36,051 nt of DNA. Origin: Anaerolineae bacterium. Its GTDB lineage: Bacteria > Chloroflexota > Anaerolineae > Aggregatilineales > Phototrophicaceae. The notes below the pieces were generated by a model. The model saw only the letters and a program-made list of their open reading frames with translations. It made no database searches and was not told the DNA's origin. The DNA lies in contig JALHNB010000065.1 in assembly GCA_022843745.1 (NCBI GenBank), positions 1 to 36,051 on the forward strand. Direction: 5' to 3'. Positions 1 through 36,051 of this stretch are shown piece after piece (within the stretch, counting starts at the first letter, position 1; each line of letters starts with the position of its first letter). The position numbers and the translations under genes were made by a program.

Positions 1-15
1 ACGGAACAAAACCTC

Positions 16-282
16 ATGAACACATCTGCTGACGCGATTAAACTACTCCAGGAAGCACTCGACAAAGCAAGGGCTGCGGTCCAGGTCATCAACGAACTGA
101 TTGTCGAACATGAATATCAGGATGTCGCCACACTGGTCGCGCAGGCCAGCGCATCCCTGCTGGAATCGGCATCCCTGCTGATGCAGTCGAACGACGAGGC
201 CGCGCTCAACGCACTCGACCATGCCGACGACCTGCTCGATTCGGCTTTCGCGATTATCGACGGCGAAACTGACGAGGATTAA
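16..282 (+). CDS. Small helical acidic hypothetical protein
   Basis: This 88-residue protein has no signal peptide or membrane segment. It is Ala/Leu-rich and alternates charged and hydrophobic residues, which predicts two or three amphipathic helices and possibly a short helical bundle. The C-terminus is acidic (DGETDED). I do not recognise a family. Its stop codon is two bases before the TTG start of the next gene, and the ribosome binding site of that gene (GAGGA, 274-278) lies inside this frame, so the two are probably translationally coupled. The sequence upstream of the ATG is cut by the window edge and shows only a weak ribosome binding site. The frame is favoured over the overlapping minus-strand frame because of this coupling and its ordinary amino-acid composition. 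Confidence 0.7.
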   Translation: MNTSADAIKLLQEALDKARAAVQVINELIVEHEYQDVATLVAQASASLLESASLLMQSNDEAALNALDHADDLLDSAFAIIDGETDED

Positions 283-284
283 CC

Positions 285-1688
285 TTGAAAACGGCGTTGT
301 TGCTGATTCTGATGCTGATTTTTGCCGCCGGGTCACGCGCCCAATCGCCAGCCGCGCTCTGGCAGGAGCAGGCGAGTCTCCAAGTCGCTCCCGGCATATC
401 CTACCCCGATGCCGAAAAAATCCGCCTCATCGCCAAAGCCTACGCCAATCTGTACCTCGCCAATCCCGACGCTTACAAATGGGCGGGGTTGGCGGCGCTG
501 GAAACCTGCAACATTCATGCCCAACTGCGCACCTGGTTTCTCGCGCCCGCCCTGGTCGCCAACGCTGATATGAATTTGCTCACGCAGCGAACCATTGACG
601 GCAGCATCGCGGTCTACGAAAGTTTGTACTGGCAGCATCTCGCTTATCAGGCCGAGGGGATCGCAGCGCTCGAAAATCTCAGGGCAGATATTCCGAGCGA
701 TATTCTCGCCGCGTGGCGCGTGATCGACGCAGGTATCGCCAGCGCCGATTTCGACCAGATTTGGGACGGCAACTCACAGCTTTTACGTTATGCACAGGAA
801 CAGGTGCTTCAGCCCGTGATGTACAACGGGGTCGAAAATGCGTGGAATAATCTCGATTCATGGCCTCCCTGGGTCATGGTTTCGCCAGCGCCCGGAGTCC
901 CGGATTTCATCTGGGAGACGGGCAGTATCGCCAATTTTGAGGATCGCTGGGCGTGGGTGACGGGCAGCATTCTCCCGGCGTGGCGCGGCTTCGATAGTTT
1001 TCTCGCAGCCTATCAGACGGAAATTCAGGATAACTGCGGTCAAATTCTCGGCATAGATATTCTCCCCACCAACACCATGACGCAGCTTGATCTGATTTTG
1101 CCCGCCGCAGCGCTGCCCGAACCGACGACCACGCCCACCGGGATTATTGCGCCGACACTTTCGCTCAGTATCGGGCTTGAAGTCCAGGTCGCCAGCCTCG
1201 AACCGACATTTTCAACGCGAAGTGCGCCGTCTATGCGTGCGCCAACGCTCGACAGCCTCCTGCGCAGTGACCGCGCCACGATTATCGAAGGGCCGCAGTT
1301 CGTCAGCGAAATGTCAGATGGCGGCATCCCGCAGGATTTTACGTGGTGGCGCATCCGCACCGAAAATGGCGCTGAAGGCTGGATTCAGGAGTCGTATTAT
1401 GACGAGCCGATTTTGATCCCCTATAACCCGGCGAATCCCCTCCCGGCTGTGACGTGCATCCTCAGCACGATCCGCGATGCCAACATTCGCAGCGGCCCCG
1501 GCATCAATTTTGAGCAGATCGCCAGCCGTAACGGAGGCGGTCAGGTGCTGGCGGCGAATGGTCAATATGGAAATATCGCGAAAGCCGATGAGCATTGGTG
1601 GCAGCTTTACGACGGCTTCTGGATTCGCAACGATCAGGTGCGCGAGTCCGGTGACTGCGCCAGCCTGCCGTTGATTTCAGCGTTCTAA
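285..1688 (+). CDS. Secreted protein with two C-terminal SH3b domains
   Basis: This protein of 467 residues starts at TTG, with GAGGA six bases upstream. Residues 1-20 form a signal peptide (KTALLLILMLIFAAGSRAQ). Residues 20-260 are mainly helical, Trp-rich and of no family I recognise. A Pro/Thr segment near 270-285 acts as linker. Two bacterial SH3-like domains follow: one at about 300-375 (WWRIRTENGAEGWIQESYY) and one at about 395-460 (ANIRSGPGINFEQIA, then WWQLYDGFWIRNDQV). SH3b domains commonly bind peptidoglycan or extracellular ligands, so an envelope or extracellular binding role is inferred. It probably forms an operon with the small gene in front. No catalytic motif was seen. Confidence 0.85.
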   Translation: MKTALLLILMLIFAAGSRAQSPAALWQEQASLQVAPGISYPDAEKIRLIAKAYANLYLANPDAYKWAGLAALETCNIHAQLRTWFLAPALVANADMNLLTQRTIDGSIAVYESLYWQHLAYQAEGIAALENLRADIPSDILAAWRVIDAGIASADFDQIWDGNSQLLRYAQEQVLQPVMYNGVENAWNNLDSWPPWVMVSPAPGVPDFIWETGSIANFEDRWAWVTGSILPAWRGFDSFLAAYQTEIQDNCGQILGIDILPTNTMTQLDLILPAAALPEPTTTPTGIIAPTLSLSIGLEVQVASLEPTFSTRSAPSMRAPTLDSLLRSDRATIIEGPQFVSEMSDGGIPQDFTWWRIRTENGAEGWIQESYYDEPILIPYNPANPLPAVTCILSTIRDANIRSGPGINFEQIASRNGGGQVLAANGQYGNIAKADEHWWQLYDGFWIRNDQVRESGDCASLPLISAF

Positions 1689-1695
1689 GACTACA

Positions 1696-1923
1696 TCACG
1701 CCGCGTATTGTTCTGGCTCTGGAATCGCATAGCCTCGATCCAGCCGAGCGCTAATCCAACCGCGTTTAGCATCTTCCAGCATGTCAAGCGCTTCAGTGAT
1801 GGTGTCACCGCCTCCGACACAGCCCGGAAGTTCAGGAATGATCGCACCCCATCCGTCCTCTTCAGGCGTGAGGACGATTTTATAGCGCAATGAAAGATAA
1901 TAAGTCAGATCTTTAGTTTTCAT
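1696..1923 (-). CDS. HicB-family antitoxin-like protein (orphan)
   Basis: This protein of 75 residues has the typical HicB partial RNase H-like fold signature: a beta strand (YKIVLTPEEDGWGAIIPELPGCVGGGDTITEALDMLEDA) followed by a helix. HicB proteins normally neutralise the mRNA interferase HicA and repress their own operon. No HicA-like frame is present on either side: the convergent neighbour is the SH3b gene and the divergent neighbour is an ABC permease. It may therefore be a solitary HicB regulator, which is a common arrangement. The ATG at 1923 is preferred over one at 1932, because AAAGG is nine bases upstream of the former and directly abuts the latter. The C-terminus lacks an obvious HTH or ribbon-helix-helix extension. 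Confidence 0.8.
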   Translation of the reverse strand: MKTKDLTYYLSLRYKIVLTPEEDGWGAIIPELPGCVGGGDTITEALDMLEDAKRGWISARLDRGYAIPEPEQYAA

Positions 1924-1931
1924 TTTTATCA

Positions 1932-1988
1932 TCCTTTGCGTTCCTGTTAACTTTGCGTTAGATTCTGTCTGTGTCCTGACGCAAAGGA
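1932..1988. promoter_or_regulatory. Divergent intergenic region with repeated TTTGCGT boxes
   Basis: TCCTTTGCGT (1932-1941) and ACGCAAAGGA (1979-1988) form a 10-bp inverted repeat. A further direct copy, CTTTGCGTT, lies at 1951-1959. The two outer boxes also carry the ribosome binding sites of the divergent HicB-like and permease genes (AAAGG on each strand), so part of the symmetry may simply reflect two similar leaders. The third box is not explained that way. A regulator-binding role is possible but unproven. Confidence 0.4.
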
Positions 1989-1997
1989 AATCAGCCC

Positions 1998-2843
1998 ATG
2001 TTCCGCACCAAACGCCAGACTGAATTCATCCTCAATACCGCCAGCTACATCGTCATTGTTTTTGTGCTGATTTTCGCCATCGCGCCGCTGTTGTGGACAT
2101 TCCTGACCTCGCTCAAGCATGAGAGCGACATCGTGACCGCCGATCTGCAATATGTCCCGCGTGAGATCACGTTTGAAAATTACATCAGCATCTGGACACG
2201 CTCGAATTACCCGACTCTCATCGGCAACAGCGCCATTGTCACCACCATTACGCTCGTCATCTGCCTGACCATCGGTTCGCTGGCGGCCTATGGTTTTTCG
2301 CGCTATCAGTTTCGCGGGCGCTCGTCGCTGCTGCTGTTCTATCTGGTGATCCGCATGTTCCCGGTGGTGCTGCTCATTATTCCGCTGTTCATTATGCTGC
2401 GCGATATTGGCCTGCTGGGGCGACATTTCGGCCTCGCGCTCGCGTACACGACCTTTTTGCTGCCCCTCTGCGTCTGGATGATGAAGGGCTTTTTCGATGC
2501 CATCCCGGTTGATCTGGAAGATGCGGCGCGTATTGATGGCTGCACCCGTCTGAGCGCATTTTTCCGCGTGGTGCTGCCGCTGGCGCGTTCCGGCCTCGTG
2601 GCGACGACTGTGTTTATCGGCATCGGCGCGTGGAACGAGTATCTTTTCGCGCTCATGCTGACGACGACGCAGGATTCGCGCACCTGGCCTGTAGGTCTGG
2701 CGCTGATGGTGGGCGAATTTCAACTGCCCTGGGGCGCACTCAGCGCGGGTGGCATGATTAGCATTGTCCCGGTGATGATCTTTTTCGCCATCGTCCAGCA
2801 GTCACTCGTGCGCGGCATCACCTCTGGCGCGGTCAAGGGGTAA
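1998..2843 (+). CDS. Carbohydrate ABC transporter permease (MalG type)
   Basis: This protein of 281 residues has six predicted membrane segments, the usual length for the MalG/UgpE class of binding-protein-dependent permeases. The EAA loop that docks on the ATPase is at about residues 178-198 (EDAARIDGCTRLSAFFRVVLP), followed by the conserved WNEYLFAL segment. It would form half of the membrane channel for a sugar or glycerol-phosphate importer. The usual partners (solute-binding protein, MalF-type permease, ATPase) are not next to it: upstream is HicB on the other strand and downstream is Uma2 on the other strand. It must work with subunits encoded elsewhere or be an orphan. AAAGGA lies nine bases before the ATG. 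Its last 11 bases overlap the convergent Uma2 gene. Confidence 0.92.
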   Translation: MFRTKRQTEFILNTASYIVIVFVLIFAIAPLLWTFLTSLKHESDIVTADLQYVPREITFENYISIWTRSNYPTLIGNSAIVTTITLVICLTIGSLAAYGFSRYQFRGRSSLLLFYLVIRMFPVVLLIIPLFIMLRDIGLLGRHFGLALAYTTFLLPLCVWMMKGFFDAIPVDLEDAARIDGCTRLSAFFRVVLPLARSGLVATTVFIGIGAWNEYLFALMLTTTQDSRTWPVGLALMVGEFQLPWGALSAGGMISIVPVMIFFAIVQQSLVRGITSGAVKG

Positions 2844-3495
2844 GCATCGCCCGCACCGCTTCGCCAATCGCGAAATAATCCGGCAGCGGCTCCTGCCACA
2901 GCGTCGGCACATGCAGCACCAATTCTGGCAGCAGCGGTGTCCGATAATTTCCGTCCGCATCCGGCAGAATCAGGCGATAAATGCCATTTTCATCCCGGCG
3001 ATAAAAATACGTTTGGGTGCGGATGGGGTCGATTATCCAATATTCGCCGACCCCACCTTCCTCATATTCTTCAAATTTTTCGCCATAATCCCGCGACACA
3101 CTCTCTGTCGAAACGATCTCGATCACAATGTCGGCAGGGCCGTGCATATAGGTTTCCGTTAATTCGCCGGCATTAGACTTCAGGATGACCTGCAAATCCG
3201 GCTCACGCCGCGAGTTGGTGGCGTCCACGCGCATGACGAAAGGTGCGCCAATCACCTGTGCTATCGGGTTGAGCGCGAAATACGCCTTCAGTAAATCACC
3301 GAAGTAGTCATCTATCGAAGCGTGTTTTAAAGCGACTGGCGACATTTTAATTACATACCCTCTCACCCACTCATGAAAATCGGCAGCATAGCGTTCCATA
3401 TATTCATCCGCCGAAACACCAGTCGCGACAATTTGCCCTCTTGGTCGAGAGGGTTCAATTTGCGCTTGGGGGGGCGTAATCGTTTGATCGGTCAT
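2833..3495 (-). CDS. Uma2 family protein (DUF820, PD-(D/E)XK nuclease fold)
   Basis: This protein of 220 residues matches the Uma2/DUF820 family, which is abundant in Cyanobacteria and Chloroflexota and has a restriction-endonuclease-like fold of mostly unknown role. Recognisable parts are the start of the core (SADEYMERYAADF), RREPDLQVI with Asp100, the strand ADIVIEIVS with Glu126, Lys140 in EKFEEYEEGGVGEYWIIDP, and a C-terminal strand LPELVLHVPTLW. The N-terminal 20 residues are Gln/Pro-rich and probably disordered. It is a single gene, convergent with the permease and overlapping it by 11 bases. DNA cleavage is inferred from the fold only. Confidence 0.88.
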   Translation of the reverse strand: MTDQTITPPQAQIEPSRPRGQIVATGVSADEYMERYAADFHEWVRGYVIKMSPVALKHASIDDYFGDLLKAYFALNPIAQVIGAPFVMRVDATNSRREPDLQVILKSNAGELTETYMHGPADIVIEIVSTESVSRDYGEKFEEYEEGGVGEYWIIDPIRTQTYFYRRDENGIYRLILPDADGNYRTPLLPELVLHVPTLWQEPLPDYFAIGEAVRAMLTP

Positions 3496-3594
3496 CGTGT
3501 GGTCTCCATCACTTGCATAAGAGAAATATTACCATGAGTCGGCGCGATTTTTACGAATTCGTATGCTCATTGAGGCTTTGCGCCAGAATAGGTA

Positions 3595-4068
3595 TTATTC
3601 GAAAATGAAGCGTGTGACCGTCGTCGGATACGTCGTCCAGGCGAACGCGCGTTTGGGAACGGCGACGGTGACTGGCCCTTCGCGCATCTTATATTTCGCC
3701 TCATAAATATCGCCCACCTGCTTGACCAGTACCGGCGATGGGTCAATGACCGCCTCGACGATCCCCTCGACAATCACCACTTCGTCAGCACTTTCCAGAT
3801 GGATGCTGATATGCGGGTTTTTTTCGAGATTGCGCATGTGCCGCGTATTTGGCCCGCCGCCGAAATACAGGCGATTGTCGATCCACGCGCCCCAGGTCGG
3901 GACGGCGTGTGGCTGATTTTTCGGGTTGACTGTCGCCACCCAATAATTTCTCGCGGTTTCAAGCTGCTCCACTGCCCAACTCCAGTCGATCATCCCCTCT
4001 TCGTCTTCCGGGATGCCGTAATCTTTTGGGATGTCCGGGCGGCTGCGGATCGGGTCTGGGTTTGTCAT
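3595..4068 (-). CDS. Pyridoxamine 5'-phosphate oxidase family (PPOX) flavoprotein
   Basis: This protein of 157 residues has the split-barrel fold typical of FMN- or F420-binding PPOX proteins. Core strands are NYWVATVNPKNQPHAVPTWGAWIDNRLYFGG, the cofactor-side stretch NTRHMRNLEKNPHISIHLES, and VVIVEGIVEAV. It probably catalyses a reduction or oxidation of a small molecule with a flavin or deazaflavin; the substrate cannot be read from sequence. AAGGAG precedes the ATG by eight bases. Its promoter region holds one of the three TTGACA-N5-TGTCAA palindromes (4172-4188), shared with the divergent unit ending in WYL regulator 1, so control by that regulator is plausible. Confidence 0.85.
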   Translation of the reverse strand: MTNPDPIRSRPDIPKDYGIPEDEEGMIDWSWAVEQLETARNYWVATVNPKNQPHAVPTWGAWIDNRLYFGGGPNTRHMRNLEKNPHISIHLESADEVVIVEGIVEAVIDPSPVLVKQVGDIYEAKYKMREGPVTVAVPKRAFAWTTYPTTVTRFIFE

Positions 4069-4171
4069 GATTTATCTCCTTAAACTCGGAAACTTGACTT
4101 AAAGAATCTTATTTCTCCGTGTTCTCTGTGCCTCTGTGGTTCAATTTCTATCTTCATTATCCGCCCGTTTC

Positions 4172-4188
4172 CTGACATCCTCTGTCAT
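4172..4188. promoter_or_regulatory. Palindromic operator candidate, copy 1 of 3
   Basis: CTGACA-TCCTC-TGTCAT has 5-bp arms and a 5-base spacer, with the same geometry as the sites at 21630 and 22115. It sits between the PPOX gene (ATG at 4068, minus strand) and the broken gene at 4251 that heads the unit containing the WYL regulator at 4761. On the minus strand it is followed, 22 bases after the ATGACA box, by ATAATG, the same unusual layout as the other copies. Confidence 0.55.
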
Positions 4189-4250
4189 ATTTGCGATAGA
4201 ATTATGCTTAGGCATCCGATCACTAAACTCAATTTGAAAAGGAGGGCCGT

Positions 4251-4741
4251 ATGGCTGCGTGGGATGAGCTTGTCTTGGCGTGTAATCTAAAGAAGGACAT
4301 TTCCCAAGAAGTTATAGATGTTTTACGTTATATGGTTAAACCACTTGAGGACATTGAGGAACAGGCAGTTAATTCTGTCTCTTTACCTGAACATCCATTC
4401 TTTAAGAATAACAGCGAGTGGATATTTTTTTACATGGGGATACTTCTTATTTTCATGGCGAACGTTTCTCAAAATTTTCGATAGATCAGTCCAATTTTTG
4501 CAAATTCACAATCCGTACAATGGTGAGATGGGGAGGCGAGGTTATTGAGTGGTTCCTCCACTGGCTTGCACCGTATAGCGAGACTGAAGGTTTCGTTGGC
4601 TATACACGCTGCGATGAAGTCCCCGAACGGGTTGATCTCATCTACTTTGAAAGTGGTGAGGTTTACTATAAATCAATCGAGATGTGGGAAGACCCGCCGC
4701 ACGTGAGCCGTAGAAAATTAACTCCACGTTTCTTCAAATAA
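4251..4741 (+). pseudogene. Frameshifted hypothetical gene (about 163 residues if repaired)
   Basis: Two frames join into one sensible protein. The first (4251-4484) reads well up to NNSEWIFF, and the second continues as LHGDTSYFHGERFSKFSIDQ and runs to 4741. The break is at a run of seven T (4425-4431); one additional T restores a single frame of about 163 residues. The repaired protein is soluble, rich in aromatic residues, and has no family I recognise. The ATG has GGAGGG upstream (4241-4246). The gene is visibly more AT-rich than its neighbours, which suggests acquisition. The cause may be a sequencing error in the homopolymer, phase variation or true decay. It lies 19 bases before WYL regulator 1 on the same strand. 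Confidence 0.7.
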
Positions 4742-4760
4742 ACTATTGAAAGGCTAACTC

Positions 4761-5714
4761 ATGCGCGCTGACCGCCTCCTCTCCATCCTCCTGACGCTGC
4801 AAGTCCACCAGCGCGTGACGGCGCGGGAACTGGCCGAGCGCCTCGAAGTTTCCGAGCGCACAATTTATCGCGACATGGAAGCCCTCAGCATCGCCGGAAT
4901 ACCCGTGCTGGCGGAGCGCGGCAGCAGCGGCGGTTGGGCGCTTCTGGACGACTACCGCACCGACTTGACCGGACTCAATGCCGCCGAAATTCAGACGCTT
5001 TTTTTGAGCGCCACGCCGCGCCTGCTCGATGACCTGGGGATGCGGCAAGCCTATGAAGCCGCGCTCATCAAACTTCTCGCCGCCCTGCCCTCGATTTCAC
5101 GGCGCGACACCGAGTACGCCCGCCAGCGCATCCACATTGACCCGGCGGGCTGGTTCGAAGCGTCCGAAAATGCCGCTGCCCTGCCGATCATTCAGGATGC
5201 CGTGTGGCAGTCGCGCAAGCTGCGTCTCGATTATGCCCGCAGTGATGGTCAGAGCGTCGAGCGCGTGGTCGATCCGCTTGGCCTCGTGGCGAAAGGCAGC
5301 GTGTGGTATCTCGTCGCGCGGGTCGAAGGCGACCTGCGCACCTATCGGATTTCGCGTGTCCGTGACGCGGTGATTCTGGATGACACTGCCGAGCGTCCCG
5401 CAGATTTTGACCTCGCGGTCTATTGGGAGCAGTCGAAAGTTGAAATGAAGCAGAATTTGCCGCGCTATCAGGCCATCATGCGGATGACCCCGGCGGCGCT
5501 CAAACGGCTGCGGGGTGCGCGTTACGTCCGCATCGAACAGGAGAGTCCGCCGGATGCGAATGGCTGGATATGCGTGTGCGCCGATTTTGAAATTGAGGAT
5601 GTGGCGCGTGAACATGCGCTGCGAGGTGTGCCGGAGATCGAAGTGCTGGAGCCGCCGGAACTCCGCGCCTCGGTGATCGAAATCTTGGATCGCGCTCGGA
5701 CAGTATATAAATAA
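4761..5714 (+). CDS. YafY-type transcriptional regulator, HTH_11 plus WYL domain (regulator 1)
   Basis: This protein of 317 residues begins MRADRLLSILLTLQV. A winged HTH at residues 1-60 contains RELAERLEVSERTIYRDMEAL, the recognition region of the HTH_11 class. The WYL domain spans about 135-240 and contains the name-giving WYL in SVWYLVARVEG, followed by LRTYRISRVRDAVIL, where the conserved Tyr and Arg bind ligand in known members. A WCX-like C-terminal extension completes the protein. WYL regulators sense small ligands or nucleic acid and act as repressors or activators. It is a paralogue of the gene at 22682, and both units start near a TTGACA-N5-TGTCAA palindrome, which is the obvious candidate operator. 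Confidence 0.93.
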   Translation: MRADRLLSILLTLQVHQRVTARELAERLEVSERTIYRDMEALSIAGIPVLAERGSSGGWALLDDYRTDLTGLNAAEIQTLFLSATPRLLDDLGMRQAYEAALIKLLAALPSISRRDTEYARQRIHIDPAGWFEASENAAALPIIQDAVWQSRKLRLDYARSDGQSVERVVDPLGLVAKGSVWYLVARVEGDLRTYRISRVRDAVILDDTAERPADFDLAVYWEQSKVEMKQNLPRYQAIMRMTPAALKRLRGARYVRIEQESPPDANGWICVCADFEIEDVAREHALRGVPEIEVLEPPELRASVIEILDRARTVYK

Positions 5715-5723
5715 TCGGCTTTG

Positions 5724-5752
5724 TTGACTAAAGTAACTTCTCCCTATTTAAA
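5724..5752 (+). promoter_or_regulatory. Candidate sigma-70 promoter for the alpha/beta hydrolase gene
   Basis: TTGACT (5724-5729), 17 bases, then TTTAAA (5747-5752). It lies about 70 bases before the ATG at 5822 in an AT-rich gap between two genes on the same strand. The call rests on sequence match only. Confidence 0.4.
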
Positions 5753-5821
5753 TGCGCAATAGAATATAAGAAGCAGGTCATTTCTGCCTGTTTTCCTATA
5801 GAGATTGGAGCGTTTTTCCCC

Positions 5822-7369
5822 ATGAATAAATTACTACGCTGCGGCCTTGCCGTTGCTTTACTTGCTTTCCTCGGCGTATCCTCTGCTTTTGCGCAGGCAG
5901 ATATTTCCCTCACACCTTTTACCGATGATGCCTTTGGCTTCAGCAGTGTTGCGCCGGATGGCTGGACGCAGCTTGCCCCAGGCGCGTTAGCACGCGGCCA
6001 GTCACCCACTGATGTGGTACGGCTGTTGCAGCAAGTCGCGCCTGTTTCGGAAGAAACAATTTTGAGTTCGTTGACCACGCAGCTAGGACTGGAAGCCGCA
6101 CCCGAGTCTGTCGGCACCCAGCAAACCGCCGCGCTGACCTGGACGCTCTATAAAGTCGATGTCAATGCGGGCAGCACGACAATTGTGGTGGATTTTGCAG
6201 TCGCTCAGGGCGATGGCAAAGCTTATCTCGTATTGCTGCAAGCATCCCCCGAAGAATATGAATCACTGCATGCATCGGTTTTTCTGCCTGTACTGGATGC
6301 GCTCGCGCCTCTCGCGCCCGCTGCCGAAACGACTGAAGAAGTTCCCTACACACAGGAAGAAGTCACCTTCCTCAACGGCGAAATCTCGTTAACAGGGACG
6401 CTCACGTTGCCAGAAGGCGATGGCCCATATCCGGCAGTCGTGCTGGTGAGCGGCAGCGGCCCACAGGATCGCGACGAATCCATTCCCTCGATTGCAGCGA
6501 TTAAGCCTTTCCGACTGATCGCCGATGCGCTCACCCGCGCGGGCGTAGCCGTACTGCGTTACGATGATCGCGGTGTCGGTCAATCGACGGGTGATTTTTC
6601 GTCAGCAACCACCGCCGATTTCGCCACCGATGCCTCGGCTGCTATCGACTATCTCCTGACGCGCGAGGACATCAATCTCGAACAGGTCGGTTTATTGGGA
6701 CACAGCGAAGGCGGCGCGGTTGCGGCGATGCTGGCGGCCAGCCATCCGAATCTGGCTTTTGCCATCTCGATGGCTGGGATGGGCCTGACTGGACGCGAAA
6801 TTTCCTTGTTCCAGAATGCCCATTCGCTGGATTTGCAGGGGATCACAGGTGAGGCCAAAGACGCGATTTTGAGCGCCGTGGGCGAAGCATTTGATCGAAT
6901 TCTGGCTGATGACCCGGAGGGTGCGCAGCAGATTATTCATGACTCGATGCTGGCTTACTTCCAATCACTGCCGGAAGATCAACAGGAACAGATGGGCGGC
7001 GCGGAAGCCGCAGCACAGCAGGCAGCATCTCAGCAAGTCGCGGCATTTTCAAGCGATTGGTTCAAATTTTATCTATCCTATGACCCTGCGGTAGATTGGG
7101 CGCAAACGGAGATTCCCGTTCTGGTCATCTTTGGCGGGCTGGACACTCAGGTGGATGCCGATTTGACCGCACCCGCAGTTGAGGCGGCACTGCAAGCGGC
7201 AGGCAATACCGATTACACCATCGTCACGCTGCCAGAAGCCAATCATTTGATGCAGGAAGCGGTCACGGGCGATGTCAGCGAGTACGGCACACTCAAGCAG
7301 GAATTCGCGCCGGATTTCCTGACGACTCTCACCGACTGGGTGATGAAACACGTAGACCCGGCGCAGTAA
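5822..7369 (+). CDS. Secreted alpha/beta hydrolase
   Basis: This protein of 515 residues has a signal peptide at 1-25 (cleavage after SSAFA). Residues 30-165 form a separate N-terminal domain of unknown type. The hydrolase core starts near 178 with the typical strand and oxyanion region PAVVLVSGSGPQDRDE, then YDDRGVGQSTGDF. The nucleophile elbow is GHSEGG with Ser295, the acid is probably Asp441 (FGGLDTQV), and the base His475 (EANHLMQ). A helical Gln/Ala-rich lid lies at 330-410. Substrate is unknown; an esterase or peptidase acting outside the membrane is likely. A hairpin repeat (7398-7416) follows the stop and may end transcription. Confidence 0.9.
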   Translation: MNKLLRCGLAVALLAFLGVSSAFAQADISLTPFTDDAFGFSSVAPDGWTQLAPGALARGQSPTDVVRLLQQVAPVSEETILSSLTTQLGLEAAPESVGTQQTAALTWTLYKVDVNAGSTTIVVDFAVAQGDGKAYLVLLQASPEEYESLHASVFLPVLDALAPLAPAAETTEEVPYTQEEVTFLNGEISLTGTLTLPEGDGPYPAVVLVSGSGPQDRDESIPSIAAIKPFRLIADALTRAGVAVLRYDDRGVGQSTGDFSSATTADFATDASAAIDYLLTREDINLEQVGLLGHSEGGAVAAMLAASHPNLAFAISMAGMGLTGREISLFQNAHSLDLQGITGEAKDAILSAVGEAFDRILADDPEGAQQIIHDSMLAYFQSLPEDQQEQMGGAEAAAQQAASQQVAAFSSDWFKFYLSYDPAVDWAQTEIPVLVIFGGLDTQVDADLTAPAVEAALQAAGNTDYTIVTLPEANHLMQEAVTGDVSEYGTLKQEFAPDFLTTLTDWVMKHVDPAQ

Positions 7370-7397
7370 TCATCCACACATCACGATTCGTATATGG

Positions 7398-7416
7398 GGG
7401 CGCAAAGCTTGCGCCC
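7398..7416 (+). repeat. GC-rich hairpin repeat, family A; possible terminator
   Basis: GGGCGCAA-AGC-TTGCGCCC has 8-bp arms, preceded by GG and followed by a T-rich run (CTTGCTTTC, then TTTTTACTTTTT). It lies 29 bases after the hydrolase stop. It belongs to the dispersed family described at 10537, 20903, 30072 and elsewhere. Confidence 0.6.
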
Positions 7417-7469
7417 TCTTGCTTTCATTGCTTTTTACTTTTTACTTACCTCGATTCGCGTTTAGGTCA

Positions 7470-9140
7470 TCATGCAAACGCCTTCGGCAGATTCACGCTA
7501 AACCGCATCCCACCTTCCGCCCGGTTTTCCGCCACGATGCTGCCGCCATGCAGTTCAATAATCTTTTTGGTGATCGATAAGCCCAATCCGCTGCCAGCCG
7601 TCAGCGGGCGATGCGCCTCGACACGATAAAAGCGCTCAAATATGGCATCCAATTCCTGAACCGGGATGCCAACCCCACTGTCCTCCACCCTGATTGTGAC
7701 ATTTTCCTGCGCACCGTCGCATGAGACAGTAATTGCTCCCGCATCCGGCGTATATTTGAGCGCATTGTCGATCATATTGCCGAGCGCGATCTCCATCGAC
7801 GCCTGATCCATTGACACGACAGCCACCTGCTTGCAGCTTTTAAAAATTAACTGCTGTGATTTCATTTGTGCCATACTGCTGTAGGAAGATGTCAATTTTT
7901 GGAGAACCAGATTCAGGTCAACAGGCTTACACTCCAAATCCTGATACCCCAGGTTATCCAGCCGCGACTGTACCAGCATTTCCTCAAACATATTTTTCAG
8001 CCGCGCCGTCTGCTCATCAATATGGCGAAGATGCAGATTGCGTTTGTCCTGTGTCTCGACTTTCCGCACCAGATAGCTGCTGCTGCCGATAATGGACAGC
8101 GGGGTCATCAGATCATGCGACATATCGCCAATAAATCGCTGCAAAATTGTGACCCGTTCACGCTCGATTTGCAGCTCAACCTGACGCTTTTCCGCTTCCT
8201 TCCGTGCCGTAATATCAAAGCCGATCACCGCAGCGCCGCCCATCACTGGCACGGCCTGATATTCCCACCATCGGTTCTGTGTGCGAATCTCGGCACTCAC
8301 AGCCATACCCTCGTCCACCACCCGTTTGCATTGGACGAAAAGATCGTGTTGATATACTTCCGGGATAACCTCCGAGATGGGTCGGTTAATGAGCTGTGTA
8401 TAATCGCGTTTGAACTGCTGCGCGACTTTTTTATTCACGTCCACCAGAATAAAATCCTGAATCTGACCGTCTGCGCCGCGCACCGCCTTCAACAGGAAAA
8501 ACATGCCGATACTGGCATCAATGGCCGCGCGGAAATTGCCTTCGCTCTCGGCAAGCTGCCAGTTGCGCAGCTGAAGTTCCGATTCCGCCTGCCATTGCAA
8601 ATGGGATCGGATGACGATCATCATGGAGGTAACGATCAATAGAACCAGGACACCGTAGATTTGCTCCCAGTCGCCGGGGACTAAACGTGAGATTACGAAA
8701 ACCGCCGAGATGGATACAACAACTGTCACGATCAGCCGCTGGGCCGAACGGAACATACTGGCGAAATAGATCGGCAGGAGTGCGATGACTGCCGAATATG
8801 CATCGGCATTGACATACAGCAGCAGGATGGCCAGGGCAATCATTTCGCCGACAAAGAAATTGACACCCAGCAGAACAAAGCGGCTGCGGCTCAATATGTA
8901 GGCAATCGTGGTGGCAACTCCGCTAACCAGTACCACCCTATAACTCCAGATCAACGGGCCATAAACGTTATACAGCACCATTGAAACCAGAATGTGTAAT
9001 GGAATCAGCGCCAGCGTGACCGCAGCCAGCAGCCTTGCTTTCCCACGAAGAACTTCGCTTTCGATATTGGGATAAGGTTTCGTCGCAAAACAACTTGCAC
9101 TTCGAAGTCTGCGTGTAATATCGCCCCAATGATGTATCAT
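7470..9140 (-). CDS. Membrane-bound sensor histidine kinase with PAS domain
   Basis: This protein of 556 residues has about six hydrophobic segments between residues 35 and 178, then a coiled-coil linker. A PAS-like domain follows at about 195-315, ending in the PAC-type IGFDITARKEAEKR. The HisKA H-box is FIGDMSHDLMTPLSII with phospho-acceptor His342. The ATPase boxes are all present: N-box GNMIDNALKYTPD (about 454-466), G1 EDSGVGIP, F-box FERFYR, G2 AGSGLGLSI. The kinase should therefore be active. No response regulator gene is in the window, so the partner is encoded elsewhere. The N-terminal membrane domain is not a class I can name. It is divergent from the MarR gene at 9310. Confidence 0.93.
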   Translation of the reverse strand: MIHHWGDITRRLRSASCFATKPYPNIESEVLRGKARLLAAVTLALIPLHILVSMVLYNVYGPLIWSYRVVLVSGVATTIAYILSRSRFVLLGVNFFVGEMIALAILLLYVNADAYSAVIALLPIYFASMFRSAQRLIVTVVVSISAVFVISRLVPGDWEQIYGVLVLLIVTSMMIVIRSHLQWQAESELQLRNWQLAESEGNFRAAIDASIGMFFLLKAVRGADGQIQDFILVDVNKKVAQQFKRDYTQLINRPISEVIPEVYQHDLFVQCKRVVDEGMAVSAEIRTQNRWWEYQAVPVMGGAAVIGFDITARKEAEKRQVELQIERERVTILQRFIGDMSHDLMTPLSIIGSSSYLVRKVETQDKRNLHLRHIDEQTARLKNMFEEMLVQSRLDNLGYQDLECKPVDLNLVLQKLTSSYSSMAQMKSQQLIFKSCKQVAVVSMDQASMEIALGNMIDNALKYTPDAGAITVSCDGAQENVTIRVEDSGVGIPVQELDAIFERFYRVEAHRPLTAGSGLGLSITKKIIELHGGSIVAENRAEGGMRFSVNLPKAFA

Positions 9141-9289
9141 AAGCAGTCCCCGGTGGTCAATTCAATGTAATTATTCCAGCATACATCCGATTGTCATAAT
9201 TGACCCTAAACCTTTACATTGTGTGATTTCCAGACCTGCCCAAAAGTCCAGTTTCGCTTTACACTAAATTCAATTACCATCAAACTATC

Positions 9290-9305
9290 ATTTAGTATGC
9301 TAAAT
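9290..9305. promoter_or_regulatory. Palindrome before the MarR gene, probable autoregulatory operator
   Basis: ATTTAG-TATG-CTAAAT is a perfect inverted repeat with 6-bp arms ending four bases before the ATG at 9310. A further CTAAAT half-site is at 9264-9269. Self-repression through palindromes over the promoter or start is common for MarR proteins. There is no ribosome binding site between the palindrome and the ATG. Confidence 0.55.
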
Positions 9306-9309
9306 AAAT

Positions 9310-9750
9310 ATGGCGCACAATCCTATTCATCTCACCAACGGCTTCCTGCTCACACAGATTTGCAAACTGCATCGCACCTGCTCCAACCAGCAGCTTGAGG
9401 CGATTGGCATGTACAAAGGTCAGGAGTTAATTATGTGCGAGCTGTGGCAGCAAAACGGCCTCACACAGTCCGATCTGGTTGATCGGCTGGCGGTTCAGCC
9501 CTCGACGCTCACTAACGCACTCAACAGCATGGAGAAATCTGGCCTTGTACAGCGTAAACCGGACGACAACGACCAGCGTGTTTCGCGGGTTTACCTGACC
9601 GAACACGCCAGTGAAATCTGGCCGCAGGTGCAGCAGGTCTGGGACGACATGGAGGCGCGGACATTCGCCAACATGACCATCGAGGAGCGCGTCCTGCTCC
9701 GCCGCCTGCTCATGCAGGTTTACGATAATCTCTCAAATATGCCCGATTAA
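9310..9750 (+). CDS. MarR family transcriptional regulator
   Basis: This protein of 146 residues has the usual MarR length and layout. The winged HTH is in the middle: TQSDLVDRLAVQPSTLTNALNSMEKSGLVQRKPDDNDQRVSRVYLTEHA at about 55-105, with the wing DDNDQRVSR. Terminal helices form the dimer interface. Ligand and targets are unknown. The start lies directly behind a perfect palindrome with no recognisable ribosome binding site, so the message may be leaderless or translated inefficiently. Upstream and divergent is the histidine kinase; downstream is a long repeat-filled gap. Autoregulation is the only regulation the sequence supports. Confidence 0.92.
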   Translation: MAHNPIHLTNGFLLTQICKLHRTCSNQQLEAIGMYKGQELIMCELWQQNGLTQSDLVDRLAVQPSTLTNALNSMEKSGLVQRKPDDNDQRVSRVYLTEHASEIWPQVQQVWDDMEARTFANMTIEERVLLRRLLMQVYDNLSNMPD

Positions 9751-9836
9751 TTTCGAGACTCTATAGAGCGTTGTCCGATACTACTAGCCAGCTTACGTTG
9801 AGGTCACAAAAGGTCATAACGTCCGCCATGAACCCA

Positions 9837-9941
9837 ACCTCACCCCCCAACCGCTGCGCGTCTCCAATGCGTTGGAGAGGGGGAGTCAGACCGATTTGAA
9901 GCCCCTCCCTATTGCTATGGGGAGGGGTTTGGGGTGGGGAT
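9837..9941. repeat. Composite GC-rich palindromic element, family B
   Basis: The outer arms are a C-rich stretch starting at 9837 (ACCTCACCCCCCAACC) and a G-rich stretch ending at 9941 (GGTTTGGGGTGGGGAT). Inside are two hairpins: TCTCCAA-TGCG-TTGGAGA (9862-9879) and CCCCTCCC/GGGAGGGG (9902-9909, 9920-9927). The 18-base core at 9862 is the exact reverse complement of the core at 17602-17619. The rest of the 9751-10096 gap holds a family A hairpin (9971-9986) and no gene. Confidence 0.65.
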
Positions 9942-9970
9942 CGGCTTTTAGTACCGGACAAGCCTTATAG

Positions 9971-9986
9971 GGGCGAGGCCTCGCCC
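9971..9986. repeat. Perfect 16-bp palindrome, family A hairpin
   Basis: GGGCGAGGCCTCGCCC is preceded by TAG, as in other family A copies. The same outer sequence, with a longer centre, recurs at 32660-32679. Confidence 0.6.
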
Positions 9987-10096
9987 AACTGAAACAATAT
10001 CCAAGTCAAGCACATTTATTTGGTAGGCTAATGAAATTCCGAACAACAAATCGCTAAAAAATCGACCTGTTTACTTACTTGAAAGGCACAAATCTC

Positions 10097-10507
10097 ATGA
10101 GCGTATTCACAGCCAATGAACTCGAATTTTTGCTCTCCCAGCGCCTCGGACGGCTGGCGACAGTCAACCCGGAAGGCAAGCCGCAGAACGCACCTGTCGC
10201 CTTCCGCTACAACGCCGAACTCGATGCCATCGAAATCGGCGGACGCTTTATGACCCAGAGCAAAAAGTATAAAAATGTGCTGACCAATCCGCATATCGCC
10301 TTCGTCATCGACGATGTGATCCCGCAGCCCTGGCAGGTGCGCGGTGTCGAGATTCGCGGCACGGCAGAGTCCGTACCCACAGGCGGCAAGCTCATTTTCG
10401 GCGAGGATTATGATGCCGATGAAACGATTATTCGCGTCACGCCCACGCAGATCATCGGCTGGGGACTCGACGGCTCGGCGTATCAGCAAAATAACCGCAA
10501 AGTATAG
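10097..10507 (+). CDS. PPOX-class F420-dependent oxidoreductase family protein
   Basis: This protein of 136 residues has a compact split barrel: LGRLATVNPEGKPQNAPVAFRYN, then IEIGGRFMTQSKKYKNVLTNPHIAFVIDD, then GVEIRGTAESVPTGG and IRVTPTQIIGWGLDG. This arrangement is that of the F420-associated PPOX group (MSMEG_5819-like). A redox role with F420 or FMN is inferred; the substrate is unknown. The ATG at 10097 is chosen over an in-frame TTG at 10079 because GAAAGG sits ten bases before it. It is only distantly related to the PPOX protein at 3595. It is followed by a family A hairpin at 10537-10560 that may terminate the transcript. Confidence 0.87.
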   Translation: MSVFTANELEFLLSQRLGRLATVNPEGKPQNAPVAFRYNAELDAIEIGGRFMTQSKKYKNVLTNPHIAFVIDDVIPQPWQVRGVEIRGTAESVPTGGKLIFGEDYDADETIIRVTPTQIIGWGLDGSAYQQNNRKV

Positions 10508-10536
10508 TCACGCATCTTTAATCACGAACTGCTTTC

Positions 10537-10560
10537 GTAGGGGCGCAAGGCTTGCGCCCT
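10537..10560. repeat. Family A hairpin repeat, possible terminator
   Basis: GTAG precedes GGGCGCAA-GGC-TTGCGCCC, with the outer boxes at 10541-10548 and 10552-10559, followed by TTCTT. It lies 30 bases downstream of the PPOX gene. Confidence 0.6.
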
Positions 10561-10669
10561 TCTTAGTTCTGAGACCCCAGTCCCTTTCTCCTCCCCCAAG
10601 TTCTACGCTTTTCATTACCTCTAAATCAGTGTTCAATAAATAATGAGCCTAATTGTTTGGAGGATCACC

Positions 10670-12397
10670 GTGAAAAAACACCTGCTTCTATTTTTACTGC
10701 TTGCCTTATTTTTGAACTTCACCATTGTCCATGCACAGGACGATGTATCCGGCATGGCGGCCTATTTCCCGTATGATACGATGCTGTTCGCCGCCACACG
10801 CACCGACGAAGGTTTTCTCGATCTGCTCAACAACCTTTCGAATGTGACCGAGTTGAGCGGTGTCCCCTTCCCTACCCTGCGCACACAGATTGACGACCTG
10901 CTGCGTGAAGTTGACGCAAAGACCGATCTTGACACGATTATGAGTTGGTTAGGGGATTATGCGGCTTTTGGGATTTTGCCTGGGGCAGATGCCGTCGATG
11001 ATTTTTATTTCGTTCTGGAGATTGAAGATCGCGCGGTTGCCGAATCCTATTTCGAGTCCGTATTGCCATCTGACTACACGAAAGAAACAGACGCAACTTA
11101 CACGACTTTCTCGTCCGGAAGCGGCGACGGTAATATCGCCATCGACGACACACTGGCGCTCATTTATCCCGATACGGTTGGCCTGCCGCTGCGTACTCGT
11201 GAAGCCCGCCTGAATTCGAACGCCACCTTTCAACAAATCATCGCTGAACTGCCTGCCGATTTATATAACGTGCTGCTCTACGCCGACCCGTCTATCATCA
11301 CCGAAGGCGCGGAAATCCCGCCCGGTATTTTGCCGGATGGAGCGCTGGCGGCTGGCCTCACCATCCTTGATGACAGCACCTATGTGATCGACCTCGCGCA
11401 GCTTGGCGACGACTCCCAATCCGCACCCACCGTTGATCGCGATTTTGCGCGATTCATCCCGCGTAACGCCTCGATGATCGTCCATGCCACCGATCTCACG
11501 GCACTCTACGATAATCTGATCAACGTCGCCCGCAACGTTGTGCGGCAGGACTCCGGCAACACCGCAGCCGATCCCGCCGACCAGATCGAGCAGACTCTCG
11601 CCGCTATCGGCATCAACCTTCGCGAAGATTTCTTAAGCTGGACAACCGGCGATTATGCCCTGTTCACCCGTTTCGATATTCTTGATCTTTTGCCGGATTT
11701 TGCCGCCAATCCAAACGTCGCGCCTGACCTGAATGGTCGTCTGGATTTCGGCCTGGTCATCGAAGCCACTGACCCCGACAAAGCCGAAAAAATCGCGCGT
11801 CAACTTGGGCTTTTGGCGCGGCAGTTCGGCACAAGCGCCGAGGGATTGACTGTTTCCAGCGACAAGATAAACGGTGTCGATGTGACGGTTCTCGGCATCA
11901 CGACACCCATCTCCCCTACCAACATTTTTAATCTGGAGATCGCTATCGGCGCGAGCGATGATGTGTTATTTATCGCCACCCGCCCCGCCGTCACTTCGAT
12001 TATCACAGGCGATGGCACACTGGCGACTAGCCCCGGCTATCTCGACGCGCAGCCTTATATGCTGCAAAATCCAACATCAATCTGGTACGCCGATAGCGAA
12101 GGGCTACTGATCGGCGTTGGCGGGGTCGGCATTACGACATTCGGTGTTATGGGTGCGTCGGTTAGCGGTGTATTTGACGAAATTTCCGACAGCATGAGTA
12201 CCAATGCTGAGGATTGGCCGACGCCGACACCACAGCCTACGCCAACTCCCACGCCGCTGGAAGGCCTGACACCAGAACAGATCGTTCAGCTTGTGCAGTC
12301 CTTCGCCGACGCGATCACCAGCAGCTCGATCAGCTCGACGATTACCGCCAACGGCACGACTCTCGTCCGCTTCGCCATCAGTCTCGATACGCCATAG
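10670..12397 (+). CDS. Secreted DUF3352-type surface protein
   Basis: This protein of 575 residues starts at GTG with TTGGAGGA seven bases upstream; an upstream in-frame ATG at 10643 has no such site. A signal peptide occupies residues 1-23 (KKHLLLFLLLALFLNFTIVHAQ). The rest matches the DUF3352 pattern of repeated halves opening with phrases such as AAYFPYDTMLFAATRTDEGF and FARFIPRNASMIVHATDL. A Thr/Pro linker (TPTPQPTPTPTP) near 520 precedes a 45-residue C-terminal segment rich in Ser and Thr. The function of DUF3352 is not known. The protein should sit on or outside the membrane. Nothing in the sequence indicates an enzyme. Confidence 0.88.
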   Translation: MKKHLLLFLLLALFLNFTIVHAQDDVSGMAAYFPYDTMLFAATRTDEGFLDLLNNLSNVTELSGVPFPTLRTQIDDLLREVDAKTDLDTIMSWLGDYAAFGILPGADAVDDFYFVLEIEDRAVAESYFESVLPSDYTKETDATYTTFSSGSGDGNIAIDDTLALIYPDTVGLPLRTREARLNSNATFQQIIAELPADLYNVLLYADPSIITEGAEIPPGILPDGALAAGLTILDDSTYVIDLAQLGDDSQSAPTVDRDFARFIPRNASMIVHATDLTALYDNLINVARNVVRQDSGNTAADPADQIEQTLAAIGINLREDFLSWTTGDYALFTRFDILDLLPDFAANPNVAPDLNGRLDFGLVIEATDPDKAEKIARQLGLLARQFGTSAEGLTVSSDKINGVDVTVLGITTPISPTNIFNLEIAIGASDDVLFIATRPAVTSIITGDGTLATSPGYLDAQPYMLQNPTSIWYADSEGLLIGVGGVGITTFGVMGASVSGVFDEISDSMSTNAEDWPTPTPQPTPTPTPLEGLTPEQIVQLVQSFADAITSSSISSTITANGTTLVRFAISLDTP

Positions 12398-12559
12398 ACG
12401 CAGTGTAGGGGCGCACCGTGACCGAAGGAAATCCCTGTGGGACTGGGTCGCCCCATCTTCCCGCTACCCCATCAAGATATTTATTACGTATCTTTACGCT
12501 CAAACAACGTATATAACCATAAACTATAGATATGTAGCTCGGTAGACGGAGGCTCGGTG

Positions 12560-12970
12560 ATGGGAGTTCATTTCGAATGGTTTAACGAACAGCAGGACAT
12601 CATGTTATGCCGCATCCAGGCACCCTGGACCTGGGCAGAATATGAAGTCGTCGGGCCACTGATGGCGGCGGAAATCCGGCAGAAGAATTACCCGGTTGCC
12701 AATGTCGTGGATGTTTCCAAAATGGGCGCGATGCCTGGTGGAAATCCGCTGGGACATCTCCAGCAAGCCGGGAGAACCATGCCGGAAAATATATACGCCT
12801 CGGCCATTGTCGGCGCACCCTATGGCGCGACCATCTTTATGGACATCCTCATGCGCCTGCAACCTCAGCACAAGCAAAAAATGTTCTTCGTGATGACCAT
12901 AGACGAAGCCCTTGCCCGTATTGAGCAGCGCAAAGCCGGACACAAACCCAAGGATGCGGGTTCGGCTTAA
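12560..12970 (+). CDS. Small soluble protein, possibly STAS/SpoIIAA-like
   Basis: This protein of 136 residues uses the ATG at 12560 rather than GTG at 12557, since GGAGG is seven bases before it. The order of strands and helices (FEWFNEQQDIMLCRIQAP, then WTWAEYEVVGPLMAAEI, then VANVVDVSKM, ending with FFVMTIDEALARIEQRKAG) resembles the alternating fold of SpoIIAA/STAS-like proteins that are frequent in this kind of genome. No phosphorylatable Ser is obvious at the usual place, so this is a weak fold-level guess. The C-terminus is charged and probably disordered. It has no clear operon partner: the next gene is convergent and 42 bases away. Confidence 0.75.
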   Translation: MGVHFEWFNEQQDIMLCRIQAPWTWAEYEVVGPLMAAEIRQKNYPVANVVDVSKMGAMPGGNPLGHLQQAGRTMPENIYASAIVGAPYGATIFMDILMRLQPQHKQKMFFVMTIDEALARIEQRKAGHKPKDAGSA

Positions 12971-13012
12971 GGGAACACGTGAGCAGCCTGCCTTCTGAAT
13001 GACCGCGCCTGT

Positions 13013-14038
13013 TTACGAACTGCCCTGCCCCGCCTTCTCAATAACCGCGCTGTGGAAAAACACTTCGTCCGCCGGGATAACGACCACCACGCCCTGCGCA
13101 TCCAGTTCTTTAACCAACGCTTTGAGGGTAGGAATTTCCGTGACATTCACAGGCAGCAGCAGCGTCGCCTGCGTTCCGGTGGTATTGTTGGGGTCAAGCC
13201 GTGTCGCCGCGCGTTTAAACTGTGCCTGAATCCCCGCCGCAATCGGGTCAAGCTGCTCGGCAGTGACGACAGCCAGCAGCGGGTGCGTTTTAGTGGGCGG
13301 CGCCTGAACCTGCATCTGCGGATCGACGGCAGCCGGTTTTTTAGCTGCCTCGTTTGTGCCATAGCGCGGGAAAATTTCGCCCGTCGCCTGACGCAAACGC
13401 CGCGTCAGCAGCGCGACACCGACCAGAAGTGCGTAAAACACGACGACGATGGTTATCACCAACCATCCCGGTATCGTCCCCATGTGCGCCCGCACGATAA
13501 TTTGCTCCCACGATTCAATCGACGCGGGGTAGAGAAGCAGCTTGGCAAGCCACGCGGTCAGCAGAATCAGATATATCCAGACGTAATTCCGCCGCAAACG
13601 CCGCCCCACTGCTTCCCATATTGAAATCGTAAACTGCGGATTCAGCAGATTCTCAGCCAGCTTAGTGGCCCATTCCGCATCCGGCGTGTAGGGTGGAACC
13701 AGCAGCGCCGCGTAAAAATCCGTTTCCATCAGGCGGACACGGTAGCTCCACAGTTCATAGTAGCGATAACGCCGCGCCTCGATGAATAAAAACACGGTGG
13801 TCAGCAGCGTATTCAGAATAATCACGCTGTGGTGTGTCTCCGGCTGGCTGAAGGCAAAACTGACCGCCGCCGCAATCGAGATAATCGCCCAATTGGTCGT
13901 CACGTCCAGACGACTGCGCCAGCTATTCGCGCGTGTCACTTCAGCGCGATACAGATGCACCATCGCCGTCGTGACATCGGAAGTCCGTAGCTGCGTGCCT
14001 TGATATGTCCAGATCGCGTCGCCATCTTCGTGCTGCAT
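13013..14038 (-). CDS. DUF2270 integral membrane protein
   Basis: This protein of 341 residues has four clear hydrophobic segments: at about residues 48-66 (WAIISIAAAVSFAFS), 70-87 (IILNTLLTTVFLFIEA), 150-168 (WIYLILLTAWLAKLLLY) and 190-210. Between them is the charged segment RRYRYYELWSYRVRLMETDFYA characteristic of DUF2270 (predicted membrane protein family). The C-terminal third is cytoplasmic, with a Pro/Gln linker and an alpha/beta segment rich in Val that is not part of the usual family core. Function is unknown. It lies 54 bases downstream of the WD40-SH3b gene on the same strand, so the two may be co-transcribed. Confidence 0.85.
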   Translation of the reverse strand: MQHEDGDAIWTYQGTQLRTSDVTTAMVHLYRAEVTRANSWRSRLDVTTNWAIISIAAAVSFAFSQPETHHSVIILNTLLTTVFLFIEARRYRYYELWSYRVRLMETDFYAALLVPPYTPDAEWATKLAENLLNPQFTISIWEAVGRRLRRNYVWIYLILLTAWLAKLLLYPASIESWEQIIVRAHMGTIPGWLVITIVVVFYALLVGVALLTRRLRQATGEIFPRYGTNEAAKKPAAVDPQMQVQAPPTKTHPLLAVVTAEQLDPIAAGIQAQFKRAATRLDPNNTTGTQATLLLPVNVTEIPTLKALVKELDAQGVVVVIPADEVFFHSAVIEKAGQGSS

Positions 14039-14092
14039 GGTTGTTCCTCATAAATGCCGTTAGCCTGTTTTCATGCGGGCTGCCGTAAACCA

Positions 14093-15442
14093 TTAGTTTG
14101 GAATCAGCGTTTGTTCGCCATCTACCGCTTCTACAACCCATCCCTCAAGGCCATCTTCGGTGCGGACTTTCCACCAGATCAGCCCATCCCCTTCCGCTGG
14201 CCCTTCGAGGACTGAAACCAGCACTGCGTTTTCGAGTTGTGCGATCCGTTCGCCTTGGCGCGATGGCGTGCTGCGCATATTGAGGACATCGCCATTGGTG
14301 GTATGGACAACCGCTGTGCCACCAGCTTCCAGCACCGGAACAGGTGTTGGAGTCGCAGTTGGCCTGGGAGTCGCGGTTGGTCGGGCGAGCAGCGGGATTT
14401 CGCTGCCAAGCCCCCACAGGCGAATCCCATCATTCCAGCCGAGGGTTGACAGCACCGTACCCGACGGGTTAAACGCTAACCGCCACACAATATCGGGATG
14501 GTTGGTCATCATCGAAAGAAGTTCGCCTGATTCAGCATCCCACACCTGCACCACGCCCTGGCTGGTTGAAATCGCGAAAAGGGCGCTGTTGGGGCTGAAT
14601 TTCAGGTCGTTGATTTTCTGATCCGGGTAATCATTCATGATCGTCCGCACATCTTCAAAGGTCGCCGCGTCGAGTATCACAATATCCGTAAGATTGACGG
14701 AAATCGCCAGATAGCGACCATCGGGGCTGAAGTCAGCGGCGTAAACGTCAGCCAGTTCGCGGCTGGTGACAACTTCCTCGGTTCTTGTGTCCCACACCCG
14801 CAGGACATCGTCGCTGCCGCTGATGGTTGCCAGCAGGCTGCCATCTGGGTTGAAACTCATGTCGATTGCCGGAACACCGTGAACGAATGTTGCCAGCTTT
14901 TGAACCTGATACGCATTGGATGCGGTAAAAACCTGACGCTGACCATTTGCCCACACGCCCCACAGGACGACTTCTCCGTCATCGCTGGAACTGTTTCGAA
15001 CCGCCAGCAAGGTTCCATCCGTGCTGAATTCTACTTCTTCCGCCGCGTAACTGCCCGTATAGACTGCCGCTGCCTGCTCACCCGTCTCCGCATTCCAAAT
15101 GAAAATCGTGCCATCATGACTGTTACAGGCCGCCAAAAGCTTGCCATCCGGCGAATAGGTCACACATTTTACGGATGTCTCGCCGTAATGCTGCCCAGGC
15201 CGCATCCCGTCGGCTGTGAAATCAGTGATCTCAACGCCCATATTGGTCGTCATCGCCAGGTGTGCGCCATCCGGCGACCATGCCAGACTCAGCACTTGCC
15301 AGCGGTTTGGCTGCGGAATCCGCCCAATCTGGTCAATCAAGGCTGCGTTTTCTGGGGTCAGCTCCTCCAGCGGCGACTGAGCCAGCGTCAGCAGCGGGAA
15401 CGCGAGTAGCAGGGCCAGCACGAGGGCTGTTCGGGTTTTCAA
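14093..15442 (-). CDS. Secreted WD40-repeat protein with C-terminal SH3b domain
   Basis: This protein of 449 residues from the TTG at 15442 has GGAG ten bases upstream; an in-frame ATG at 15469 has no site and would lengthen the signal peptide by nine residues. Signal peptide: KTRTALVLALLLAFPLLTLAQ. About six or seven WD40-type blades follow, with repeated units such as VLSLAWSPDGAHLAM, CVTYSPDGKLLAA, MSFNPDGSLLATISGSDDVLRVWD and VWRLAFNPSGTVLSTLG. A linker TPRPTATPTPVP near residue 368 leads to an SH3b domain (LNMRSTPSRQGERIAQLENA, then WWKVRTEDGLEGWVVEAV). It is probably an extracytoplasmic binding scaffold. It is related in style, not in sequence, to the SH3b protein at 285. Confidence 0.9.
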   Translation of the reverse strand: MKTRTALVLALLLAFPLLTLAQSPLEELTPENAALIDQIGRIPQPNRWQVLSLAWSPDGAHLAMTTNMGVEITDFTADGMRPGQHYGETSVKCVTYSPDGKLLAACNSHDGTIFIWNAETGEQAAAVYTGSYAAEEVEFSTDGTLLAVRNSSSDDGEVVLWGVWANGQRQVFTASNAYQVQKLATFVHGVPAIDMSFNPDGSLLATISGSDDVLRVWDTRTEEVVTSRELADVYAADFSPDGRYLAISVNLTDIVILDAATFEDVRTIMNDYPDQKINDLKFSPNSALFAISTSQGVVQVWDAESGELLSMMTNHPDIVWRLAFNPSGTVLSTLGWNDGIRLWGLGSEIPLLARPTATPRPTATPTPVPVLEAGGTAVVHTTNGDVLNMRSTPSRQGERIAQLENAVLVSVLEGPAEGDGLIWWKVRTEDGLEGWVVEAVDGEQTLIPN

Positions 15443-15539
15443 AATTAAAAATCTCCATGTGATGTTCATTCACGACATGGAGTCATTTTACCCTGCGCCC
15501 AAACACCCCGCATGTGCCGTGTGACCCACCTATGCCAAC

Positions 15540-15836
15540 TCACGCCACTTCCGCAGGCCGCTTGAACACGCAAAAATACGTGCTTGTCCAGCCTGCCCGA
15601 CCACCCGCACTGTCTACCGCCAGCACGTCGGCATTATTCCCCACAAACACGGGCTGCATCGTAATCAACTCCCAACCGTCTTTACCGAGCGCGTCCAGTC
15701 GCGGGATCATCGACTCCGGCGTATTGCGCGGGATGCCAGATTTCCAATCCCAATGTTCTTCTAAAAACTCTGTAACCAGCGCCGCCTCCGCCTTCACAAA
15801 AATCGACAAATATTCCCATTCCTGCCGTTCAGCCAT
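15540..15836 (-). CDS. DUF4177-like small protein, tandem copy A
   Basis: This protein of 98 residues is compact and soluble. The segment MIPRLDALGKDGWELITMQPV resembles the core of DUF4177 (a short family whose members contain 'LG..GWELV'). It begins AERQEWEYLSIFVKAEAAL. It is about 80 percent identical by eye to the next gene upstream (15916-16203). Similarity extends into the leader: both have a GGAG-type ribosome binding site about nine bases before the ATG. Function is unknown. Differences are mostly conservative substitutions, so both copies appear to be kept by selection. Confidence 0.8.
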   Translation of the reverse strand: MAERQEWEYLSIFVKAEAALVTEFLEEHWDWKSGIPRNTPESMIPRLDALGKDGWELITMQPVFVGNNADVLAVDSAGGRAGWTSTYFCVFKRPAEVA

Positions 15837-15915
15837 GTTTATTTGCTCCTGTAGAAAAATTGAATATTCACTTGTGATTCAATGTTGCCCAAGGCACGAT
15901 CCGCATCAACCCGTC

Positions 15916-16203
15916 TCAGGCGAGGCGTTTACACACACAGAAATAGGTGCTTGTCCAGCCTGCCCAACCACTCGCACTGTCCACCGCCAATACATCGGCG
16001 TTCGTACCCACATATACCGGCTGCATGGTGATGATCTCCCAGCCGTCCCTGCCCAGCGCGTCCAGTCGCGGGATCATGGATTCCGGCGTGTTGCGCGGGA
16101 TGCCAGACTTCCAGTCCCAATGTTCTTCCAGAAAATCCTTCACCAGCGCCGCCTCCGCCTTCACAAAAATCGTCAGATATTCCCATTCCTGCCGTTGAGC
16201 CAT
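15916..16203 (-). CDS. DUF4177-like small protein, tandem copy B
   Basis: This protein of 95 residues is a paralogue of the protein encoded at 15540. The central 40 residues differ by only a few conservative changes (RDGWEIITMQPVYVGTNAD here, KDGWELITMQPVFVGNNAD in the other copy). The start at 16203 is preferred to an ATG six bases earlier because GGAGG lies eight bases before it. The C-terminus ends in CVCKRLA where copy A has CVFKRPAEVA. The two genes are 79 bases apart on the same strand, so they may be an operon born by tandem duplication. Function is unknown. Confidence 0.8.
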   Translation of the reverse strand: MAQRQEWEYLTIFVKAEAALVKDFLEEHWDWKSGIPRNTPESMIPRLDALGRDGWEIITMQPVYVGTNADVLAVDSASGWAGWTSTYFCVCKRLA

Positions 16204-16358
16204 GTCCATTGCCTCCTGTGTTTGAAAATCCTATACGCATCTCCGTCACACCCGGTTGTAGCAGCATTTTTTTGCGCGACAATGACCTAAAAAGCGGTAC
16301 TTTAGTCCGGCGATGCCCAATGTACGCTTGCAAACCTGCCTGCTCCTTGCTAAAATTT

Positions 16359-16382
16359 TGTGAAATGATGATAGCTTTCACA
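16359..16382. promoter_or_regulatory. Inverted repeat before the metal-domain regulator gene
   Basis: TGTGAAA (16359-16365) and TTTCACA (16376-16382) are perfect 7-bp arms with a 10-base spacer, ending 19 bases before the ATG at 16402. The position suits autoregulation by the HTH protein that follows. Confidence 0.5.
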
Positions 16383-16401
16383 TAAAATCACAAGATATAA
16401 C

Positions 16402-16974
16402 ATGACGGCTGATTTTCCCCGGCAGCGACAAGAGCAGATTTTAGAATGGTTGCGAACACAGGGTTTCGCGACAGTTGAAGCGTTGGCCTCGCGCTTGAGC
16501 GTTTCCACCATGACGGTACATCGCGATCTGGATCGTCTGGCGAAAGCCGGGGCGGTTCAAAAAGTTCACGGCGGTGTCGAATTGATGGTCGCAAAGCCCG
16601 CGACTCAGCCGCATATCCCGACGTGTTCGCTGTGTCATGCCGAAGTGCCTGCCCGTACCACATTTATGGCGCAAAACGCAGCCGGTGAAAAATTTCACGC
16701 TTGTTGTTCGCACTGTGGTTTACTGTTGCTGGCGGAAAACGCGCATTTAATCTCAGCGCTGGCGCGGGATTTTATCTATGGTCGCATGGTCAACGTCGCG
16801 CAGGCCATCTACGTGATCGAGAGCCGTGTTCATCTGTGTTGTGTCCCGAGCGTCTTGTGTTTCACAGGCCGCGAAGATGCCGACTCGTTTCAGCGAGGAT
16901 TTGGCGGTCAGGTCATGACCTTTGACGAAGCGCGGCACTACATGAGCCATCATCACTCGACCCACCACGAATAA
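16402..16974 (+). CDS. DeoR-type HTH regulator fused to a TRASH/NosL-like metal-binding domain
   Basis: This protein of 190 residues has an N-terminal winged HTH of the DeoR class at residues 7-60 (RQEQILEWLRTQGFATVEAL, then LSVSTMTVHRDLDRLAKAGA, then VQKVHGGVEL). The usual sugar-phosphate sensor of DeoR proteins is absent. In its place is a Cys/His-rich segment: Cys75-x2-Cys78 (TCSLCHAEV), then HACCSHCG (Cys101, Cys102, Cys105), then HLCCVPSVLCF (Cys146, Cys147, Cys153). It ends with REDADSFQRGFGGQVMTFDE, which strongly resembles the C-terminal part of NosL-type copper proteins, and a His-rich tail (HHHSTHH). A copper- or other metal-responsive repressor is inferred. An inverted repeat lies just upstream, and an envelope protein gene follows on the same strand. 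Confidence 0.82.
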   Translation: MTADFPRQRQEQILEWLRTQGFATVEALASRLSVSTMTVHRDLDRLAKAGAVQKVHGGVELMVAKPATQPHIPTCSLCHAEVPARTTFMAQNAAGEKFHACCSHCGLLLLAENAHLISALARDFIYGRMVNVAQAIYVIESRVHLCCVPSVLCFTGREDADSFQRGFGGQVMTFDEARHYMSHHHSTHHE

Positions 16975-17051
16975 TTCACGGGAAAAACAGGTTTTTATGA
17001 TGGAACTTACCATCAAGCCTGAAATTATGACTAATCCATAGGAGATCAAAG

Positions 17052-17573
17052 ATGAAATTGCGTTTAATTGGCTTACTACTGCTGCTGATGTCCCTGTTCG
17101 CGATGCCCGCCCTGGCGCATGAAGGCCGCGAAGTCGGAGAATATACGCTGGTCTTCGGCTGGCGTGTCGAGCCTGCCCTCGCGGGTCTGCTGAACGGCCC
17201 GGAAATTACCCTCGGCCTGCACGATGCCGATCATGACGCTGAATGGCCCGCGGATATTGTCGTTGCGTTACAGGCGGAAGTCACGTTTGGCAGCGAATCA
17301 GCAACACTCCTGCTGGAAGAAGATCATAACGAACCCGGACACTTCATCGCGGACCTGATCCCGACCCTCCCTGGCGATTACAACTTCCGCGTTTTCGGCA
17401 CGATTGGCGATACGGCAGTCGATGAAACCTTCACGTCCGCTGATGGCGAATTCAGCACTGTCGAGCCTACCAGCGACATTATGTTCCCGCAGGCAGGCAT
17501 CGCCGATGTCGCCGCGCTGCTGGCTCGCATCGACGCGCTCGAAGCCCGCCTCGCCGCCCTCGAAGCCGAATAA
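17052..17573 (+). CDS. Exported protein with beta-sandwich-like domain and coiled-coil tail
   Basis: This protein of 173 residues has a signal peptide at 1-22 (cleavage after MPALA), giving a mature N-terminus HEGREVGEY. Residues 23-145 look like a beta-sandwich with many Asp, Glu and His residues (GLHDADHDAE, LLEEDHNEPGHF, LPGDYNFRVFG), which recalls exported copper-handling proteins of the CopC/YtkA kind, though I cannot assign a family. The last 25 residues form a perfect short leucine-zipper-like helix (VAALLARIDALEARLAALEAE), so oligomerisation is likely. The gene is 77 bases downstream of the metal-domain regulator with GGAG before its ATG. A role in periplasmic metal handling is an inference from that position and the His/Asp content. 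Confidence 0.78.
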   Translation: MKLRLIGLLLLLMSLFAMPALAHEGREVGEYTLVFGWRVEPALAGLLNGPEITLGLHDADHDAEWPADIVVALQAEVTFGSESATLLLEEDHNEPGHFIADLIPTLPGDYNFRVFGTIGDTAVDETFTSADGEFSTVEPTSDIMFPQAGIADVAALLARIDALEARLAALEAE

Positions 17574-17598
17574 AACGCAGCATAGTAACTTTCTCCCT

Positions 17599-17624
17599 CC
17601 CCTCTCCAACGCATTGGAGAGGGG
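17599..17624. repeat. Family B hairpin between convergent genes
   Basis: CCCCTCTCCAA-CGCA-TTGGAGAGGGG has perfect 11-bp arms and a 4-base loop, and continues into TTGGGGGTGAG. It lies between convergent stop codons (17573 and 17642), so it could serve as a two-way terminator. Its core is the reverse complement of the one at 9862-9879. Confidence 0.65.
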
Positions 17625-17641
17625 TTGGGGGTGAGCTTAAT

Positions 17642-18226
17642 TTACGACTTCCGCACCCCCAACCAATAACCCACGCCAACCACCACCAATCCCACGCTAA
17701 CCGCTGCGATGATCGCGATGCCGGAAATGCCGCTTGGCGGTGTGGGTGGAATGGCTATAGTTTCGCCGCTTTCCATACGCTCGACCTTAAGCAAAATCGC
17801 GTCCGGCATCCCCAGATCAATGTGTTCGGCATCGGACATCACCGCACACACTCGCCACGTCCCATAGGGGATATGCCCGATAACCTCGTTCTGATAATAC
17901 ATGCCCCACACGCCGTTATTCAGCCACAAATGCCAGTGCCGCTGCGATTCGTCCTCATCCGTCCCCGGCAGATCGAAATTCTGCGTCTCGACTAAAAAAT
18001 TGACCGTCGCGAATGGGTCTTCGCTGCTGCGGATCGTCGTGCCGGAGACAGGCGACACAATTTTAATCCTCGGCGCGTCCGGCTCGCTGTCATTGGGACG
18101 ATCCGGCGAAAGCACTTGCAGGCAGTCCTGCATGATCGTCTCAGGATTCGGCGTTGGTGTCTGCGCGGAAACCCACGAAGTCGCCGTCATGACCAGCACC
18201 AACGTGACAATTCTTAAAATCCGCAT
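17642..18226 (-). CDS. Membrane-anchored exported protein, DUF4399-like
   Basis: This protein of 194 residues has a signal peptide at 1-21 (MRILRIVTLVLVMTATSWVSA), an extracytoplasmic domain of about 140 residues, and a C-terminal membrane anchor (GIAIIAAVSVGLVVVGVGYW) ending in LGVRKS. The domain contains PRIKIVSPVSGTTIRSSEDP, then RHWHLWLNNGVWGMYYQNEV and IPYGTWRVCAVMSDAEHIDLG, the order of strands seen in DUF4399-like beta-sandwiches of exported, often metal-associated proteins. Two Cys and several His could bind a metal. A topology with a short inner tail is clear. It is convergent with the preceding exported protein gene; whether they act together is uncertain. Confidence 0.75.
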   Translation of the reverse strand: MRILRIVTLVLVMTATSWVSAQTPTPNPETIMQDCLQVLSPDRPNDSEPDAPRIKIVSPVSGTTIRSSEDPFATVNFLVETQNFDLPGTDEDESQRHWHLWLNNGVWGMYYQNEVIGHIPYGTWRVCAVMSDAEHIDLGMPDAILLKVERMESGETIAIPPTPPSGISGIAIIAAVSVGLVVVGVGYWLGVRKS

Positions 18227-18338
18227 CTGCGCCTCAATATCTCTGTTTTAATGTGTGAAGTTCTATCCCCTCCCACCTCACCGCTGCCATAAACCACGTC
18301 TGTTGTAGGGGCTTCCCCATCGAAATTTCGTGTCATCC

Positions 18339-18836
18339 TCATGTTTTCTTCCCCGGCTTGGCGGCCTTCTGGCGGATATTCAATGCCTGCTCGTTATAAA
18401 GCTGCGTCGTCGCCGTGACGTAATCGAGGATCGTGCGCAGTTGGTCGTCGCTGTAACGGGACATGATGGCGGCGTTGGCCTCCATAAAATCCTTGAACAG
18501 CACCTGAGCTTCTGGAGAACTCTGAGTCACAGTCGCCTTCAGCAAAACTTTGCGGCGATCTTCCGGCGCGGCAACCCGTTGGATAAACCCCGCCTTCTCG
18601 ATCCGATCCAGCACAGCGGTGACGGTGCCTGTCGATAAGCCCGTGATCTCCGCGAGCTGCCCCGCCGTGATCGGCTGCCGCTGGGCAATCACGTCGATGC
18701 ACTTATAGTCGGTCAGGTTCAGGCCAAGCTGATCCGCAATCGCCGAATGGAACAAGACCACGCCGGTTGAGTTTTTTCGACCCTCCTCCGACAACTGTCG
18801 AAGAATTTCATTTCGTGAGGATTCGCTACTTGACAT
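18339..18836 (-). CDS. MarR family transcriptional regulator
   Basis: This protein of 165 residues has the MarR core: LNLTDYKCIDVIAQRQ, then the HTH ITAGQLAEITGLSTGTVTAVLDRIEKAGFIQR, and the wing VAAPEDRRKVLLKAT, with C-terminal dimerisation helices and a basic tail (RQKAAKPGKKT). AGGAGG precedes the ATG by four bases. It is divergent from a FAD-dependent monooxygenase gene, and the short gap between them contains two tandem palindromes. That layout is typical for a MarR repressor controlling a detoxifying enzyme in response to its aromatic substrate; the ligand itself is unknown. Confidence 0.93.
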   Translation of the reverse strand: MSSSESSRNEILRQLSEEGRKNSTGVVLFHSAIADQLGLNLTDYKCIDVIAQRQPITAGQLAEITGLSTGTVTAVLDRIEKAGFIQRVAAPEDRRKVLLKATVTQSSPEAQVLFKDFMEANAAIMSRYSDDQLRTILDYVTATTQLYNEQALNIRQKAAKPGKKT

Positions 18837-18865
18837 TCAACCTCCTTTTGATTTATTCTAACATA

Positions 18866-18898
18866 TATCTCGATTTTCGAGATACTCGTTTTTCGAGT
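18866..18898. promoter_or_regulatory. Tandem MarR-type operators
   Basis: TATCTCGATTTTCGAGATA (18866-18884) has 8-bp arms around TTT. ACTCG-TTTTT-CGAGT (18884-18898) repeats the same core 16 bases further on. Both share CTCG-N5-CGAG. They lie 29 bases from the MarR start and 46 bases from the monooxygenase start, so one bound repressor pair could control both genes. Confidence 0.75.
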
Positions 18899-18944
18899 TA
18901 AATAAGTTGTGAGCGAATTATACGCGACAACCGGAGGAGTAACC

Positions 18945-20159
18945 ATGAAAATCAATAACCCAAAAGCCATCATCATCGGTGCGGGGGTCGCTGGCCCGGT
19001 CATCGCCCTCTTTCTGCAACGGGCTGGGATCCAAGCGGAAATTTACGAAGCCCGCCCCCAGGACTCGACAGGCTGGTTTCTGAATCTCGCCGGAAACGGC
19101 ATGGACGTGCTGAAAACATTGGGCATCGAAAAGCCCATCATGGCCGAGGGATCACCTGTCCCGCAGATGGTCATGTGGAGTGGAAACGGCAATCGGCTTG
19201 GCGAAGTTCGCAACGGGGCGCGGGCAGGGTTGACCGAAAGTGTCATCATTCGGCGCGGGGAGCTACAGCGCTGCCTGCACGATTCCGCCATGAAACAAGG
19301 CATTCGCATCCATTTCGGCAAAAAACTGCGTGATATTCAGACGACAGCGCAAGGGGTGACGGCTATTTTTGCAGACGACACGACAGCGCAGGGCGATTTT
19401 TTGATCGGATGCGACGGCGTTCACTCGCGCACCCGTCAGATTATCAGCCCGGACGCGCCCAAGCCACACTATACCGGACTGGTCAGCACGGGCGGGTTTA
19501 CCAACAATCTCGACCTGCCGCCGACACCCTCGACCCAGCATTTTATCTTCGGCAAGCGTGGATTTTTTGGCTATCACGTCCGCGCGTCCGGCGAAATTTA
19601 TTGGTTCAACAATCATGGACGCGCCCAGGAGCCAGGCCGCACCGAACTCACGCAGATCGTCAGCGAAGACTGGCAGCAGCGCCTCCTAGAGATGCACCGC
19701 GACGATTTGCCGATCATCAACCGCATCATCGAGTCCACGCAGGATGGTATCGGCGCATACCCGATTTACGACCTGTCCCCACAACCCATCTGGCACAAAG
19801 GCCGCGTCGTGCTGGCGGGTGATGCCATCCACGCCATTTCGCCGAGCGCCGGACAGGGTGCGTCACTGGCGATGGAGGATGCCGCGATCCTGGCAAAGTG
19901 CCTGCGCCACAATCACGATCTGGAAACTGCATTCTCGACCTATGAAACGCTGCGCCGGGAGCGTGTAGAGCGCATGGTCAAGTGGGCGCGAAGCATGGGC
20001 GGTGCGAAACTCGCCAGCGGCCCGATTCAAATCTGGTTTCGCGATCTGCTCATGCCCTTTTTCCTGAAATTCGCGACCAATCCCGCCGCGCTCGATTGGG
20101 TTTACGCCTACGATACGGGCTGGGATGCCGCCAAATTAGAACCTGAACCCTCGTTCTAA
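18945..20159 (+). CDS. FAD-dependent monooxygenase (PHBH/TetX-like flavoprotein)
   Basis: This protein of 404 residues starts at the ATG preceded by GGAGGAG. All class A flavoprotein monooxygenase motifs are visible: the dinucleotide-binding GAGVAG with the following acidic residue in EIYEARP (residues 10-40), the DG motif GCDGVHSRTRQ (about 155-165), and the GD motif VVLAGDAIHAISPSAGQGASLAMEDA (about 290-310). It should hydroxylate an aromatic or antibiotic-like substrate with NAD(P)H and O2; the exact substrate cannot be told. It is divergent from and probably repressed by the MarR protein next to it. A hairpin (20172-20196) follows the stop. Confidence 0.92.
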   Translation: MKINNPKAIIIGAGVAGPVIALFLQRAGIQAEIYEARPQDSTGWFLNLAGNGMDVLKTLGIEKPIMAEGSPVPQMVMWSGNGNRLGEVRNGARAGLTESVIIRRGELQRCLHDSAMKQGIRIHFGKKLRDIQTTAQGVTAIFADDTTAQGDFLIGCDGVHSRTRQIISPDAPKPHYTGLVSTGGFTNNLDLPPTPSTQHFIFGKRGFFGYHVRASGEIYWFNNHGRAQEPGRTELTQIVSEDWQQRLLEMHRDDLPIINRIIESTQDGIGAYPIYDLSPQPIWHKGRVVLAGDAIHAISPSAGQGASLAMEDAAILAKCLRHNHDLETAFSTYETLRRERVERMVKWARSMGGAKLASGPIQIWFRDLLMPFFLKFATNPAALDWVYAYDTGWDAAKLEPEPSF

Positions 20160-20171
20160 AGACGACATTGT

Positions 20172-20196
20172 AAGGGCAGGTCTGAGAACTGCCCTT
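20172..20196. repeat. Family A hairpin, probable terminator
   Basis: AAGGGCAG and CTGCCCTT are 8-bp arms around a loop beginning GTCTGAGA; the right arm is followed by TTGTA. It lies between the convergent monooxygenase and GyrI-like genes. The loop wording recurs in the hairpin at 35916-35938. Confidence 0.6.
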
Positions 20197-20213
20197 GTAT
20201 AAAACCGGCGTCC

Positions 20214-20849
20214 CTATCTCCTGCGCATGGGCTGGCGGATGATCGTGCGCAGTTTTTCCGGCGCGGATCGGCGCGGATCACCCAGGTGAATTTCATGATG
20301 CCGCCCTGTCGGCGCATAACCCTGCTCGTCAATGTAGCTGTGAAGGCGGTCAAGCGTGGGTTTTTCGGCCTCATATGACCCGATGTGCATCGTCTGCACC
20401 GCTAACCCCTCGGTGAAGCTTTCGAAACGCGCTTTGTCCAGCGCAGCCGGATTTTTCTTACGGCGCAGTTCGGCGCTTGCGTCCTTCACCATTTCCAGCG
20501 TGATATGCTCAGGCTGCATCATCATGATCGTCCACAGCCAGAGGTTTTTGTCGGCAGTAAAGTCGAAATCGCCATATTGCTTTCCCATATCCTCCATCCA
20601 CCACAGCCCTTCCAGCGGCATTACCGCGTAGTCGATTCCGGCGTTTTTGCTGGCAAATTTGAGTGTATAGGACAGGCCGTTCAGAACTTCCAGTCCCTGG
20701 TGAAATTCAAGCGCCGTGTTGGGGTCGCCTGTGCCGTCGATCATGATAAAGTTCATCGCCGGGACATCGACCTCGACCACTTTTGCCGTCGGCGCATGGT
20801 ACAGGTGCTTGAGCTGCTTCTTGAGGTCAATTTTTTCCATTGTCATCAT
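20214..20849 (-). CDS. GyrI-like small-molecule-binding protein
   Basis: This protein of 211 residues belongs to the stand-alone GyrI-like group (the ligand-binding domain also seen at the C-terminus of AraC- and MerR-type drug regulators). Signature parts are VVEVDVPAMNFIMIDGTGDPN, LKFASKNAGIDYAVMPLEGLWW, VQTMHIGSYEAEKPTLDRLHSYIDEQGY and the last strand HHEIHLGDPRR. There is no DNA-binding domain. Such proteins sequester or hydrolyse small toxic compounds in studied cases. The first of three in-frame ATGs is used because AAGGA lies six bases before it. The C-terminus is basic (RQPMRRR). It is next to DinB and DUF1801 genes, families often found with WYL regulators. Confidence 0.88.
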   Translation of the reverse strand: MMTMEKIDLKKQLKHLYHAPTAKVVEVDVPAMNFIMIDGTGDPNTALEFHQGLEVLNGLSYTLKFASKNAGIDYAVMPLEGLWWMEDMGKQYGDFDFTADKNLWLWTIMMMQPEHITLEMVKDASAELRRKKNPAALDKARFESFTEGLAVQTMHIGSYEAEKPTLDRLHSYIDEQGYAPTGRHHEIHLGDPRRSAPEKLRTIIRQPMRRR

Positions 20850-20902
20850 GAGATTTCCTTTCGTGTGATTGGGTTGAGGATGGCGTTGGGTGATATGTTT
20901 TC

Positions 20903-21047
20903 GTAGGGGCGCACAGCCGTGCGCCCTCTGTTGTCATTTGCAGGCTGAGGATTTTGCTCGCCCCAAAAAGGGCCTTTCGATTACCTTCACCCTCTATCAT
21001 TTTTGTCAGGTCGGGTTTCCATTGGGCGCACAGCCGTGCGCCCCTAC
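20903..21047. repeat. 145-bp MITE-like unit with hairpin termini
   Basis: The unit begins with GTAG plus the 20-mer GGGCGCACAGCCGTGCGCCC (20907-20926) and ends with the identical 20-mer (21024-21043) plus CTAC (21044-21047). The outer ends are therefore inverted repeats (GTAGGGGCGCAC and GTGCGCCCCTAC). The interior of about 97 bases holds no gene. Each terminus is itself a family A hairpin. It occupies most of the 20850-21113 gap; the remainder contains a short (CTATCGA)-type repeat at 21059-21108. Confidence 0.55.
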
Positions 21048-21113
21048 AAAGTTAATCGCTATCGACTATCGACAACCTATTTCGACTAAAGACTATCGAC
21101 TATCGACGACCTG

Positions 21114-21575
21114 TTATCCAATCCACCCCCGCCACTGCTCACCCAGCGGCTTGCCCATCGCCCGCAGGTACACATCGCACTTGCCGCACCAGATCAGAAC
21201 CGCCTCGCGATAAATATGGAACTGTGTGCGGAATGGCACAGGCCACCCGCGATCAATCGACTTGCTGAGAAAATCCTCGTCCGAGATCGTGTTTAGCACC
21301 GCGTCAAATTCGTCGTCCAGCGCCTTGTACCACGCCTTCAATTTTTCGACGCTGCCGCTAAGTCCCGAATCGGTGTTTCGCTTGTCCCACACCTGCTTGC
21401 CCGTTTTGAACGAATCAATGTATGAGCGCTCCACATCGCCCATATACACGCACAATTCGCCCAACGTCGGATTATTCGGAAATTTGAAGGCCAGATCAGC
21501 GTCCGTCAGCGTCTCCATCATCGCTGTGCGCAGCGCTGTCGTTTCATGCAGAATGTTCAGTTCATGAGCGTCCAT
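21114..21575 (-). CDS. DinB family protein (1)
   Basis: This protein of 153 residues is a four-helix bundle of the DinB/YfiT type. It opens MDAHELNILHETTALRTAMMETL, has NNPTLGELCVYMGDVERSYIDSF in the region where the family carries its first metal-binding His, and ends with a helix containing IYREAVLIWCGKCDVYLRAMG. The classical three-His site is not intact here, so metal binding is doubtful. The ATG at 21575 is chosen because GGAG is seven bases upstream; a longer frame to 21626 would include the promoter region. The palindrome at 21630-21646 lies 55 bases before the start, so it probably belongs to the WYL-linked regulon. Confidence 0.85.
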   Translation of the reverse strand: MDAHELNILHETTALRTAMMETLTDADLAFKFPNNPTLGELCVYMGDVERSYIDSFKTGKQVWDKRNTDSGLSGSVEKLKAWYKALDDEFDAVLNTISDEDFLSKSIDRGWPVPFRTQFHIYREAVLIWCGKCDVYLRAMGKPLGEQWRGWIG

Positions 21576-21629
21576 TTTTGTTCTCCTTGTGGTGTTGCTC
21601 AATCTTGACTCTATTATGCGCCACAATCC

Positions 21630-21646
21630 TTGACACCCTGTGTCAA
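21630..21646. promoter_or_regulatory. Palindromic operator candidate, copy 2 of 3
   Basis: TTGACA-CCCTG-TGTCAA is perfect over 6-bp arms (7 with the inner C-G pair). It is upstream of the DinB gene starting at 21575 and overlaps the stop codon of the DUF1801 gene at 21643. On the minus strand the TTGACA box is followed after 22 bases by CATAAT. About 26 bases around it match copy 3 almost exactly (AATCCTTGACA, then TGTGTCAACAATT). Confidence 0.7.
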
Positions 21647-22065
21647 CAATTGATATTCATTGGCCCGCGCTGCTTGTTCAGGTGATAGGTCAGCGCCATC
21701 GCGATGCAATCCTTCAACGCTTCGACAGGGATTTCGTCCATATCGTCGAAAAGGATGCTGCGATTTTCTTCATAGTGGAACTCCATCGGGTAAATTTGCC
21801 GGAAAGTCTCCACCAGCGTCGTCCGGCAGATAAAATACATCGCCACCTGCTCACCCACCCGGTCAATGCGGATCGTGCTGCCTGTCGGAGTCAGGTAGCT
21901 CGGCTGACCCCATTTGAGCGTTTCCTCAATTTCGCCCACACTTGGCGTTTCGGACGCAGTTTCATAGATGAGTTGGCGCACAAACATCATTTTTGATCGG
22001 AGATTTTCAGGGTAAGAATCAAAAACCGCCGCGACTTCCGGGTTTTGCATCGTCGTCTGCATCAT
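21643..22065 (-). CDS. DUF1801 domain protein
   Basis: This protein of 140 residues matches DUF1801: the opening NPEVAAVFDSYPENLRSKMMFVRQLIYETASE, then IEETLKWGQPSYLTPTGSTIRIDR with the family's characteristic 'KWG.P' element, then VAMYFICRTTLVETFRQIYP. The fold is known from structural genomics but no activity is established. AAGG lies eight bases before the ATG. The palindrome at 22115-22131 is 50 bases upstream, shared with the divergent DinB gene. Transcription might continue into the DinB gene at 21575, although that gene also has its own copy of the palindrome. Confidence 0.87.
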   Translation of the reverse strand: MMQTTMQNPEVAAVFDSYPENLRSKMMFVRQLIYETASETPSVGEIEETLKWGQPSYLTPTGSTIRIDRVGEQVAMYFICRTTLVETFRQIYPMEFHYEENRSILFDDMDEIPVEALKDCIAMALTYHLNKQRGPMNINC

Positions 22066-22114
22066 AATTTACACCTTGTATACGCTCAATTTCTATCATC
22101 ATAATGCCCAATCC

Positions 22115-22131
22115 TTGACAGCTTGTGTCAA
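22115..22131. promoter_or_regulatory. Palindromic operator candidate, copy 3 of 3, between divergent genes
   Basis: TTGACA-GCTTG-TGTCAA lies between the DUF1801 gene (minus) and the DinB-WYL unit (plus). On the plus strand an extended -10 (TGTTATACT, with TATACT at 22142-22147) lies 21 bases after the TTGACA box. On the minus strand TATGAT lies 22 bases after it. Confidence 0.7.
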
Positions 22132-22171
22132 CAATTTGTGTTATACTTTCATAAAACAGGAGAAAAATATT

Positions 22172-22678
22172 ATGACCGATTGGGTACAGTGGTTTCGCGA
22201 ACACTTAAAAAGCAGCGGCGACGGTTTTGTTTGGGCGTTTCAGGAGATTGGGCCAGCCTTGCAGCACCGTTTGCCGCCTGACCCCGACTATATGGGGACG
22301 TGGTCACCAGCCCGTCACATCTGGCACGTCACCGAATATGATCGTGATGTGGCCCTGCCATCCATGCGACAGTGGCTTGGCGACTCAACACCTGACCTCG
22401 ACATCTTGCCGGATGAAGACATTGAGTGGCCGAAATTTCAGGATCGCCCAGCCGATGAGTTGGTCGCAGCCTTTCTGGAAGTGCGTCAGGCGCAGATTTT
22501 GTTGCTCGACCAACTCACCGCCGTCGATTGGACTGCCCCGCGCGAGACGGTCTGGGGGCTGCAACCGCTGGTGATGGTCGCCACAAAAACCTATCAACAC
22601 ACCTTTGAACACGGCGACACGCTGCTGCGGATGCGTTTGTGGTGGCGCGGTTATGACACCGAGGATGCTGAGTCGTAA
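22172..22678 (+). CDS. DinB superfamily protein (2)
   Basis: This protein of 168 residues is a DinB-like four-helix bundle with WSPARHIWHVTEYDRDVALPSMRQWLG at about 48-75, the usual region for the first His ligand (His55 and His58 are candidates), and TKTYQHTFEHGDTLLRMRLW at the end with further His residues. A metal-dependent thiol-transferase-like activity is known for some members, but most are uncharacterised. The ATG at 22172 follows AGGAG by seven bases; the frame is open further upstream across the promoter. It is three bases from the WYL regulator downstream, so the two form an operon headed by the palindrome at 22115. Confidence 0.85.
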   Translation: MTDWVQWFREHLKSSGDGFVWAFQEIGPALQHRLPPDPDYMGTWSPARHIWHVTEYDRDVALPSMRQWLGDSTPDLDILPDEDIEWPKFQDRPADELVAAFLEVRQAQILLLDQLTAVDWTAPRETVWGLQPLVMVATKTYQHTFEHGDTLLRMRLWWRGYDTEDAES

Positions 22679-22681
22679 ATC

Positions 22682-23644
22682 ATGCGTGCGGATCGCCTCA
22701 TCTCTCTTATGCTCCTGCTCCACGCCAGAGGCCGCCTGACCGCGCAAAAACTGGCGCAGCATCTCGAAGTTTCCGAGCGCACTATTTATCGCGATGTCGA
22801 TGCCCTCAGCGCGGCGGGTGTGCCGGTTTACGTCCAGCCCGGAGTCAACGGCGGCATTTTTTTAGACGAAAATTATCGCGTCTCGCTGACTGGCCTCTCC
22901 CGCGCCGATGCTCAAGCGCTGTTTGTGTCGAATAACGCGCGTCCACTGGCTGACCTCGGCCTGACTGTCGAATCCACGCTGCTGAAATTATTCGCCGCCC
23001 TGCCCTCCGCGCAGCAGGTCGAAGTCGAACGCCTGCGCAGCCGCTTTTTTATCGACCCCGCTAACTGGTTTCAGATCGTCGAGCCATCCACGCTGTTCCC
23101 GACCTTGCAGCAGGCCGTGTGGGAAGATCGCGTCTTGTCGATCAAATATCAGGTCGTGGAGGGCGAATATTTTGAAGGCGAAGTCAATGCCTATGCGCTG
23201 GTGTCTAAAGCCAACATCTGGTATCTGGTGGTGGAAAAATCATCCGGCGAATTTCGCAACTATCGCATCGGGCGCATCAAACAGGCCGCGCTGACCGATA
23301 GCCACTTCAGACGCCAGCCAGATTTTGACCTCGCGGCATATTGGGAAGACTCCTGCCGCCAATTTCTGAAAGTCTCGATGGAGCGCTTCCCGCCCTATCA
23401 CGCCACTTTGCGCGTCCATCCCAAAGGCTTCTGGTATTTCCCCGGCTACATGGAAGGCCACTACACGCAGATTGGCGAGCCGGACGCGGATGGTTGGGTC
23501 GTCCTGCGCGTCACATTTGAGTCAATCGGCGATGCCCGAACGCGCATTCTCGGCCTCGACACACAAATCCAGATCATCGAGCCGGACGAGTTACGCGCCA
23601 ACGTCATCGAAACAGCGCGGGCCATTGTCAGCGCTTATGGTTGA
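22682..23644 (+). CDS. YafY-type transcriptional regulator, HTH_11 plus WYL domain (regulator 2)
   Basis: This protein of 320 residues is a paralogue of the protein encoded at 4761, both starting MRADRL and sharing the HTH LEVSERTIYRD. The HTH is at residues 1-60. The WYL domain (about 135-240) contains NIWYLVVEKSSGEFRNYRIGRIKQA with the expected Trp-Tyr-Leu and the later Tyr and Arg. The C-terminal part contains FPPYHATLRVHPKGFWYFPGY and VVLRVTFESIGDARTRILGLD. The recognition helices of both regulators are nearly identical (SERTIYRDMEALSIAG and SERTIYRDVDALSAAG), so they may share a DNA site. It is translated directly after DinB (2). Confidence 0.93.
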   Translation: MRADRLISLMLLLHARGRLTAQKLAQHLEVSERTIYRDVDALSAAGVPVYVQPGVNGGIFLDENYRVSLTGLSRADAQALFVSNNARPLADLGLTVESTLLKLFAALPSAQQVEVERLRSRFFIDPANWFQIVEPSTLFPTLQQAVWEDRVLSIKYQVVEGEYFEGEVNAYALVSKANIWYLVVEKSSGEFRNYRIGRIKQAALTDSHFRRQPDFDLAAYWEDSCRQFLKVSMERFPPYHATLRVHPKGFWYFPGYMEGHYTQIGEPDADGWVVLRVTFESIGDARTRILGLDTQIQIIEPDELRANVIETARAIVSAYG

Positions 23645-23691
23645 ATGTCAGATAAAATGAGATTATCATTTCCAAAGTGGGATAATAAAAC

Positions 23692-23997
23692 ATGCCAATG
23701 ACTGAGAATCATCAAACAGCATTACCACAATTTATAAAGAAGATGAATGATCTCGATAAACAGTTCAGAGAAGCGTTGTTCGAATCAAACCATGTCCCAC
23801 ATAAATTGTTCCAATATACCGATGCACATGGGCTGAAAAGTTTGCTGGAAAACACGAAATGGAGGGCAACACATTACCGCTACTTGAATGATGGAAAAGA
23901 AATTATGTATGCCCATGAGATGATAAGTGGCTTTTTAATGGAACGATTAAAAGTTGAACAAGATGAAATCCTAAAAAGATATATGAGGAAGTTTTGA
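23692..23997 (+). pseudogene. Truncated DUF2971-like gene fragment
   Basis: 101 residues resemble only the start of DUF2971 proteins: LFQYTDAHGLKSLLENTKWRATHYRYLNDGKEIMYAHEMI, where the family has a Tyr-rich opening followed by an 'NDP/NDG..E' element. Family members are usually well over 200 residues. The frame stops at TGA (23995-23997), and none of the downstream frames continues the domain. The fragment is much more AT-rich than the genes before it. This is a probable remnant of an acquired gene. Confidence 0.6.
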
Positions 23998-24096
23998 GGA
24001 GCAGTACAGTTTGTCTGGATAGGCGAATCAACACAGAGTATCTGATTCGCTCTGGATGTACCGTTTCATGTTATTGGTAATGGAATTAGTTCTGCT

Positions 24097-24759
24097 ATGC
24101 TCAATAAAGTGATAAAGAATCAGTTCACCTACGTCATCGTTATAATTATTGGCCTCGCAATCGCCTATCTGCCCCAATATATTCATACGATCCTCAACGG
24201 ATTGGGGGTAACAATCGGGCTGGAGGGTCCGCCATCCATAGTTTTATGGAATTGGTTAGCCGTCGGTATTCTCGTGATATACATCCTCTTTATTGAGCGA
24301 AGACAACTGGCATCTATTTTGCTTATCCGCCCCAGTCAGAAAGATTTGGAGTGAGCGTTCTACTTCTGGGGCATTGGGATGAGCTTCTCGTGGTTGATAA
24401 GCATTATTTTGCCACAGCCACCCAATGAAGGCATCACAACTCTCGTTGACCTACCCATACCGGTACTCATCCTGCTCATTTTCACGACTGCCATTACGGA
24501 AGAGATTCTGTATCGAGGCTATCCAATCGAACGACTGCGCGAACTGACAGGAAAGAAGTGGCTCGCAGTCCTCATAAGTTTTGTCGTATTTATCCTGCCA
24601 CACATTACATTTTTCGGTTTGGAATGGCTTCTGTATCAGGGCATTGGTACCGTCTTAATTTACATTCTGTATGTATGGCGGAAAAACTTATGGGCGTGCA
24701 TGTTGCTTCATTTCCTTGTCAATGCGCCCATCCTTATTCCGGCACTAGGATTTGTTTAG
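24097..24759 (+). pseudogene. CPBP-family intramembrane metalloprotease interrupted by an in-frame TGA
   Basis: Two pieces, 24097-24354 and 24355-24759, are in the same frame and separated by one TGA (24352-24354) in SQKDLE-stop-AFYFWGIGMSFSW. Repaired, the protein has 220 residues and several membrane helices. The CPBP (Abi/CAAX protease-like) motifs are intact in the second piece: EEILYRG (EExxxR), FILPH (FxxxH) and HFLVN (HxxxN). The family includes prenyl-protein processing and bacteriocin self-immunity enzymes. The stop probably replaces Trp (TGG to TGA). The downstream piece has an ATG at 24379 but would lack the first helices. Confidence 0.75.
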
Positions 24760-25111
24760 TCCAGAAATCTTAGCTCGACTTTGCACATCTTGATTCTGAG
24801 TTTTGCACTCAACCAGAGCAAAGCTTGTTATTTTCCGAATATCATTGTGATTGACCGATATTTGAAAACTCTGATAGCTTTTGGAAATGTGAAGGGAACA
24901 GGACATGGACATCAAACAGCCGCCGAAAAGCTCGAATTTGATGCGGTAAGCGCATTTTATTGCCCCTTACATTAGTACCAGTCTACGCGAGAAAACCGTT
25001 CCAACTCATCTCGCTCTAATCTTCTTTTTGCGACAATCTGATATTCTGGCTCGTAAGGTCAATTGAAAGATTTATCGTAAGTATAAGATGAGTTGTATTG
25101 GAGTTTGAAAA
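24760..25111. other. Gene-free AT-rich gap
   Basis: No convincing gene. A TTG-started frame across 24781-24975 has no homologous look or ribosome binding site. At 24905-24949 an ATG with GGGAACAGG upstream encodes only 14 residues (MDIKQPPKSSNLMR), possibly the severed head of a lost gene. The last 40 bases hold the leader of the next gene with TTGGAG before its ATG. Confidence 0.5.
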
Positions 25112-26086
25112 ATGCGCAAAATCTTACCGTTAGTTTTGCTGATGTCGATTATCGTAATCGGCCTTTCAGCGCAAGGGATCGCCCTCGGACAAGAGGAGCC
25201 AACCGCGACCAGCCCGCCGACGGAGACAGCAACGGATATTCCCACGACTGCCCCCACGGAGACCGAAACAATTGCTCCAACTGAAACGTCAACAGAATCA
25301 CCAACGGAATCACCAACCACTGTAGTGGAGACATCGACACCAACTGTCGAATCAGAAACCCCCGCGCCAACGGATTCGGGTACGATTACCGAGACCGCGA
25401 CTGTAACGGAAACAATCACCCCAACAGCGGCTGTTGAAACCCTTGAACCAACCGCGTCCACAACCCCACCGCCAACGCTGACAATGATGCCAACGGGCCA
25501 GACACGAATGTTCTTTTTCCAGGGGTTGGCAGGTTCGAATGTTGACATCTACGCCAATGGCATTCAGCTCGGCGCAAATGTTGAAACAGGACAAATGCTG
25601 GGTTCATTTGTGCTGCTGGATGGAACGGCGACGACGATGCTGGTTTTCCCTGGCGGAGACCTGACGCTGCCAATCATAATCAGCACATTAGCCTTTGAAC
25701 CGGGCAGCACGGTACTGGTTGTCGTCTTCAATGGCCCAGGCGGAATCGCGACTCTGGCCGTTTATCGGCTTGATAGCGTACCGGGGCAAAGTCAGGTTAT
25801 TGCCATCAACGCTTCTGACGCGCCTTCTTTGGAAGTCGTCACAGACAGTGGACGGTCTTCATCCATCGTGCAAGGCTCCTCCGCACAAATCGCCCTCTCA
25901 CCCGGCAGCACCGCCAACCTGACCGATGCGACAGGTCGAGCGGCTGCGCAATCCAGCCTGGCCCCGCAAGCGCTTGAGCCGGGGGTCGCCTATCTGCAAA
26001 TCGCCGTTGGATCGGTAGCCAATGGCACTTATCGGGTTATCACACAGACTATTGACCTCAATACGCTGACGCCGGCTGTACCGTAA
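25112..26086 (+). CDS. Secreted protein with long Thr/Glu/Pro stalk and DUF4397-like domain
   Basis: This protein of 324 residues has a signal peptide at 1-26. Residues 27-130 are a low-complexity stalk made almost only of Thr, Glu, Pro, Ser and Ala in a loose TET/TPT pattern, the style of a cell-wall-spanning or glycosylated linker. The C-terminal 190 residues are Val/Gly/Ala-rich beta structure; SNVDIYANGIQLGANVETGQMLGSFVLLDGTATTMLVFPGG matches the DUF4397 pattern of extracellular beta-sandwiches. There is no anchor, so it is probably secreted or held non-covalently. It is intact although it lies between broken genes, and its base composition is closer to that of the chromosome. Confidence 0.85.
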   Translation: MRKILPLVLLMSIIVIGLSAQGIALGQEEPTATSPPTETATDIPTTAPTETETIAPTETSTESPTESPTTVVETSTPTVESETPAPTDSGTITETATVTETITPTAAVETLEPTASTTPPPTLTMMPTGQTRMFFFQGLAGSNVDIYANGIQLGANVETGQMLGSFVLLDGTATTMLVFPGGDLTLPIIISTLAFEPGSTVLVVVFNGPGGIATLAVYRLDSVPGQSQVIAINASDAPSLEVVTDSGRSSSIVQGSSAQIALSPGSTANLTDATGRAAAQSSLAPQALEPGVAYLQIAVGSVANGTYRVITQTIDLNTLTPAVP

Positions 26087-26171
26087 CGGACATCGACTAA
26101 CGTTTTCACCATCGACAATAATGGGCTGTTCACACGATCAGCCCATTTGATTTGTTCACATATTGTACGCT

Positions 26172-26582
26172 TTATCGTTGAGCGAATATCTGCTCAAGCA
26201 GCGCCGCCAGTGCTTCCGGCTTACCGAGGTCAACACCCTGAACATTTGCGTTTGCAGGAAGCAGCTTATGCGTGTCGCTCTCTGGGTCGAGCAGCGCATC
26301 CGCGACCCCACCAGAATGGCGAATCGGAATAATCACGTCCGCCCAACGCGCGTGATTGGGAAACTCGCTCGATATGTAAGCTGACTCGACCCGGCAGTTG
26401 ACGATAATGACTGCACCCGATTTCGTGGTCGCATCCAGAAATCCGGGCAGAACCTTCGACTCATCTCCAAAATGATCGCCATTAACCAGCACGAAATGCG
26501 AATGAAACGGGTCGAGATCGTCGGGTATTTTTACCACTCCATGCGGGACGACCCCGACTAATGGAAATGTTCCCTCCTGCAA
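26172..26582 (-). pseudogene. Fragment of a SLOG-superfamily (LSDAT/TRPM-like) protein
   Basis: 136 residues from a TTG, with the frame open only to 26597. FPLVGVVPHGVV, then LDPFHSHFVLVNGDHFGDESKVL and a following hydrophobic strand AVIIVN match the second half of the SLOG domain of the LSDAT type (the nucleotide- or ligand-binding domain found in bacterial conflict proteins and at the N-terminus of TRPM channels). The first half, with the glycine-rich nucleotide loop, is missing and no other frame upstream supplies it. The glycines that normally follow VIIVN are also changed (NCRVESA). It is therefore probably a decayed remnant. Confidence 0.6.
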
Positions 26583-26733
26583 CCATCGCGGCAGTCGTCA
26601 CCGCATACGATTAGAAAGTTATGATAGAAACGAAAAGTCGCGTGCTGAAAATTTTGACTGATTGTTATCATTGGAGCTACACGTTGACTGCCATAAAGTT
26701 TGGCCGCTGGTTATCTCTGGATGGTTCATAAAT

Positions 26734-27821
26734 ATGAAGCAATTTCTAAGCCGCTATGGGGTTGTTATTGTCATAGTTGTGATTTTCGGCGTGCTGTATT
26801 TCGGTAAGGATGTCGTTGACCGCATCAACCAATCGAACGAAACGGCTCAGGTCGAAGCCGAAGCGCGGAAGGTGGCGATTGAACGATATGGCGACGCTGT
26901 CGCCGGACGTTGCAAAGAAATTCCAGTACAAAATGGCGAATTTCCAGCGTTTGAAGGCATTCCCCGGTTGGCTGTGCTGAACGCTGGCAGCGACACGCTC
27001 AATGACTGGGCGGATGCGCTGCCAGAAAATTGGGCGACTGCTACCGACATGATCGATTTTATCATCTGCGTGGACCTCGGCGCACCGCCGGAAGATGCGG
27101 GTTCATGCCCGATGCGCGCGGTCAGCAGCGACGGCAGCACGCGTGATTTTGATCTGCCGATGGTTCAGACAGCGGCGGAAATCATCATTTTGAATGCGCA
27201 GGGAGACCGTGTTTTGGGCAGAACAATAGTCTACGGTGCGCTGCCGGAATGCCCCGGCATCGTCGGCAATACAGCATTTGCCGTGTCTTATGGCCCCGGT
27301 GACACCGTCTACGGCTTGCAGCCCGGCGTGGACACCTTCACCGGGTAGTTCCGCCAGCTTCGTGCGCAGGCGAGCTTTGATACCGCATTACTGAACCTCT
27401 GCCAGCGCACCGACCTGCGCACCACCTCCGAAACGCCCGTCGAGATCCACGCCTGCTGGTCGCCGAAATCAGCACACCCAGGCTGCATCCCTGGCACGAC
27501 GAAATCGAAGCCGAACGCCGCGCCGGAAGCGCCGAACAGGTTGACCTGCTCATCTGCGCCGATGGTAAGGGCTTCGGGGACGCAGTGGTTATCGAAACCT
27601 GCTCCGCCGATCTGCCGCGAGTACGCATTGATCCACATGTAATCGCCATTGATCCAGCCAGCGAAACCATTATCGCCAAGGGCATACTTACGGGTGGCGA
27701 ACCCACCGCCTGCCCGGAAAATATGGTGCCGGGCATGGACAGCCTTTACGCCAGACTGATGTCTAGCCCGCTGCCAAATGTGACCGCGCTCATGTCCTGG
27801 CTCGACCAGAATGTGGAATAG
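26734..27821 (+). pseudogene. Membrane-anchored protein of two related domains, broken by TAG and a frameshift
   Basis: Reading starts at ATG 26734 (an N-terminal membrane helix VVIVIVVIFGVLYFG) and stops at TAG 27346-27348. Coding character continues in the same frame (FRQLRAQASFDTALLNLCQR) and then, after a one-base loss between about 27440 and 27452, in the next frame to 27821 (LLVAEISTPRLHPWHDEIEA, and on to MSWLDQNVE). The repaired protein is about 360 residues. Its two halves look homologous: DFIICVDLG with a CP-containing end (LGRTIVYGALPECPG), and DLLICADGK with IAKGILTGGEPTACPE. I recognise no family. The stop again probably replaces Trp. The first half alone (204 residues) could still be made. 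Confidence 0.65.
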
Positions 27822-27895
27822 CAGACCATTAAGTCCGTGTAGGGTGAAGAAGCCTGACAATTAGAGACGTTTGCGTTAATCTTGATAGGATTATC

Positions 27896-27925
27896 TTCGA
27901 CGCTGTACGCCCTGGCAGCGTCGAA
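27896..27925. promoter_or_regulatory. Perfect 10-bp inverted repeat upstream of the Gfo/Idh/MocA gene
   Basis: TTCGACGCTG (27896-27905) and CAGCGTCGAA (27916-27925) are separated by ten bases. It lies 68 bases before the ATG at 27994, has no T-run after it, and is not one of the two hairpin families. It could be an operator for the sugar-oxidation pair or a stem-loop of the broken gene upstream. Confidence 0.4.
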
Positions 27926-27993
27926 CGAGGTATTCTACAGGCAGTCTGGTTTCAAATTGAATCTTTAACCAACCCGGAGTAAGTAAAAAAATT

Positions 27994-29001
27994 ATGACCC
28001 AATCACCTGTGCGCGTCGCTATGATCGGCTGCGGTGGGATGGCGCGAGGCCATGCTCGAAAAATGCTGACCCAGCAGGATACGACTCAAATTGTCGTCGT
28101 GTGCGAGCCTTCGCCCGAAGCCTACGCCGCCTATGCTCAGATTTTCACCGATGCGGGTGTTGCTGCGCCTCCCAACGAACCCGATCTCTCTAAACTGCTC
28201 CACGAATACAAAGACCAGATCAATACCGCCTTTATCATCACGCCCCACGCCTATCATTTTGAGCAGGCGCAGGCCTGTCTGGAAGCGGGGCTGGATACGC
28301 TGCTCGAAAAACCGATGGTCATCACCGCCGACGAAGCTAAACGCCTGATCGAGACGCGGGATCGCACCGGCAAGCTGCTGGTGATCGCCTTCAACGGCAG
28401 CCTTTCCGCGCAAATCCGCACCGCCGCCAAAATGCTGCGCGAGGGCGATTTCGGCGAAATTATGACGATTACCGCATCAGTGTGGGAAGGCTGGCAGCAT
28501 GACAAGGTCGGCCATTGGAAGAAAGACCCGGCGATTTCCGGCGGCGGCTTCATGTTCGATACGGGTGCTCACATGATGAACACCGTATCCGACCTCGCCG
28601 GAGAGGATTTTGTGCAGGTTGGCGCGTGGCTGAACACGCACGGCGACACGGTTGATCTCGACGGCGTGGTTATGGGACGGCTGGCATCGGGTGCGCTCGT
28701 GACACTCATGGCTTGCGGCACGACCATCAAATCCATCGGCAGCGATGTCAAGATTTTCTGCACCAAAGGCATCATCCGCACGGGCGTGTGGGGTGAATTT
28801 CTGGAATTCCAGCGCCCCGGCGAAAAGAGCCTGACTCCCGTTCAGCTTCCTGCCGTCCCCGGCGTGTGGGAGCAGTTCCTCGCCGTCCGAAATGGCACGC
28901 TGCAAAATCCGTCACCGCCAGAGATCGGCCTGCGTATGGCGAAGCTCTGGGACGCGATTCAGCTTTCGTCGCAGCAAAACGGCGCACTCGTGAATCTGTA
29001 G
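27994..29001 (+). CDS. Gfo/Idh/MocA family NAD(P)-dependent oxidoreductase
   Basis: This protein of 335 residues has an N-terminal Rossmann fold opening VRVAMIGCGGMARGHARKML (GxGxxA/G type). The conserved EKP motif at LEKPMV (about residue 103) carries the family's catalytic-site Lys. In the C-terminal substrate domain, the segment GGGFMFDTGAHMMNTVSDLAG gives the Asp and His of the active site (consensus GG.l.D.G.H). It oxidises or reduces a sugar or inositol hydroxyl with NAD(P). It is followed by a ThuA-domain gene, the ThuB/ThuA pairing known from trehalose and related disaccharide use, where the sugar is oxidised to its 3-keto form. A GGAG lies 14 bases before the ATG, further than usual. 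Confidence 0.92.
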   Translation: MTQSPVRVAMIGCGGMARGHARKMLTQQDTTQIVVVCEPSPEAYAAYAQIFTDAGVAAPPNEPDLSKLLHEYKDQINTAFIITPHAYHFEQAQACLEAGLDTLLEKPMVITADEAKRLIETRDRTGKLLVIAFNGSLSAQIRTAAKMLREGDFGEIMTITASVWEGWQHDKVGHWKKDPAISGGGFMFDTGAHMMNTVSDLAGEDFVQVGAWLNTHGDTVDLDGVVMGRLASGALVTLMACGTTIKSIGSDVKIFCTKGIIRTGVWGEFLEFQRPGEKSLTPVQLPAVPGVWEQFLAVRNGTLQNPSPPEIGLRMAKLWDAIQLSSQQNGALVNL

Positions 29002-29033
29002 CCCGTAAGAGCATATGTAAAAACCGCTAACAC

Positions 29034-29153
29034 AACCCCTCCCCTCGCGATGCGCCCCCTCCCCATTTCGCAGGCTCATGGAGGGGAGAGTCATGCGGTC
29101 TTCAAGTCCCTCTCTACGAGCGAAGCGAGGTGGGGAGGGATTAGGGAGGGGTT
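29034..29153. repeat. Composite family B palindromic element between the oxidoreductase and ThuA genes
   Basis: The outer arms are AACCCCTCCC (29034-29043) and GGGAGGGGTT (29144-29153). Smaller C-rich/G-rich hairpins lie inside. The whole 29002-29180 gap is essentially this element plus the ThuA leader. It could attenuate the second gene relative to the first. Confidence 0.6.
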
Positions 29154-29180
29154 CTTAAACAGTATTTAAAGGATAACATC

Positions 29181-29918
29181 ATGACCAACGTAACAGTCTG
29201 GAACGAAAACCGCCACGAGCAAATTCACGAGGAAGTCAAGCGCATTTACCCCGATGGAATGCACAATGTCATCGGTGGGCATCTGAAAAAACAGGGTTTC
29301 ACGGTTCGCACAGCGACCTTTGATGAGCCGGAACATGGCCTGACCGACGAGGTTCTCGACAACACCGACGTTTTGACGTGGTGGGGTCACATGCTCCACA
29401 AGCATGTCGATGATGCCATCGTGGATCGTGTGCAGCGCCGCGTTCTGGCGGGTATGGGCTTGCTGGTGCTGCATTCCGGCCATGAGTCAAAAGTTTTTCA
29501 GCGCATGATGGGGACAACCTGTGACCTCAAGTGGCGCGAGGCTGATGAAAAAGAGCGTCTGTGGGTCGTCAAGCCCGGCCATCCCATCACCAAGGGGATT
29601 GGGCCATATATCGAGATCGCGGGCGAGGAAATGTACGGTGAGCCGTTTGATGTGCCAGAGCCGGATGATCTAATTTTCATCAGTTGGTTTGAAGGCGGCG
29701 AGGTTTTCCGCAGCGGCTGCACATACCGTCGCGGACGCGGCAAAATATTTTACTTCCGCCCAGGGCACGAAACCTACCCAACCTACTACAATCCTGAAGT
29801 CCTGCAAGTCATCACCAACGGCGTCCATTGGCTGACACCGGACGAAGGTGCGACCATCCCCAAAGAACGTCATCACACCGTCCCGCTGGAACCGATCAAG
29901 CCAAGATCGCAGTCGTGA
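29181..29918 (+). CDS. ThuA domain protein (trehalose-utilisation type)
   Basis: This protein of 245 residues has the ThuA fold, related to class I glutamine amidotransferases. [28 protein letters not shown] is the classic opening, followed by [33 protein letters not shown] in the nucleophile-elbow position without a Cys, and [23 protein letters not shown] near the C-terminus. In rhizobia ThuA acts with the dehydrogenase ThuB on trehalose-like disaccharides. Here the ThuB-type enzyme is the preceding gene. AAAGGA lies eight bases before the ATG. The intervening palindromic element makes the pair looser than a normal operon, but their joint role in sugar oxidation is well supported by the known pairing. 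Confidence 0.92.
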
Positions 29919-29977
29919 TAACCACAACTAAAGGAGTCCCGCTAAACAGCGCTGTCCGGTACTGAACGTCTATCCTC

Positions 29978-30007
29978 ATCCCCTCCCTCTAGCTATTGGG
30001 AGGGGAT
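29978..30007. repeat. Family B hairpin
   Basis: ATCCCCTCCC (29978-29987) and GGGAGGGGAT (29998-30007) are perfect 10-bp arms around a 10-base loop, followed by TTTT. It lies 59 bases after the ThuA stop and may terminate that unit. Confidence 0.65.
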
Positions 30008-30071
30008 TTTCACAAGCTTTTGCGCATGTTTGTCAGGCATCTCGCCCATTCTCCCATCCGCACACGCTTTT

Positions 30072-30098
30072 GTAGGGGCGCCAGGCTTGCGCCCGTAC
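30072..30098. repeat. Family A hairpin
   Basis: GTAGGGGCGC at the left end and GCGCCCGTAC at the right end surround CAGGCTT, imperfect by one inserted base in the arms. With 29978-30007 it fills most of the 29919-30191 gap. Confidence 0.55.
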
Positions 30099-30191
30099 CC
30101 ACGCGCATCTCCATAACGACACCCTTCCCCGCCGCATCTTTACGGTCTATAATGGTTCACAAGAGCCAATTCTCGCCATGAGGAATCGCCC

Positions 30192-31139
30192 ATGACCACA
30201 CCGCCGCCCGCGCAGGGTGTCCGTCTCGATTTTTATACCGTCCCGGCGCATATCCGCACAGCGCTCGAATCCTGGCTCGGCAGCCCCATTATCAGCGTCG
30301 AATCGCAAGCATCCGGCTTTTCGCCCGGAGTCGCTGCCCGTTTGCGCACCGCCGATAATCGCGGCCTGTTCGTCAAAATCGCTGGCCCAACGCCTAATCC
30401 CGATGTGCCGGAGTTTCACCGCCGCGAACATCGCGTCACCGCTGCCCTGCCGCCTCATGCGCCTGTCCCGCGCCTGCTCTGGACACTTGATGAAAATGAT
30501 TGGGTCGTGCTGGCATTCGAGGAAATTGACGGCCACCAGCCCGCACAGCCCTGGCGTGACGACGAACTCACCCGCGTAGTTGACGCAATGGTCGAATTAG
30601 CCGACGCCCTCACGCCCTCCCCTCTCACGGACATCATTCCAGCCAGCGAAAAAATCGAGGCCGATATTTGCGGCTATCGAATGCTTCGCGATAACACGCC
30701 GCCCGGTCTGGATGCGTGGTCGCTGCGCCACCTGGACGCGCTGGCGGAACTGGAAGACTCGGCAAAATCTGCTGTCGCCGGGGATACGTTGCTTCACTTC
30801 GACGTGCGCGCCGATAACATGCTGCTTACGCCGGAAAAAGTCTGGTTTGTGGATTGGCCTCATGCCTGTGTCGGCGCGGCCTGGGTCGATATTCTATTTT
30901 TCGCGCCGAGTGTCAAGATGCAGAGTGGCCCCACGCCGGAAGACCTGATTATGCGCCACCCCGCCGTGCAAAATGCCGACCCCACCGCCATCACCGCCGC
31001 CGTCTGCGCGATGGCCGGATTTTTTACGCATCGCGCCTTGCAACCGCCGCCGCCGGGACTGCCCACGCTCCGCGCATTTCAGGCCGCGCAGGGTGTCGTC
31101 GCCCGCGAATGGCTGGCGCAGCGCACAGGTTGGACATAA
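30192..31139 (+). CDS. Aminoglycoside/choline-kinase-like phosphotransferase (APH family)
   Basis: This protein of 315 residues has the APH kinase-like fold. The nucleotide-binding Lys is likely in GLFVKIAGPTP (about residue 58) and its partner Glu in FHRREHRVTAALPPHAPVPRLLW. The hinge is WVVLAFEEIDG. The catalytic loop is HFDVRADNMLL (HxDxxxxN; Asp near residue 200), followed by VWFVDWPHACVGAAWVD with the metal-binding Asp. It transfers phosphate from ATP to a small hydroxylated substrate, antibiotic or metabolite; which one cannot be told. GAGGAA precedes the ATG. It is followed by the serine hydrolase gene 28 bases downstream, so the two may be co-transcribed. Confidence 0.88.
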   Translation: MTTPPPAQGVRLDFYTVPAHIRTALESWLGSPIISVESQASGFSPGVAARLRTADNRGLFVKIAGPTPNPDVPEFHRREHRVTAALPPHAPVPRLLWTLDENDWVVLAFEEIDGHQPAQPWRDDELTRVVDAMVELADALTPSPLTDIIPASEKIEADICGYRMLRDNTPPGLDAWSLRHLDALAELEDSAKSAVAGDTLLHFDVRADNMLLTPEKVWFVDWPHACVGAAWVDILFFAPSVKMQSGPTPEDLIMRHPAVQNADPTAITAAVCAMAGFFTHRALQPPPPGLPTLRAFQAAQGVVAREWLAQRTGWT

Positions 31140-31167
31140 TTTCAATATTTGAAACGGAATGATGATA

Positions 31168-32628
31168 ATGCTCTCAAAAATCGAACAAGTTTTGCCGCGC
31201 ACCTCGCCCGAACAGCAGGGTATCGCTTCCTCCGCTGTGCTTCAGTTTGTCGAGGCGCTGGAAAGCCAGATGCGCGAAATCCACAGCTTCATGCTCCTGC
31301 GGCATGGCAGCGTCATCGCCGAAGGCTGGTGGTCGCCCTATGGACGTGAACATCCTCACGCGCTGTTTTCCGTCAGCAAAAGTTTTACTTCGACGGCTGT
31401 CGGGTTGGCAATCGCTGAAGGGCATTTCGCCATTGACGATCCCGTGCTGCCCTTCTTCCCGGATGATGCGCCCGCTGAAATAAGCGAAAATCTGGCGGCG
31501 ATGCGTGTCCGGCATCTGCTGACCATGTCAAGCGGACACGCCGACGATACCTGGTCGCATATGGTGAATAGACCCGACGGCAATTGGGTGAAGGGGTTTT
31601 TTGGCGTACCTGTTCTCCACGCGCCGGGGACACACTTTCTCTACAACACGGGCGCGACCTATCTGCTCTCGGCTATCGTCCAGAAAACAACAGGCATGAA
31701 GGTCGTCGATTATCTCGGATCGCGACTTTTTGAGCCGTTGGGGATCGAGATAGCCACCTGGGAAGAATCGCCGCAGGGCATCAACAAGGGCGGCATCGGC
31801 CTGAGCATCAAAACCGAAGATTTGGCGTGTTTCGGTCAGCTTTATCTGCAAAAAGGCATCTGGCAGGGCAAACAGATTTTGCCTGAAGCGTGGATTTCGG
31901 CAGCGACAAGCACCCAGATTTCGAATGGAGACGAGGCCGAGAGCGATTGGACACAGGGTTACGGCTATCAATTCTGGCGCTGCCGTCATGGTGCTTACCG
32001 GGGCGATGGCGTATTCGGTCAGTTTTGCGTCGTCATGCCGGAGCAGGATGCCGTTCTCGTCATGACAGGCGGCGTGGATGTGTTCGATATGCAGCAGCCA
32101 TTGAATCTGCTCTGGGAAATTTTGCTCCCGGCAATGAGCGCTGACCCGCTGCCTGATGATGCCGCCGCGCACGACAAATTAGCAAATAAATTGTCGAATC
32201 TGAGCCTACCTGTCGCACAAGGTCAGCCAGCCTCGTCCATCGCGTCAAAACTTTCTGGCCGGACGTACAAAGTCGATGCCAACGACCTGAAAATCGACAC
32301 CATCGCGCTGAATTTTGCCGATTCTGGCTGCACCGTCAGCGTTAAAACGGCCTTATCGCTGGAAACCTTCCCCTGCGGTTATGGCAAATGGGCGCAGGGC
32401 GAGACGAGCCTATTTAATGAGCCGGATTGGGCGAGTCTCGCGCCCGTCGCCACCAGCGGCGCGTGGACAGCCGACGACAGCCTGACGATGATCGTGCGGC
32501 TCTATGAAACACCATTTTTCCACACGCTGGTTTTCCACTTCATCGGCGACGAGATGATGATCGAGTCGCAGGTCAACGTCTCGCTGGAATCCACCGAACC
32601 GCACCTGCTGACAGCCCACCCCACCTAA
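31168..32628 (+). CDS. Beta-lactamase-related serine hydrolase (class C fold)
   Basis: This protein of 486 residues has the penicillin-binding/class C fold without a signal peptide. The nucleophile motif SxxK is Ser68-Val-Ser-Lys71 in HALFSVSKSFTSTAVGLA. The second motif Tyr is in PGTHFLYNTGATYLLSAIV (Tyr159). VRHLLTMSSGHADD is the usual landmark between them. The last 140 residues are an extra beta-rich domain. Members of this esterase subgroup act on esters or amides rather than beta-lactams. Three in-frame ATGs occur at 31159-31170; the third is preferred because its GGA-containing ribosome binding site is nine bases away while the first abuts it. It is probably in one unit with the APH-like gene. 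Confidence 0.88.
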   Translation: MLSKIEQVLPRTSPEQQGIASSAVLQFVEALESQMREIHSFMLLRHGSVIAEGWWSPYGREHPHALFSVSKSFTSTAVGLAIAEGHFAIDDPVLPFFPDDAPAEISENLAAMRVRHLLTMSSGHADDTWSHMVNRPDGNWVKGFFGVPVLHAPGTHFLYNTGATYLLSAIVQKTTGMKVVDYLGSRLFEPLGIEIATWEESPQGINKGGIGLSIKTEDLACFGQLYLQKGIWQGKQILPEAWISAATSTQISNGDEAESDWTQGYGYQFWRCRHGAYRGDGVFGQFCVVMPEQDAVLVMTGGVDVFDMQQPLNLLWEILLPAMSADPLPDDAAAHDKLANKLSNLSLPVAQGQPASSIASKLSGRTYKVDANDLKIDTIALNFADSGCTVSVKTALSLETFPCGYGKWAQGETSLFNEPDWASLAPVATSGAWTADDSLTMIVRLYETPFFHTLVFHFIGDEMMIESQVNVSLESTEPHLLTAHPT

Positions 32629-32659
32629 ACAGATTCGGCGATTCATCACATCTTGCTAG

Positions 32660-32679
32660 GGGCGAGGCATGCCTCGCCC
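32660..32679. repeat. Perfect 20-bp palindrome, family A hairpin and probable terminator
   Basis: GGGCGAGGCATGCCTCGCCC is followed by TTTTCC and preceded by CTAG. It lies 31 bases after the hydrolase stop. Confidence 0.7.
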
Positions 32680-32758
32680 TTTTCCGTAACATGACGCGCC
32701 CACTTCCCAACCGAACCATCCTCCCGCCTAAGGAGTATAGACGGCAAGAGGATGCGCC

Positions 32759-33637
32759 ATGAAAACAACTTTTTTACTTGCCCTATCGCTGCTTTTTATA
32801 CCGATTCTCGCCGCCGAAGAAAATTTACCGGACAGAATCCGAGCCGAGCGTCGAGATTTCCTGCCGGAAGGTATTGAATATGATGGCGAACAATTTTTGC
32901 TCAGTTCGATGGCGGAAGGCACGGTTTTCGCCGTCGCCGATGATGGCACGCTCACGCCGTTTATCGAGGATTCTGACCTGATCGCGTCTATCGGCCTGGA
33001 AATTGACGAGGCCAGCAAACGCCTGCTGGTGGTCAACGCCGATGCCACCGTTTCGCTGGAATCCGAAAACAGCGGCGTGGCGATGCTCGGCATTTACGAC
33101 CTGGAAACCCGCGAACGTCTGCAGATGGTTGACCTGGACGATCTCGCGCCGGACGACAAGCATTTTGCGAATGATCTCACCGTCGATGACGAGGGTAATG
33201 CTTACGTCACCGACAGCCTCGCCCCGGTAATTTATAAAGTCACGCCGGATGGTGAAGCATCGATTTTTCTGGAAGATGACGGCCTGCTGATCGACGGTTT
33301 CGGCGGCAACGGCATCGTCTATCATCCCGATGGCTATCTGCTGGTCGGCATTTCCGGCGTGGAACTCTATAAAATCCCTCTGGACGATCCCCAAAATTGG
33401 ACACTTATCGAAACGAGCGAGGTCATTTCGGCGGACGGTATGTTGTTGAGCGACGATGGAACATTATTCGTCGCCAGCCAGGGCAGCATTTTAGCGCTCC
33501 AAAGTGACGATGATTGGCACAGCGCCGAGGTGATCGAACGCGCTCGCCGCCACCCCGCCACGACGATTGCCTTTCGCGGCGATGAAATTTACGCCGTCTA
33601 TCCCGAATCGCATGAAATCGTGCGCGTAGACTTTTAA
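32759..33637 (+). CDS. Exported SMP-30/gluconolactonase-like beta-propeller protein
   Basis: This protein of 292 residues has a signal peptide at 1-19 (MKTTFLLALSLLFIPILAA). The rest is a six-bladed propeller of the SMP-30/gluconolactonase/LRE kind: FLPEGIEYDGEQFLLSSMAEGTVFAVADDG opens the first blade, HFANDLTVDDEGNAYVTDSLAPVIYKVTPDG carries the Asn and Asp that bind the catalytic metal in family members, and SADGMLLSDDGTLFVAS is the equivalent later blade. Lactone hydrolysis in the periplasm or outside is possible, but many exported members have no known substrate. AGAGGA lies six bases before the ATG. Confidence 0.88.
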   Translation: MKTTFLLALSLLFIPILAAEENLPDRIRAERRDFLPEGIEYDGEQFLLSSMAEGTVFAVADDGTLTPFIEDSDLIASIGLEIDEASKRLLVVNADATVSLESENSGVAMLGIYDLETRERLQMVDLDDLAPDDKHFANDLTVDDEGNAYVTDSLAPVIYKVTPDGEASIFLEDDGLLIDGFGGNGIVYHPDGYLLVGISGVELYKIPLDDPQNWTLIETSEVISADGMLLSDDGTLFVASQGSILALQSDDDWHSAEVIERARRHPATTIAFRGDEIYAVYPESHEIVRVDF

Positions 33638-33658
33638 CGCGGACAGGCAAATACTGAT

Positions 33659-34234
33659 TTATCCCGCCGGCTCATATGTCACTACCACCACGCCGTTCGC
33701 TGTCGCTTTGGCGCTGATGAGTTGAAGGTTGGCAAGTGCGCCGCCGTCAGAAAACATCCGCCGTCCTGATCCTAGAACACACGGGTGAATCAGCAGTATA
33801 TAGCGATCAACCAGATTGTGTTTGATGAGCGTTTGGATCAACTTGCTGCTACCCCACACGATGATATCGTCCCCCGGCTGTGCTTTGAGTGCAGTCACAC
33901 CTCCCGGCACGTCACGAATCAGAGTCGAGTTCTCCCAGGGCAGCGGCTCCCGCAGCGTCGTTGAGGCGACATATTTCTGCATATTGGTGAGCGTGCTGGT
34001 GAAGGGATTGTCGGGATGTTTCGGAAAGTAATTATAGAAAATTTCGTAGGTTCGACGGCCCATCAACAGCGAACCGAAACTCGACAGGCTCTCCCCGGCC
34101 TCCTGGCTCTGCATCGCATTGTAGGCAGCAGCCCACCCACCGAGTTCGAAACCGCCACTTTGATCCTCCTCGCGCTGCATCGGGGCTTGCATCACCCCAT
34201 CCACCGTCACATTATTGAAAACCACAACCTTCAT
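33659..34234 (-). CDS. Dihydrofolate reductase family protein (RibD C-terminal domain)
   Basis: This protein of 191 residues has the RibD_C/DHFR-like fold. It opens MKVVVFNNVTVDGVMQAP, typical of the stand-alone 'DHFR family' reductases, and contains GSLLMGRRTYEIFYNYFP, KYVASTTLREPLPWENSTLI, the NADPH-loop segment DDIIVWGSSKLIQTLIKHNLVDRYILLIHPCVLGSGRRMF and the last strand VVVVTYEP. It should reduce a pteridine-like or other small substrate with NADPH; real substrates of this branch are unknown. A weak promoter (AATTAT, 17 bases, TATACT) and two direct repeats lie upstream, and the AraC-type gene precedes it on the same strand, so activation by that protein is likely. Confidence 0.9.
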   Translation of the reverse strand: MKVVVFNNVTVDGVMQAPMQREEDQSGGFELGGWAAAYNAMQSQEAGESLSSFGSLLMGRRTYEIFYNYFPKHPDNPFTSTLTNMQKYVASTTLREPLPWENSTLIRDVPGGVTALKAQPGDDIIVWGSSKLIQTLIKHNLVDRYILLIHPCVLGSGRRMFSDGGALANLQLISAKATANGVVVVTYEPAG

Positions 34235-34267
34235 GCGAAAAGCCCTTCTGCTCTGTAATTTGAAAGC

Positions 34268-34296
34268 AGTATAGCTTTATCGCAGGTGGAATAATT
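34268..34296 (-). promoter_or_regulatory. Weak promoter of the RibD-type gene
   Basis: On the minus strand, AATTAT (34296-34291), a 17-base spacer and TATACT (34273-34268). The -10 is good and the -35 poor, as in activator-dependent promoters. The direct repeat at 34298-34324 abuts the -35. Confidence 0.5.
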
Positions 34297-34297
34297 G

Positions 34298-34356
34298 TAA
34301 AAATCCGCCAAATCAGACGTATGAGTTATAAAAATCCCCCAATTTCAGACATATGA
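34298..34356. promoter_or_regulatory. Two direct repeats, candidate AraC-type activator sites
   Basis: The copies are at 34298-34324 and 34329-34356, about 85 percent identical with one base inserted. Plus-strand landmarks are TAAAAATCC at the left and TCAGAC-(g/a)-TATGA at the right. The distal copy overlaps the end of the AraC gene. Direct repeats upstream of a weak -35 are the usual binding arrangement of AraC-family activators. Confidence 0.6.
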
Positions 34357-35166
34357 ATAGCCAAGCTGGGCGTGATACGAATCGTTTTCTTTTGAGGATA
34401 TGTCTTTTGGCGTCATGCCGGAAAAGGCTTTGATGTCTCGGATGAAATGCGACTGGTCATAGTAACAAAGGGTATGGGCAATATCGGTCAGTTTTGCGTA
34501 CTGCCCGGTCTTGATAAGCCGGATCGCTTCGTTAAACCGTCTGACTCGAATGTACGATTGAGGGGAAATGCCGACGGCCTGGCTGAACCGACGCTCAAAG
34601 TGGCGTTCAGATATGTTCAGGTGTTGGAGCAGGCTTTTTACGCTCACCGTAGCCGCATCGTGGTGGATCATATTTAAGCTCGCCTCCACAAGCGCATCCC
34701 GTGTTCGCTCCCACTTGAGCTGCGCGAACAAAAAACTGGTCAGCCGCGCAATCTGGTCGGGTACACTTTTCGCTTCGATTAATTGCATATTCAGATCATC
34801 AGCCGAAAATTCGTTCAGCTCCACCGATCCATTTGCCAGCGAGCTTGCATCCAGTCCGAAGAGGCTTTTCAGCGCATGAGGCTTCAAAACCACCTGGATA
34901 CTCGTGTACGACCCCGCTTTGTAATTCATGACGCTTGGCTCTGTAACCGTCCCATGCAGAAAGAGCGTGGGGATGTGGGCGATGTATGAAGGGGTAATGA
35001 TATTCTGAAGCGCTGTCCGCCCGTTGTCATGCTGAAAAACGATGCCGGGCAGGGCTTTAGGAGCGACTTTTATCGCTAAGCCTTCCGTGCCGCTGTGCTC
35101 AGACACTCTGAAGCATTCAACATCGCGTTTCAAGGGTTCAGGAACAGGGATAAGATCAAATTTCAT
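34345..35166 (-). CDS. AraC family transcriptional regulator
   Basis: This protein of 273 residues has an N-terminal beta-rich sensor domain (residues 1-150; GLAIKVAPKALPGIVFQHDNG, then HIPTLFLHGTVTEPSVMNYKAGSY and IQVVLKPHALKSLFG). The C-terminus carries two HTH motifs of the AraC class: VSVKSLLQHLNISERHFERRFSQAVGISP and LTDIAHTLCYYDQSHFIRDIKAFSGMTP. The start at 35166 is chosen because GGAGGG is five bases before it; a longer open frame to 35397 would run through a family A hairpin and overlap the divergent GNAT gene. Two direct repeats lie between this gene and the RibD-type gene, the probable target. Confidence 0.92.
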   Translation of the reverse strand: MKFDLIPVPEPLKRDVECFRVSEHSGTEGLAIKVAPKALPGIVFQHDNGRTALQNIITPSYIAHIPTLFLHGTVTEPSVMNYKAGSYTSIQVVLKPHALKSLFGLDASSLANGSVELNEFSADDLNMQLIEAKSVPDQIARLTSFLFAQLKWERTRDALVEASLNMIHHDAATVSVKSLLQHLNISERHFERRFSQAVGISPQSYIRVRRFNEAIRLIKTGQYAKLTDIAHTLCYYDQSHFIRDIKAFSGMTPKDISSKENDSYHAQLGYSYV

Positions 35167-35217
35167 GAGAACCCTCCGTGTGTCAATCGTTTCACATGCA
35201 ACTCTACTACAGAAAGG

Positions 35218-35240
35218 TAGGGGTGCAAGGCTTGCGCCCT
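35218..35240. repeat. Family A hairpin
   Basis: GTAG precedes GGGTGCAAGGCTTGCGCCC, followed by TTTTTGCACC. One T replaces C in the left arm compared with the copy at 10537. It lies upstream of the AraC gene on the minus strand, so it does not terminate that gene. Confidence 0.6.
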
Positions 35241-35352
35241 TTTTGCACCTATTCTGACCATTGCACTTCGACTCGACTGCGGAGTCCATGACAGCGGCGC
35301 AGACATATTCTAGAATCGAAAAATCGCGCCTCTTAGCCGAAAAATAATCGTG

Positions 35353-35871
35353 ATGCTCAAAATTATTGCCGCCGAAACCGACGACCATATTCAGCACATC
35401 ATCGCTCTGTCACAGGAGTATGTGACGTGGATGCTCGCCGAAATCCCCAATCATTATCCCGAACTCGACCTGACCGAATTTATGGGTGGGCGCAGCTATG
35501 ACGATGTACGCAAGAAATTCCCCGGCGAACACGTCCCGCCCGATGGTCGCCTCTATTTAGCCCTCAGTGATGATCGAGTCGGCGGCTGTATCGCCCTCGC
35601 GAAATTGTCGGATACGGTCTGCGAGATGCGGACGCTCTACATCCGACCAGAATTTCGCGGCGTGGGCATGGCAAAAACGCTCGTGCAAACCATCCTCAGC
35701 GATGCCCGCGACATCGGCTATAGCCACATGCGGCTGGATACGCTGGGCTTCATGAACGGCGCGCAAAACCTGTATCGTTCGCTCGGCTTTTACGACATCG
35801 CGCCCTACCGCGACCTGTCCGATGCGCAAAAACAATGCGTCCGCTTTTTCGAGAAGGATTTGCGAAGATAG
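35353..35871 (+). CDS. GNAT family N-acetyltransferase
   Basis: This protein of 172 residues has the GNAT fold. YLALSDDRVGGCIALAKLSDTVCEMRTLYIRPEFRGVGMAKTLVQTILSDA covers strands 4-5 and the acetyl-CoA pyrophosphate loop (RGVGMA in place of the consensus Q/RxxGxG/A). MRLDTLGFMNGAQNLYRSLGFYDIAPYRD is the usual C-terminal region. It transfers an acetyl group to an unknown small amine or protein. The ATG at 35353 is used rather than the overlapping GTG at 35350; neither has a good ribosome binding site. It is divergent from the AraC gene. Confidence 0.9.
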   Translation: MLKIIAAETDDHIQHIIALSQEYVTWMLAEIPNHYPELDLTEFMGGRSYDDVRKKFPGEHVPPDGRLYLALSDDRVGGCIALAKLSDTVCEMRTLYIRPEFRGVGMAKTLVQTILSDARDIGYSHMRLDTLGFMNGAQNLYRSLGFYDIAPYRDLSDAQKQCVRFFEKDLRR

Positions 35872-35915
35872 GTGCAGAGGGTATAGCGGGTACAAAGGGT
35901 ATAGAAGTATCTGTA

Positions 35916-35938
35916 GGGGCAGGTCTGAGACCTGCCCC
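35916..35938. repeat. Family A hairpin, nearly perfect 23-bp palindrome
   Basis: GGGGCAGGTCT (35916-35926), one base, AGACCTGCCCC (35928-35938), preceded by TGTA. It lies 44 bases after the GNAT stop and is a terminator candidate. The remaining 110 bases to the window end are purine-rich and show no gene I can support. Confidence 0.65.
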
Positions 35939-36051
35939 ATATGCACCAACTTAAGAGACCTGCCGGAGAGACTGAAAGGTCAAAGGATGGAGAGAACGGC
36001 AGGACATGCGGGAGGTGGCGGGCAAGAGATGGGCGAGACGGCGTAAAAAAG

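Follow-up and report, generated by a model that had tools for sequence, protein, structure and literature searches.

Described WYL regulators compared with the window

The known systems closest to the one analyzed here are SiwR and DriD. According to the accessible part of its description, SiwR of Mycobacterium smegmatis is a WYL activator with targets of the DinB superfamily (the dinS operon), a 19 bp palindrome that reaches from −35 to −10, and orthologues in Actinobacteria (PMC10693628). DriD of Caulobacter crescentus is also an activator, with the consensus ATACGAC-N7-GTCGTAT and the −35 at the site centre, in the available part of the preprint (PMC12340889).

We compared these systems with a stretch of 36,051 nucleotides from an Anaerolineae bacterium (contig JALHNB010000065.1), here called the window, in which a palindrome recurs near the genes of two regulators, WYL1 and WYL2 (Table 1). 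From the comparisons below, a little-studied but widespread group of bacterial WYL regulators appears to use this palindrome as its binding site.

Table 1. Coordinates of genes, predicted operators and predicted promoter elements in the window
Feature	Position	Strand	Remarks
PPOX (PNPOx_N)	3595..4068	-	Pfam PF01243 4.4e-11; likely target of site 1
-10-like GATAAT	4156..4161	-	predicted; 11 bp past site 1, toward PPOX
Operator site 1 (predicted)	4173..4187	.	TGACATCCTCTGTCA; exact 15-mer; PPOX on one side, WYL1 unit on the other
Hypothetical gene, apparent frameshift	4251..4741	+	two overlapping ORFs between site 1 and WYL1
WYL1 regulator (HTH_11-WYL-WCX)	4761..5714	+	
GyrI-like gene	20214..20849	-	PF06445 7.9e-11; probable extra member of the WYL2 cluster
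DinB1 (DinB_2)	21114..21575	-	PF12867 8.6e-6; likely target of site 2
-10-like CATAAT	21613..21618	-	predicted; 12 bp past site 2, toward DinB1
Operator site 2 (predicted)	21631..21645	.	TGACACCCTGTGTCA; exact 15-mer; upstream of DinB1; right end overlaps DUF1801 stop codon
DUF1801 gene	21643..22065	-	PF08818 5.6e-11; divergent from DinB2-WYL2 across site 3
-10-like TATGAT	22098..22103	-	predicted; 12 bp past site 3, toward DUF1801
Operator site 3 (predicted)	22116..22130	.	TGACAGCTTGTGTCA; exact 15-mer; DUF1801 on one side, DinB2-WYL2 on the other
-10-like TATACT	22142..22147	+	predicted; 11 bp past site 3, toward DinB2-WYL2
DinB2	22172..22678	+	PF12867 2e-8; first gene of the DinB2-WYL2 unit
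WYL2 regulator (HTH_11-WYL-WCX)	22682..23644	+	

The original prediction knew of no described regulon of this composition, yet SiwR with its DinB-superfamily targets is in print. As far as the accessible part of that paper goes (PMC10693628), the systems share the wHTH-WYL-WCX architecture, divergent DinB-superfamily genes (glyoxalase-like in some species) and a palindrome in a short intergenic promoter, compared here by placement and not by letters; the conserved GGA triplet of SiwR may be set beside the GAGGA that site 1 reads toward PPOX. They differ in that the palindrome lies at about −39 to −25 of the predicted promoters here, and in that the partner's place is also taken by PPOX, SDR, GyrI-like and other genes. 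A module of the SiwR type, with the operator between a WYL gene and a divergent DinB-superfamily gene, was found in six WYL2-type loci and on a Tsukamurella plasmid; the window departs from this simple form, since DUF1801 and DinB2 stand between DinB1 and WYL2.

DriD structures (8tp8, 8tpk, 9pfq, 9pfv) are the top fold matches in the PDB, at 18–20% identity. The GAC-N7-GTC spacing is contained in TGACA-N5-TGTCA, and in the available part of the preprint (PMC12340889) the DriD site is centred on a degenerate −35 and keeps a constant distance to the −10 of a bidirectional promoter, as in the promoters predicted here. In contrast, the outer ATAC..GTAT of the full DriD consensus is absent from our sites, and DriD has several targets (didA, bapE, recJ, dnaG). 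PafBC (6sj9, 7p5x, 9fnd) resembles the window regulators in domain order and in sequence and fold matches, and is an activator, but the sources as available give it as a heterodimer with a large DNA-damage regulon. BrxR and CapW are WYL regulators as well, and BrxR recognizes inverted repeats separated by 5 bp that lie upstream of the gene encoding it; both, however, repress phage-defence operons in the accessible parts of their descriptions (PMC9122601, PMC9122589), and BrxR contacts bases via SRQQ. A PADLOC scan of five window proteins gave matches of the WYL, Cas3c and mad1 models to the regulators only and nothing for DinB1, DinB2 and PPOX, so that a position upstream of phage-defence genes was not found among these proteins and a defence reading gained no support. 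A literature search, mostly outside subscription papers, found neither an operator of this WYL group nor the motif in the spellings tried.

A conserved 15-mer

Three copies of a 17-base palindrome, TTGACA-N5-TGTCAA, had originally been described. This form is exact at sites 2 (21630-21646) and 3 (22115-22131), whereas the site 1 span (4172-4188), CTGACATCCTCTGTCAT, has two mismatches and lacks the outer TT/AA; the unit shared by all three is the inner 15-mer, TGACA-N5-TGTCA. In the window, the 15-mer occurs three times with 0.04 expected, a number reached in 0 of 100 shuffles, and the 17-mer at up to three mismatches shows no enrichment (15 found, 13.2 expected). The 7.96-Mb genome holds 21 copies of the 15-mer (reversed control 2) and three of the exact 17-mer (reversed control 0), two of them inside the window. 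The 17-mer as a conserved unit was rejected: none of the 18 loci looked at among its exact copies in 98 family genomes has a WYL, PPOX, GyrI, DinB1, DinB2 or DUF1801 homologue within about 1.5 kb (tblastn, 1e-3); in one of them, L062, a DinB_2 gene does lie about 0.44 kb from the site.

An unbiased scan for inverted repeats of 5-mers within 400 bp upstream of WYL2 relatives ranked TGACA-N5-TGTCA first, with 46 of 48 loci in the window's family and 60 of 80 in genome contigs of several phyla; the best unrelated palindrome reached 15/80. After removal of duplicates the operator was present in 103 of 125 loci, in 98 of these 103 at most 150 bp upstream of the start. Only the spacer of 5 works, the other twelve together yielding one locus, and the same search gave just 5 sites elsewhere in 1.15 Mb. 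Seven of the 22 siteless loci carry a site with one mismatch. In a control stretch (−1100 to −690), sites with at most one mismatch occurred in 2 of 123 loci, both exact and one of them site 2 of the window. The usual form, read toward the WYL gene, is TGACA-YCYNN-TGTCA, and the bases beyond the TGACA half-site vary among loci. As originally proposed, the palindrome accompanies WYL regulators and is found at the promoters of PPOX and DinB genes, and it does so across phyla.

Exact sites were found on named plasmids of Tsukamurella, Burkholderia and Staphylococcus, and five genomes outside the window's family contain 14, 4, 3, 4 and 1 copies of the 15-mer (reversed controls 1, 1, 0, 3, 0). Among 36 actinobacterial relatives, 30 of which were the nearest hits of a single Micromonospora copy that lacks the site, 7 have the exact site and 8 the commoner TGAGA-N5-TCTCA; in a second actinobacterial set of 20, six sites are exact, four have one mismatch and ten two or more. 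In the window's own genome, all three WYL proteins with the helix SERTIYRD carry the operator and the other five show none in about 3.2 kb. Two of these five also have RTIYRD (SKRTIYRD, DRRTIYRD), so that presence of the operator cannot be predicted from the helix alone.

Away from WYL genes the picture is different. We fetched 40 sites not of the WYL2 type from the TGACA-YC-N3-TGTCA matches listed, chosen to favour a YCY spacer and not at random; 31 lie inside mechanically called ORFs and 9 outside, and a wide trans regulon was rejected. This proportion would also be in keeping with a palindrome that arises by chance or is non-regulatory, such as a terminator or RNA hairpin. Sites distant from WYL genes do look largely like chance occurrences, but for the palindrome as a whole we give this explanation practically no credence in view of the 103 of 125 loci, the single spacer and the position near the start; a scan of 21500-22250 for terminators gave no match at site 2 or site 3. 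Rare trans targets are suggested by two operators that have no WYL gene close by: L256, one of the 31 within ORFs, stands ahead of a gene homologous to the window PPOX (49% identity, no Pfam match at 1e-3), and in L273 a GyrI-like gene follows the site. In L281 a distant WYL gene is found about 0.9 kb from the site, L255 and L265 have a similar neighbour, and among the rest of the 40 no common neighbour type was seen.

Promoter geometry and the direction of regulation

On the partner side, the distance from the operator to a predicted −10 hexamer is exactly 12 bp in 63 of 103 loci (shuffle maximum 9). There is no −35 consensus at these promoters, the hexamer 17 bp above the −10 matching TTGACA at 0–2 of 6 positions in 54 of the 63. 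On the WYL side, a −10 at 11 bp is rarer (24/103).

The operator thus occupies the expected −35 of the divergent partner, with the −10 fixed 12 bp beyond, and for this reason we infer that activation of the partner, and perhaps of the WYL gene itself, is the most likely effect of dimer binding. By analogy with DriD, recognition-helix residues R33 and R37 of a WYL homodimer would enter GAC/GTC in the half-sites, whose separation of 10 bp places them on the same side of the DNA. Overall, we consider it probable that a broad group of YafY-type WYL proteins, spread across phyla, uses TGACA-N5-TGTCA as its operator and acts in this way, mostly in private modules.

The same operator could instead serve an auto-repressor, the dimer blocking RNA polymerase at the two divergent promoters as long as the releasing ligand is absent. 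For both genes the expected −35 region coincides in part with the operator, and the geometry would also suit a repressor acting on a weak promoter. A regulator adjoining its target is common for repressors. CapW too is a repressor, and BrxR represses from inverted repeats in the available parts of its descriptions. Nevertheless, we regard auto-repression as rather unlikely: the partner promoters combine a missing −35 consensus with an exact operator-to-−10 distance, as at DriD-activated promoters, and the regulators nearest in structure or gene context (DriD, PafBC, SiwR) are activators in the accessible sources.

Two modules in the window

A divergent gene adjoins the operator in 77 of 106 loci; the remaining 29 have none by the ORF rule used. 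Frequent partners are SDR, GyrI-like, hydrolase, PPOX, glyoxalase and DinB genes, and the typical private module would comprise regulator, operator and one enzyme or transporter gene. Site 1 heads the unit ending in WYL1, as had been claimed, with PPOX on one side and an ORF pair followed by WYL1 on the other, and this placement recurs in seven distinct PPOX|WYL1-type loci elsewhere. The PPOX protein also matches F420-dependent PPOX models below cut-off. DinB1|WYL2 modules occur in six distinct WYL2-type loci, where a DinB1 homologue adjoins the operator, and GyrI-like homologues adjoin operator and WYL gene in six loci; no separate operator was found for the window's GyrI-like gene, even with one mismatch allowed. 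This gene and the apparent frameshift before WYL1 were both unnamed in the original prediction. DUF1801 and DinB2, proposed as linked targets, were found beside the operator in this window only, with no other tblastn match at 1e-4 among the compared loci.

The proposal of one shared regulon, in which all three sites answer to WYL1 as well as to WYL2, draws on half-sites and SERTIYRD helices that are identical, as well as on the −10 stretches of PPOX and DUF1801, which agree in 18 of 21 bases; a pattern covering both, written after seeing them, has 2 matches with 0.02 expected. The flanks point the other way. Sites 2 and 3 share six bases to the left (CAATCC) and five to the right (CAATT) of the 17-mer, bearing out the claimed match of about five on each side, but their CAATCC..CAACAAT is unlike TGTCATATTT of site 1, which is found as such in the PPOX-WYL loci L195, L200, L201, L204 and L212. 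Further, WYL1 and WYL2 are just 43% identical, and other genomes have either module conserved without its companion. A shared regulon is therefore improbable, and the window would consist mainly of two private cis modules, PPOX|WYL1 with site 1, and DinB1-GyrI, DUF1801 and DinB2 with WYL2 at sites 2 and 3. Since the half-sites are identical, cross-talk between WYL1 and WYL2 is possible.

Regulator residues and specificity

Both regulators exceed the Pfam cut-offs for PF08279, PF13280 and PF25583, consistent with a wHTH-WYL-WCX protein, as is the fold match (AlphaFold2 model of WYL2: mean pLDDT 85.1, pTM 0.63). Their recognition helices, described as near-identical, are in fact identical over LEVSERTIYRD. 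R33, T34, R37 and D38 are invariant in 130 of 130 relatives; R33, T34 and R37 align to the recognition helix of DriD, which has the same RT..R, and R33/R37 resemble R38/R42 in the HTH of SiwR, likewise four apart in the available text (PMC10693628). The WYL-domain arginines indicative of nucleic-acid binding, R195 (123/130) and R198 (102/130), are present in both regulators; they are equated with R204/R207 of SiwR (PMC10693628, accessible part) by their spacing of three alone. The trigger would be a signal bound by the WYL domain, either nucleic acid, as in SiwR and DriD, or another ligand, and the modules may serve detoxification.

The outer base covaries strongly with helix and wing residues when no tree correction is made, with few independent changes behind it; on a tree, 3 of 18 changes of the left outer base share a branch with a change of residue 32 (0.5 expected). 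A specificity code, made up of the outer base and recognition-helix and wing residues 32, 36, 55 and 59, is a possibility. We put forward tentatively, with slightly less than even confidence, the fuller reading that TGACA-YCYNN-TGTCA, as a −35 stand-in 12 bp from the −10, defines cross-phylum nucleic-acid-sensing WYL activators, each privately wired to an interchangeable detoxification gene and told apart by such a code.

Implications

WYL/YafY proteins form a very large, mostly uncharacterised family, for few of which (SiwR, DriD, BrxR) we found printed operators. A conserved operator with fixed promoter geometry makes the targets of many WYL regulators predictable from sequence; it also offers a ready test of activation versus repression. 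With the 15-mer just upstream of most relatives compared, usually between the regulator and one adjoining enzyme gene, the wiring of the group is directly testable. The poorly understood DinB, PPOX and GyrI-like enzyme families become tied to a sensor with DNA-damage-detecting relatives and, if true, the specificity code would separate paralogous modules within one cell.

Three copies of a predicted operator in the window

The 15-mer TGACA-N5-TGTCA occurs three times in the window, against an expectation of 0.04, and none of 100 shuffles gave three copies. The original prediction had given the three sites a common 17-mer, TTGACA-N5-TGTCAA; the inner 15-mer is exact in all of them, but the outer TT/AA is found at sites 2 and 3 only. 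Across the 7.96-Mb genome we counted three copies of the 17-mer (reversed control 0) and 21 of the 15-mer (control 2). Four of these 21 belong to a single class of WYL loci, three of them in the window and one on another contig, C13; the other 17 were inspected with their neighbours, and many lie within long ORFs.

Predicted operators and -10 hexamers in the window
Feature	Sequence	Position	Basis
Site 1 (PPOX–WYL1)	TGACA-N5-TGTCA	4173-4187	exact match
Site 2 (upstream of DinB1)	TGACA-N5-TGTCA	21631-21645	exact match
Site 3 (DUF1801–DinB2-WYL2)	TGACA-N5-TGTCA	22116-22130	exact match
Predicted -10, PPOX side	GATAAT	11 bp past site 1	by eye
Predicted -10, DinB1 side	CATAAT	12 bp past site 2	by eye
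Predicted -10, DUF1801 side	TATGAT	12 bp past site 3	by eye
Predicted -10, DinB2-WYL2 side	TATACT	11 bp past site 3	by eye

The genome contains eight WYL genes. The window's two regulators, WYL1 and WYL2, have the same recognition helix, SERTIYRD, in agreement with their predicted likeness, and share it with the C13 copy; WYL1 is 43% and the C13 copy 48% identical to WYL2, and all three genes have the site upstream. The exact site is absent from about 3.2 kb at each of the five other WYL genes. Since two of these five also encode RTIYRD (SKRTIYRD, DRRTIYRD), the helix alone is insufficient to decide site presence.

Between site 1 and WYL1, two overlapping ORFs (4251-4741), for which no homologue was found among the loci searched, look like a single gene broken by a frameshift near a T run. 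Minus-strand segments 4141-4161 and 22086-22106, which cover the PPOX and DUF1801 -10s, agree in 18 of 21 bases, which points to either a promoter-leader segment that was copied or a leader element common to both. The gap between DinB1 and GyrI (20860-21110) contains short direct repeats (GTCGATAG) and two copies of the inverted repeat GGGCGCACGGCTGTGCGCCC.

Conservation upstream of WYL2 relatives

The 400 bp upstream of WYL2 relatives were scanned for each of the 1024 possible 5-mer inverted repeats, allowing spacers of 0-12. One set was a family sample (48 of 57 matches taken; of the 98 genomes in the window's family, 37 gave a WYL2 match at 1e-20), the other the best 80 relatives among the genome_contigs matches listed. 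TGACA-N5-TGTCA topped both scans, with 46/48 and 60/80 loci; the runner-up not nested with it reached 15/80. With duplicates removed, 103 of 125 loci carried the motif, the twelve other spacers together accounted for one locus, and five sites lay elsewhere within 1.15 Mb of loci. A one-mismatch site was present in 7 of the 22 siteless loci, and a control stretch had at most one mismatch in 2 of 123.

Exact sites were found in Chloroflexota, Bacillaceae, Streptomyces, Bradyrhizobium and a Luteitalea, as well as in three of six plasmid records (Tsukamurella, Burkholderia pyrrocinia, Staphylococcus xylosus), the other three having one mismatch. The expected enrichment near WYL genes of related genomes holds for the 15-mer, but the actinobacterial signal was weaker: 7 of 36 loci had an exact site in a first sample, made up of six plasmid loci and the 30 nearest matches of a single Micromonospora copy that lacks the site, and in a second sample 6 of 20 had an exact and 4 of 20 a one-mismatch site. 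A sister motif, TGAGA-N5-TCTCA, occurred in 8 of the same 36; in near relatives of the Micromonospora copy (L307, L308, L310-L315) it replaces the expected motif, a possible specificity switch. Covariation of helix residues with the outer base was large without tree correction; on the tree, the left-side G class goes back to one event, and of 18 outer-base changes 3 fall together with one at residue 32.

Predicted promoter phasing and proposed mode of action

The spacer is constrained: reading toward the WYL gene, 99 of 104 sites have C as the second spacer base and 79 have a YCY spacer, versus 0 of 104 with YCY in the opposite direction. RGR therefore points toward the partner, the usually divergent gene across the operator, which recalls the GGA triplet that the report on SiwR from Mycobacterium smegmatis describes as conserved within the region needed for activation (PMC10693628). 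On the partner side, 63 of 103 loci have a -10-like hexamer starting exactly 12 bp beyond the operator (at most 9 in shuffles), and on the WYL side 24 of 103 have one at 11 bp (at most 11 in shuffles). The window's four hexamers listed in the table fit this pattern by eye; at site 1, no clear hexamer was seen by eye at 11-12 bp on the WYL1 side. Counting 17 bp up from the partner -10 leads to a hexamer at the centre of the operator; in 54 of the 63 loci it agrees with TTGACA at 0-2 positions out of six.

R33, T34, R37 and D38 are invariant in all 130 proteins, residues 32-44 form one helix in the structure model, and R33, T34 and R37 align to DriD of Caulobacter crescentus. DriD is described as contacting guanines through arginines when bound to ATACGAC-N7-GTCGTAT, and as activating from a site whose centre holds the -35 (PMC12340889); the N7 separating GAC and GTC is identical to the spacing in TGACA-N5-TGTCA. 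Likewise, SiwR with both HTH arginines (four apart) changed is described as no longer supporting induction (PMC10693628). The main rival is that the WYL regulators repress from this operator; because of the invariant DriD-aligned residues, the same GAC-N7-GTC spacing and the SiwR arginine variant, we favour a model in which the WYL regulator would act as an activator on the partner promoter. Nucleic-acid sensing by the WYL domain is plausible, since R195 (123/130) and R198 (102/130) are kept in most of the proteins.

Partner genes

A divergent ORF lies within 250 bp at 77 of 106 loci with a site. A Pfam search of 72 partner ORFs gave short-chain dehydrogenases (21, mostly from related Bacillaceae), GyrI-like proteins (14), alpha/beta-hydrolases (9), PNPOx (6), glyoxalase (5), DinB_2 (3), MFS (2) and others, the counts being taken from the first 25 of 36 families. 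From these families we infer that the partners may detoxify small molecules. Searches by tblastn with the window proteins found the operator between PPOX and WYL1 homologues at seven distinct loci, between DinB1 and WYL2 at six, and between GyrI and a WYL gene at six, one with DinB1 behind GyrI. The proposed tie of the palindrome to PPOX, DUF1801 and two DinB genes is thus borne out for PPOX and DinB1, but not for DUF1801 and DinB2, of which no further copy was found in the loci searched. Two operators had no WYL homologue in their 3.6 kb, one upstream of a PPOX homologue (L256) and one upstream of a GyrI-like gene (L273), the latter with the flanks of sites 2 and 3, CAATCC..CAACAAT.

Further observations concern individual loci. 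In three Bacillota loci (L100, L118, L339) the WYL copy is divergent from a gene for a UvrA-like ABC protein, annotated in L339 as excinuclease UvrA; one UvrA-partnered copy is carried by a plasmid of Staphylococcus xylosus that was typed as mobilizable. In two genomes (L255, L265), GTGACA/TGTCAC sites precede small genes that resemble each other (VSNRVLK..), and no WYL homologue is visible nearby. In a family genome (L062:1501-2594) an exact 17-mer precedes a DinB_2 gene by about 0.44 kb, again without a visible WYL gene.

The composition proposed for the regulon has a partial precedent, since SiwR already exemplifies a WYL regulator that has a palindromic operator and DinB targets. As far as the literature was searched, three things appear to be new: the conserved predicted operator shared by this wide group, the phasing of the -10 relative to it, and the exchange of partner genes beside it.
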